Source of the DNA: Bimastos eiseni
Taxonomy: Eukaryota; Annelida; Clitellata; Crassiclitellata; Lumbricidae
Direction of reading: 5' to 3'
DNA: 64,000 nt
Assembly (NCBI GenBank): GCA_959347315.1
Contig: OY365807.1
Coordinates: forward strand, 13,653,307-13,717,306
The notes beneath the pieces were generated by a model. The model searched no databases and had not been told where the DNA came from. It saw nothing but the letters and a program-made list of their open reading frames with translations. The first letter of the stretch is position 1. Every line of letters starts with the position of its first letter. Shown one piece after another: positions 1 to 64,000 of this stretch. Both the position numbers and the translations under genes were made by a program.

Positions 1-1167
1 GTCAGTCCGTAAAGATCATTATTACACTAATAATCGCTAATGACAACTGTCCTCATCACGCAGGCTAATCGGATTTTTGGTGCAGCGTCTGTAATGGCAT
101 TGGAAGTCGGAGGCGTACTGAAAATGGCTTCATTTTCAGCGCAAGCTCTAGCCATGTCCATCATCACACACGTCCGGCAAATCGATTCTAAAAATATCCG
201 CTGCTGCTGCATGCCGAGTCGCCGATCACAAAGCGACGACAATCTGAAGACGACGGCGTTCTTATTCTAAACACGGCGCGGCGCATAGGTTTGTTTCTAA
301 ATATACGCGCACACGACACGTTCTCGATTAACACAGTTCTAAAAATACTTTCTATTTTGGGATCCCACGCCAATAATAAAATATGTCGCTGTCGTGTTCG
401 TCGTCCGGCGATAGCTTTGCCTCCCGCTGACTCAGTCTGGCCGTTGCGTTAGCGTCCCGCCGCTGATGCTGCCATGTACAGCAGCTGCACGTGCACACCC
501 ACGGTCGCTGGCGAGAGTGATAAACAGGACGGTCGTTCCATAATAATTGATGTTTGCGTTTGGGCTGATATGATATCGGATACATCATTTAAAAATGGAG
601 TTATACAATATCTATATGTAAACAGCGTGTATATAATGTATAACATACACTGATACAGTAATCTAATATTGACTACTTTATATACTGAATTTATATTAAT
701 AGGGCCTATAGGCCCTATGGCCATATTATTATAAGGCCATATTATTATATATTAATATTATAATATTATTATACGAAAACAGGGCATTATTCTTAGTATT
801 CTAATCTAACGGTCACAGTCGGAGAATTTATAATTTCTTGATTTCTTGATTTCAACCCAATTCAGCGCGCAAACCAATTAATGGCCATTCAGTTTTCAAC
901 GTAAAATGGCAAACCTGCATAATTATATATATGTGCTCAATGACCAGGGTGTTTTTCCGTTACACGAATAATTCAGGGTTGCTCGCTTTCCCACGGGAGT
1001 CACACTAAGGGAAAATAATTATTCTTGTCGCGGTTGCGGGGTCCGAAATTCCGATTCTGCCTGTAGGCCTACTCTGTTCCGCGGTTGGCGGTGCACGGGC
1101 AGCGTTCAAATAATGGATTTTCTTAGAACGTCGTTGTTTATTTATCAGCAAAGCCGTTGTGAGCATC
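1..1167. other. Gene-free stretch
   Basis: No ORF here looks like protein, and codon-like bias is absent. Bases 200-560 are moderately CpG-rich and bases 600-780 are strongly AT-rich with short palindromes. I see no promoter, RNA gene or transposon end that I can support. Confidence 0.5.
700..717. repeat. Perfect 18-bp palindrome
   Basis: The sequence TAGGGCCTATAGGCCCTA reads the same on both strands. It contains the TAGGCC word that recurs through the window as TAGGCCTA. Confidence 0.9.
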
Positions 1168-1320
1168 TCGTGTATTGTAGCGTTTCGTGTATTGTAGCGT
1201 TTCGTGTATTGTAGCGTTTCGTGTATTGTAGCGTTTCGTGTATTGTAGCGTTTCGTGTATTGTAGCGTTTCGTGTATTGTAGCGTTTCGTGTATTGTAGC
1301 GTTTCGTGTATTGTAGCGCT
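1168..1320. repeat. 17-bp minisatellite, nine units
   Basis: The unit TCGTGTATTGTAGCGTT repeats head to tail nine times with almost no divergence; only the last unit differs at its end. Because 17 is not a multiple of three, the 140-codon open frame across it on the minus strand is a by-product that cycles through all phases, not a gene. Confidence 0.95.
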
Positions 1321-1826
1321 CGCGAATAAGCTGGTGTAATAAACATGGATTTCGCGCGGCGCTTTTGAAGTTTGGAGATTGCTATAACGATATATTGTAT
1401 TATAATTAGGCCTATGTTGTATTTCAAGCTAATCTCGTCACGACATTGTTTTGACTTCCAGGAAGCACATCACTGACCAGTTTGGATGTGTCTCATTTAG
1501 TGACACGGGTGCAAGGGTACAGTTCCATAGCCCTTTGAATGACACACTGTCACACACACACGGGTTAACTTTGTCATCACAGAACCCTCTTAACCTCTTT
1601 GACTCAATTGTAGCGAACTGATGACGTTAAATGCCATAACAGTTCATCCCCTAAATTTCGCTCAGCCACTTCTCATTTTATTAATCCCTTATTAGGACAC
1701 AAAAAACCGGCGGTCTCACAATTAAGATGGTCGGATCAGCGGAGCAATTAAGTCTCGGATTGTTTCGGATCATATGTGGCTTGAGAACGCGCTTCATCAG
1801 TGCGCCAATCGTCCATAAAATACAAA

Positions 1827-3019
1827 CAGGGTGGGCCATTAAAAAGTTAATCATAAGTCTTTTTGCCAATATTTCGGCCAATAGTAGAAATTAATAAATG
1901 AATGTTTACAGGCGCTAAGGTAATTCATATTTACATATAACTGCCAAAAATTTACTGAAATATTTCAAACAGAACAAAAGTTACACTACCTTTATCATGT
2001 TTTTATGGTTAAAAAAAACATTCAACGCAGCAAAAGTTATAAATACAATTTGATGAGGTCACATCTCAAGTAATTGTTATAAAACAAACATTATATTGTT
2101 TCACATCCTATGTAGGCCTACAATGTGTCTATCACAAGTAGCCACGCATGTTCTGAGTCTATTTGGCAAGTTCTGAAGTTTGATATGACCTGGTTGGTGC
2201 CATTGCATCGGTGATAATTTGCCCAGGGATGAGGTTCTGATCTTGTTTGGCAATTCTTCTAACAGACGTGCGGCTGATGTTCAACTCTATAAAAAGTCGC
2301 CGAGTACTGATTTATGATTTGTTATGTTGCTATTCTGTGAGCAAATAAGTTCGTCAACATGCTCGATATTTGTTCGGGCGCGGATAGATTTCTTGCTTCC
2401 GCTGCCCTTACGACGTTCCACAGCCCACCTCTGTCATCAACGTGTCCGAATATTTTTATAAATGCTCAGCTCCAGTGATTTCAGAGTGAGCATTGATTAT
2501 AACTTTGACTCCAAGATCATGCTCAGGATTCATGAAGTGTCTGTATACGCATTTTATCTGTCACGGACACCTTGCCAATGTTTCTTTTTGTACAAATACC
2601 ATCATAAAATGATTATTCGCAAATATTTGTATTCACCAATTTAATCGACTGCTTGCTAGATGACGTCAAAGTTTGATATGACTTCCATATGCGATAACTT
2701 TCAGCTTCTTTTCTCAATAATAATAGTTATGAAGTGTTTTTTTATTACAACTACTTGAAATGTGACTTCATAAATTTGCTTTTTAAAACTTTTAAAACAT
2801 TTTGCGGTGCTAAATGTTTTTTGACCACCAAAAATCGGTGGTTGCACTCATTAAAAGTGATATAACTTTTGTTTTTTTTTAAATATTCTAATGAATTTTG
2901 GCGGTTATATGCAAATATATGAATTGGTTTTGAGCCTGTAAAATTTCATTTAATAGTTCCTACTTTTGGCTGAAATATTAGCACCTAACCGTAGGGGTTC
3001 GCTTTTTTGGCCCACCCTG
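1827..3019 (-). mobile_element. Tc1/mariner-like DNA transposon, decayed
   Basis: The ends are inverted copies: CAGGGTGGGCC on the left and GGCCCACCCTG on the right. The inverted similarity extends about 170-180 bp inward (1827-2005 against 2860-3019), including a shared ATAACYGCCAAAA segment and an ACAAAAGTTA segment. A TA dinucleotide follows the right end, as expected for Tc1/mariner insertion; on the left a few extra bases separate the end from the nearest TA. The interior holds a transposase helix-turn-helix relic on the minus strand. At 1.19 kb, without an intact frame, the element is non-autonomous. Confidence 0.75.
2225..2420 (-). pseudogene. Transposase N-terminal helix-turn-helix relic
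   Basis: Minus-strand translation gives ELNISRTSVRRIAKQDQNL near 2230-2300. This matches the second helix-turn-helix of Tc1/mariner-type transposases (pattern ELxISRTSVRRIxKxDLxL). A basic GQRK-like stretch lies upstream of it at about 2400, as in intact proteins, but the frame between is broken. The DDE catalytic part is missing. It lies inside the terminal inverted repeats at 1827-3019, which supports assigning the two to one element. Confidence 0.65.
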
Positions 3020-3188
3020 TATAGCTTCATAGCTTGTCCAACACTCGACTTCAATGCGTATTATGCTTTGTTAGCCCAGTAGGCTACATGAGCTCACTGT
3101 AAATGTCAATTCCAAATAATCCAGGTTGGTTCGAGTCGTATACGTGTAGGCCTACATATGGAAGGCAGCGTGGTTTTTCTGCCTCTAT

Positions 3189-3309
3189 GGAGGCACATTT
3201 TTAGCGCCCTCAAGGCGCTATATAGATAGCCAGATACTATATGTATCTGAGATACATACAGTATCTGGCTGTTTTCATAGCGCCTTGAAGGCGCTAAATA
3301 TGTGCCTCC
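3189..3309. repeat. Foldback of two LINE-like 3' tails
   Basis: Arms of about 55 bp pair across a centre near 3248: GGAGGCACA...AGCGCC on the left and GGCGCT...TGTGCCTCC on the right. Each arm carries the words GGCGCTATATAGATAGCCAGATAC or their complement. This resembles the 3' tail of the CR1/L2-like elements seen at 36040, 53195 and 59310, here arranged head to head. Confidence 0.8.
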
Positions 3310-4751
3310 ATCTATCTCACAACATGTATGTATGTATCCAGATACATACATACATAAAATTATTGTGAGACAGATCCAGTAGATTCAACCCCTCTTGCGC
3401 TGTATAGTCTGGCCCGACCGGCACTACATGTTATTCATAGCTATGCTGTTAGGTATTATCGCATTTCCTGTAATAGGCCTAATAGGTCGTACGGAGGGAG
3501 CATTTCAATTCGTCGTTTGAAAATTGTCTCAGGTTATGTTGGATAGTGGTCTAGAGATGATTTGCAGCAGATTTTTTTTAGCTGGCTTTCGTTTCAATGT
3601 TTCAATGACTAAGAGACAGGATCGTACATAGCTATAATTGCGCCCTGTGATTAACATCAATCTAGCGCCCCCACATGTTGAAAATAGGGCATTTTATGGA
3701 ATAATAAGTTATGCCATCCTGAAATTTGCGCCCTGGGCCACGGCCCCGCAGCTGCCCTTCGGTACGGCCCTGCTAATAGATACGACAGGTCGTTTCAATG
3801 ATGTTCAACGAAGACTACCTGTCGCGCGTCCTGCTTCCAGAAAACTCTCATCGTATGTTCATGGTTGTATGTTGGACTCTCCCGTTCCCTCCTCCTAGAA
3901 CATGATTTGTAATCTTTATAAATCAATTTTATAGAAAAATTCTCAAAAGCAACTGTAAGCTTAATTCTTGCGTTTTTAATACAACGTCTTTATAATAGGC
4001 AATGCTGATCTTTTAATATAATGGGATAAGCTAGGCCTCTATATATTTTGACATCTGTATAGACTGTGCGCTAAGAAGTTTCATTGCATTGTGTAACTTG
4101 TGTTTCTGATATTAGACCTACTGTCCATCCCGCAAAAACGTCTTTGACTCGTTTTCTTCCGATAATCCTCGAAACTGTACGGACATGCTCTACTCTTAGT
4201 AAAATTTCTTAAAGTGCGGTAATATGGACCAAGGCCACCAGCGGCCTAAAACGAGTGCCTTGATCAGGCGGCCTCCTTGAAGGTCTATTTAACTCTATTA
4301 TAATATTATTTCCGCTAGTAATAGCATTTGAAATGTAGGCCTACTGTCATAGAAGAATACTATAAATATAAATGGACAATGAAGCTGACATATGTATATA
4401 AGGAGGTTAGAGGAAGGCTGGAAATAAAGGAGGATTTAATTCCAAAAGAATAATTAAAGGGAAGTTAAGCCTCTTTTGACACAGAATGTAGAATGCACCA
4501 ATAAACGTAAATACAAAACAATACAATGATGAAAGGAAAGTAAAAACTGTAGGCCTGATGATGGGAGTTATGGAGGGTAAAGGGCGACGCAGAAGACCAA
4601 GCAGAGAGTGCACGGATGGATGATTTAACGTAATTGTTGAAGAAGGGACTTTCAAACCCTAAGAATTGCAGCGCAAGACATAAGGTTGCATTGAACACAG
4701 ACGGATCTTCGACCCATGGCCCATGGTGTTGATGATATTTCCAATGGGTAA
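3310..4751. other. Gene-free stretch
   Basis: I see no supported gene. Around 3640-3780 there is a GC-rich segment (GCGCCCTGGGCCACGGCCCC) that looks like the decayed end of a hAT-type transposon, but no partner end or target duplication was found. The rest is AT-rich spacer. Confidence 0.4.
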
Positions 4752-5165
4752 GGGGCCGTCCACATATTACGTCCGCAGCGAGGGGAGGAAGTTTCAAATT
4801 TCGGCCATTTTGCGTACGGGCGCGTATGGTGGGTGGAGGGGGCTCGAAAATATGTACGTACGCAAATGTCTAATTATGATGTCCCCAATACAGAATATGA
4901 AAATCAGAACTATAAACCTAATCACAGACTATATTCCTGCTTAATGAATTTTCTGTAGCATTAAAACTTTTTCAAATGCAAGTGTTGTTAGTGTTTTAAT
5001 TCTTCATAACAGTTAACACATTTAAGCTGTTAAATATGACGCCTAACAAAGATAAATAGCATGTGGTAAAATCAATGTCTTATGGATGCTCTTAGCTACT
5101 TAACCTTTGCAACGGGGGTGGGGTCCTAAAATCCGATTTTTACGTACGTAATATATGGATTGGCC
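4752..5165. mobile_element. MITE with GGGGCCGTCCA inverted ends
   Basis: The left end reads GGGGCCGTCCACATATTACG. The right end, read in reverse complement, is GGCCAATCCATATATTACG. Both continue into G-rich blocks. The ends closely resemble those of the element at 9974-10497, so both belong to one family of short non-autonomous DNA transposons. No transposase remains. Superfamily not assigned. Confidence 0.65.
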
Positions 5166-5297
5166 ATAAACTGAAACTGTATTATATATTGGTATTGAAA
5201 ATAAGTCGGTTACTAGATCATGCAAACTAAAGCGAACGAAGAAACTTATACGCTACATGAAACTATGACATAATTGTGATATAATTAGTAAAATTAT

Positions 5298-5462
5298 ATC
5301 TCCTCCTCCTCGTTCTTATCCTCCTCCATTTCTTCTTTGTAATTCTGCATTATCTTTCTCCTTCTCCTTTCTGTCCCTATACATGTACATCTCTTCTCCC
5401 TCTTCCTCCTCCGTTTTCTTCCTCCTTTGCTTCTTCTTCCTCTCCTTCTTCCTCTCCCTTTT
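5298..5462. repeat. Polypyrimidine tract (CTCCTC-rich)
   Basis: The + strand is almost entirely C and T, with imperfect TCC/TTC repeats over about 165 bp. The open frame on the complement (KGRGRRRGRR-like) is simple-sequence translation. Such tracts can adopt triplex structure. Confidence 0.85.
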
Positions 5463-5532
5463 GTCTGTTTCCGCCATGAAATATATATCCTAATTTCATA
5501 TTGATAATGCATATATATATATATATATATAT

Positions 5533-7626
5533 AAATCCATCTATGGAAAACTCTGAGCCATGACACATGAAATGATCTATTGAATATACAAGCTGTGGCC
5601 TGGCCAACTAAATTGGTTATACACAATGTATGAGCACGCAAAGGTGCTTCGGCCTAATGAATTTATTTAAAATAGCTCGACTCCCATTAAACAGACAGCG
5701 GTGGCCAAGGATCTCTTAGATTCGTTGAGATATTTTAAACAGGTCGAGGCCACCTTGTCTCTATAGAAGCCCTACTTATAGAAAACGTACACAGCTACAT
5801 TTAGCAGCGGCCTTGTATAGTGTAGTCTGCATGTATGATTTAGCCTGATATTTCTTTCGTGACGGTGTTAATAATAGTTCTTAGATTTTTATGGCTGTTT
5901 ATTTTTAGATTCAGGATGCAATTAATCATTTGAGACTTTGTATTTTTTAACAAGTCGCCTGAAATGGACGAATATTGGGCGTGCTAATGCTATAGATAAA
6001 ACGTCAGTAAGGCTCTTTGTATGTTGACAGCATCATGGCACGCTCAGAGCAATTAGATATATTTTTCAAACAATTTTATATATATAGTTGTTATAAATAT
6101 GCACATATTTATATATAGCTGTTAACTATTATAATTTGATAAATAGTTTACTATATAAGAATTAACGATTAATTAAGTCAATGGTGATTAAAATTTATTA
6201 GTGTATTGCCTAATTAGTAATGGCATATTAATAATACTAATTATTTATGGTTTTTCTTTGAATGTATTTTCTACTCTTTATTGCCACTGATAGGCCTATA
6301 GGATATTATTACAAGGCTTGTCTACGTTTTTCAGTTCAAATGTCTTCATTCAACCACAAGGGCTATAATGCTGGTTCACATTATTGAGCATAGCAAGCGA
6401 TCTTCGATTTTAATCGCTAACATAAAATATACTCGTTAAAATTAATTTACGATTAATCGAGAATTGTATTAATCGTTCACTATCGTACTTTGCAAATAAT
6501 TATTCATAGAATTCTTATATAAATAGAATATAATAATTATGCAATTTATACTGTAAATGAATATATTCTGTGTGTGTGTGCTGTGTGGCGATCGCACCTA
6601 CATGTATACCATACAGAGAACTTCAGCTCGGTTTCCATGTCACTGGAGCACTGGAGCCAACCGAGCTCCAATGCCCTTCCAACGTAGCCTAAATTGACCT
6701 TTTGTTTCTTTATTTTCCCGTTGTGACCGTTCATCCCAAGGATGGTTCACGATTTCCTTGTGAGGTTACACCATAATTATACATAGCTTCGTGCAGGACA
6801 GGATTTGGAGACCCAAGGCCACAATTAATTTTCAAGACTTTTTCAATTAAAAATAATAAATTTTGTATATTATTATTTTTTAATTTAATAAACAGGATAG
6901 ACATTGTAGTTTATAATATTTCTTTTAAAAACTCAACAGAAAGGTTCAAATCATCCTTCGCATCTTCAAAGCTACACATTTTTCGATACTGCTTTGATAA
7001 TTAAAAGTTCTAGCGATATGAGAATTTATGCTTAAAAACATAGCCAATCCATTAAAACACTGCATGCTGACCCATAGTGGAACGGAGAATGATCTCTCAG
7101 CATCTGCAGCAGATATCCATAGGTAACGTCATGAAAATTCTCAAGGAAATAAACACATTTGGAAACAGATCGACCCGAGTTTGAGTAGGCCGTAGGCCTA
7201 ACTATTTCTTGTTGTAGATTATTTGGTGAAAGAGGAAGCTTAAAATTAATTTTGAATATTTGTTTGAGAAAAATAATTATTTTCGACGAGCTCAGGTGAT
7301 ATATGTCTTTTAAAAATTTAAACGGCTTAAAGTATATCTCGTCGCTGCCTCTTTCATCTGATCGTCACTCATAGAATTGAATTGCCAGAAAAATTCACAA
7401 TTCTCCGCGGTGCTTGCAATGGCTGATAGGCCTAATCTTGTTGAAAGGCTTTCAGTGAGTGTTGAAAGAATCTTATTGAAAACTGTTCTATAAAAGTCTT
7501 CAGCTTTCTCTTGTATGGTATAGTGTAAGCTACATGTACACTATCCATAGCGAATCGGATTATAAGAACAATATATTAATATTAAAATATTATTTACGTT
7601 TGAGTGTTTGACTTACGAGTAACGAG
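5533..7626. other. AT-rich gene-free stretch
   Basis: Very AT-rich, with long runs of A, T and TTAAT-like words at 6060-6540. A short TG run lies at 6571-6580. I see no gene, RNA or clear transposon end. Confidence 0.45.
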
Positions 7627-7775
7627 TAGGCCTAACCTAGGACTAATATGTACCAAATTACCCGGATGTAACTTTAACCCATCACCGGCATCGCCTGCGA
7701 CGTATCAGAAAAGACGATCACTGATTGGCTGCCACGCTGCGGCTTCATATCCCTTCCATATTAGTCCCAGGCCTA
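7627..7775. repeat. 149-bp short inverted-repeat element
   Basis: TAGGCCTAACCTAGGACTAA on the left is inverted at the right as TTAGTCCCAGGCCTA. The interior is GC-richer than the flanks. The size and terminal inversion suggest a miniature element, but no target duplication is clear. Confidence 0.45.
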
Positions 7776-8132
7776 CCGATAGACTGTTGAGTCTTGAGTG
7801 TTGACAACGTTCAATTTTACAACTAATAAAAGATTTACGAAAAATATGTTTACAGTTGGAAGTTATTTAACATCAACAATTTCGTCACGAAATAATTAGA
7901 ATTTTTATAGCGCAAAGATATAATTAGAATTTGTATAGCGGTATATTTCATTGAATAACTCCTTAATTCCGTAATTCAGAATTTCAATAAAAAGCTCCGT
8001 AATTCCGAGGCCCTTTATCAAGTGAAGCCTGGGGTCAATGATCACAGTGCCCTCTGTCCTAGGTCCTGGATCCGTGTCAGGATGCCACCTCGCCTCGCTC
8101 GTGATAACCTGGCGGTAGGCTTGGGTAAATTA

Positions 8133-8240
8133 ATCGAGTTTTACTAATTGATTGGTCGATTAATCGAGAGTAAAAATACTCGATTAATCGCAATTGTTCG
8201 ATTAATCGATTGACAGTGATTGTTCGATTAGTACGATTAG
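8133..8240. repeat. Clustered ATTAATCGAT palindromic words
   Basis: Seven or so copies of CGATTAATCG-like words occur within 110 bp on alternating strands. The same word family appears near 6395-6480 and 32410-32510. This is typical of transposon subterminal repeats, but I cannot place ends. Confidence 0.4.
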
Positions 8241-9602
8241 CTCCATTGTTCGCTTAAAAGAATCTTAAATAGATGGCTGTGATAATAATTTTATGACGTA
8301 ATAAGGATAATAGGTTCCTTCGAGCAGCCAGAAATGGTCGAGTGATCGGCCGTTCCAGACCGAACAGTCTTCGGACATAGTTTTAAGAGCTTAATGGATC
8401 ATTAGAACTATCTAGGGTAAAAAAGATGATATTGATAATAGTAATAATAATAGTAATAGGAAGAAATATTACCCTTGACATCAATTACTGTATACAGCCC
8501 AACAGTCTGATCTCTCGCCTGCCTTTATACTCTTTCTAAACGTCACCTGCCTTAGCAGCTACTACCTAGACTATAGTAATAGGGTCTAACCATAGCGTTT
8601 TATAATTAAGTTCGATAGGGCCACGTATGTTACAATTAATGATCGAGACTGTTTCATTGTCTGAGCAATTTAGTGATAGAGTAGCGTTAAATAGTGTCGT
8701 GTAGCTAATTTTTTAAAATTTCAGCAAACATTGTTATTTTTTTATGAGCACATTCCCTTGAAGCTGCAGATTAATGCTGACAAGAGGGAAGAGGCCGCTA
8801 AAATTTTTCATTGACGAGGGGTGGAATAGGAAAACGCCCGTCCTACAGTTCCACAACTTCCACAATTGCAAACTGACCACTGAATATACTGAATATACTA
8901 TATATATGGGGCGAAGGTACGAAATGGTAAGAATGCAAATTATGCAGAAATAATTTTTTATTCTTTTTTTACCGAAAATGTCGCCCTATGAAAAGTGCCG
9001 CCTGTGGCGGTGCTCCCCTCTCGCCCCCTCGCTACGCCACTGCCTATGTGTATCTACAGTCTGTCAACTGTCATGTCTTCCCATAGTTTGCTAAATTTCA
9101 CCATCCATCTACTGGGGCTCAGACCATGCATATGAACTCCGTGGATTCAGCGCAGCCAGCCTCCAGTTACGTAATGAAATGGTTTACTGGATCGCACTTT
9201 TAGCCTTTTGAAAGCACCATCATCCGAATATAGGCCTGCCGCCTACGTATTGGGTAACACCATTAAAGTGTGCCTGGACGGTCATGGACGGCGTCCAGGC
9301 ACTTATTTTCGAGGCTGGACGTCGTCCTGCCACTTATTTGGCCAGAAGAGGCTGGACGCCGTCCATTATCGTCCATGCAGCAGTGCAATTCTTATATATA
9401 CGTACGTAATTATCAACAGGAAAAGAGGAGGAAAAAATTTCGCGTTTACAAACTTTCTTTTCACAACTTTCAAAACGATGCCAGCGCCACTGGCCCCTTG
9501 TCGAAAATTTCAGCAAGGAAAGCAATTCTCTGTAGGGGCTTACCCTTTAAATTACACTGAACATTTCACAAACAATAATTGACGACTAAACAATGGTCGA
9601 TG

Positions 9603-9785
9603 GACAAAATGCCTAACGAATGATACAAAATTCTATTTTTCGCCCATTGTATTTGGTTAAATAGAAGTTGGATTGATAATAATAATGCTGCAAATCCAGC
9701 TTCTGATTTTTTGTCAATTCAACTTCTATTTAGGCAAATATTCTTTTCAATGATCCAACTTTCATTTCAATAGGCATTTTGTTCA
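9603..9785. repeat. Inverted repeat with TAGAAGTTGGA words
   Basis: GACAAAATGCCTAA near 9603 is inverted as AGGCATTTTGTTC near 9771. Inside, AATAGAAGTTGGATTGA is inverted as TCAATTCAACTTCTATTT. More ATCCAACTTCTAT copies follow to 9870. This fits a small foldback element of unknown family. Confidence 0.5.
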
Positions 9786-9973
9786 TTTAAATAGCATCTG
9801 TTTTGAAAGAATTTCGTTCACCCATCCAACTTCTATCCCAGCATCGTTAATATCACCAATCCAACTGTTATTTTAACGAACACAGTGAACCTCAGTGCAC
9901 AAACCATTTGTCGTCGACTTAATATGTTGGTGCTCTGCCTTTGCAATGTTTAGTTATTAACTTTTTGACACTA

Positions 9974-10497
9974 GGGGCCGTCCATAAATGAAGTCACGTG
10001 CCTATGGGGAGGGTCACAAATTTGTGACGATGTGTGACAAGGGAGAGGAGGTCGACGAAATGTGACGTCACATCGTCACATCAAAATACGTAATTTTACT
10101 AGAAACTTACACTCATTTAAAGAAGTTCGACTTAATTATCAATAGGCCTTGTTGTTACCACAATTAAACAAAACTAATTATGATTATGATAGTCTTTCGT
10201 TCTGAGGAAAGCATAAGATTGTAATCATTATAGGCTACTTAATTTTTTCTCCATTTTTCTTCGTTCTACTATTTATAATTTGAAATATTTTATAGTTATA
10301 ATTAAATTTTCTTATAATTTTAAGAAAATTTGAATTACGATCTGGACATCTGGTTTGATTTTTTTTGGGGGGGGGGGGTCAGGGCCTTGTGACGTGACGT
10401 CATATTTGAGGGGTAATGGCATTTATGACGACGTGTGACGAAGGGAGAGGGTCAAAAATCGTCAAAAATTGCGTGACGTCATTTATGGATGGCTCCC
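9974..10497. mobile_element. MITE, second GGGGCCGTCCA family copy
   Basis: The left end GGGGCCGTCCATAAATGAAG is matched by the reverse complement of the right end, GGGAGCCATCCATAAATGAC. Subterminal GTGACGTCA and TGTGACGA words occur on both sides, with a G-run near the right (10370-10378). At 524 bp and with no frame, it is non-autonomous. The same ends occur at 4752-5165. Confidence 0.75.
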
Positions 10498-11334
10498 TTA
10501 GCGTCCAGGCACTTCTTTTTTTACACTTTAAGCACTGCGTAACACGGTCGTGGCCTAGTCCTCCTACCTATCCCATACTCTTATTTGCATACAAAGTGTG
10601 CTTTGGCATTTTTCCTATGCTTCGTCCGTATACACTACCATGGGGCCTCAAACGGCTGGGAACCCATTCAAATGGGCGGCGCTGATGAAGCATCTCACGG
10701 TGTCACCCGATCAACGATTATTATTCATTGAACAAGTAAAGTAAAGGCATGGGTTTTTCGGGACCCTCTTTTATCTGGTAGATGGAGCAATCGTTCCATT
10801 TCCTTAAGAGATATTTGATTACAAATCATACTATCATAGATGATGTAAACTTGTTGGAGTGGAGCTCGTCAAGGAGGACTCGTTCGAGCGATATTTATTT
10901 TTTGCATTTAAAAATAATTTTTCTCAATTTTTGAGCTATGTCCGTAAAAAATTTGAGACATTGCATCGTCATGCAAGCCTGAAATGTGTGCAAAATTTCA
11001 GCTCTGTAGGTCGCCGGGAACATACCTGAAAATAAGTTGATAGATATCCGTGACAAGCTTTATTCAAGCCAAGAGGATTAAAATGAACAGGATCGAGGTA
11101 GTAATGTTGCCAGGTTAAAAAAAAACTGAAAATTTAATGCACCGTATCGAAATCTCCTAACTTCTAAGGCCCCACTCGAAGGGCACCAGCCTATTCACGA
11201 GCGCTGCGTCGAATCAGATATATAGATTATCAATTGGATAATTCGAAGAAGGTTCAAGTCCGGCGTAACCCTACACGGACAATGCCACTCATATTAATTA
11301 GTACTATTTAAAGGCAAAGCATTTCGCGCTTAAC
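10498..11334. other. Gene-free stretch
   Basis: No supported gene. The word GCGTCCAGGCACTT at 10500 also occurs at 9292, so the two sides of the MITE at 9974-10497 share an older repeat. Nothing else is recognisable. Confidence 0.4.
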
Positions 11335-12444
11335 TACGGAGCCCCTAAAGGGACATAAAAGAAAAATAGTTTATCTCGTGCTCACGAGATAACAACTCGT
11401 TCCCTCGACTTAATAAGTCGTGCGCACGAGATAACAACTCGTTCCCACGACTTACTAAGTCGTGCGCACGAGTTATTAACTCGTTCCCTCGACTTAATAT
11501 GTCGTGCGCACGAGATAACAACTCGTTCCCTCGACTTAATAAGTCGTGCGACTTATTTGATCAATAGCAGGCCGACTTTTCTGTGACGTAAACACACTTC
11601 TATTTTAGTATTTATGGGGAAACACATATTTCAATAAACGAAACAATGTCTAAGACATAGAGTATTTCGGGCATTCCGTTCTAAACTTAAATCTCACCTT
11701 TTCAATAACTCTTACCCAGACTCATTACTTGACATCTGTCACTCCTCGACGAAAGCGATGCCCTTCTTAACAGCTACTCTGCCTCCATCCTGACCTTCTG
11801 GAAACTGAACTCTGACCTCCCACGGACTATCATTTGGACAACCCTTTCGATTTGAGGCAGCGCTCCTGAATAAGCTGGTGCCCTGCGGATAGCTTTCAAG
11901 TGACGCTTTAGAATTCTGGAGATTTCGATTACTACTACTATAGGGGTGTATAATATGTGGTGTGAAAGGCTTTGGCCTATAAGGAAGGCATTTAAAGCTA
12001 CAATGTTATTTGTGATGCCGTTTGTACGCTGAACGTGTGCCAGACTGGGGATATCACTCTGCAGGCGAATATGAAAGCGAAAATGAAAATGATGTTCAGA
12101 CTGACAGAGCTAAAATGCTGACAATATCAGATAGAGCTATCCCCGCGATTTATCGTATGAGTTGTGTTGTGGAATTTGGGACGCTAAAACCACAGATCGC
12201 CGTTGTCCCATTGCATCCTCGTCGCCATTTGTTGCAGCGACGCCATTATATCCCGAAATAGAAGTTTGCTTACGTCACAGAAAGTCGGCCTGCTATTGGT
12301 CAAATAAGTCGTGCGCACGACTTATTAAGTCGAGGGAACGAGTTGTTATCTCGTGCGCACGACTTAGTAAGTCGTGGAACGAGTTTGTATCTCGTGCGCA
12401 CGAGTTAAAATATTCTTCTTCCATGTCCCTTTAGGAGCTCCGTA
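11335..12444. mobile_element. Foldback transposon with palindrome-stacked arms
   Basis: The termini are inverted: TACGGAGCCCCTAAAGGGAC on the left, and the reverse complement of the right end reads TACGGAGCTCCTAAAGGGAC. Each arm then carries alternating palindromes: CTCGTGCGCACGAG (perfect, 14 bp) and GACTTAATAAGTC, joined by AACTCGTTCC. There are about five modules on the left (11375-11550) and three on the right (12300-12410). Inverted similarity continues inward through a CAGGCCGACTTTCTGTGACG segment (11570 and 12285). The interior (11640-12240) contains no transposase frame and carries a dispersed LINE-like tail. Confidence 0.8.
11690..11940 (+). repeat. Dispersed repeat with TACTACTAC tail
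   Basis: This segment includes CTGAATAAGCTGGTGCCC and ends in a TTCGATTACTACTACTA tail. Related sequence occurs at 1318-1400 on the + strand and, inverted, at 11185-11225 and 16030-16150. A short-repeat 3' tail suggests a LINE or SINE 3' end. The family is not identified. Confidence 0.5.
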
Positions 12445-13183
12445 CTTGACACTGTAGTGACCTTATTTAAAATTTGAGCTCCGATGTATTCAAAGACGTT
12501 CTAAATTTAGACTAATGGCTAAACCGACGGTCGGCGCCTTCGCTTTGATCAGCGATAGCAATCAATGAACGGATGAAGGGATGTTGCGTTACTTGTGTAT
12601 ATAAGCCTAGGCTAGCCTGCAACTCATGAATTAATCAAATAAACGCTAATAACGTTATAAATAAACCAAAGTACATGTAAGTATAGATAACTGAATAATG
12701 GAAATAATAAAATGGATATTATAAGGCATGGGGGCCAATTATTTACAAACCTGATTTTCTGTCCGTCAAACTAAGTTTTGCACATTTTTGCAGTATGTAG
12801 ATATTACACACGACCGAAGCATTTGAGCATTAGGCCTAATCTTGTCGTTCTCACGTCTGAGTGGAAGTCGTACACAGGATGTGAAAGTCGGTATGTTACA
12901 ATAAAAAATGATTGATCGCACGCTTGCTTGCCAAACCAGGGTCTATATGTGGAAACTCGGCCTCTAGTGACTGCACTATATCTATAGCCAGGACGTCTTC
13001 ATGTGAGCCACGTGCGTCGTTTTCAGAAGTCCATGGTCTAATGGCTTGACCTTATAGTTGTTCTAATGAAGGCATTAATTAATTAGAATACTGAGCATGG
13101 ACGAACTAAAACTGTTAGCCTGTAATGTGATTCCAAAGGGAGCTCTGACGTTGCCAGTCCTTTTAGATTGAGGCTGACTGTTG
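12445..13183. other. Gene-free stretch
   Basis: No gene, RNA or transposon end is supported here. Base composition is similar to the flanking spacer. Confidence 0.4.
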
Positions 13184-13191
13184 CAGTGATG

Positions 13192-13809
13192 CAGTGGCGG
13201 CCCTAGGTTTTCCATTAGGGGCGGGGGCAAGGGGAGGCCGAGAACCCCGGAGGGGGGCCAGGTGGATACCCGAATTTGTCTAAACTGTAGTGCTAGGTAT
13301 AGCTCCACACTGAATGACATCGACCAGGTACATCTATATGCATTGTAGAGCAACATGAATTCTTCACATCAACGATCTCTGGATATTTGGAAATAGAATG
13401 ACTTTATTTAAAAGTAAAAAAATTAACTATGCTCAATACATACACTTTATGAAAAGCAAGTTTCCGATTGCCCTGTCAAGAGTCAAACTGATCCAAAAAG
13501 GCATTCATCATAATGGACTCTGCATGAGCAGATTCAATCGACAACATTGTCAGACTACTTAGATGAATAACAGACATGTATAGTACATTTTAGATAAGTT
13601 CTAATTAATTTCAGTGCAGAAAACTTTTATGACAGGTTGTTGATGTGCACTAAACGGACAGTCGCACACGTTGCATAGTTAATACTGGATCGATTTAATA
13701 ATTCTTGCTTTCCTCATCTGCCTTTGCAAAAGCGTGTTTCATCTCTAATTACTTTGAATGAGGCAGCTTTATGTCTGACATAATATATATATATATAAGC
13801 TTTATGTCT

Positions 13810-13861
<52 letters not shown>

Positions 13862-14518
13862 CATTAACTGAAATTACATTCAATTAAAGTGCATAGCAAT
13901 GGAAATAAATGGTCAGTGCTCTCCAACTGCCTTCCAACTGCTGAACACTCTTATTAACACTGCTCATTACAATTGCACCATCATAATCTTGACCAACTAA
14001 ACCTGAACCTGTGTCTGCCCCAAAATTAAGGACTTAAGACTATCTAAAATAAGCCATGAAAATGACTTTGCATCTAATCCGATAGCAGATTGAAATCTAT
14101 AAAATATTTATTCACTTTCTTGTTAGCAAAAATCGTATTACAAAGAACAGCTGTTTCTGGAACTAATATCCTTTGTCATATCAACAGAGATTGAAAACTA
14201 TGTAGACTCCTTGACCTATTCTATTATCTGATCCCTGACGATATCTACCACTAGAAATTCTAAGCAAGTAAGTAAGTGATTCTGTGAGAATGTTCAGAGA
14301 AAAATAATTTCAGATTTCGTTATGCAAGAAAGTACTTCGTGCCTTTGAGAATGCCCTGACAAAAATAATTCTGAATTTCATCATACATCATACCTGAGTA
14401 AGTAAATATAGAATCTAAATGATACCATGTTTCACAGCACATCGGCCAAAAATCTAGTGCTCTAGTGGGGGGGGGGGGTGCAATGGCCCTCTGGCCCCCC
14501 CCTGTGGAGCCGCCACTG
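13192..14518 (-). mobile_element. hAT transposon relic with perfect 8-bp target duplication
   Basis: The element begins CAGTGGCGGC and ends GCCGCCACTG. It is flanked on both sides by CAGTGATG (13184-13191 and 14519-14526), the 8-bp duplication that defines hAT insertions. A decayed transposase C-terminus lies inside on the minus strand (13483-13625). AT microsatellites with a duplicated AGCTTTATGTCTGACATA word occupy 13767-13848, and a G-run of 12 lies near the right end. The remaining frame is broken many times, so the copy is dead. Confidence 0.9.
13483..13625 (-). pseudogene. hAT transposase C-terminal dimerisation relic
   Basis: Two minus-strand frames joined by one frameshift give FSALKLIRTYLKCT and then SLTMLSIESAHAESI. 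These match the hAT C-terminal dimerisation motif (FSxLKxIKTYLRSTM followed by RLSxLxLLSIExxxA). It sits inside the hAT relic bounded by 8-bp duplications. The DDE catalytic residues are not recognisable upstream. Confidence 0.75.
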
Positions 14519-14630
14519 CAGTGATGAACACCGCAGATATATGGTGTAGGTTTATTGGCGTAGGTAGCAGTACTAAAGCCATAATATTTTAACTTTCAAA
14601 AAATGTATAAATAGGCCTAAGCATGATGCC

Positions 14631-14700
14631 AGTCAGTCAGTCAGCCAGCCAGCCAGCCAGTCAGTCAGTCAATCTCAGAGTCAGTAAGTGAATCAGTCAG
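14631..14700. repeat. CAGT/CAGC microsatellite
   Basis: Tetranucleotide repeat of CAGT interrupted by CAGC units, decaying to the right into AGTCAGT words. Confidence 0.9.
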
Positions 14701-16639
14701 TTAGTTAACTTAGTTGGTCACCAAACTCACTGACTCAGCTGGACAGTCGAAGACATTTGAGTGGCTGCCCATATAAATTTGAAATTTCCGTATCCTAGGC
14801 TTTTGGGCCTATTATTCTAGATTCCTTGACTTATGGACGAGTAGGCCTATTTTCTTAGGCATCAGATGTGGTGATCCCGGGGGCGTCTAGGGGTGACAAG
14901 TCCCCCACCGTTTAAAGAGATGGGACACGTCATACGTTTGCCCCCCCCCCACGATTTTACCCCTCTCATTGGGTATCCCACTCACCTGTCAAACGAGTTC
15001 GCCGCCTCTGTCAGGCATGACAAGTTCTACGCTGTGCTACCTGCCTCATCTTTTTCCATCTTCTATTTTCTTTCGTTGTCTCTCGATCCTTTGCTCTTTA
15101 TTTTCCAAAATCACTTCTGCATAGCCCTATCTTTTTTCTGCCTCTCAGCCTATATAATGAACGCTTCCTTGTGTTGCGTCTGTCTTCATAAAATAATTCT
15201 TCTGTGTTTGTTTCCTCTGCTTCTGTCCCACCGCCTGATTGATGATGCAGATAATTGCCCGAAATCAATTGTTGCTTGTTTTCCCAGGCCCGCGTAGGCG
15301 TGGCCTATAAGAACTGATACTTCTTTGTACTGCTGTTCATTGAAAAATACGCAGGCATCATGAATGATCAAGTTATGACTTGCAGTAAGTTCCAGCAAAT
15401 GCCCAACTTTGCGGCCTATGCATTACAACACCGAGCTGCGGACCCTGATGATTTTGTAGACAGTAGATTGTAAGATAGATCATGTAATGAGGAACAGACT
15501 GATGCACATAAATTAATTATTAATGTAATTTTCCTAAATCCAGATCACGTCTTTTACGACGCAGTGAAGGCTGCCTTAACGTCGAGATTTCTCTGGAATA
15601 GCCTTTAAACAGAGCATCTCATTATCAGCAGAGTCGGCTACAGGGAGAAGTTTAGCATATCCACTGGACTGTCTGTCTTCTTAAAGCGGTTGTCGTTGAT
15701 CGGGTCCGATGTTTTTCGGTGGACGGGGCGGGTCGCTTTGAATCGACCTTTGCATCGGGTCGACTAAATGACACCCTCCCGCTTTTCTGTTGTCCCTTCC
15801 CTTTGGCAGACGATTAGCTATGCTCGTTGCGAGGCCGATGAGGTAACGGTGTCTATTTTTAGCTGTGCTTATTTTTACTCTCCAGCCGTTAAAATAGACA
15901 ACTGCATTTGATGAAGTAAGGATCAGTACGACGGTCGTGAATGAATGGAAGCATTTAAAAGACGCTGTTTCTCCAATCTCCACACACAATCGCATTCGCA
16001 AACTCCAAACTTCGACAGCGTTACTAAAGCCAAGCGTGGGCACCAGCTTATTCAAGAATGCTGCGCCGAATGAGAGGGGTTGTCCAAAAGGTAATCCGGA
16101 TGAGGTTCAGGTCCAGTTGTCAGAGAGCAAACGTGATAGGTGGCAGAGTAGGGTGAAAGTGAATCGGATGAGCCAGTGTACTAGTTCCTGAAGAGACAAC
16201 AGTTCAGTTTTGTGTGGAAAGCCTGCGAGGTGATATACATAGGATCCGATGCAGCGATGAAGGAATTCTTAAGAATCGATTATTTGCGGGATTCCAAGGG
16301 AAGATCGTTTCGAAATGGCTCGGTTGAAGAACTTCAAATATAATCGACAAAGCAGCAACAATTATATTAGCAGCAATAGAAGTAGGAATGATAGTAGTAA
16401 TATTAACTCTAACAATAACAACAATAATGCTTTGCTTGCGTTTCGGTTGTGAGTTGTACTGTTGGAGTATAGAGGTGCGCTGCAACTGCTTTCTTCACGG
16501 TAGTAAACAATTTTCTTACGGCCTTTAGTGCGATTAGCCGGTTGTCTCTCTCCTCATTAGCCCCGGATGTAAATTTAGATCCATAGCAAAGCAAAGCTGA
16601 GCTATTCTTCATTTTGTAGGTTCTTTTGAGATTCAGTTA
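14701..16639. other. Gene-free stretch before the HDAC promoter
   Basis: The longest open frames (14893-15297 +, 15681-16055 -) have no recognisable domain, no splice context and low-complexity composition, so I do not call them genes. At 16030-16150 there is an inverted copy of the dispersed repeat seen at 11690-11940. A run of ten C at 14941-14950 marks a decayed transposon-like end. Confidence 0.45.
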
Positions 16640-17093
16640 GTAAATAATCTTTTAAGGAGGAATAGTATCAGCGTGGTCGAATGTTTGGTCGAGTAACTGA
16701 GCAGAGTTTGAGAGAGTAATGGCGGCCGTTGGAAGCGGCCGGGTGTCGTGACAACGACGATAGCACTGTATGTCTGCCTTCCTGTGGAGCTCCAAGGGGC
16801 TCCGTCCGTGTGGTGGGCTACGTTTGACCGTCTGCTTTCAGCTTTTCGAGGTACTAGTCTTACACTTCACCCGTGGTCAGCTTTGAGAAATTTTAGTAGG
16901 AGGGTGGATTGATTGAGAGAAAGTTCGCGTTTTCGATAATTCAGATTTCGGCTGATCAGCTGGAGAGCTGTGATTTTGCCTATATCTACGTAGAGGGTAC
17001 AGATCTCGCAGAAGTTTCTGATCAGCTGCTCGAGTGACTGACATCGTTTTCAGAAACTGGATTTAATTATCAGATCGCCCGACAGTGGATAGC
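16640..17093 (+). promoter_or_regulatory. Probable promoter and 5' leader of the HDAC gene
   Basis: The segment is CpG-richer than the flanks and directly precedes coding exon 1. TAATGGCGGCC at 16717-16727 matches the YY1 core (AANATGGCGGC), which often sits at transcription starts. An in-frame TAA at 17064-17066 closes the reading frame upstream of the ATG at 17094, so the coding sequence cannot extend further 5' in this exon. The start site of transcription and any upstream non-coding exon cannot be fixed from sequence alone. Confidence 0.5.
16719..16751 (+). other. Possible upstream ORF, 10 codons
   Basis: ATG GCG GCC opens a 10-codon frame (MAAVGSGRVS) ending at TGA 16749-16751. Its ATG overlaps the YY1-like word. 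If transcription starts upstream of it, it could dampen translation of the main frame. If the YY1 word marks the start itself, it is excluded from the mRNA. Confidence 0.3.
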
Positions 17094-17262
17094 ATGGAAG
17101 CCGGTGGTAACGGCCGTAGAATGGACCTGCAGGCGATGACGACCGCGCCCATGGCATCTGTCTCCGGTAGACCAGGGGAGTCGGAACACCAGGGCCAGTC
17201 AGGGGCAATGACTAAAATGTCTCCGAGGAGAATCTTAACGGCAGCTTCCAGCTCTGGATCCG
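17094..17262 (+). CDS. HDAC4: Class IIa histone deacetylase, coding exon 1
   Basis: This exon gives residues 1-56 of the reconstructed protein, starting MEAGGNGRRMDLQAM. I chose the ATG at 17094 because it is the first after an in-frame TAA (17064) and has a strong context, AGCATGG, with A at -3 and G at +4. The exon ends at CCG|GTAGGC in phase 1. The leader is Ser, Gly and Met rich and matches no domain; class IIa HDAC leaders vary greatly between paralogues, so lack of similarity is expected. The link to the downstream exons rests on phase: the leftover G plus AT from exon 2 gives Asp57 without a stop. A 24.6-kb intron follows, so another undetected first exon is possible. Confidence 0.75.
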
Positions 17263-18179
17263 GTAGGCAAAGAATATCAGAATAGTAGTTTTTCAAGAAA
17301 TTGTAAAATTATAAAGCATCGTTAGTTACAAAACAATGAGAGGCAACAACAAAACAACAACAGGACGATGATGACAATGACAAAGATAATGATGATGGTA
17401 ATCATAAAATAAGATAAACAAATTTGGTGGTGGCCTAATTGATGACTTTAGTGTGCAAATGAAATATGTCTTTCTCCAGAGGGGAATGGTATGAGCAGAG
17501 TGCTGAGAGAAACTTTAAATTTTCTTTTGATCCTACTGACTATGGTATGTATGCAGCACGAAATCCATTTTTTGGTCTTTTTTTTATTTATTCCATCTTT
17601 TATTCTAGTTTTTAAAATTAAAGACCTATGATTGAAGTTGTATTATTTATATTACCAAGTAACACCAACTGATTTTGGAATTGTGGCTGATTCCAATATT
17701 TCCTTGTTGCATACTGCATGATGATTTAACCTCCAATAATGGATATAAATGGGGCTTAACTGTCGACTGCACATGACATATCTCTTGGCTTGCCTAAAAA
17801 AAATTTTCAGTTGGGACAGTTTTGCGTCCTTGAGACTTTCTCCTCACTCAAGAGCATTTTAATTATTCTTTATTTTCTTCTCAGGTGCTATATAAATTCA
17901 CCTGTCAATAATATACAATACACAGGTGATCGGGTTTGACGGGTGGTCATTGTCAAGGAATTGACTGATGTAATGTCTTTGCCTACCCATCGAATGAGTG
18001 ATCTTTCATTACAAAGAGTTAAGTCTAATGAACTTGACTGTAAACTTCTTTTATTTGCTACTAATGAGAGGTGCGTCTGATATAAAACATCTGACCTTCT
18101 GAGCTTTGAGTTGGAAACAGTTTACAATATTGTTGCCAGTCGCTTTGTATTTGTTTTATTAATGAACTTGTGTCGGAAG

Positions 18180-18465
18180 AAGAAGAGTGCTCAGTCCATT
18201 AAGCTAACCCTGAGGCAACCATGGGCATGAAATGTTTGCGACTTCAATTTTTAGCCTTGGCATCTGAAGGCGAGTGACCAGTGCCTTACCCTGCCATCTC
18301 ATCTTCTCACTGACAGTGTCTGGTCTGTGTGCTCATGATAGCTCATTTGGGTAGGGGCACAGCCAGATCAGAAATCTCAAGCCAAATTTCTGCACAAGCA
18401 GGATTTGAAACCCCAACCTCTCAATTGACAGTCCAGCATGCTAGCCACTATGCTATGAAGTGTTA
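18180..18465 (-). repeat. tRNA-derived SINE
   Basis: Read on the minus strand, the head at 18401-18457 has a tRNA-like A box (TAGTGGCTAGCATGCTGGA) and B box (GGTTTCAAATCC), the internal RNA polymerase III promoter layout. The body extends to about 18180. A related body is found at 33943-34212. Two further tRNA-like heads lie at 20620-20680 (minus) and 22369-22432 (plus). This is not a functional tRNA: no acceptor stem or anticodon arm can be closed. Confidence 0.7.
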
Positions 18466-18513
18466 GTAATTTTATTTTCTTCTTGATTGACAGTCCTGCA
18501 GACCAGCACATAA

Positions 18514-18605
18514 AGCACAAGTTTATTTACATGTTCAAGTTTATTTACTTGTACCAGTTTATTTACATGTACACTGTACATGACTCTGTACATTGTACAG
18601 AGTCA
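18514..18605. repeat. Three 18-bp repeats ending in a perfect hairpin
   Basis: Three copies of an 18-bp unit (consensus AAGTTTATTTACATGTWC) run from 18514 to about 18570. They are followed at 18581-18605 by TGACTCTGTACA, one base, and its exact reverse complement TGTACAGAGTCA. Confidence 0.85.
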
Positions 18606-19721
18606 GGTAATCTGAATCCAAGGTGCAGATGAATGTTTGCTTGTGTCCGAGATGCTGAATGAAACAGGCAACTCAGGATCACCTGATGTTCACAGGCCCC
18701 ACAGACTGCAATGCTCTGGGTTGGGTCCTAAGACTTTTTCTGTTGATTTTCGATGTTTTTCACAGTAGGTAAGACTTCCTATAGATGCCCTGCTGAGCAT
18801 TTCTTTCCTGAATTTCCTATCCGCTGTGTATGCTCTCATGACCTGCTGGAATTTCGTTGTCAGTGTTATCATTTTGCAAGGAAACATTCTTGACGCTGCC
18901 GATGATCGGTTGTTGGACTGAGAACTCGGTCTGTACCACTCTGTGCTAGGCTTACGGCTCTTATAAATTGTTGTTAATCTGAAGCAGAAGTGAATAAAAC
19001 AGATATTGTTGTAGACATTTTTATCATTCTGATTGTGATCAGATATTTATTTAGCCCCCTTTTTTATGAATTGCTTTGATGCATTTCATTATGACCATCA
19101 TTGACGGTATAGACATGTCTTTCAAGTTTTGAGGATATTGTGCAATCTGTGTTCAGTGGAGCAGATGGCATTTTTGTGGCAGGAGAATTATTCTGTAAAG
19201 ATAGGTAAGTCAAGCAGCAACACCGACTGTGACCGACATGCATGCACTTGTAAGGTCATTCATTCATTCATTCATTCGGAACATTTAGTAGTTTATTAAT
19301 ACTGGTATTCTCGATCCGCCATGTTTTAGTGCCTTTGAGAGGTCCACTATCTCCACTTACCTGCTGACATACATGTACACTTACATGCATCCAAATTTTA
19401 GTTACATAAGTTAGTCCAACTATATCTGGACACCAATTGCATAAATGTAATATCTTACAAAATGAGCAATTCGAATAGCGAGCATATCACCAAACTCACA
19501 GTGTAGAAAGTTCTTTAGTAGATTAAAAATCCATGGATTGGTGTCTAACACATTCAAAAATTAGTTTTGAAGTAAGAGGCAGGAAGTTTGAACCCCATAA
19601 TAACTTGCAGAACTAGTGTCTGCTTTTCATTTCATCATCAGTTCTTGACATCAGCCAATTAGAGTCGATTGGTATGAAGAAATGACCTCCACTTCGCCAA
19701 TCATTAGTCAAGTCCATTGCT

Positions 19722-19784
19722 CCCATTAGTGTTACCATAGTTCCCCTTAGTGTTACCATACTTCCCCTTATTGTTACCATAGTT
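19722..19784. repeat. 21-bp tandem repeat, three units
   Basis: Units of CCCCTTAGTGTTACCATAGTT with one to three differences repeat exactly three times. The motif is not part of any gene I can see. Confidence 0.9.
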
Positions 19785-19925
19785 CCATGTGATGCTGTGT
19801 CACATTTTATGCGATATACCCAGCAGAGTTTTGATCTGCCTTCATTTCTTTTCCTTTGAATCTTTCATGGGATTTGGTCAACATGGATTCTCTCTACATG
19901 CCCAAGCCCTCGGAATCTTTGTTGA

Positions 19926-20180
19926 ATGACTTTGTATGGCAGGGTTGTTTGGATGTCTAATGTGCCTGCTTTCACCAGATACCAGTACAAGAAGAATGCA
20001 GGATGGATGGAAGTGGAAGACATGCTGGTGGGATTGGTTGAGAAGGAGGCGTCCGTTTAGTTTCTGCCACTGGACACTGTGGACAACTCCAGACGGATTG
20101 TCCGTCATAGGGAATCGGGTAGTTATGGGGTTAAGGAGGCTTTGCAGAAACCTGTAAGTAGGTTATATTTGGCAGTGTGA
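19926..20180 (+). pseudogene. BEL/Pao-type integrase C-terminal relic
   Basis: An 84-codon frame with one internal TAG (20058-20060) begins LYGRVVWMSNVPAFTRYQ and ends ALQKPVSRLYLAV. The order of short blocks fits the C-terminal domain of BEL/Pao integrases (DUF5641 type): FW-R-W-xEYLPxLxxR, then GDxVLV, then WPLGxV, then VRxVxVR, then RPVxKLxLL. Here these appear as WMSNVPAFTRYQ, VEDMLVGLVE, FLPLDTV, RRIVRHRES and KPVSRLYL. The catalytic core, protease and reverse transcriptase are not recognisable upstream. A CCT|GTAAGTAGG word at 20150 looks like a splice donor but falls inside the conserved tail, so I read it as coincidence. Confidence 0.5.
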
Positions 20181-20459
20181 GATTTGCAGTGTAATATTTG
20201 GCCACCTAGTGGCTGACTTAGACATTCTGCTCTTACTCATACTTGCTTTGTACATTATAACAGATTTTTTGTTTTTTTACTGCCATGCGATGGCGAACTG
20301 TGGCATGGTGGCCCATTGCCGAGTCTGTAATTCGCTGATTGCTGATTCATGCCTGCTGACAGAACACTGTGTAATGACTCTGGACAAGTCATTCAGACTC
20401 ATTGCTCGTGTAACTCAGATTTAAATCTACTAACCCTGTGAACTTAGCAGTGCAATAAG

Positions 20460-20682
20460 AAAATAAACAGTGAGTTGAGAGGGAGCAGTGGGTTGAAGGC
20501 CAGTCCTTCCCATTGCTGCATTTCTCAGTTTGCACACCCCCGAGTGGCCTCTTCTTATTGCTGGTATGATCAGAGGCTTATTTCATACAGAAATCTTAAA
20601 ACATCATTTTGATTTTATTGGAAATTGAACTCATGACCTTGGAAATGGCAGTCTAACATATTGACCACTAGGTCAATATACT
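20460..20682 (-). repeat. tRNA-derived SINE, decayed
   Basis: The minus-strand head at 20620-20680 contains a TAGTGGTCAATATGTTAGA A-box-like word and a GGTCATGAGTTCAATTTCC B-box-like word at normal spacing. The body is poorly delimited. Confidence 0.55.
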
Positions 20683-21085
20683 AGATTATGAAGGTATTGG
20701 TAAATTGTTGCTGCTTATGAAATGCAATAATGGGGCATATGATGCAGCTGAGTATTTATAAAGTATCTAACTCTATTTATATAGCACCTTTCAATTCATG
20801 GAAAGTCGCTGAAATGCGGCTGTTAAGGAACTCTAAATAGGTGCAGCTGAAGATTAGTTACTCTGACAGAGTGGTCAGTTGGTCAGATGAACAGAATACA
20901 GATGTAAGAATTGTAGAGTGTGAAAGTGGGGTTAGTGGTATAATTGAAAATAGAGCTTCAGGATGGAAAGAAGAGAGATACGGATGACTATGAAGGCTGG
21001 TAGTTCTTCATCAAACGGAGAAGGAATGATTAGGAGATGTGCAACTGAGGTGGGGAATTTGCAGAATGGAAGCACTGAATATGAG

Positions 21086-22280
21086 TAGGGCATAACCGGA
21101 AATCGCCTCGGACATTCACCTCGGCCGAATATTGGACTATTGGAAAGTATTCGCCTTGGCAAATATTACACCCGCAAATAGCTAAAAGTAACTGTTTTGA
21201 TAAAATCATTTATGTTGATAAAATGATATTTGTCATCAAATAAATTTAGTACTAACAGACTTACTTATAAGTTATTGATTAATTAAACAAGAACTTAACA
21301 TTCCATTGAATTTTCTTTAAAATAATTATGTTAATTTATATAAAATTATTTGAATTTCTTTTGGTTGCATTCCCCAGCAATCAAATCAGTAATTCTCCCG
21401 TTTGAATTGGCTCCACCCACTTTCCGGTAAACATTGCAGAGTAAAGACGTCGTTGATAACTTCATAGTTAAAATTTTATAACAAGGTTTTACATTTTTTC
21501 ATAAATAAAGTTATTAAATAATAAATATATATGTGAGGCGGGGTCAAAACCCATCACTTGACGTTTTTGACTTTTTATTAAATCATATTCATATGCATCG
21601 GCTTCAAAATCGTTTTTTACAGATATGAAATAGCTTTTATCTAACTTAAGTTATACTGTTTTAGTCTTTCATTAGTATAATCTTAACAACTGAGAAAATC
21701 AAAATAAAAGTTTCAGAATATTCATGTCATCAAATATATTAGCAACCGTTACTTGATTACTCCTCAACTCTACTGGGCAATATAGTGCTATATTCTTTAC
21801 GAGATAATGCAAGCAGCATCAAAATCTTTTTGCTACTTTGCAAATAATGGCAAGTCGGCATATGAAATCTTGGTCATTCCCTATTGAAAACATGCATATT
21901 TTATCAATGCAGATCTAGATACCATGGGCATTAAAAGTAACTTTTTTTCTCTAACTAAGTATTTGAATTCAACTTTTTAATTTCAGATATTCAAAGTAGA
22001 CATATTTATTTGTAACAATATACCATAAAACGATTTTCTGAATTTTTGACCTCTGTCACCTATTTCAGCCTTTATCTTAATAACTAGGAGCCGAGAAACG
22101 GCAGGTTTTGACCCCCGCCTCACATATTGTTATGGCCTACGCTTTGCCAACAGATGGTGCTCGCTGAGTTGCTGGCCAGATTTGCCGCTATTATTTAGTT
22201 CGTACCCGGATCCGGCGAATAGTTCATCATAATACTCGGATTCGGTACTCGGTGGAAATTGTCTACTCGATTATGCCCTA
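21086..22280. mobile_element. hAT-like MITE with a nested insertion
   Basis: The ends are TAGGGCATAACCG and, inverted on the right, TAGGGCATAATCG. Flanks are AATATGAG (21078-21085) and AATAGGAG (22281-22288), an 8-bp duplication with one mismatch, as for hAT. Subterminal words TCGGCCGAATAT, GTATTCGCCTTGGCAAATA and GTACCCGGATCCGGCGAATAG are shared with the copy at 29086-29493. The copy is split by a second element at 21533-22123; without it the length would be about 604 bp. Confidence 0.8.
21533..22123. mobile_element. 591-bp inverted-repeat element nested in the hAT MITE
   Basis: The left end GTGAGGCGGGGTCAAAACC and the right end GGTTTTGACCCCCGCCTCAC are inverted copies that differ by a single inserted C. 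Short AT-rich flanks (ATAT on each side) may be the target duplication. The interior has no protein frame. The superfamily cannot be assigned from the ends alone. Confidence 0.8.
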
Positions 22281-22368
22281 AATAGGAGTGCTGAAGAAGT
22301 TGATTTGTTTGCATATATGGGCTAGCAGAGTTAGTTATGGTTGTAGTGTATATATTGTACAGAAATGC

Positions 22369-22560
22369 TCAGTAGTGTAGTGGTTAGCTGTCACTGCAGA
22401 AGTTGGGGTTTGGAATCTATGCTAAGACGGGAAGATAATCCAAGATTTCTCGTCCACAGCACCCACAAGTGACTGTGAGCATCTAATGAGCACATTTTGG
22501 TGCACAGAGGCTTTGGGAAGATCAAGTGGTTGGGGAGAGGGCTGAACCTCTGACCTCTTT
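22369..22560 (+). repeat. tRNA-derived SINE
   Basis: AGTAGTGTAGTGGTTAGCTG (A-box region, 22371-22390) is followed by GTTGGGGTTTGGAATC (B-box region, 22402-22417). The body continues through TCCACAGCACCCACAAGTGA to about 22560. The orientation is opposite to the copies at 18180-18465 and 20460-20682. Confidence 0.65.
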
Positions 22561-22715
22561 TGCCAAGACAGAAAAAATATAATTGCTGAAACAATTCATT
22601 TGGTTCTGGACTTGCTTTGCCCACAAGTGGCTGGGCCCGCGACTCACTGGGCTCATGACTGGCTGGGTCCAGGACTTGGCTGAGTCCATGACTAGCTATC
22701 AGGGTTAGTATTATC

Positions 22716-22817
22716 GGATAGTTCTTTTTATAATTTATATGATATATATATACATATATATATCATATAAATTATAAAAGAATATATATACATATCATAT
22801 AAATTATAAAAAGAACC

Positions 22818-22821
<4 letters not shown>
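22716..22821. repeat. 106-bp AT-rich foldback
   Basis: The left arm GGATAGTTCTTTTTATAATT is repeated in inverse at the right (AATTATAAAAAGAACCATCC), with one mismatch. A second inner copy (ATCATATAAATTATAAAAG) lies between, so the molecule has nested hairpins. TA microsatellite follows to 22851. Confidence 0.85.
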
Positions 22822-22855
<34 letters not shown>

Positions 22856-23104
22856 CTGTTTCTGTAGATGCTGTGTTTACTGTTTACATCTGTGAGTGCT
22901 TTGATGCTGTTAACATCAGATACTGCTAATGCTCCTCTTAAATAATCTAATGAGCATATCATGGCAAATATCAGTTGTATTGTATTGCTTTATATTGAAT
23001 CGTCTTTTGTTATTATTATTATTATTATTAGTAGTAGTAATAGTAGTAGTAATATTTATTAGTATTGTTATTATTATTATTCTTTTGTTTTATTATTGAT
23101 ATTA

Positions 23105-24165
23105 TTATTGTTCATCATCATCATCATCATGATCCATGGAGTGAAACCCACAGGTGTCCACTGCACATTTGACCATTGTTCTCCGTGCTCCTCTGTCCTG
23201 GGTTAGCTTTAATAAGGTGTGTATATCAGTTCCACGCCAGTCGTCTATGTCATCAAGCCATTCTCTGCATGGTCTTCCTCTTCTTCCCATTCCCTCCATG
23301 ATTCCTGTCATTACACTCTTTATTTTTCTCTCATTATCCATTCTGCAGATATGCCTGAATAGTCCTAATTTTCTTTTCATTATGGCTTGCATCATATTCT
23401 ATTCATATTCTCTTTGATGTTTAGTCTTTTTCTTACTTCAGCATTTTTTACTCTTTGTGTCCAGTTCAGTTGCAATATCCTTCTATTACAGTACATTTAA
23501 AACGCTAGTAACGTTCTTATATTTGTTTTCTTTATAATCTAGGTCTCACAGGCATATAGTGTTGTACTAAATACACACGTTTTCAATATCCTCAGTTTGG
23601 CGTGGTATCTTATTGTTTTGCTTCTCCATATGGTGTTAAAGCCTGCAATCACTCATTTCGCTTTATTAATTCTTCTCTTTATATCTATCGTGCAGTTGTT
23701 GTCCAAAGTCATGAGGCTCCCCAGGTATATGAACACTTTAACATTTTCAATTATTTTTTCTTCGATTGTAATTTCATTTTCTATGTAATTCTTCCCAAAC
23801 ACCGGTGTTGTTTGTCTTTCCTATGTTTATATTCAGACGGACATCTCTTCCTGCTCTATCCAATAAGCAACCACTTTCTTGCAGTGCTTCACAGCTATCT
23901 TCTATTAATAGCCTGAAATATCTTGTCATCTGCAAATCTCAAGTTATTAATCATCTCTCCCTGTACTGGTATTTCTGTGCCATTGTCCTGGTTAATATCC
24001 ATTACTCTCTCCAGATATTCTATAAATTCTGAAAGTGATATTGGATCTCCCTGTTTTGTGCCTATACTAATTTTGAACCATTCTTCTAGTTCATGACCTG
24101 TCCTTACTGCTGCTCTTGAGTGTTCACCAGCATTCTGTAGGATCTGTGCCAATTGCTGTCCAATT
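23105..24165 (-). mobile_element. Non-LTR retrotransposon (RTE-like) 3' half, decayed
   Basis: On the minus strand, blocks of a reverse transcriptase appear in the right order but in shifted frames: HELEEWFKISIGTKQGDPIS (about 24090-24030), LRFADDKIFQAI with the catalytic FADD box (about 23937-23924), KVFIYLGSLMTLDNN (near 23720), and the C-terminal tail KRKLGLFRHICRMDNERKIK and MGRRGRPCREWLDDIDDW (23380-23250). The element ends in a GAT-rich simple repeat near 23110, as such LINEs do. Similar ORFs are often deposited as craniofacial development protein 2-like. The endonuclease and the 5' half are missing, a typical 5' truncation. Confidence 0.85.
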
Positions 24166-24429
24166 ATTATTAATTAGTAGTAAAACTTGATTTGTAAAGC
24201 ACGATAAGATAATGAACTCCGAACTCAATGCACTGTTAAAAAGATAGGTAACTTAAACAATTGAGTCTTGAACATTCTTTGAAGGCCCTCCAACAATGAC
24301 TCCAAGTAGCCTGAATATCTTATGGTGTACAGGTGTAGTATTGTTTTTTGTCTAGAGCAGTCAGAAACAAATTGTCCGACGATGAATCACACTGTCACTT
24401 GCTGCCAGGAAGATTTGTCAGGATACTCC

Positions 24430-24896
24430 TAGGGATAGACCGAAACTCGGCTCGAAACTTGGCTGTGTTTGGTAGTACTCGGCATAAACTTGGAGTCCGA
24501 CAAACAATTGGTCCAAGTTTTTTAATAAAATTTTTTTCGCTTTCTGATTTTTTGTTTTGAAGCCGAATGTCGGATCATTTCATTTACATAACCTCAATAA
24601 TCCTGACTAAAAGCATGTTTTTAAAACGAAAAGCAGATTATTTATTTACAAAACAACAATCAACCTAATTAAAAAAGGAATACTGTTACTATTAGTACTT
24701 GCTATTTACTAATTCGTAGTGTAAACTGAGTCAAAACCAAAAAATTTATAAACAAATATTGTGCAAACTGCCAAACTAAAAATGAAGAGAATGAGACTTG
24801 CTTTACTTTACATATTGAAACTCGGATTCGGTGTAATTCAACTCATAAAACGCGGTACTTGTACGTGTCAGGAAATTGACGCTTGGTTCATCCGTA
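24430..24896. mobile_element. hAT-like MITE, second family, copy A
   Basis: Begins TAGGGATAGACCGAAACTCGG and ends GGTTCATCCGTA. It shares CTCGGCATAAACTTGGAGTC and AATTGACGCTTGGTTCATC segments with the copy at 28936-29716. Flanks GATACTCC and GCTACTAC match at six of eight positions, a weak trace of a target duplication. Confidence 0.6.
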
Positions 24897-26565
24897 GCTA
24901 CTACTATCGGTCACATTACAATGAGAATTCTCAATTAACAGACCAAGTGTCCAAGTTTATAACCGTTACTGCACATCCATGTTTCGCTCATTCAGCTTCT
25001 CCTCAGAGGTGACCACAGTTGAATCGCATGGTTTACCACAGCTATCAATACAGAGGCATATACAGAGAGACAAAGACATAGGCAGAGAGTGAAAGAGGAG
25101 CTTATAGGTACGAAGATTTAAAGAAATTCGCTGCCGTCAGACGGACGGCCCACTGACCTTCTCTATGGAATGATGGTGTGCTGCTGTTTATTATGTTGTT
25201 GGCTGGGAATGCCACGCGGTGGCAACGGTGAATGTCGGACGATTTCTTCTTGGATTGATAGACCTCAGAACGATATATACCAAATACCAAACCGACCACA
25301 CGCTTCTTATTCTCTCCACGAATCTTACTAATAGGACCAAGGATATGGCTTCTGTAGAAAAAATAATTATTTTCTGTAGCTGTAGTATCCCATATACTAA
25401 AGTGCAAAGTAATTTTCTGCAGATGTGACCTGCTAGATTGAAGTGTGTAGTAAAAGCGGTCCAGTACGAAAACATTTGGGGAATGTGGATTAAGATTAAG
25501 ACTTTGCATAAGAAAGTCGACATAATGTTTGAGCATTTCTGTGAATGATCTTTCTGCTTGAGATGCTCTCTAAATTGAATAGTGCAACAGAAATGTTTTT
25601 TATGAGCTGGGATTGTATTTGTTCAAAAGTTCACTGACCGTGGTAATCGAAAGCTTTGATATAGAGACGGTCAAATGTCTAGTTACATTAACATTATGTA
25701 TTTGTATATATCTATTGATATGTTATCTCAGATGTTACCTTAAACTTAAGAAGGTTAAGACACATGCTTGCATTCAATCAGCTGGTGCTCTTGCCATGAG
25801 TTGTATGCTTTGCATTTTAAATCAACGACTTTTGAAATCATTTTAAGAAACATTGTCCATTTGTTTATTATTTGAAAATCAGTCAAAACAAACATCAAGT
25901 TTCAACATTTTCACTGAGTCTTTTCTGAAAATATGCAACTGTCATGCAAACTGTTTTCACAGAAAGTAACAAATTATAAGATGTCTTAAGATAGCTGCAG
26001 ATGCCCTGCTTGCACTTGGATGTCTTATATATTAACCTGCACTCACATTACATTCAGCCTACCTTACTGTTCTTCCTGCCTGTTCCGGAATGGGAAATAA
26101 CTAAAATAGGAAGCAGAACAACAACAACAACAACAAGTCTCTTTGAATTGTGGTACAGCTAAATGAAAGTCCTAGGCTTGATTATTATTTTATAGTTGAT
26201 GCCTGGTCGATATTAACGAGGATGATAGTGCCTGCCTTATGCCCACTGTGCAAAGTTTTAAGGGAGATTCTGTTTTGTGGGCTTGCGCTCTTGTGTATAC
26301 ACATTCAGAATTCCGTCTTCATTGATGGTGGGTGTACTGTGGGCATTATTATGAAGGAATTATTGGGAGTTTTACAAAGGAATTGTTAATGAACCCATGC
26401 TATACTTGGAATATACTGCTTGAATGGTTTACACTCATGTCCACACACACCTACACGCATACACACGCAACACACACAGACGCACAACCCTACAAACACC
26501 CACACACCAGCACATTACCGGTATATAATATATTCACCCTTGCATGTGTGCATATTCACCCTTGC

Positions 26566-26588
26566 ATATATATATATATATATATATA
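26566..26588. repeat. TA microsatellite
   Basis: A run of alternating T and A follows a tract of degenerate CACA repeats (26437-26520). The ORFs over it are simple-sequence artefacts. Confidence 0.9.
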
Positions 26589-26953
26589 CATACGTGCACA
26601 CAGTTGTATCTTTGATTTGGACAATAATATTATGTTGATAATCACGAGTCATAGCTGAGTGCAATTACCAGGCCAAAGCCATTTCATCTTTGGGAGACAT
26701 TTGACTGCCTGGCTATCAGCGCACATATATACATGCATATTGTATATTTAATTGTATGTTATTTTATATTTGTATATGTATATATATATATATCTAATGC
26801 CCCAATCAGAATGACCACTACATCAGTATCCCTTGGCTTAGAAAGAGAGCATCTCCATTGATTTGCACCCCAATTCCTGTTTTCAATGGAGGCTGCACCA
26901 AACAGACCGTCCTTGCTACCGCTATAAATTTGAGGTCAGTGATTGATTCTTGT

Positions 26954-27250
26954 TGGATTGAGGTCATAAATGTCTGCTGTTGGATTGAGGTCATAAATGT
27001 CTGCTGTTGGATTGAGGTCATAAATGTCTGCTGTTGGATTGAGGTCATAAATGTCTGCTGTTGGATTGAGGTCATAAATGTCTGCTGTTGGATTGAGGTC
27101 ATAAATGTCTGCTGTTGGATTGAGGTCATAAATGTCTGCTGTTGGATTGAGGTCATAAATGTCTGCTGTTGGATTGAGGTCATAAATGTCTGCTGTTGGA
27201 TTGAGGTCATAAATGTCTGCTGTTGGATTGAGGTCAGGAATGTCAGCAGA
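26954..27250. repeat. 27-bp minisatellite, eleven units
   Basis: Ten near-identical units of TTGGATTGAGGTCATAAATGTCTGCTG are followed by one diverged unit. The unit length is divisible by three, so both strands stay open (WIEVINVCC on +, TSIQQQTFM on -). No start context, splice support or known protein accompanies either frame, so I treat the array as non-coding. The near identity implies recent expansion. Confidence 0.95.
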
Positions 27251-28935
27251 TGACAGATAAGATGTCGAACTCTGAAATATACTGAAGTTTATTGTGCCCT
27301 GATATTACAAGTGAATAACTAGCATTGCTTGTCAATATGTAATGGATTGCATCATGTTTTCGTCTGTAAACCTCTCCCTACCTTTCGCAAGTGTAGATTT
27401 TCACAGTGTATTAAAGGGCTGTTTGTTCTGTTAGTGAGTTATAAGGCAGTGTAAGGTAGGTTAATTTCTCAGCTATTTATTTACTTTGTTTACCTTTGTC
27501 CAGCTGTCTGTTTTCTTACCTATGGCAGCAGTTACTGTAGCTCATGGTTGATGATGTCATGTTTAGGAATGTTGTTTTAGTACTGTTAGGAGTTGCTGAT
27601 TGCCACCTCCTCACAGTTTCTTAGAACCATGATGGTCCTATTTTGTAGTGTCATGAGTAGGGTCTGTCTGCATGACAAAAGGAGGAAAAATCATCTGTTT
27701 TGTCTGGCAGACAAAGATATAAATACCTGGAAAATGTCCAGATTTTTTATGTTTGTTGTATTTTGTTATTGGCTGTTCTTTCATGGCAGCTTTAATGACT
27801 TCGCTCTGGTGTGTTATCCCTAAGTTCCCTCGACCCCTACTTGACTAACAGTCCAATCTTGAATCTACTTACTTACTTATTCTTTGTTGTAGCTGTATTT
27901 CCTTAAGACGTTTCAAGTCCATGATCTGAGTAACATAAGACTGAATCTATTGACTTCAATCTGAGTAATGTTACAAACAATGTGTTGACGAACTGTATGA
28001 TCAAACTCATCAAAGTTCTGATTTTTTACTTAGGAGACCCAGGGCTGATTACGGAGTCCAGTGTGAAACATTCAGTGCGTTCTCGTTTGTCCTGCTTTCC
28101 GATTTTCTGTGTCCTCATTAGGCTATCTGTGACATCTGGCACCCTGATCAGGACTGTGTGTTCTGTAGTACCATGAGTACTCTTTTCTTTATTTCCATGA
28201 TTCTTCTGCTATGTTTAATTCCCAATCTGTCATCCATCCAGTACCATGACCGTCCTGTTCTGAAGTGGCTTACCTATTCTGTTCTGTAGTACCTGTCTTG
28301 TTTTTAGTACTATGCCTGACCTGTTAAGTAGTTCTATGCTTGACCTATTCTGGTATGAGGCATGACTTTGGTTTTGTCCTATGCCTTGGGAGGACCTGAT
28401 ACCTGAACCTGGTAGCCAACAGAAGCTCTATTGAAGCAATATGCATATTATACATGTGTGGGAACCCACCCAATGTAGAAAACGTACATTGGACCGGTGA
28501 GGTAATCCACATCATTGTATGCCTCTTGCTGATTAAAGATGATGATAATTTCTATGAACAAACGGTTCTATGTTTAGGTAACAGCCCAACTGACATCTAT
28601 GTGAGGAAATATTGAGTGGTTGTTACACGATCCATGTCAGAAGAATTCCACTGGTGAGAGCTAGATAGCAGAGATTGTGTGAACTAGGAGTGATACTGAG
28701 GTTAGAATATGGATTAGTACAAATTTAGCAGTGCACTTAAGACACTGTTTTAAGAAGCTTCATATGGACGTTGGGAGGGAGAAGGTCTCTTCCACTATTG
28801 AGTACCGGTAGTTGCCTTTCAAAAGTTATAATAAAGCTGTAAATTGTTACATAACAGTTTACTTTATGATAATTGCAACTACTGATTACTACTAATTACT
28901 GATTATGGTTACTTTTGAAATGTAAGTAGCCCCTA

Positions 28936-29716
28936 TTGGGGATGAACTGAAACTCTGCTCAAAGACTTGGCTCAGCCGGGCTTGTAGTACTCGACATTAC
29001 TCGGACTTTGACGAACATTTGGTCTGAGACTCTGAGTTTTAATAAAAATTGGTTTTCAGATTATCTGTTTTGAAAGTACGAAAATTAGGGATCGACCGGA
29101 CAATTGCCTTGGACATTCGCCTGGGCCGAATATCCAATTTTGTTGCAACCATTCGGAAGTATTCGTCTCGGCAAATAGTACACAGGAAAATAAATAGTTA
29201 ATAAAATTGAACCCAAAATTTTAAAGAATCGTAATTCAATAAATAATTTCATCGATGTCTTTAGTGCATATTTTGATTTCCAACTTCCTCCTACAAATAA
29301 AAGGCTAAAATTTAATTTATATTATTATTATTAATAATAATAATTCATTATGGGTACAACATTATTTAGTTGAATCTCATTATAAGTAAATTCTTAATTA
29401 CTACTACTCGGTTCGTACCTGGACCCGGCAAATAGTACATTTAGCTACTCAGATTTGGCACCCAGTGGAAATTGTCTACCCAGTCGGTCCCTAATGAAAA
29501 TCGGATTTTTTTATTTACAAAACGACAGTCAACCTAGCTAAAAACGCAAATACTGTTGCTAGTAGTTCTTCCTAGTGTAAACGGACACAAAACAAAAAAT
29601 TCCTTAAAAGTAGATCTAGAAAATGAGCCTTTTTAAAATATTGGAGACTTGGACTCGGCTCAACTCAACTGTTGAAACTCGGACTCGGCAGGAAATTGAC
29701 GCTTGGTTCATCTCTA
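28936..29716. mobile_element. hAT-like MITE, second family, copy B (split)
   Basis: Homologous to 24430-24896, with GATGAACTGAAACTCTGCTC at the left and GAAATTGACGCTTGGTTCAT at the right. It is interrupted at 29086-29493 by a copy of the other hAT-like family, so it is the older insertion. Its left boundary is uncertain by several bases. Confidence 0.6.
29086..29493. mobile_element. hAT-like MITE inserted into another MITE
   Basis: Begins TAGGGATCGACCGGACAATT; the reverse complement of the right end reads TAGGGACCGACTGGGTAGAC. Flanks are ACGAAAAT (29078-29085) and ATGAAAAT (29494-29501), an 8-bp duplication with one mismatch. Internal words match the copy at 21086-22280. Confidence 0.8.
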
Positions 29717-32644
29717 CAAGTAACACAGTGACGTCAGTGAGGCACGACACTGGTCTCTGTTTCCCGTTCTCCTATGACATACCATCTTCCATCCATCTTT
29801 GCCAGTTTTCTTTGCCTGAACTTGGTAGATTTGTTGACAGCCGTTTTACGACCTTTGCTGAACATGGTAAATGACCTTTTGGCCGATTTATGACCTTCGG
29901 AAGAGCAAGTGATGAGAGACTTTTGTGTTTACATGGCATTTAGTCCAATTTTGTGAGCTGACGCGAATGAGTGTATCAATCAAAATAATGAGGTTTATCT
30001 GAGTAAACAGTAACTGATCATCATCTATGAGGTGCATCCGATGATATCCTGAAGTTGCCAAGTCATCTGAGTCCATTTGTGCAAGTTCAATGGGTACCAG
30101 GGTGTGTTTGGTCGTCCGTGTAGAGTACACTATTAAGAGTGAAGTCTCCTTAAACAACAGACACTGATTTAACCACAAGGCTACATTAGTTGTCTCGTAG
30201 ATTGAAGCTCAGTCTGTGTAAGTTGGTGATAGGTCATGACCTTTGGAAGTAGTTGGACATACTATACTGTCTGTTGGGTGGTTGCAATAAGCAAAGAATG
30301 CACGCACATAGCGTTTTAGCTGTAGAGAAGTGGATAAAAGATTGGGTTATAACTTTTACAGATTATGAGGTTACCCAAATACAGGTCAATATCTAATGAA
30401 GCAACTGATGTCTCATGAGATACTTTTTAGTTTTCAGACCCCAACATCTTTTCAATTACTTAGCAGAGGGGGCTAGAGTCGCTAGATTGTCTGAGAGCAG
30501 TGTGTGCTCCTGACAAAATTAATGTCAGTATTATGACCTTCTTTAGTTTCTGATATATTTATGATTTTAAGTTTCCAAACTTTTGACATTTAATTCTCTC
30601 ATTACCTGTCTTTGGTTTCTTATTACCTTTCCTAATTTCCCAGTTTTGACTCTTGAAGTGTAAATTCAGCCAGTTTAGTCCACAACCCTCAACGAAGCCA
30701 AATCAACGGTGTTGTGTCCAATAATTATTTGAAAGTAGGGTTGGCCATTCCCCCCGCCCCCCCATCCCATGAGCCTTCGCTCTGTCAGGGCAGCATCATT
30801 TCTTTAGAGCATGCTTAGTAAGTCTTACTCTGACCTTTTTTACTCTGTTAAAAAAAAGGCCATTGAAATCGTTTGTACAGCTGGTAGTCGCCTTTGCTAT
30901 TCTGCTTCCCGGCATCATTCTACAGTAGCACTTGTTGCACTTGCCCTTGTTCATTGCCACTCCTGTTTGGCAACTTCTGTTCTGCAGCAATCATAATTAT
31001 TATTGGCTGTGTTTGTTTTCGTATGTCTCTGAGTGCATAGAAATGCAGTCAGATAGAAGAGAAGGCAGAAAGCTTCTGGTGAAAATGTCAGCAGCAAGTG
31101 AGGAAAGCGGTGGTGCGGTGCTTTAGTTGTTTTTTTGCCTGAAACACCATTGCCCGTGCTGAACTGATGTTGGAATTTGACAGTTTTTGGCTGGGTTCGA
31201 TTTCCAATGTGGTGAGGAGTCTGACAAATCCAGTTTCTTTAATATTTGAACATTGGTTTCTCAGTCGCTTTTATTACACTGTCGTCATTCAAGTGTCAAT
31301 TATCTGCCCAAATCTTTTCTTGCCATATTTTGCCTTTATATTTACCTTATCTTATGCCTTTTCATATATTACTTTGTCTTACCAAGCCTTGCCTTACCTG
31401 GTCTAAGTTATCTGACCGTAACGGTTTGCTCGGAACCCATGTGCGATGATCGACTTTAAGCCACAAGAAACTGTGACGGAATTCTTATCCTTAGTTTCTG
31501 ACCTTTTGTCTCTACTCAGACCTGTTGATTGCTACTTGAAATGAAAAAAAAATCGTTCATGGGTTTGTTCTACAGTAGATCTCGATGTCGTTCTTCAGTG
31601 GACCTTGGCTGTTACACTCGCAGGTTACCTGGCAGTGGAGTGGATGCTATTTCGAGCGCCCACTTTATGGAGTTTATATGGTGGGGAGGCCGTAGAGATA
31701 ATCAATTAGGCAGGCCCAAGCTCTGGGCCAACATGCATGTATAAATAACTGTGGTAGAGACTAAAATAGTGATCTGGGTGTGTTTTCGATCAGATCAAGG
31801 GCGGATCCAGAGGCACGTTAGACATGGCCTTGGTGTAATTTAGGGTCTGACATTAAATTGCCCCACCCCCAACTCCTGAAGGCAAGAGTTTCCAAAAAAC
31901 TGATCAGAAGTCGAAAGGTCACGATAAAAGGGGAAACACAGAGTACACCATGTGTTGCCAATCACTTAAAGCCTTTGTTATGTTGTACAAGCTGAAAACA
32001 TCATCTGGTTATTAATGAATGGCCATTGCAAAATCCAGAGAGAGCGAAAAGAAGTCATGAAAATCTTGGAAATCAATAAGAAAATTTATTGAAGTTATTG
32101 TGGAAAAGTATGCATGAACACGCATTCTCATGATGAAGAAGTGTGTCAAAATATTGTGATTACTAAGAACTTCTTATTCTGCCAGTCATTCAATTGAATC
32201 ATCAACTAGTTCTGAATGCTGAAGTCTCTGACTTTGACCAATGAATGAATGACATAAGATTTATGTATCATATGTCAGTTCTTGAATCAGGGACTTTATC
32301 CTGTTTAACCATACTACATGGCATGTGGGTCATGCCTAGAACCGTCTTCATGCACCTATTCAAGAAGCAAAAAACATTTATGTTGAAATACAGTTTAAAT
32401 TTACATTCGATTAGAGATAGGTAATTAATCGATGAGATTCTAATTGATGTGCTAATCAATTAGACAGACGGCTGATTATAATTTTAATCAATTAGCAACT
32501 TGAATTTTCTATTTCTCTGCTTGCTATGTAGCTATTAGCTTTTGAGCTGACACATGACCATGTAAAGTGTCCTAGATGTAGCTTGCTACTGCCAATGCTA
32601 CAGATATACAATTAAAATATGAGCACTCGTTGGGATGAACAATA

Positions 32645-32780
32645 AGCCTTTGGTTAGTATGATGGGCTGCCTATCTAGTTTCGAGTCCTGACCAGGACAA
32701 AGAGATAGGGCACTTAATATCTGGAGATGAGCGCTGCTCTGTCAGAGGTGAAGAACCGTAAGTTGGAAACAGGGTGGCAG
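32645..32780 (+). repeat. tRNA-like SINE head
   Basis: TTGGTTAGTATGATGGGCTG resembles an A box, and TTTCGAGTCCTGACC at 32680 carries a near-perfect B box (GTTCGANTCC). No full cloverleaf can be drawn. Confidence 0.45.
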
Positions 32781-33204
32781 ATTTTTCCTTGTTCGAGACA
32801 ACAGTGGATGGTGAGACTTTTTACACTTGTAAACTGATGGAGTGTTTCTCAGCAGATGTCTCAAAGACAGTCTGCTTTAATTTATTTATAGATTTTTCAT
32901 GGTTACCGATGATCCTATAGAAATTGTTGTCATTACGTTCCATTACATTACAAGTATATAATAAGATTACATGATATAATAGTTGCAGATGATAACAGCA
33001 AGTTTTACCGGAGTCTGATTTAACTGTATGGCAGCCTGCAAGGGCGCCATCTGCCCTACTGCTCATTTACCTTTGAAGACTGAGTCAACCTTATTGGGCA
33101 AGCCGGTATTGAAATCGGTATCGAAATCGTGTCTTTCTAATCTTTGTACACCTGTGTTGCTATTCAACCAACAACCGCCTGTGCCATAACACACGTGTCT
33201 AAAG

Positions 33205-33599
33205 CAGCGGTTATCAATCTGTGGGTCACGACCTCCACGGGGCCGCCTTACGATTTTCCATGAGCGGAAGGAACCTTCTGGAATTTGTAAAATAAACAGT
33301 TCTCGGCATAGTTTCTCATATTTAATAATTATGTGATCGTGATTATTTTGTTAACTGCTACATCTTACGACTTACATTAGTCTTTGCTTATTTCTTGCAC
33401 TATGATTTCAATTAAATTATTACCAACAGCAAATGTTAGATTGTTCTGCTAATTAATGATTGATCATGCCGTGTATGGATTATCAAATGGTAAAAGTTAA
33501 GTGCATGGTAGTAGCAATGCGGTGAAGATCAGTTTTATTGCTGGGGTCGCCACAACTTTGGAAGTGTTTTTGCGAGACTAAAACGGTTGAGAACCGCTG
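33205..33599. mobile_element. hAT MITE (CAGCGGTTCTCAAC type), copy 1
   Basis: Begins CAGCGGTTATCAATCTGTGG and ends GGTTGAGAACCGCTG. Flanks GTCTAAAG (33197-33204) and GTCTAGAG (33600-33607) form an 8-bp duplication with one mismatch. TGTGGGTCACGACC near the left and GGGGTCGCCACAACTTTGGAA near the right match the copy at 57130-57583. Ends of this type (CAGCGGTTCTCAACCTGTGG) are widespread among animal hAT elements. Confidence 0.9.
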
Positions 33600-33942
33600 G
33601 TCTAGAGCGTTCTAGCCACACCACAGTGCCTGTTTTTAGCAGACATTACTTTGAGGAGTATATTTTCAGGAGTGTATATTTAGTAATGCCTCTTTATTTA
33701 TACTTGGTTCTCACGAGGCAGAGCTATACAAAAATCTTCGACGACGAAGATATTGTTATCAGCAATTGCGCTTCGGTCTTCGAGTTCTGCTTATAGAAAC
33801 TGCTTTTGAATGATGTATGTTAAATGTGCATATGAATTATATTATAAATAACCTTATGACAAGACTGCGTTCTGTCTAGCTTGTATTGGTCCCTATGTGA
33901 AGCAAGCTTGTTTATATATCGAAGAGCAGTCGCATGAAGTAT

Positions 33943-34212
33943 CTCTGAGGGCCAGCCACGGGTGTGAATTGTTTGTGCCTTCAATTTTTTTAATCTTGGC
34001 GTATGATGGAGTATGGAAAGTCCTCTCCCTTTCCACCTGATCTTCTCAAGTTCTCATCTTCAATGTATGGCAATTATACTCATTCTGTGGCTCGTTTGCT
34101 AGGGACACAAGTGGGTAAGATGCTTTGAAACAACTTTCTAGCATGGAAGGGGTTGTATCTCTGAGGGCCAGCCACAGGTAATTCCCAATCTCTTGATTGA
34201 CAGTTTAGCAAG
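33943..34212 (-). repeat. SINE copy related to 18180-18465
   Basis: GTGCCTTCAATTTTTTTAAT and CTCTTGATTGACAGTTTAGC match the same positions of the 18-kb copy. GTATCTCTGAGGGCCAGCCAC occurs twice, at 33938 and 34154, so the segment contains a partial internal duplication. Confidence 0.5.
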
Positions 34213-35879
34213 TTAGACTGACAAGTTTGTTGTTAGTTTGTCCAAGGGTTTGTGTGTGGGCAGTATTTTCGAAGGTATCTTGTTTAGTTATTATTCCTGT
34301 GTTTTCAAACTTAATTGCAGAGAATGATGAGCACAAGAAACCTTGTAGAAGCTAGCTTATGATATTGTAATTGGAAACAAAGGCATTGCAGAGAGAAGGA
34401 ATTAACACCAAGGAAGGCAATTCGATCAAAGTTACAGACATAATTGATTTAAGAAAGAGTCAGAAATTCTTTAGTGCAAGAGTTGTAGCCTTTCGGAGAC
34501 TCTGGATGACAGTGCTTTCAATGAGGACACATTATTGGCTTCAAAGAGAAGTCTGGAAAGATGGGCTATAATGCAATCCAGGTTAACTCATGCAGTGCTT
34601 CTAAAAGATTGCAATTCGTGGAACCACTTGATAAAGCCTCTGCTCTTATGACAGTGATGAGTGATGACTGGTCAAAATGATAAAACTTATCGTTACTTAG
34701 GCATCAGGTGTTTGGTTGTGCAGCAAGTCTGTAATTACGAAGACGGGTAATTGGTTAGTCAAGGCATCTGTGAGACAATGAGTTAGTCAGTTTGAAAATC
34801 AGTCTGTGTATGAATAAGTCAGTTAATAGTTAGGTTGGTTGTTGATCGGTCAGTACAAATAAACAGTTCTGTAATCTGAATGCCTGTGTATTTCATTCAA
34901 ATACCTGTACATTTGTCTAACTCTTTTAACCTCGGATTATCTATGGTAGTGTCTGCTATTAACAGACAAACATTGTAATGTTGGATGCTTTTTGAGCAGC
35001 CTTGTTGCCAGTGTGATAATGCAGATATTTTGTCTGATTGATATGGTCTTGTAAACTGCAGACCTGAAGACTGCGCTTTGTCGATTACCGATTGACGGAT
35101 TGATTAAGTGAGAGACATGACTTGTCAAAATTTCAGACTTATATGTCATAATGTCAGTCACCTGGATGTCACTCATTGTTGTTTTTGTGATGCTGGCAGG
35201 CTCCGTGAAGTCATGCACTACTGAGCCAGGTTAGTACATGTACATGAATGGGTGATTGTCCATGGAATGTCACTCCGTCTGGCACCCTCATAGTCGTCCA
35301 GCAATTACTAGTAAGTAATTTAGTTCCATAGCTAGTTGGTACTTTGAAATAGGCATTCGGTTGCATTTTTTTTTATATGTGTTAGCACCTAGGCCAAAGG
35401 ATCCCTAGACCTTCGGACTACACTTCATGTAATCGAGTTTACATAGAGGTTGCTTGTAATGAAGCGATATGCTTATCCACATACTTGTACATGGAGGTGT
35501 GTAGACAAGTGTGTTATATGTACCTTTGGTAGCACCTTTATGGACTGATCTGTGTTTGCAGTGGGTGCTCTAGTGGCCAGGTGTTAAGTCTATGTCCTTT
35601 TCTTTTAATGAAATTGATCAACCATTCAATCAATCAATCAATCAATTTAATCAAAAGGACCCCTTCATGAGAATCAAGATATCTACTGAGGGAGCTCCCG
35701 AACCCAAGCGCGGCTGAAAGGGACAGTTTTCAGAGGTGTAAAATGAAGATGTGGAGTTACGAGATAGGAGACAGAGATCCAGAGGAGCCCAATCCAATGA
35801 GGGTATGTTGTCAAGCCGTATGTATACGAGTGACAAGAAAGGCCGTCCAGTTGTGTAGATAGTTGTGGTCTTGCTCCTT

Positions 35880-36690
35880 ATGTTTGTTTCAGCAAAAATA
35901 TCGACTTTTAAACTGCAGCCTTCCCTAGCTTTGTCTTCTTGACATCACTCAGAAATCTTGTGGTTGTTCTTGATCAGGAACTTACCTTCTCTGAACACCA
36001 ATATCTTTAGTTTGCGCCTTCATGATGTTCTTGTAGGCGCTATATAAATGCTCAGATACATTACATACATACATCTCTTATATAGAACAGTTGTAGCAAT
36101 TCTGATCATTTCCCGTTCACTCTCGCATAATGCTGCACTTGCTCTTGTTCCTTTGTTGGTTTGGATTAGGATTGACTGCTGCAATGTCATTTATGTTGGC
36201 CTCCCGTGGTCAGATTGGGCGCCTTCTGGGTATAGCTGTTGGGCTCGTTGGTTGATATTTCGAAACTTGATCTTCCCTCGTATTATGCGAGAGACGTCGT
36301 CCATTGGCTGTCTCTCTGTTTCCCAGTGAATTTATGATGATGGTCTGGTGGTGCCAATTGGGAATGCCACTACCTACTAGTGGGAGCTTTGTTGCCCACC
36401 TCAGGTTTTGCTGGCCGCAGAAATCCTCGTTATGTATTTCGAGGTGAACCTGTTCCCATTGCATGCACTTCATAGATGTCCAGTGGTTTGGCAGAGCATA
36501 AGGAATGACCTTCCATCAGATCTTCCTGTGTCCATTTGCCTTTGACTATAATTATGGACTCTGCACGCACCTTTTACAAGCATCTAAAAACGGTTCTTGA
36601 TCACCAAGTTGGGATGCTAGTGCCTCTGAGTTTTTATACCGGAGGTGCGCTATATAATTCCTCTGAATTAATGAATTAATTAATGAATGA
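35880..36690 (+). mobile_element. CR1/L2-like LINE relic, C-terminal RT and 3' tail
   Basis: Shifted frames give LRNLVVVLDQELTFSEH (35955), RIDCCNVIYVGLP (36165), then YYARDVVHWL (36280), VVWQSIRNDLPSDLP (36485) and SARTFYKHLKTVLD (36560). This is the order of blocks seen in CR1/Jockey-clade reverse transcriptase C-termini (KNLGVxxDxxLSF, SRLDYCNxLxxGLP, LHWLP, LWNxLPxxLR, FKxxLKTxLF). The tail GGTGCGCTATATAATTC is followed by AATTAATGAAT repeats. An unrelated 3' tail (GGCGCTATATAAATGCTC) is inserted at 36036. Confidence 0.75.
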
Positions 36691-37459
36691 ACAAAACTGT
36701 GGCCAGACTATGGTCTGTTCAGAACTCTGTCATGAGAAGCATATGGTGTGTATAATACATGACCAGTTATATTGGTATTTGCCTTACATTTCCTTATTGT
36801 ATACCTTACCTTTCCATATCTTACTTATTTTATGTAATCTGATTAGATGGTATTTTACCTTTCATTACCTTAGTACCTTTACCTGTTTTACCTGTAGCAT
36901 TTACTTGCCAACGGTACCTAACTTATCCGCCTTATCTTGCCATACCTTATCATGCCTGATAATTTGTCTTGTTTTAATTGCCTCACGATACCTTACCGTC
37001 TTTTTAGTGTGCCAGACAGCCTCCCGTCAATTGTGACAAAACGAACTACATTCCAATAGGGACAATGTGGTTTTGTTTACAGCCAATATGCAAAGTGAGC
37101 AAAGTGGTTATTTTATGCGCTCGTTAATGTTTTATTAACGCTGGGAAAGGCTCAACAGACAAACTATGTGTTAAGATTGGAATATACTGGCGGGACACAC
37201 TGAATACGAGACTGTTTAGTTTCTACCTGCGCAGATGAGCAGAAGACTTGCCGGGAATTGCCTATCATTGGGTCAAAACACGGAGGCGGACAGATCAGAC
37301 TAAACAATTAGTCGTCATCGTAATCTCTACTACAGTGCCGGAAAAGCGAAAGTCGTGGAAACCAGCTTACTCACAGGCGCTTAAGCGTCAGAACATGCTC
37401 GATATGCTGTGGAGTTTAATCGGTTCCAGGTTACGATCCATAGAAGTCACTGTGACAAA

Positions 37460-37800
37460 CAGTCAGACGGATATGGTGGATGATGGTGTTTTGAGTTGAC
37501 ACGGCGAGGGAGATGAGGGGAAGAGTACGGATTGGGATGGGAGATGTGAAAAGCAGTGACCTTCAGTTTTTAGTGAAAGACCTTTGCAGGTGGCAGGAGG
37601 TGAGGTTTTGGTGAGTTTGTGGGATAGATCAGATATTTGTCGTAATACTGGTGGGAGTTTGTTCCAGAGAGGCGGAGCAGCGATATATTTCATGATGAAG
37701 CAAGTAGATGAGTTATATGACAGAGCATGTTGAGCGAAGTGATTGGAGTGTGAGCAACTGATGGAAGTAGGAAGGTTGAAGTCTGTTGTGGAAGGTTATG
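37460..37800 (-). mobile_element. LINE relic, 3' coding end
   Basis: Minus-strand translation gives AAPPLWNKLPPVLRQISDLS, the LWNxLPxxLR signature close to the C-terminus of CR1/Jockey-type reverse transcriptases. Upstream RT blocks are too decayed to recognise. Confidence 0.5.
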
Positions 37801-40269
37801 CGGCAATTAGCCGCTGAGTGGCTATTGCGTGGGCGATTATATATGAATTAGTCGCTAGGGTGACTATCGTGTAAGGGTTTATACGTCGATCACTAGGTGG
37901 CTATCGTAGCGGCAGTTTCGCTGCAATTATATGGTTGGTTATTGCGTGGGCGGTCGTCCTTGCGTCCGTTTCCGGTGCTGAGGGTGTTCTTTTAATGACG
38001 GAGACAATTGGCCTCAGACCAATGATCTTCTCATGTAGACTCAGTCTTTGGAGATCGTTACTTTTGAAGAGGGCTGTTCTCAAGCCTAAATAATAATGAT
38101 TTCTCTTCTCTGAACTGTAATTACGTGCTGCTAAAGCGGCTCTGATTTTTCTCGTTAGCAAAGGTCGAAGTTTATGCAATGACTGTGTTTACACTCATTG
38201 GTGACTTACTATGGGAGTAGAATAACAGACGAATGATACTGTTATTGTTATTAGTAGGAATATGTACATAGAAAGGTGAATCTGAAGCTGGGGTTAGTCA
38301 GCTGCAATGGGTAGCAAATTAGAACATACAAATAATTGTCAGGAAGCTGTTCAGAACTAGACTAATTAGTCAGTTTAGGCTGGAAGAGAGTACATTTGAG
38401 AGATGCTAAATATTATTGCTTTACTTTACACAACAGTAATTAAGTATTCCTGACAAATTATTTCTACCATCAAATTAAATTAAGGAACCATTTTGATGCT
38501 GTTTGGTTTATGTGAGATCCCCATCATTTTACATGTGCAATTTCACATACACTACTGACAGATGATGATGATGATGATGACGGCCACAATACTAATGATG
38601 ATGTTGATGGTGATTATTGTGATGATTGCACTGTTAATTATTGCTCTGTGTCATAATTCTCTATTTCATAATAAAGTCATGCGTGCACTGCTGAAATTTT
38701 AGTGGGGTCAAAATAAAGTATACGTTGTGCATTTTTAATTACTATGATCAGTGATCACTCATCATCGGTATTTCAAGCTGAGTGTTGTCCCTGTGCAATG
38801 ACTGTCTATACACTGATTGTATGGTGTATGTAACTTTAAGTTGACAAAGTGTCGACAGGAGACGGAACTGTTACGTGCTTTGCGTAACTAACGAAGGCAG
38901 AAGAAAGTTTTCAATATAGGGCTTGGTTGGAATTTTGTATGAATGTGTGGACACTCATTCTATGGTTTCAACTTGTGGTCGGCATTTCTGAAGTCAGCAG
39001 ACATTTCAGTTGAAGAGAGGAAATTTCAGATATCGTAAGCATCTCTGTGAAATCAGAAGACGCGTCTTTCCTAATTGGAAGTAAATATGCTATTAAAATT
39101 ATAAGACGCCTCTTCTGAAAACGGAAGAAGCGGCTTCTGAAATCAGAACAACCAAAGGCACGTCAGTCGTTGATTGGAAATGTTGCCAACGGTCTTGGTG
39201 AGCTAGCGAAGACCGAAGACCGTTTGCTGGACCGTTGGCTTACCAGCCACCCAGTTAACCCACGGGTTGACCTCTATGTATCGCGGCTCCTTAGATTGTG
39301 TATTCTGCACATTCATAGAACTCGGAAATGTTTTCGATAATTTACGCAAAATCGGCCTCAAACACAGCACATCTGTCGCCGCAGTAACACACCCGCGTTT
39401 ACACACACATACGCAAACACACACGTAGAAACACAATACACACACCCAAATACAAACACGTACACAGAACACTTTGTATGTATCAGGACAATTGATGTAG
39501 CGCATTTTGGTACCTCGCAAAACGCTGTACAATGTTCATGCATTTATTCATAAGTAAACCCAAATGCACACACACCAGGTTGATGAAGAATTTCATGTTG
39601 AGTCTCATTCATAAATATATTATTATTATTATTATTATTACTTGGTCGAAATGTGAACCACCTATTTTGCTATAGCATTCAATCGCATCAAGCGGCTTGT
39701 TTGAGTGGGTGCAATTACCTATAATGGGGGCTATGGGGTGTTGTCATTGCTCTTGTAATTATGGGTATCTTAATGTTAATAAAATAATAAAAGTGTAAAC
39801 CCTTTGGAAGGAAAACTTCATTTGGAGAATTCTGAAGACTTCTGGAACGGCTTGAGGTGTTTAAAAATGCATTGTGTAAAAGTGCTTAGATTGATGTATG
39901 TGATTGTGTGTGTAAATTTTGTTTGCATGCGTACGTCTGTATGATTGTATAATGTATATATGTATGCATGCATACATATACATATATATGTATGTATGTA
40001 TGTATGGGCATTTATGCGACTGCTACAATGACCTTTTAAAAGCTGAAGGCATGGTCGTCTAACAGATGTAAACAGATGCGACTAATGTAGGTATGCTGAG
40101 AAGAGTAAAATGAAACGGCGTGTTCGTATATGCGAGATGCTTGCATACACACATTTCTTTATGGTTGCAATTTAAATGCGCTAGATTTTCGTCATGGTTT
40201 GGTTTCACAAGAAGATATTATCGCCATGATGTAACTTACTGTCAGAACTGATGTTCTAAATGCTAGATC

Positions 40270-40690
40270 TATTAAGGTTTAGTGCGTGCGCCAGGTCCGC
40301 TTGGCGTACTCGTGGAGTAAACCGCGAGTAATTTACGAGGGACCGAGGAACAGGAAGCGAGCGAATGCTTCGCTCGGTGCCCACTCGGAGCAGACACGAA
40401 GCACACCCCGAGTTGATTCCTTGCGGCAGTCGGCTAGTGTGCATGCTCGTGAAAACACTATTACCGGTATATTACGAGAAAGAGGAACAGGCGGCGTAGT
40501 AGCCTTGAAAGGCCGGGGGAGGCTGGTGCCATGGCTGCTGCCACTGCGATGTGGCCGGTTGGGCTGATAACTGCTACTACCTCGGCTGATGATAATTGCT
40601 TAAGCGCCGTATAGGCTACTACAGCGGCGGCAGCAGAGGCAGCTGCCTAGGCCGCGAGGAGGTACAATGAGTCGAGGTGTGTTGCATAAC
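40270..40690 (+). promoter_or_regulatory. CpG-rich pocket in intron 1
   Basis: GC and CpG density rise sharply here compared with the AT-rich intron, matched only by the exon 1 region. It lies 1.2-1.6 kb upstream of exon 2. A CGAGGAG|GTACAATG word near 40660 could serve as a splice donor. Vertebrate class IIa HDAC genes use alternative promoters, so this could be one; alternatively it is a GC-rich repeat. The 93-codon ORF at 40286-40567 has no recognisable domain. Confidence 0.3.
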
Positions 40691-40834
40691 CAGAGCGCAA
40701 CTGCCGTTATCCAGTGTAGGAAGGAAGGAAGGAATAGTGGAGACCCTGCCTAATGTTTTTTATCCGGTTGGGATGCAAGTCCCAGAGGACAATATCCTCT
40801 GCCAAATGATCTATCATGCCTGGCCTCCTGCCTA

Positions 40835-41225
40835 CACACGTTGACCTTTATGTCTCGTCCTTATCCGTCTCTTCTCCTCTCCTCGTAACTCTACTCTTCC
40901 CTCTCATCCTTGTTCTCTACTTGTCATCCTTGTCTCTCTGCTCTAGCTATACCTTCCCCTCATTTCTTGTTCTTTCTCCTTTGTTCTCTATTCTTCTCCT
41001 TCTGTCCCTCCTGTTCCTAGTCTGTTTTTGCACTATTCTTTGTGGTTATTTCTATCCTTCTTTCTCCTGGATCACTGATTTGTCTCCAACTTTTGTTATT
41101 CCCTGGCCTTTATTCTCTTTCTCCTCCTCCAACTCTGTTGCACCTCCTGCTTCTTGGTCACTGCCTGTCCATCATTTGTCTTCCTCTTTCATTTCACTCA
41201 ATTTCTCTCTCATATTGAGGATTCT
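40835..41225. repeat. Polypyrimidine-rich tract
   Basis: The + strand is dominated by CT, TCC and CTT words for nearly 400 bp. The 144-codon open frame across it (Leu, Ser, Phe rich) follows from composition and is not counted as a gene. Confidence 0.75.
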
Positions 41226-41359
41226 CAGGTGTAAAAACGATGGCCATTAGGTGCAGATGAATTAAATGAAGTTTTTCAAAAGGTGCGTTATATATTATGC
41301 TCAGTTTCAATGTGTTTACACACACATACAATTATACATTCATACATACGTATGTACGC

Positions 41360-41625
41360 ATATGCATATATTCATATATGGATGTATGCATACTTACATA
41401 CACGTTGCATACCAATGCAATTGCATTCATAAATACATACATGTATTCATATGTGGATGCATACATCATACGCATTGCATGCATATGCAATTACATACAT
41501 ACATACATATATTCATATGTATATGCATGCACACATACACATTGTATGCGTTTATGTACATATATAAATGCATATATTGATATGTGGATGCATATGTACA
41601 TACACATTGCATAATTATGTACTCA
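41360..41625. repeat. Diverged 65-70-bp tandem repeat, about four units
   Basis: Units begin with ATATTCATATGTGGATGCAT-like words near 41364, 41444, 41510 and 41574 and continue through ACATACACATTGCATGCATA. Shorter ATAC and CATA repeats flank them. Confidence 0.65.
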
Positions 41626-41740
41626 TGAATGATTTAGGAATTTTTTAATCGATGAATATTTACTAGTTATTTTCGTATTACCACAAGGGATCCTTTTTTT
41701 CCCAGACACAGTGTACTTAAAAATATACATATACATGCAT

Positions 41741-41741
<1 letters not shown>

Positions 41742-41770
<29 letters not shown>
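41742..41770. repeat. CA microsatellite
   Basis: About 14 CA dinucleotides, followed by a short TA run. It lies 140 bp upstream of exon 2. Confidence 0.95.
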
Positions 41771-41776
<6 letters not shown>

Positions 41777-41907
41777 GATATACATACACACTGATCTGCG
41801 TATATTCGCCTCTTTTTCAAGCTAAGATTGAAAGTGGATAACTAAGAATAGAGGTGCCTTGTTGAAGCCACCTTATTAGTTCTAATTGTGTTGTGTGCTT
41901 CTTTCAG

Positions 41908-41985
41908 ATCCACTGGCTTCTCCTAGCAACGAGATCATCTCAGACATAGATTTGCAGCTGGAGTCGTCTTCTGCTCCTCATCCGG
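41908..41985 (+). CDS. HDAC4: Class IIa histone deacetylase, coding exon 2
   Basis: Residues 57-82 (with Asp57 and Gly83 split by introns). It starts after TTCTTTCAG and ends at CCGG|GTGAGT, a strong donor; length 78 bp, phase 1 on both sides, so it could be skipped without a frameshift. The peptide DPLASPSNEIISDIDLQLES has the position of the human HDAC4 segment around PMDLRLDH, which carries a CtBP-binding PxDLR motif. Here the proline is Asp and the Arg is Gln (DIDLQ), so CtBP binding is probably weak or absent. Assignment relies on phase compatibility and position more than on identity. Confidence 0.8.
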
Positions 41986-44900
41986 GTGAGTCGTTTGCTT
42001 CCTTGGTTTCTTTCCGCATCAGTTTTCCATCCAGGCACTATTTCCTGAAGTTAGTTCCTGCCTGAATTAGCCGTCAGTTAAAGGGAATCACTGCGGACCT
42101 TTAATACAAATGCTCAGAATGGAGTGAAGGTATTTTGACCTAGATGACTGAAAATAACTTTGAGCTTTGAGGCTTGCTGATGTTCTACTGTGGTGGATGT
42201 TTAAGTTAGCTATATAGACTTTGTGATGATGATGGTAGGGGTGTGTGATGATGATGATGATGGTGATGGTGACGATGAAGACGATAAAGTGCAAAATACG
42301 TCTCCTAAATTATTCGTCCTAGTTCAGTTGCCTTTCAAATTATGCCCATTCTATCTATTAATATGCATTGCTCTCAGGCATGGGTTTTCATGATAGTAAT
42401 AAGTCTGTTGCTACATTAATGTAAGGTTGATTGCACTGACAGCCATAAGACGGCGGTAAATTACGACGACAACAATTACTAGTACCATGATTGCTGAAAA
42501 ACTTTTAGGGCACCATATGTTGGTGGTAATAATAATAATAATAATAATAATACTATAATAATAATAATAAAGGTAATAAGTAATAGTAATTACTGTAATA
42601 GTATTAGTAATACTTATTGCTGTAATAGTAATAGTAACAGTTATAATTATAGTTATAGTAATAGCAATAGCAAAGGCAATAACCATAAAAATAACAATGA
42701 CTATGACAATAGCCATATCCATTACCATATCCATTGCCACTGCCATTACCATTATCATTATCATAATGCTTAAGATGATGATGATGACGATGAGGAGGAT
42801 AGCAATAATAATAATAATAATAATACTAGTGTATCTGGACAATTTGCAATACTTCTGAACTGTTTCTACCCTTCTTTCTTACCTGACAAATTAATTCCAC
42901 CTCTGATATAAAACTGTGGCATTGTGGGAGAGTTCTATTCGAGTGATCATTTGAAAATGAAATTTGAAAGCACCCGTCGATATGTGTACCCAAGGGTGGA
43001 TGACCGCAGACCAGTCTACTGACCCTCTCTATAGTATACCTGATATGCTCACAGACAATATAATAATACTCATGTAGCACAGGTTTCTGCTGCCTTTTAG
43101 GGGCTTTTGAAGCATACGTTTTGAAACAGTTAAAATTCTAATCTAACGGTTATTTACGCTATTGATTCACTAGAGTATCACATGTCCTATTAATAAACCT
43201 GCATAGTTGAGATGCGTTGCCATGGTTTCCCGGTCTCTCTTAGTCACTGTACCTTGGTCTTACTGTAGCTGTTGTTACTTGCACGTGCACCTCTTACCTG
43301 CATGTCCTACGGCGACAACCGATCCATTATTGAAGAGGCTCAAATGAAGCTACATAATTGGTTTGCTGTATCGGAACTGCCATAGTTTGGTTGGTAGTTC
43401 AGATATTTGAGAGCCTTGTCAGGAAGTGTCAAGAGTCTATTTTATAGTATGATTTCTTGTTGCACTCTGCCATTGATTGTATACTGTATACTAGATAGAA
43501 ACACTAATGTATGCATATGTGTACAATAATGTACATAATTTTTATGTATGTACCATTGTATGGGTTAATGTGTATATGTGTACAAATGAATGAATGAATG
43601 AGTAAACACATGTGTGTACATATATGAGTACCGTATATGTACCCTATATGGGTTTGTTTGGATATTTTGCAGTGATCAATTTCTGAGCTGTGACTATGTC
43701 AGTGGCAAGTCAGTGGTGTGTCCGAGGAATGGAATGTTCATTTCAAAACGTGGTGCACTGGCATAGAGTGTGGTGTGGTGTAGGGTCGACTTTTAGCCAG
43801 GTCGTAACTCTATTTTGCCACACAGAGATAAGCTGTACTGAACTTCTTTGAAACCCTGATACTTGGCAGTTCTTGGGTGTAGGACATTGCAATCTGATTC
43901 AATGATTGATTGATTTATTGACTGAATGACTGACTGATTGATTGATTGATTGATTGCAAGAAGCAACCCATTCCTTGTTCATCCTACATAATTATACGAT
44001 ATCTCTCTTTTCCCGATTTGTGGGGCTGCTGGTCATAGCTTTGCTGAAGCAGTACACTTTTTGCACAGGCATTTGTCCATGGTCCCCCATCATCCCAGTT
44101 GCTAGTAGTCAAGAGTATTCAATCTCTCTCTGATCCTCACTCCTGGATGTCAGCTAATCGCCTCTTCCTTAATGCTTCTAAACTCAATTCATCTTGTTTG
44201 GTACTCATCGGTGACTTCAAAGGCTTGATTTCGTTCTTCTCTTTGAACATGTTCCCATTCTTGTCTTTCTCGCCAAGTGTTTGGGAGCTGGGCGTTTCTG
44301 CAATTCCATTCTCATTGTTGTTCCTAAGGTTCCTCTCTCTTCATCAGTCGCTATTTAACACAATTGCTATACTGAAGGCTCGTCTCCCCAATACTCTCAC
44401 ACATCATCGGCTCCCTCTCCATGTTTCAATGCATGCATAAAATTTAAAATCTTGTTGTAAGCTTCAGAGATCAACGGGGTTTTAACCTCGAAATATCTGC
44501 TTGACGTAATACCAAGGCCTCGTTCACCTTCCTGTCACCATCCACTTCATTCCTCCAATAGATTTGGCCTCTTGATTCCTCATTCTAGAACTGCTATGGC
44601 TCAGTCTTGATCGTCTGCCTCAATTGGTCCTGCGCTTTCTCCTTCTGTTCGCTCTTGAATTCTATCTGGAAGTCTCTCATCCTCTTTCACTAATCTCAAA
44701 ACCTACTTCTTCTCGCAGGGCCTTGCGCACTGGGAGTGCTTCTGAACGGTTTACCCTGCTAGAGGTGCTTTACAAATGTTTTTTGATGCACATACAATAC
44801 TATGACATATAAAACTGGAAATGGTCTGACATTGATTGTTATTGATATTTTGAGAACAGTCATGTCTGGGATGTTTAGTACCATCATTCAGCAAGCATGA

Positions 44901-45239
44901 TATTCGATGTTAATGTGTCTCTGAACATTGTGCATTGAAATGATTGTATGCTTCTTACTTTTTACTGGACATCTCTGATTTAGTTATGGGGCAATTGGTG
45001 CTGAGTCGACTACCACCCAACCCTAGTCCTCCATTCTCAGCTGAGGGATGTGCGATGTCCCTGACCTGACTCTTCCTTCCCATCAGCTCTGTTGTTGTCT
45101 TTGCAACTAGTTTTTTTCTTCTTTCCAATGGCTGCAATATTAACACAGTTTTTACATAATATATAATTTGTTTTGCTTGATTTATGTGTTTGGAAATTTG
45201 TGTATCTGCCTCTGACTATGCTGTTGAATTTTTGCACAG
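41986..45239 (+). other. HDAC intron 2 (3.25 kb)
   Basis: Bounded by GTGAGT and TTTGCACAG. GATGGT-rich repeats lie at 42223-42280, and ATA, ATT and GTAATA repeats at 42525-42830 make open frames on the minus strand that are not genes. GATT repeats lie at 43905-43957. Between 42850 and 43900 I see nothing recognisable. Confidence 0.6.
43990..44810 (+). mobile_element. CR1/L2-like LINE relic
   Basis: DPHSWMSANRLFLNASKLN at 44132-44190 matches the reverse transcriptase block WMxxNRLxLNxSKTE. Further on, 44590-44720 reads in shifted frames as SASIGPALSPSVRS and SSSFTNLKTYFFS, the LWNSLPxSVRS to FKxxLKTYLF end. A second copy of this 3' part is at 47800-48045. The tail is GAGGTGCTTTACAAATG. Confidence 0.75.
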
Positions 45240-45436
45240 GATTGGCTGGCAGTGCTGGTTCAGTGCTGGCCTCTCCTCGGTTGCCAATGGTAACGAGAGA
45301 CCCATCACTTCAGGCTCAGTTATACACTCTCGAGAAGCACTACCACATCCAGAAGGAACTGCTGAGCCGACAGTTCGAGGAGCAGAGAAGACTACTGGAG
45401 CACGAACAGCAGATGAAGATGGAGGAGTACATCAAG
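45240..45436 (+). CDS. HDAC4: Class IIa histone deacetylase, coding exon 3 (coiled coil, first half)
   Basis: Residues 83-148, starting after TTTGCACAG and ending at ATCAAG|GTTCGT in phase 0 (197 bp). After a Ser, Ala, Gly stretch and the motif RDPSLQAQLYTLEK, the peptide forms a Glu, Gln, Leu-rich helix (KELLSRQFEEQRRLLEHEQQ) matching the start of the glutamine-rich domain of HDAC4/5/9 (LREQQLQQELL ... IAEFQRQHEQL ... HEHIK). In the human enzymes this domain forms tetrameric coiled coils and recruits partners. The match in order and spacing is the first firm evidence for the family. The frame stays open 90 bp past the donor because a LINE fragment follows. Confidence 0.92.
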
Positions 45437-46605
45437 GTTCGTCGTCTTATGCACTGGCTTCCATACACAACACTAATGTGCTCTGTCAATCACCAGACTA
45501 AAGAAGATGATGATGATTATTATTAATATTGTTTTTGTTGTGGTTAATCTGTATTAACCCACTAGAACCCTCTGACTTTAGCGATGTATGAACATTGAAC
45601 AAAGACATCGAAGGGCTGGTTCATCATAAGTAATTAAAGTAAGTAAGTATGTACTTTATTGAACCTCTTGCAAACGCACTGCGGGCACATCATAATATGA
45701 ACGTTCAAAAAAATGTACACTCAAAATAAACATAGCAAGCAATTACACAGCAGACACCCTCAGAGTAGTTGGAGTAAAATAATGTCCTATGAGTAGCTAG
45801 ATTAAATAGAAATCAAACAATTCTAGGTTTAGTTACACTCACAATAGGAATAGATTCAATTGTATGGCATTCGGGTGATAAAACCGCATCGAGTTAGTGT
45901 GTCAGCGCGCTGGATCATGATTGCTACCCACAAAAGAGGCGCTACACATATGATATACGGTGGCTAAGAACATCGTACAGTACAACAAGTACCTATAATA
46001 ATATTACATAGGCCCTAATTAAGAGTCTTTACGAATTTATGTTTAGATAGTTGCATGCAACATGTTATGAGGGGATTTCTACTTCTTCAGAATTTCCCAT
46101 TGTCGATGGTGGTCGTCTCTGTTGTCCTCAGTCAATCAGTCACCTCACATGTCTGAACAGGGTGATAGATTGAACTAGGTTAAACCAGTTTCCTGTCGTC
46201 CTCTGCCCACAACAGCATGCAATCTAAGGTCCCTTAGAGAATTTCGTCTCCCACACTTCGTGCCCAAAAGAAATCGCGAGTCGGAATTTACGAGCACATG
46301 CCGTAAATATAGGGTTTATTTTTAGATTTAATTTAACAAGTTACTACAACTCAAAGAATGATATTAATTGATAGTCGTATTCTCAGTTGAACAGCATTAC
46401 TACTTGGTCATGAACATGCAGCGGAGGAGTTATATATATACGTGCATGCTACAACTATATATAATTTATAATAATTGTAAATATTTACTCTTAGATGTTC
46501 TTTGTTCTGTATATAAATATATTTGAATAAGGATAATTTATGAATTTAAAAAGCAGTTGATACATGCATGCACCAACCGATGGCTCTGGTCAACCAATGT
46601 ATATG

Positions 46606-46660
46606 TGTATATATATATATATATGTACATGTATATATACATGTATTCATATATATATAC
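46606..46660. repeat. TA/CATG microsatellite
   Basis: Alternating TA with CATGTA interruptions. Open frames on both strands are simple-sequence translations (YIYIYM). Confidence 0.9.
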
Positions 46661-46779
46661 ATGCATTTGCAATGATATTAAGATTTTTATGACTATACAA
46701 ATTATGTGCATGCAGTCAAACAATGATGAAAATACCAAATTATGTTTAGATTCGCCTAATTCAGAGCGCCTCTGATTAG

Positions 46780-46840
46780 GTTGTACTGTGAGAGGTGCTT
46801 TATAAATCCGTCAATAGAATAGAAATAGAATAGAATAGAT
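46780..46840 (+). repeat. LINE 3' tail with AATAG repeats
   Basis: GAGAGGTGCTTTATAAATCC is followed by ATAGAATAGAAATAGAATAG. This repeats the pattern of a GCGCTATATAAAT-like end followed by a short, copy-specific microsatellite. Confidence 0.6.
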
Positions 46841-46919
46841 TCCTTGATTGGAATCTCCAGTTTGTCTCATTTCAGTTTAAGGACACACCTGTTTGATAGC
46901 GAAGATCTTTAGTGTTGGG

Positions 46920-47560
46920 CCCTCCTCCTGCATACAGACTTGGGACTGGTACTTTTAGAATACGAACAGTGGAGGCATTCCAGGTTGTTGTCTGACCCTC
47001 ATGCACTAGTCCATTTTAAGATGCCTGGATTATTGCAATACAATCCTTGCATACTTCCCAGGATTTTGTGTGCGCCAGCTCGCGCCTGTCCTTAATTGTG
47101 CCACGCGAGTCGTAGCCAATTAGCCGAAATATTCACATATGGTACAATATATGCAAAAGACCCCATGTTGGCTTCCTGTTGCTGAGTATATAGTTTTTAA
47201 AGACCATCTTGCTGGCACGTGCTTCAATTGTCGGCTTGGATCCGGCATACATTGAGAACCTTTGTGTTTCAGTGTCAAGTCAGTTTGTTTGCTTATCGCT
47301 GCGCTCTTATAGCTGTAGAGATATGCAGGTGCCGTGCTTGTGCACTTCAACTTGAGCTCAGCGTTCATTTTCGTGTATTGGCACCATCTGCGTTGAACTG
47401 TCTTCCACTGCATTTACGCTCTGTTGCACTCAGTCGACCTTGTGCAGCAGACAATATTTTTGAAAACTGCCTTAAAGCGCATTTCTTTACATTAATCAGA
47501 TATATCCATGTGCGTAGTGCTTTTGAGAGCTACGGAAGAGGCGCTGTCATTAGTCTTGAT
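46920..47560 (+). mobile_element. CR1-like LINE relic
   Basis: Decayed blocks include LAPVLNCATRVVAN (47072), CWLPVAEYIVFKDHLAGTCF (47167) and, in other frames, FENCLKAHFF (47458). They match the xLNxAARVVxxxx, LHWLPVxxRIxFKxxxLxxKCL and FKxxLKTHLF stretch of CR1-type reverse transcriptases. Several frameshifts separate them. Confidence 0.65.
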
Positions 47561-47799
47561 ACATACATGATATGTTTTCGTTTAATTGCAAACTGACAAA
47601 CTGCAGTATGATTACAGACATAGTATGAACAAATGATGACGAGTTATTACAAGAGTTGAATTTAAAGTGAAAGGGACTAGTCAACCTTACGGGGATATGA
47701 GTCTCAAACTCGGTTCCTCAGCTTTGCTCTGTATGTAATTGTACATGCATATGTACATACATGTACCAAATTATAACTACCAATATAAAGCTAATTGTT

Positions 47800-48045
47800 T
47801 TGGAGTATATATGCCGAACTAGAACAGCTATGGCTCAGTCTCGATCTTTTGCTTCAATTGGTCCCTCTCTGTAGAATGCGCTTTCTCCATCTGTTCGTTC
47901 TAAAATTCTATCTGGCAGTCTCTCATCCTCTTTTGCTTTTCTCAAAACCTACTTTTTCTCACGGGGCATTTCGCACTGGAAGCGCTTCTGAACGGTTCAC
48001 CCTACTAGAATCGTTTGTCAATACCTAAATACAATACAATACAAT
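47800..48045 (+). mobile_element. CR1/L2-like LINE 3' end, second copy
   Basis: Nearly the same sequence as 44588-44790, including AGAACAGCTATGGCTCAGTC, TCTGGCAGTCTCTCATCCTC and CAAAACCTACTTTTTCTCAC. Here the LWN block reads more clearly (SIGPSLxNALSPSVRS). It ends with AATACAATACAATACAA. Confidence 0.8.
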
Positions 48046-48479
48046 TTTCTGAGCATTTACTTTCCATCGGCCTGAAGACATCACCCGGGTGAGGCACCCA
48101 TCTGTCCGTGTCTCAGTATAGATCAGATATAAAGTACCGTAATCGTCAGTTTTTCTCTTTTGTGCACATGATGTCAATGGGACAGTTATTCGGCATCTGT
48201 TGCATTAACAGTTCGTAACAACTACTGAGGAACGTGGCTTGTCCGTTGTTGTAGTCTATTGTACTTCAACCTAGACTTCTCTTTACAAATCACAATAAAT
48301 ATGTGCTGTCGAATTAAGTACAAATAGACTGAACGGTCTTTGCCGCTGCAGGCAACGTGCCTGGCGGACCGTTGCTAAGAAATTTACAACTTATGTGATG
48401 TATCAGATGTACATGAGTGATACACTCAGCGTATATGGAGTCATTAACGGGAGATAGTCGTTAAAAGGGGGTATCTACC

Positions 48480-50280
48480 TGCCCGAATGCCCCAGAAAAC
48501 GCCAGCTTCCCTTTGCCGTCGTGACAGATTTTGCAGAGCACGAAAAATGAAAAAAATCAAGACTGCGTTTCTCCGATGGCCAGATATGTCATTAGCTTGC
48601 AGCAATATAGACGCCACCTTCACTTTTCACCATGAATTCAATTGCTCGCCTCATTTAAAGGAATTGTATTGACACAAATCTACTGTATCACGCAGAGTTG
48701 GCATGTTTGCAAGGTCTTAAACTATCAGGAGCATACGTTTCTGTGGTGGCCAGACATGTCCCTGGAAACTAGGCATCGTGGCTCGTGGACTTAGAAAATC
48801 TTGCATCAAAGCTGTTTCGACGCGATCGACAACATTTGACCTTCCGTTTCTCACCTGATTTTAACGATATATTGTGCGAACTTTAGGAGCCCCGACCATG
48901 TGTAGATATCTGCCAGACCTGAAAATATCAAAGGTATATGTCTCTCCGTTGGCCAGATATATGCTTGTAAACTAGGCATCTCGGTACCCTGCAGCTGTAT
49001 CGTCGTGATTGGCAATATTTGACCTTGATTTCCTCATCTCATGAAGAAGACAAACATACAGAAATGAATGGTCTGCGACATATGTTGTATGGCTCTATTG
49101 TCGATAAATATGAATGGCGTACATTTGCCCGCTGAAGAAATATACCCTAGTGAATTACGCACCAGAGCTAGATTTAGCTGAAAATTTCGCGAAAACAGAA
49201 AAACGAAGGTTAACTTTGAAAATCAATATTTAAAAAATAGGGTCAAAAATGAAAAATCGACGACATGAGCACAATTTTCGCTTCAACTGGCCGTCTAAAT
49301 TTAAAGTTTCAAATTTCCAGGTGCTCGGGTGAAATGGGATTCATTCCCCCGTTTTACCTCCAACAAATGCGATTTGTGACAGAAATGGGGCTCTCGCGCA
49401 GCTGCTTTCCATCTGAAAGGAGATTATGATATAAGAAATGCAAGAACACTACCAGATAGCAGTAGAATTCTTCTTAATGACCTTTTTTCAATTTTGAGAG
49501 AGTGTGTTGCCCCTACAGACACATTTTGAAATCGTTTTATCCGGAATCTTGTTCGGGGCCAACGGGTGAAACGAGGAAAAATAATCGAAAATTGATTTCA
49601 GGAATCAGATGGAATCGGGGCCGACATCGGATTAGCGAAGGAGATGGGGGGCTCGCGCCGCTGGTTGCCATTTTAAAGCGGATCATGAGATGAGAAAGGT
49701 GAAAACACCGTCAGATAGCAGAAGAGTTCCTGTTAATGGCCATTTTTTTAATTTTTGGATGGATTGGGAAATTCCAAGATGGCGGCTGTCAGAAATGAGG
49801 AAAAACAGAGTCACTTTTGAGCCGCCATCTTGGAAAAACTGGGTGGAATTTTGAAAAACTGTTTGTTGTCAAAGACAGAGCCTTCTAATGACTACCCAAA
49901 TTCCGAATTTAGAGGCTACACCTTTTCAGGAACCGTGGGAATGCATCACCCCGATAGACCACCTAAAAATATTCTACCCCCCAAAACGTGAATTGTGTGG
50001 CGCCCACAACCCAAGTGATCATTGATTCTTGTAGAGACCTTGGAGGTCTACACGCCAGTGATTTTGGTTTGAGGCTAGCCCTTCCGGTTGCCAAGGAAAA
50101 TGGGAGGAAAGGTTTCTCGTCGTTTGACGGCACGTGCCGCCCCCTACAGACACATTTTGAAATCTTTTTTTCCGGAATCTTGATGAGGGTCCCGAGAAGG
50201 TGAAACTGTGAAAAAAATCGAAAGTCCAAACTCAAGAAGTCGGTCGAATCAGAGGAAAACACCATTGCTCAACCGCCCTA
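48480..50280. repeat. Block of diverged tandem repeats, 1.8 kb
   Basis: Three units of about 170-200 bp share a GTTTCTCCGNTGGCCAGAYA core at 48566, 48735 and 48938, with AAACTAGGCATC in the last two and an AGCTGTNTCG...GACAACATTTGACCTT block. A second family follows: 49384-49497 is repeated at 49643-49757 (offset 259 bp; shared ACCAGATAGCAGTAGAATTC-like text), and CCCCTACAGACACATTTTGA at 49510 recurs at 50141 (offset about 631 bp). The block is richer in GC and CpG than its surroundings. It has no supported protein frame. It may be an old satellite or the interior of an unknown element. Confidence 0.75.
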
Positions 50281-51545
50281 TGGGAAATTTATCATAGGGA
50301 ACGAAAGGACTAACTTGGAGTCGGCTATGTGGTTACTGAACTCCATATACATTGATGCAAACTTTGCTGTTAACAGGCACACTGGGTTTGCACTGTGTAC
50401 ATGGATACACAAATACATTAGTACATTGACCTAATTACTTGCATGAATGTATCAGTATCCTGTTAAAAGCAGAATTGAAATTGTCAAAATTAAAATGCCC
50501 ATTGAAAATGTAAATAAAATTTTTAATGATTTAAATATATATGTATTCAGTGCTGTGTATGAAATTAAGGAATTTTACAGGATGTTGTTTATATAGACCC
50601 TGTACAATTATTGTTTCATTGTTTGCTAATTGCTAATATTATAATGCGCTTTTTAATTATCATGCTCTTTACACATTTTTTTTTGCGTGTTATATTTGCC
50701 TTTATTATTGTGAAGTCTTCTTTTTGTAGTGAGCCATGTATTTATGTGTATAAGAGTGTGTATATCTCTACATACATGTATGCCAATTTGTATGCTTGGA
50801 TGTATACAACAAATGTATGCCAGCGTGTATATGATCGTGTGTAGATACATGAATGTCTCTGTGGCACAGACCAGTTATGAGAATTAGAGAAAAGGTGATT
50901 AAGGGTGGAAAACGATATAATGGATAAAGCAATAATGAAAAGAAAATGGAGCAGAGGGTGAGTGGTATGGACGAGGGAGAAGCAGGAGAAGGAAGAGATG
51001 GGCAGAGAGAAGGAGATGAGTTTTTAAAATTCATGCTTAATATTAAATCTAGAAAGTGCTGTCGAATGGCACAAAGTGTACTTTTAAGTACAGTGTATAA
51101 GAAGAGTAAAGTTGGAAGGGCTTATATTGGCTTCATTCGGCTTTTGTGATGACTCAATTATGCTGTTTACTGTCTGATGATTATTCATTTGTGGTGGATG
51201 TGAGGTAGTTTTCTCTGTTCCAGAATTCTAGTTAGGGGCACAAACTAATTTCTTCCTTTCTGCCAGATACTTGTTGTAGGTCACAAGTCAAATGGATGGC
51301 AAAGGTTGTGACTGTTTGGCATTCCATAGTTAGCTGTTTGTTGTTGTTTTCTTGGCTAAAATAGAGAAGATTGACTGACGGAGGATTCCTTGAATCACGT
51401 GCCTTGCGGCTTATTGGCTGAGGATGCCATTCAGACCCTCTTGCTCTAAATATTCTCCAGATTTATTTGCCAATGTCTGGCCTGCCTTCACAAATGGACG
51501 TTCACACACAAACATATTCATAAACAGAGAAACGTATGTGTACAT

Positions 51546-51561
51546 TATATATATATATAAT

Positions 51562-51592
<31 letters not shown>

Positions 51593-51664
51593 TATAAATG
51601 TGCTTCCATGTGCATAGTACCATTGCCATCATATACATGAAATATATACATATGCAAACACACT

Positions 51665-51695
<31 letters not shown>
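51546..51695. repeat. Two TA microsatellites
   Basis: Runs at 51548-51592 and 51667-51691, with palindromic TATAATATAT interruptions. The intervening bases are CATA-rich. Confidence 0.9.
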
Positions 51696-51697
<2 letters not shown>

Positions 51698-52439
51698 ATT
51701 ATATAAATATGAAACTAAGTGCCTGTAGGCCCATATATATTTATACTTCATGCGTGTACTTGCATATCTATTTATATGTACTTGTGTATATATATCATTG
51801 TGTATATAAACATACAAGTATCATATATAGGTGTATACTGTATATATAAATATACTTGCACAATGCTTATCCGGATTATTATTATTACTATTACAAACAT
51901 TTTAACGTGCACAAGGTCACACTGAAATGGGAATAAAAGGTGAATAGTTAGTCTACAGGTGAAGAAGAGCTGTTGTACAGTGTGTCTCAATAAATAAGAT
52001 TGTCTAAATGTCTATCCTCTTTAAAACCTGACATTTTGGTTAAAATACCCAATAATTAGTGGCAGTGGAGAAATTCATTCATGGGAAATTTTCTTTATTG
52101 AGCTACCCTGCCAATGAAAATAGTGAGCTTTGAGATGTTTATAAAAGGCAGAGAAAGAGTTCAAACTTCAGATAAACAGTTGGTAGTCGGTTCCATTCCT
52201 TAGGGTCAGCAAATAGATTGCATGGGAGCCGATGACAGTGCTACATTGAGTCTCAGCCAAAGGAACCTCACATGAAGATCACAGACTGTTTAAAAGCAGA
52301 ATGTAAGAAGAGACGTATTGCTATGATATGAACTGTTTGTTATGTGGAATTGTCACGTCTCTAATTCAAATCATTTCTTGGCCGAAGTATCAAGAGCCAC
52401 AAGTTGGCCATCTTGGTTGCTGAAGAGATTTGGTGCCAG

Positions 52440-53225
52440 TCGGCTGATGATGATGTGCTGTGGATTTCAGTTCCATCGCTGACCTGCTCAAGTACTCTTG
52501 CCATCATTGTTTAAATCATGGAGGCAGTGGGCACTGGGCCTGCCATCTAACACTAACGAGTATGTTCAATGCCACTGTATTCTGAGTCCTAGGGCTGATA
52601 TCTGTGACGCTGTTGACAATGAGCACATTGAGCTATCTGCATTTCTGGATTTGAGCATGGCGTTTGATGTGGTGCATAACTGCGGGCATTTGGCAGGACA
52701 AAGCATATCCTTTCCAGTTATTACGGCAGTCATGGGAGTGTCTCCATATTTTTTTGGGGTAGGTGGGCCATGATGGTGGGCATTGACAGGAGCCATTCAG
52801 TTTGGACACCAGTTGCATTCGTTGTTCTGCAGGACTAAGTTCTTTACTTACGTCTTGTTTGCTGCCATTCTGACCAAATAGTCTCTGCTCTTGGAGTCTG
52901 AGTTCACCAGTATGCTTATAACGTCCTGCTGTACTGGATGTAATAACTCTCTGGCTTGTTTATCTACAATACAGACAATTTTCACAAAGTTCCATGTTGG
53001 AATATTTTCAAATCAGCTTTGATGGTCCTGAGCTCACAGAGGGTGGACAAAGCTTCATTGACCATAGAACCATGCTTCTTCCATTGAAATATACACTATT
53101 TTGCAGCAAATAGCCATTAGGGAACATTTCCAAGCTATCCTGAACCACTCCTATTTAGTAGTAGATCTGTTTCTTAGTCATGTGATGCTCTTATGAGGCA
53201 CTGTATAAATAGCCAGATGCATTGT
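52440..53225 (+). mobile_element. CR1/L2-like LINE relic with central RT blocks
   Basis: ADICDAVDNEHIELSAFLDL and SMAFDVVHN (52590-52680) match the block with the first catalytic Asp of reverse transcriptase (LLALLDLSAAFDTVDH). Downstream, VHQYAYNVLLYWM (52900-52945) corresponds to VHQYADDVQLYxx, in which one catalytic Asp of the YADD box has become Asn or been lost (YAYN). The 3' end is GAGGCACTGTATAAATAGCC at 53193-53212. The copy is dead. Confidence 0.8.
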
Positions 53226-53236
53226 ACATGTATAAT

Positions 53237-53268
53237 TGTATATATATATCTATATCTATATATATATC

Positions 53269-53300
<32 letters not shown>

Positions 53301-53301
53301 C
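53237..53301. repeat. TA/CTATA microsatellite
   Basis: Alternating TATA with CTATATC interruptions; the YIYIYI open frame is an artefact. Confidence 0.9.
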
Positions 53302-54094
53302 TTAATTCTTATTCTCTGTGTGTGTGTGTTTGATGTGTTGAATGTATACATTTCACTAATTCATATGTCAACATTTGTGTATATATGTAACACACTTGTC
53401 TTATTTGTATATTATGTCTTTACGTACATTGTACGTATGTGGAGTCCTATTTTTAGCTATTTATTGAGTGCAGATGTTGATGTAAGTTAACCTCTTGACA
53501 TCGTCTGAATTATTATTTGTTACTTTAATAAATAATTGTAGGTCTTGCTGGCAAGTTAATGTGCACCTGCTGCTTGGACATATCAATCAATCAATCAATC
53601 AAAGCCATTTTCATTTTCAAATACCACATGGACGACAAGTGCAAACACACACACACACATAATGCACGCATGCACACAATACGTGTGTGTATGAGGCAGA
53701 GTTGTACCGTGTAGCCTATAATTATGGACCTATGCCCAAATCAGAATTTTCTTAGTTTACTAAATGGATGGCTATCACATTAGTTTATCTAACGTATGGT
53801 ATGGCATGCTTGTTTTGATCGTTTCATTCTTGATTATCTTCCTTTCCTACATCATGATTATCTTGGTCTACCTAATTGTTGCCTACTTTTGTTGAATATG
53901 TTATGAATTGCCTCTGACTAATGCATCAATACCTTTGTTTACTATTGTATTGACTATTTAAAATCACTCATACAGCCATACATACACTCATGAACAATTA
54001 CTTCAAGATTGCCTTTATCATATTCATAAGTGCTCTTACTTGACTAAATTGCTGCTAACCTGTGCTGCTGTTGTGTGTGTGTTGTCATCTACAG

Positions 54095-54218
54095 ATGGTG
54101 ATGTTACAGAGGCAGCAACATGAGGAGGAATTGTATGAACTGCAGAAGCAGAAACTGCAAGAGGAGAAGAGAAAGGAATGCTGGGAACAACTGAAACACA
54201 AGCGAAAGGATGAAGAAA
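54095..54218 (+). CDS. HDAC4: Class IIa histone deacetylase, coding exon 4 (coiled coil, second half)
   Basis: Residues 149-189 (Ser190 split), starting after CATCTACAG and ending at GAAGAAA|GTAAAC in phase 1 (124 bp). The peptide VMLQRQQHEEELYELQKQ then KLQEEKRKECWEQLKHKRKD continues the charged helix, ending in a Lys, Glu-rich stretch like the KNKEKGKES of human HDAC4. It is about nine residues shorter than the human segment. Its ends match the human domain layout, where the next exon opens with the MEF2-binding region. If the intron were retained, the frame would end after about a dozen residues. Confidence 0.92.
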
Positions 54219-55592
54219 GTAAACAGGAGACAAACTGCCTTTCTTATGTATTATTATAATAAGTACTGTGTACAGAGAGCAGTCACTATTACAGTGTGTT
54301 TTTGAGATTGGTGCTAATTAACATCTTTATCATGATGTTTGGTAGATAGTTAATTAGTTATCTAGCTTTATTGTTTGTAGTGCCTTTTTAATACCTTTCA
54401 AAAGCATTGCATGTTCTCTAAAACTATTGTATAGTTGGTAGACATAACAGTCGGTGTCTATTGTTGAGCTCTAGTTCATCAGCAATGAATAGATCTTTCT
54501 GTGGCAATTTTTGTAGACAACTCAACCAAGTGCAGTGCACTGTAGACACAAATTTCAACAAGTTGGTAGAGGAAAATCTCTTTATCAGTGTAGTGTTTTT
54601 TTAATACTGATAGTGATCTAGTATTTGAAAACCATCCGATAGCAGGCAAGAGATCTAGGCCAAAAACAATTGATTTGCAGAAGAGTCATAATTTTTGTGT
54701 TATCGTAGTAATCTACCTAGAAGACAATGAGTGTTGTTCTACATATGCTGATTATTCGGTTAATTCATCATCAAGCTGACAAATTGAAACTTAATTTACA
54801 GTAATTTATTTAGTTTATATTCTAGAACAATTTATGGGCCCTACTCGTCGGCTGCAAAATAGTCAACACATTTTCAAAATTGTTTACGGTTTTTGATTTA
54901 ACACATGTGTTTAAACAAGAGGCAGAGTATGAAGTTCTTATCGTCCTTATTTTCAGTGTGAACTCTTGTGCTTAAGGCCACAAGTTGTACTAAATAGAGC
55001 GAGGTGCTGGTAGGTGTTTTCTAAGTACATGGCTCCTAAAGCACAGCTGTCTAATGATATAGTCGATGAAAGCATTTGCTTGCATATTTTCCTCTTGGGG
55101 CATTACTGTTTGTAAGCTACAAATACACAATTACACATGCAACCTATTTGTCGGGCAAAAATGTATGCATTTTTAGAGAGAGTATAAATCTCCAGAAGTG
55201 TTGCATTTAAAATGTACATTTGGTTTTCGTGCAATTAATTTGACCAAGAAATGTGCGCACTTTGTTACCCAGTATGGTGCAAGATAATCCATTTGACAAC
55301 AGCTGTAGTCGAAGTGCTTTACACTTGACAGCTCATTTGTAGTATGGATTGATGAACTTGGTTTCCTTTGCACTCTCAAAAAGATGTCTATTTTTACTGA
55401 CGGCATGAACTAACGTATACCTGGAATGTGGTAGATATTAATCACCAGATATCAATTTGTTTGACAAGAACATTTCACAAAGTGAGAAGCATTTTTGACA
55501 AGTTATGAAACTTGATATAAGCAATTTTTTTAGTTTTATGAGACTCTGTTTTGCCATGTTGTATTTGATCATTTCTATGTCTGTGGATGCAG
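54219..55592 (+). other. HDAC intron 4 (1.37 kb)
   Basis: Bounded by GTAAAC and GGATGCAG. No repeat or gene is recognisable inside; composition is AT-rich. Confidence 0.6.
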
Positions 55593-55701
55593 GTGCTGTG
55601 GCGTCGGCTGCTGTTAAGCAGAAACTTCGCGAATGCCTGCTCAACAAGAGCCAGAGAGAGTTGCACGGTCCCTCCGACTCACCCCCAGAATTCCAGCACT
55701 G
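55593..55701 (+). CDS. HDAC4: Class IIa histone deacetylase, coding exon 5 (MEF2-binding helix)
   Basis: Residues 190-225 (Trp226 split), 109 bp, entering in phase 1 and leaving in phase 2 at CACTG|GTACGT. The peptide SAVASAAVKQKLRECLLNKS aligns with the MEF2-binding helix of human HDAC4 ([20 protein letters not shown]). The VKxKLxExxLNK core is kept. Through this helix class IIa HDACs dock on MEF2 and repress its targets in the nucleus. The exon ends SPPEFQHW, equivalent to SDPRYWYGKTQHSS after splicing. This is the strongest single family marker in the window. Confidence 0.96.
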
Positions 55702-56415
55702 GTACGTCCCGGTCGAATCTCAACCAAAAGTGTTATAGATTTTCCCTTTCATACTGTTAGTCGGTGGCACTGTATTCAAGAAGTGTAGATCCTTGAGCTG
55801 ACCCCTGGAGGCATCGAACTTGTTTTCTAAGCCTTGCTTGATAAGGATTGTTGCCAAGTCCTGACCCTTCCTGCCTGCCTGATCTTCCCCAGTGGCAGTG
55901 CTACACCAGGACATGCCAGGGCAAATGCCCTGGTAAATTGTCTTTCCCCTGGTCACTGTCCTGCCACTTTCCACTAACCACCAGACTCCAGTATATACTC
56001 TTGTTGCATGCAGCACACTGCGCACAGGGCATGGCTAGCCTTAACCACATGCACTGTCCTTCGTCAATCTAATTCTTCCTTGAACAGTTCGCTATCTTCA
56101 CGTCGCACTCATGCTCTAGGCTACTACTCTTTGATTTGGCTCTACAATGGCTGTATTTTATTTTATTTCGAGTTTCCTTCGTAAAATTATTTTAAAATTT
56201 AGTATTTGTAATTGTTTATTATTTCTAGGGCATATAGCTAGTTATTTTATGTATTTGTGCAGCTTTTTTCTCTCACAGACATCATTGTTCTGGTCTTCTC
56301 TATTAATATTAGCCAGACACTTGTACAGTGGAAGCTGCTGCAGTATTTATTCATTTTCAATCTTTACCCATAAAGTATGACTGGATTAAAACCACTGATT
56401 TGAACTATGTTGCAG
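55702..56415 (+). other. HDAC intron 5 (714 bp)
   Basis: Bounded by GTACGT and TGTTGCAG. AGTGGCAGTGCTACACCAGG at 55891-55910 resembles a hAT terminus, but I find no partner end. Confidence 0.6.
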
Positions 56416-56528
56416 GTCAACCCAGCACAGCTCGCTTGAACAGCAGTCGCCTCCAACTACGACAAAATGGTCCCCACCACTTCATACACTCTGCAAGTAC
56501 GATGAAGAGTATCCACTTCGCAAAACAG
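56416..56528 (+). CDS. HDAC4: Class IIa histone deacetylase, coding exon 6
   Basis: Residues 226-263 (Trp226 and Val264 split), 113 bp, entering in phase 2 and leaving in phase 1 at AAAACAG|GTAAAA. STQHSSLEQQSPP matches human KTQHSSLDQSSPP almost residue for residue, then YDEEYPLRKT matches YDAKDDFPLRKT. The LRKT at the end is the N-terminal part of the first 14-3-3 binding site, which is completed across the intron by VSEP in exon 7, exactly as in the vertebrate paralogues. Confidence 0.96.
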
Positions 56529-56698
56529 GTAAAACTCAGGTTAAATGATTTGCGTGAAAGGAGGTGATAGGTAGAATGGTTTGCAAGGTAAAGTAGGATA
56601 AGGCAGGATATGAAGAGATTCACAACCACTGTCCCTTCTGCTTTGCCCGACAGACAGCAATGGTTTTCAATGTTAGACACCGCATGCAAGTATGCATA

Positions 56699-56763
56699 TG
56701 CATATATATATATATGTATAATATATATACATATATATATATAATATATATATATATATATTA
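56699..56763. repeat. TA microsatellite
   Basis: Alternating AT with palindromic ATAATATATA interruptions. Confidence 0.9.
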
Positions 56764-57129
56764 TATTTGTATACTAGCATTTTTGGACCCAACTTTATCC
56801 ATGTAGTTTAATATAATTGCCTCTTACTCAGTGGCTTCAGTGGCTTTGCCCTGGAGAATGTTGTGTACTCGTGTCTCCCTTTTCAATTCCATCCTCTCTA
56901 ACCCTGACCACATTCTAAGAAATCTTCTTCCTCCTATTAGATGTGTGGAGTACTAGATGCGCTTATTTGCATGTTAAGGCTGTTGTTGTTTGCATCAGGA
57001 CTGAACATAATATTTTAATTTAAATGATGAATTTTGAGCTGAAAATAGTTGCATTTACCTTGAAATTTGCATGAGAAAGTTCTGTACAAATTTCAATTTC
57101 CACAGTGTCGCAGTTGCAAGTTTTTAGTT

Positions 57130-57583
57130 CATCTGTTCTCAACCTGTGGGTCGCGACCCCACGTGGGTTGACTTGCGATTTGCCAGGGGTCAAATAGAAC
57201 CCTCAGGAATTTGAAATAAAATTTTTACAAAAGCAGTTGTCAGCGTAGTTTCTCATTTTCAAAATTTATGTAATCATGATTATTACACTAAGTACAGCAC
57301 CATAGCGGCTTAAATTAATCATTACATATTTCCTGTACTGTGATTCATTTAATAAAGATATTGTATAATAACCAACAACAAAATATAAATTGCTCTTTTA
57401 GTTAATGATTTATTATGCTGCTGTGCATGAGATGAATGAGTTGAAGATCAAATAGTAAGAAGTGAAACACATGGTAGTGAAAACGCAGTGAAGGCAGTCC
57501 CCCCATCAATTTCATAATTGGGGTCGCCTCAACTTTGGAAATATTATTGAGGGTCACAGGACTAAAATGATGGAGAACCTCTG
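57130..57583. mobile_element. hAT MITE (CAGCGGTTCTCAAC type), copy 2
   Basis: Begins CATCTGTTCTCAACCTGTGG and ends GGAGAACCTCTG. It is flanked by TTTTAGTT at 57122-57129 and again at 57584-57591, a perfect 8-bp duplication. It shares GTGGGTCGCGACC and GGGGTCGCCTCAACTTTGGAA with the copy at 33205-33599 and lies in the same orientation. No transposase is present. Confidence 0.92.
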
Positions 57584-57779
57584 TTTTAGTTGGACAGACA
57601 AACAGACGAATCTTGACAATGTTTGTAAGATATATGCATATTAACATTTATATGTATATATTGCATGCAATTGTTTCACGGGATGTGAGCCATTGACACT
57701 TAATACATGCATACACGTGTATATGTTGCGCATAGTAGGTTGCTTCAGAGTGTTGTCTACTGACTGTTCGTTGTTTCAG

Positions 57780-57899
57780 TGTCAGAGCCAAGTCTGAAGA
57801 TGCGTCCTTCCAAAGTATCGCTTCGGCAGAAGGTGATGCAGAGAAACAGCCAACTGATGCGACGCCGAGAGATGTATCGCAAACGAATCAGTTCAACAG
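57780..57899 (+). CDS. HDAC4: Class IIa histone deacetylase, coding exon 7 (14-3-3 site and nuclear localisation region)
   Basis: Residues 264-303 (Val304 split), 120 bp, phase 1 on both sides, after TTGTTTCAG and before ACAG|GTACAT. With exon 6 it forms LRKTVSEPSLKMR, the equivalent of human HDAC4 LRKTASEPNLKLR; Ser265 corresponds to human Ser246, phosphorylated by CaMK, PKD and SIK kinases to bind 14-3-3 and send the protein to the cytoplasm. The following KVSLRQKVMQRNSQLMRRR and YRKR are the basic cluster matching the nuclear localisation region (RLKQKVAERRSSPLLRRK). The exon could be skipped in frame, which would remove both signals. Confidence 0.97.
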
Positions 57900-58382
57900 G
57901 TACATCACTTCACCTCCCACACCTACAAATGCTTCAAGTCTGTTCGTTTCTTCCAAAGTTGGACCGAGAGCATTTCTGTGTTGTTGTATTGGAGAGATGC
58001 TATGCAAATGTTGTGAATTAATGAACGAATGAATGAATGAATGGATGAATGAATGAATTTGTTCAGTTGTAAATCTAAATGTTACTTCTCAAAGCGTGAG
58101 GTGGTCTTGAAGCCAGCCGATGAACTGAACTTGCTTCTCTTAATGCACAGAACATGCTCAAATGCAAGGCAAAAGATCATTTGAAAATCTATTCTGCAAC
58201 ATGCACCTACTGCAAATTGGATTCAACTTAGTCATTATTTTATTTGCAATTTTTTTTAGATTTCTTGTTAAATGAAATATGAGCAGTTTGCATATTGTTT
58301 TCAAGATACATAAATACTGAGCATTTGGTTGGGCAAAAAGTCTTGTTGCTGCAGACTATGTACTTCGATAATGTGCTTTTAG
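57900..58382 (+). other. HDAC intron 7 (483 bp)
   Basis: Bounded by GTACAT and GCTTTTAG. A LINE-like 3' tail (GAGAGATGCTATGCAAATG) followed by GAAT repeats fills 57985-58062, less than 100 bp from the exon. Confidence 0.65.
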
Positions 58383-58465
58383 TTGATCAGGATTCGTCTC
58401 CAAACTCTCCTCCGACTGTCATCAGCTCGCAGGATTCATCTGTCGATATGGGAATTCTGGAAGAG
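58383..58465 (+). CDS. HDAC4: Class IIa histone deacetylase, coding exon 8
   Basis: Residues 304-331, 83 bp, entering in phase 1 and leaving in phase 0 at GAAGAG|GTATAT. The peptide VDQDSSPNSPPTVISSQDSS matches in position and composition the Ser, Pro-rich segment after the nuclear localisation region in human HDAC4 (DSACSSAPGSGPSSPNNSS). A CAG|GATT at 58390 is an alternative acceptor, but it would shift the frame into an unrelated peptide. TAG at 58380-58382 gives the frame that joins exon 7 and exon 9, so I prefer it. Confidence 0.88.
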
Positions 58466-61306
58466 GTATATCCTTTTTTTTCATTTGCAATGTTCTTACA
58501 TGTAGACAGGAGCAAATTTCTTAAGGAAAACTCCTCAGAGATGATTCGAAGCTGGCATCACACTACCATACAATATTCGTTTAATTCACCAAAAGTGTTC
58601 AAACTGACATGGCTGTAACTTAAATTACACTAGATCTGTCAGTTTAGTCATTTCGTTGTAAATGAGGGGGGATCCCACTGACCCCATAACAGGACAATTA
58701 ATAATGCATCTAGTAAATGTTCTTGAAAAAATGAAGCAAGGTATGAAGTTTTTACTGTCCTTCAAGCATGCAGGGGGTTTTGACGAAACGACTTTATTGC
58801 TGATTCTAGATTCGATCCAATAAATTTGCAATATTTGGTTCTGGGCACTGTTTGTTCTCTGCAATCACAGAAATTTAAAAAATCTGTTATGTTCGTGCAA
58901 GGTGTGATTCAAACAAGAGTTTATGCACTGAACTATTTAAAATAAACTGTTATATTGTTTATATTGAAATTTACACTTTGAACCGCATCGAGTAAGAAAA
59001 TGACCGACTGTCCGACATTTTTCTTGATGCGTTGATTTATAATTTTAGTAGCTCATACGAATTTTTAATTAGAAATTTTGCCAAAGGAAGTCGCCCAAAT
59101 GAGTTGCTATTTTTTTAGTAAATAAAAAAGAAGTTGTTTTTTATATTAAATATATGTCTTCTTTTGACATTTTTATCAGCCAATTCCAATTAATTGGTCT
59201 GTTGCAAAATCTGGCAGAAATCAGTTTACAGATCAGGATTCAGTCCAACCCATCTTTTCTACCAGGGTTGGGCCAGGAGTTCCTCTGAGTAGTTATCTTT
59301 TAGGGGCACTATATAAATGCTCTGAATAATCAAATGTTGCGAATTACTTTACAGCCTGTTCTGTAGTGACATGTCTGAATGGCCAAGCATGGTTTGCTGC
59401 CATGGGGTATTCTAGAAGTTTTGTACCGTGTGCAACTGATTCGATTTTGACAAGGATTGGTCTCAAAATATACATCATGTGTGTAATAAGTTTATTTAAC
59501 GACGCATCCATGACAAGGATGATATGCGTTAAATATATATATATATACATCAGTGAAATATACTTCAGTGTTGAGGCACATTTTTATATAACGCTGAACT
59601 TGAGAACGTTTGGCCAATAGTGAATGGCGAGTTTTTGCGCCATTTTCAGGGTTGGAAGCAGGGACCATGCTCAGGTATGGACCAATGTACGTGTGGATCT
59701 TCTGCCTTTGGATCTGCATGCATCCAATGTATTGTAGTGATCCAGAAATGGCGTGGGATTGGCGAAAACACTATGGACTAAAGAGATTTGGAGACATTGA
59801 GTCTACTTTACAGAACATAGGCCTACTAGCCATAAAAACTCGGACCCATACCAACCCAGAAAGACAAGTCAGATGGCACAGACAACCAAGCCTGAGTACA
59901 CCCATGCAACCCAGAAAAGATTCCCAGAAAAGACCGCTACTATCCAAAAATAGAAGACGAACAGCATGGCCGGTATAAGTGGGACAAGTATCAGTGTAAG
60001 AAATAGCAGAAGATGCTGTCAACTGTCACAGCAGCAGCAGCAGCAGCTGTCCTATTTCCGTTGTGAATCTTTTTGGTCTATTGATTTCTCCATTTGGCTT
60101 GCTGCTGCTGATGCTGATGCTGCTGTGGCTATTTCTGGAGATCTCTATTTTTAGTTGCGCTATTGAATGGCATCGGTCTGGTTACGAAGCGCGTGCAGAA
60201 GGAGGCCGAGCGACTTGCAGTCTGATGGATTAATCTCTATTGGCAGAATAATACGTCCTCCCTCTGTTCACTCATTCTGTGCTCAGCTATTGCACTCATA
60301 ATTATGCTCGGCCGCTGTTCTGAGACATCGTGCTAGGCAGTCGCTGTGCTCGTGTGCTCGAACGCTGTGCTCAACCATTGTTATGCTTCTGTGCAAGGCC
60401 GCTGTGCTCAAAGCTGATCTAGCGATGCTAGACCTGTGTGCTCAGCCAGATGTGCTCGGCTCTTGCGTGGGGTGTTGTCTGCTGTCAAGGCTCTGCTAAG
60501 AATAGTCAACGTTTTTGTCGTCAGTTTTGGACTTCGCTCAGAAATAATGGCATTTGCAAATGACTAAGTCATGCATCCAATAGATCCTTGAAGGGAAGGA
60601 GGGAGGGAGGGAGGCAGAGGAAGGAGCAGGAAGAGGAGGAGGTGGAAGAGGCTAGGTAGGAAGAAGTAAGACTTGGAATGGATGGGAGGTGGTGGAAAAG
60701 AAGATGTTTGCAAAGGAGGATGAGGAAGGAAATGAAGGGTAATAGGAAGACATGGAAAGGAAGGGAAGAAGAGCAGTAGGTGTTGGACTAGGACTACTAG
60801 GACTACGTGAATTGGATGGAAAGGAGGAAGTTGAGGAGGACAATGATGGAGAAAGGAGGAAACAAAGATGAATAGATGAAGGTAAACAATTGTTATGTAG
60901 CTTAATAGTAATAACAATGACAATTTATATGTGCGGTCATACTGCTATAAGGGCGCCTCACAAAACGACTAGCTTCATGTGTGTCATTTGACAAATCCTA
61001 GCAAAATGACATAGATCTCACCATTTCAGACTATTTAGTCCTTTAACCTTCATAATGGGGTGTCTGCTTGTTGGCATTCTATGTCTTTATCTGTCTGTCT
61101 GTCTGTCTGCCATCAGGCCACTCTGAATGGGCTTTTGCACCAGAATAACAATTTGTTATGAGTCTAGTGCGCTTTGTAATGTTTGTATCTGGTATTAGCA
61201 TGCAGTACTTGTGTAAGGGCATTGACTAATGTGCCTTTTTTAAATGTTTGTTTTGTGTTAAGAGGACTGATGTGTAGGTCAACGATTTGCTTGTGGTGTT
61301 TGGTAG
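58466..61306 (+). other. HDAC intron 8 (2.84 kb)
   Basis: Bounded by GTATAT and TTTGGTAG. A LINE-like tail (GGGGCACTATATAAATGCTC) lies at 59304-59323. The 122-codon ORF at 59610-59978 has no recognised domain. CAG repeats at 60029-60047 face CTG-rich sequence at 60097-60125. Degenerate TGTGCTC repeats span 60280-60470 and purine-rich repeats 60590-60880. Confidence 0.6.
60590..60880. repeat. Polypurine tract
   Basis: GGGA and GAGGAG repeats on + with few pyrimidines over almost 300 bp. Minus-strand open frames are composition artefacts. Confidence 0.85.
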
Positions 61307-61423
61307 GAACCTAGGGGATTTGGTGGACTCGATTTCCAACTGTCTGCAGGCAGCCAGAGCCGACCGGACATAACTGTTGGCCAGCCACAGAGAAGTCCTT
61401 TTGCCTATAAACCATCAGCCATT
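61307..61423 (+). CDS. HDAC4: Class IIa histone deacetylase, coding exon 9
   Basis: Residues 332-370, 117 bp, phase 0 on both sides, between TTTGGTAG and GCCATT|GTAAGA. The peptide contains SRPDITVGQPQRSP, matching the conserved SLPNITLGLP segment downstream of the nuclear localisation region in HDAC4/5/9. The rest (EPRGFGGLDFQLSAG, FAYKPSAI) is family-specific. The acceptor has a weak pyrimidine tract rich in TG, so inclusion may be regulated; skipping it would keep the frame. Confidence 0.88.
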
Positions 61424-62945
61424 GTAAGACTTAGTTTATGTTTTCTGCTAAGATGAACTCTACCAAGATATGTCTGGATTGGCAGACTGTCATTCCCTCA
61501 TTTCTTTCATTATTTCTTCTTTCTGCGGTCCTCAAGTTCATTTCTTAAGTCCTTCCGTCTTTCCTTCGAGCTATCCTACCTTCGTTACTTCCTTCCTATC
61601 TTCATTTCTTCGTTCCAACCATCCAGTCTTCAAGCCTCTCTTCTTTCCTTCCTCATTTACATCTATCCATTCTTCCTTTATCCCTGCCTTTCTTCCTTCC
61701 TTCTTTCTTGTGATCCATTAATTCATCCATCATTCTTTCCTTCATTCCTTACTTTTTTCTTTTCTATCCATGATTTCTTTTTACTGAACTCATTCCGTCC
61801 TTCACTCCTTCCTTCATTTCATCAATCTTTTTCCTTTCTTTCTTCTTTCTTTCTTTGTTCATTCATCCATCTTATATGTTTTGTGATTGGCTTAGACGAG
61901 ATATTGTGATGATGATGATATTCATTTATTTTCATTTTTTTATTGTCATTATTATGATAACGTAACAGATGTCATATTGCATCATGGGTTACAGGGAAAT
62001 AAACGAACTGTCTAGGTGTTTATTTAGCGTTAAAATATTGCTGGACCAGACTATGATGGACATTTTAAATTCCTGTAAAGTACTCTAAATATGTAGTTGT
62101 TATTGTCCTTACTGGGGAATTCCTTGCTGTGTTTTAGGCCACAGTGGCGTTTAGTGAGTGCAGTGGAATAGGAGGCTCTACATGGTTGTGGTTCCTCTCG
62201 ATGTTCTGTATGAAATTTAGATCCTCAGCAGATCCTATGTGGTTTTCCATTGTAGGACTGCCTTCACGTATAATATATCCCATCACCACTGTTCTCGGCA
62301 GTAGTTGCTCGAGTTCTTGATGATCTGATGCCTTCCCATACACTCACCAAACAGGCAAAGATGCAGTAGGCAGGAAGCTTCTGCAACTGCTTTCAAGCAC
62401 ATCATATGAGTCCATGACACATGCAGTGCTTGAAGCAATGCAGAGTAGGCATAGGTTATTTCTTTCAAGTGTAGGGTCGCACTAGATCGTTTACAAAGGT
62501 GACTGCACAGATTTCCAGTGACTCACTACCCAAATCGCCCCTTTTATCAGCTGAAGCAGCTCCACTCTTTTCCTCCTCCAATTACCTGCATCTGTCTAGA
62601 TTTGAAATAATTCAGCCTGAGGTTATTTTTTTGTGGCCTACTATGAGTCAGCCAAAAGATCTTTTCTGACATCAATTGGTCCCTTCCACTTTTCCATCTT
62701 TCCACCTTTGCCTCTTTCCTTTGCTTTTCGATTCATTGATCTTTTCATATTTTTTACTTAAAGTCGTCGTTCCACCTCTGATTCCTTCCTTTTTTTCCTT
62801 CATTCATTCATATTTTTGCCTAAACAAGACGTAAAGTGGTGCATTCCTATTTTCCATCGATTTTTCCTTCTTTTGTTGCCTTCCATCGTTTTGTATTCAT
62901 TCATTGTTTCTTTTCAATCAAATATGGCATGAACTGGATTTTCAG
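61424..62945 (+). other. HDAC intron 9 (1.5 kb)
   Basis: Bounded by GTAAGA and GATTTTCAG. CTTCC and TTCC repeats fill 61490-61860. An unassigned sequence with minus-strand open frames at 62134-62468 may be a decayed element. Confidence 0.6.
61490..61860. repeat. TTCC-rich polypyrimidine tract
   Basis: Degenerate CTTCCTTC repeats over about 370 bp of intron 9. Complementary in composition to the purine-rich tract at 60590-60880 in the preceding intron. Confidence 0.85.
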
Positions 62946-63241
62946 AGCATGACTGCCCTTCGTGGCTCTGAAGCAGAGCTGGAAATGGCCGCCGCCTTGT
63001 CGAGTCATTACGGTAGCCTACCACTGGTTGGTGGCATCTACCACCGGGCTTCATCCGAGGCGACAGATGGTGACAGTGTCCCAGAAGGCCAGGAGATGAT
63101 GTCGGGCAAGGCTTTTGATGGAGACCCAAGCGATGGTCATGGCCCAAGGACCATGGGCTCCACCGGAGGACCGATGTTTCCGTCTCACCTGGACACGGCC
63201 AACTTGACCGCATCTTACGTTCAGGCGCTGTTGCTGGCAAG
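62946..63241 (+). CDS. HDAC4: Class IIa histone deacetylase, coding exon 10
   Basis: Residues 371-468, 296 bp, entering in phase 0 after GATTTTCAG and leaving in phase 2 at GCAAG|GTATGT. The peptide (SMTALRGSEAELEMAAALSS, later MFPSHLDTANLTASYVQALL) is rich in Ser, Gly, Ala and acidic residues and has no domain. It occupies the poorly conserved linker between the SLPNI-type segment and the second 14-3-3 site of the vertebrate enzymes. IYHRASSEA offers a basic-directed serine, but lacks the proline at +2 expected of a 14-3-3 site. The open frame with matching phases and good splice sites supports it as an exon; identity to known proteins is low. The catalytic domain must follow outside the window. 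Confidence 0.85.
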
Positions 63242-64000
63242 GTATGTCGATCGTGGAGTTAATGTCAAATATGTGATCGGATTGAATGGTTAAGATCCAG
63301 GCTGACTGGGCCTGTCATGAGCTACCCAGAAGCCCAGGTACCTGCTCAAAGGACGGTGCCGGGCCGGGAATGCAATACCCAAAATTGGCTGTCTATAGTC
63401 ATTACTTTAAAATGCAAGGAGCCTGTGGTGGACAGTGGGAATACCAGTGCAAAGCCAATTCAGCACTGAGGTTGAAGTCCCACAGACTCACCATTACCTA
63501 GCTATGTTTCTGCATCAGCTGTTATTCACCATAGTTAGTAAAACTATTAGGTTGAGTATCATTTATAAACTGAATATGTTATGTCATTCATTGATAAAGC
63601 TGAAAAGTGTAATGCCTTCAAGGAAATGCAGTCTTTAATGGTTTAGCTTAGTTGCTGTTTGAATGGCACTGTGTGATAGGGGTGGGTAAATAACACAACT
63701 TCTTTCCCTATGAAAAAATTAATTTTTGATGGTCAATTCACAGCAGCCCAGTTTTAATGATTTTAATTAGTGCTGTTAGCGATTACATTTTTAAATATCA
63801 ACTATTTAAGAATTACAAATTATTTATTTATCGACTTGTACAGCCATAGATTTTATTTATTCCCCTATAAGTAATACAAGATGATATACAAAATTAACAT
63901 TATTCATTGTTTATCTCTTAATAGTAATACCAGGGCACCTTATCGGATATAATAAGCAGTCTTCAATTGATCGCTCAAATAAATGTGATCACAAACATTT
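63242..64000 (+). other. Start of HDAC intron 10
   Basis: Begins GTATGT. Nothing recognisable; AT-rich toward the end. The next exon is not in the window. Confidence 0.6.

Follow-up and report, generated by a model that had tools for sequence, protein, structure and literature searches.

The closest described systems are HDAC4 of Drosophila, HDAC4 of vertebrates and a histone deacetylase (HDAC) of Paralvinella palmiformis (LSH36_124g03018; P0001). Drosophila HDAC4 comprises a catalytic tyrosine (Y1142), a MEF2 region and three export serines at positions 239, 573 and 748. It keeps the ankyrin-repeat docking motif as PSLPNI, and mutation of this motif worsens the effects of nuclear HDAC4 accumulation (PMC10763444). 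For annelids, duplications of hdac1/2 and hdac6/10 are named in a survey that covers Owenia, Capitella and Dimorphilus and that, in its accessible parts, names none of hdac4/5/7/9 (PMC12153100). A class IIa duplication in annelids was likewise not found in the literature searched, as far as the accessible texts go. Among 252 proteins retrieved in this study, the position of human His976 is occupied by Tyr in 77 and by His in 155, while 20 are fragments without this position. Based on the listed names, rows with Tyr are termed invertebrate here and those with His vertebrate (some rows are nameless), and all counts include many isoforms and close kin, i.e., they are counts of rows and not of independent events. 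Lahm et al. 2007 reportedly concerns this Tyr/His exchange at the class IIa catalytic position.

The locus presented here belongs to a known family and is ordinary as a gene; of modest interest are only its diverged duplicate and the docking motif that it lacks. The window, i.e., the whole analyzed stretch of 64,000 nucleotides of Bimastos eiseni, corresponds to C2:13653307-13717306 on the + strand (window position p = C2:13653306+p) of an assembly of 660 Mb in 118 contigs. We are confident, close to certainty, that it covers the 5' portion of an intact class IIa histone deacetylase gene of the HDAC4/5/7/9 type from an annelid, one of two found in the genome; the window gene is the C2 copy, its paralogue lies on C6. 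Like Drosophila HDAC4, the window gene encodes the catalytic Tyr, a MEF2 region and candidate export serines; unlike it, the window gene does not retain PSLPNI. With vertebrate HDAC4 it shares the domain order, the first 14-3-3 site, the structural zinc and the tail, whereas 155 of 155 full-length vertebrate rows have His instead of the catalytic Tyr and retain PSLPNI. The Paralvinella protein is 50% identical over 93% of the length and has the same layout, including Val at the first 14-3-3 site and a LRECLL MEF2 helix, but its ankyrin-docking site keeps QSMPNI and its N-terminus is different.

Gene structure

The whole window gene comprises, in its spliced model, 23 exons over 61.2 kb on the + strand with 1074 codons and no internal stop. 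The sole stop of the 1074-residue product lies at its end, the introns are GT-AG and the phases are compatible throughout. A first model of 21 exons and 1029 residues was later revised to 23 by adding exon 2 and the true last exon, the latter located through the conserved EPMED tail. An earlier end at 77804 was discarded, since a phase-2 donor lies just ahead of that stop in both paralogues and an EPMEDS exon is found at 78277-78337 in the C2 copy. The flanks were fetched and searched by tblastn with a human HDAC4 sequence, which gave ordered + strand matches from the coiled-coil region to the C-terminus and one minus-strand chance match upstream. A PF00850 profile search of the assembly (30 candidates scored, 19 matches) placed three matches on the window strand, 8.2-10.4 kb beyond the window end. 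The deacetylase exons begin approximately 4.3 kb beyond the window end on the same strand, and the first of them, at window-equivalent position 68264, lies about 51 kb past the start codon. Thus the sequence-only reading, which had expected a deacetylase domain downstream and more than 46 kb of gene ahead of it, was right on both points. Within the window, none of ten long ORFs, among them the frame that surrounds exon 10, gave a Pfam match at E ≤ 0.01, and Rfam gave no match at gathering thresholds.

The same reading had proposed ten exons which join in compatible phases to 468 codons and encode, in order, the coiled coil, MEF2 helix, 14-3-3 Ser265, basic nuclear-localisation region and SRPDITVGQP segment. 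These exons were recovered at 17094-63241 with 468.67 codons and GT-AG introns, and all named motifs are present in this order with a serine at residue 265. Consequently, ten exons over 46 kb are recoverable by unaided reading of raw sequence. While nine of the ten were found without the earlier codon count, exon 2 was sought only as a phase 1-1 exon of 75, 78 or 81 nt, and its recovery is not independent because these lengths came from the 468 codons (76 nt were missing).

Exon 1 (17094-17262) contains the ATG, with an in-frame stop upstream of it, and encodes an N-terminal tail (MEAGGNGRRMDLQ...); exon 2 (41908-41985; 78 nt, phase 1-1) encodes DPLASPSNEIISDIDLQLESSSAPHP. The first and second parts of the coiled-coil region fall into exons 3 (45240-45436) and 4 (54095-54218), and exon 3 was matched by tblastn with the Paralvinella N-terminus at 70% identity over 46 columns. 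Exon 5 (55593-55701) carries the MEF2-binding helix (SAVASAAVKQKLRECLLNK) and has a counterpart in the C6 paralogue, while exon 6 (56416-56528) reads TQHSSLEQQSPP...YPLRKT. The first 14-3-3 serine, Ser265 (codon 57782-57784), and the basic nuclear-localisation region belong to exon 7 (57780-57899), a DSSPNSPP segment to exon 8 (58383-58465), and SRPDITVGQP (61358-61387), at the site of the ankyrin-repeat docking motif, to exon 9 (61307-61423). Exon 10 (62946-63241) is the last within the window. Beyond it, in window-equivalent coordinates and on the same + strand, follow exons 11 (64258-64387), 12 (65706-65780), 13 (67396-67714), 14 (68264-68397; the first deacetylase exon), 15 (70426-70534), 16 (71185-71285), 17 (72172-72281), 18 (73065-73361), 19 (74295-74413), 20 (76019-76152), 21 (76679-76763), 22 (77656-77800) and 23 (78277-78337; EPMEDS tail).

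Homology supports exons 3-7 and 10, the coiled coil being predicted by homology only. The case for exons 8 and 9 is made by their splice sites, their codon usage, a weak similarity and the phases of the paralogue, whose exon 6 matches exon 8 in phase and which has the phases of junctions 3-9 in common with the window gene. The weakest splice site of the ten exons is the exon 4 donor (87.2%), whereas the exon 10 donor beats 99.9% of the window GTs; both sites were part of the weight-matrix training set. When codon usage was compared with 1000 stop-free intronic segments of equal length, 0-11 of these nulls scored as high as the window exons. This test is not sharp, because five downstream exons that are certain by homology (12, 14, 16, 21 and 22) score less well, with 47, 36, 175, 103 and 61 of 1000 nulls as high. 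In a 20-column view, the protein P0002 of a relative and the Paralvinella protein each cross just two of the window's nine junctions gap-free, 4 and 6; over the entire gene, P0002 crosses 12 of 22 junctions gap-free, the remaining 10 being gapped or not covered.

Class IIa identity

The earlier assignment of the window to the 5' half of an invertebrate class IIa HDAC is borne out by protein homology, by the downstream PF00850 domain and by phylogeny. In a search with the 1029-residue product of the 21-exon model (7985 candidates scored, 2020 proteins at E ≤ 0.001, the best 120 of 2020 listed), matches to annotated class IIa HDACs extended over 93% of the query (E 2.2e-282), and the Paralvinella protein is the best named homologue among the matches listed (50% identity, 93% coverage). 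One C-terminal PF00850 domain was detected at residues 638-947 of this model (E 9.3e-89). The active-site motifs RPPGHHAE, DWDVHHGN, SAGFDA and LEGGY are present, and so is the structural zinc subdomain, CxC...H plus the CGG Cys (CICQNNAIHPE, CGGIGVD). The N-terminal half contains a predicted MEF2-binding helix, AVASAAVKQKLRECLLNK, and two clear candidate 14-3-3 sites, LRKTVSEPS (Ser265) and PRTRSEPIPLP; a third candidate, LERGHSCP (RGHSCP), is a loose match only. At the C-terminus, the export-signal region and the acidic tail are found (EEAETVSAFACLSV ... EPMEDS), the latter being usual for class IIa. The N-terminal glutamine-rich domain PF12203 gave no match at E ≤ 0.1 in the 1029-residue model. 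The precomputed domains of P0001, P0004, P0013, P0055 and others among the matches listed do not include it either, and since many listed invertebrate members are without it, we did not treat it as defining. In a tree of 32 rows, all of them class IIa, the window gene is nested among invertebrate class IIa proteins and groups with Paralvinella, P0002 and the C6 paralogue with 100/100 support.

The window gene keeps Tyr in LEGGY and lacks the vertebrate-type His. As all 77 invertebrate rows carry Tyr, this is the expected state. If the established model for class IIa enzymes applies, the N-terminal helix would dock on MEF2 and the coiled coil would oligomerise. Calcium- or stress-activated kinases would phosphorylate Ser265 and the second site, upon which 14-3-3 proteins would bind the phosphorylated repressor and move it to the cytoplasm, while the nuclear form would repress MEF2 targets alongside co-repressor complexes. 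Direct deacetylation would be expected as well, unlike in vertebrate members, because the window gene retains the catalytic tyrosine.

A second class IIa gene

The genome contains a second, diverged class IIa gene on another chromosome (C6:30917086-30938548, about 21.5 kb as modelled). It looks intact, with 20 exons and 967 residues without the 5' end and no internal stop. The exons were modelled with the window gene in view, and the phases of the 19 internal junctions equal those of window-gene junctions 3-21 (19 of 19 comparable). Independent support for this model comes from P0121, a protein of 608 residues from a 2,078-base contig, which is 90% identical over 62% of the C6 product and crosses 10 of its 19 junctions (7-16) gap-free. 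No EPMED tail was found in the 5.3 kb searched, and 5' exons of the C6 gene were not found. Both copies share the catalytic Tyr and the zinc residues besides the intron phases, whereas the C6 gene differs in that its first 14-3-3 site has Ala, its MEF2 helix has Phe and it shows a near-motif, QSMPNV.

P0002, in turn, has 850 residues, stems from a 2,695-base contig and groups with the window gene (100/99). Since contigs so short that encode such proteins should be spliced, relatives appear to transcribe both gene types. The window gene shares Val at its first 14-3-3 site and Cys in its MEF2 helix with Paralvinella, which suggests that the duplication predates the Paralvinella split; the tree groups Paralvinella with the C2 copy (92/83), while the AU test rejects neither of two alternative placements (p 0.188 and 0.139). 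Together, the window gene and the C6 gene add an annelid with two class IIa HDACs.

Docking motif and N-terminal sites

The window gene lacks the PxLPxI/L ankyrin-repeat docking motif, which is usual for the class and not defining; the site reads QSRPDITVG. Of the 77 invertebrate rows, 76 have [LM]PNI at this site, 74 of these as PS[LM]PNI, and the sole exception is P0002, the nearest relative of the window gene in the tree. At the first 14-3-3 site, Ala is found in 70 of the 77 rows and neither residue by pattern in 5, and only P0001 and P0002 share Val with the window gene. The same two proteins alone share the Cys of its MEF2 helix, where most rows have Phe.

One might tentatively propose, as a possibility that we do not favor strongly, that after a duplication in the annelid lineage the window copy became a catalytically competent enzyme that shed its ankyrin anchor, with changes to its MEF2 helix and to the first of its 14-3-3 sites, and that the C6 copy retained the docking layout of the ancestor. 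The missing motif may then change where the protein is held. If true, the enzyme, MEF2 and ankyrin functions, which are joined in one protein in most animals, would be naturally separated here. If the division of docking motifs is real, comparing both copies would reveal the role of the ankyrin motif in a class IIa enzyme that keeps its Tyr.

Alternative explanations

The weakest claim concerns the 5' end, as exon 1 is the least certain exon. The transcript might start elsewhere, leaving exon 1 (17094) and perhaps exon 2 (41908) unused, with the start in another 5' exon or in exon 3 or 4; we consider this rather unlikely, if worth keeping in mind. N-termini vary among the listed relatives, and the annotated N-terminus of Paralvinella begins MEINN... 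and does not match exon 1. No homologue of exon 1 was found in protein searches with the spliced products or by tblastn with the Paralvinella N-terminus, and when relatives of exons 1-2 were sought with the 468-residue product, 7992 scored candidates yielded 19 matches (best E 9.6e-20), namely 17 named fish proteins and 2 without name. Furthermore, composition accounts for part of the codon signal of exon 1, and its frame contrast is weak: the coding frame scores 0.43, while the two others, with 3 and 4 stops, reach 0.31 and 0.33. Nevertheless, only 0 of 1000 nulls for exon 1 and 4 of 1000 for exon 2 reach their codon scores. Four splice sites were excluded from the weight matrix, namely the exon 1 donor, the two sites of exon 2 and the exon 3 acceptor. 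They beat 97.6-99.9% of the window GT/AG sites, with 97.6% of GTs for the exon 1 donor and 99.7-99.9% for the exon 2 sites, and phase 1 fits throughout. Within about 28 kb, two candidates of 75, 78 or 81 nt passed the filter, namely exon 2 and one that overlaps a tandem repeat. Exon 2 opens with a split Asp codon and continues with Pro-Leu, and the bivalve proteins P0010 (with the segment, after Glu) and P0026 (without it, after Asp) point to an exon start at the same place, ahead of a MEINN-like motif. Exon 2 is thus probably the position-equivalent of a mollusc 'DPL..MEINN' exon, as deduced from these bivalve proteins, and its split Asp/Glu start argues for the start at exon 1.

Doubts about the gene as a whole carry far less weight. 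The C2 copy could be a pseudogene in early decay, with the C6 copy doing the work, given its missing ankyrin motif, a 3-residue gap relative to C6 in a loop of the catalytic domain and an end branch of 0.39 in the tree. However, 1074 codons without stop or frame break, GT-AG introns and the kept catalytic and zinc residues make this very improbable, and the uninterrupted protein P0002 of a relative groups with C2 (100/99). In addition, the C6 lineage is no slower: its stem is long as well (0.88), which does not fit a plain contrast between a fast copy and a slow one. Even harder to believe is that a gene outside class IIa, for example of the class IIb HDAC6 type, resembles the family by chance in its N-terminal half. 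The top four rows of a PDB sequence search are indeed two-domain HDAC6 entries, but these rows sum two stretches; single HDAC6 domains reach approximately 245-298 bits, whereas the best single-domain solved structures are HDAC4 entries (2vqw, 516 bits). The N-terminal motifs and the structural zinc are of the class IIa type, and a separate deacetylase cluster on C10 looks HDAC6-like by eye.

Other features of the window and genome

The PF00850 search also matched deacetylase exons at three separate places, C1:70145136, C4:45463534 and C9:14441026, which, judged by eye, we take to be of the HDAC11 (class IV) type. Two deep HDAC11 lineages are reported in a recent study (PMC13325672, 2026). Several repeats were observed in the window. 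A tandem array of 27 bp x 10.9 (99% matches) lies within intron 1 at 26951-27244 and another of 17 bp x 8.9 (100%) at 1168-1318, while two arrays upstream of the gene, at 11375-11550 and 12305-12407, have a palindromic core, TCGTGCGCACGA, and periods of about 21 and 42 bases. The intron 1 segments 21085-21500 and 22167-22301 resemble sequence found at two sites upstream of the C6 gene, partly recur near 29.1-29.5 kb of the window, and probably represent a dispersed mobile element. The contig C118 (15,339 bases) is presumably mitochondrial: by eye, its long frames on one strand are ND4, ND1, ND2, COX1, COX2, COX3, ND6, CYTB, ATP6 and ND5, an order that agrees with that of annelids. Together with the tree, in which both class IIa genes fall with Paralvinella, this points to an annelid host. 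Between ATP6 and ND5, at approximately 12728-13310, it contains a long simple repeat that translates as Met-Tyr runs.
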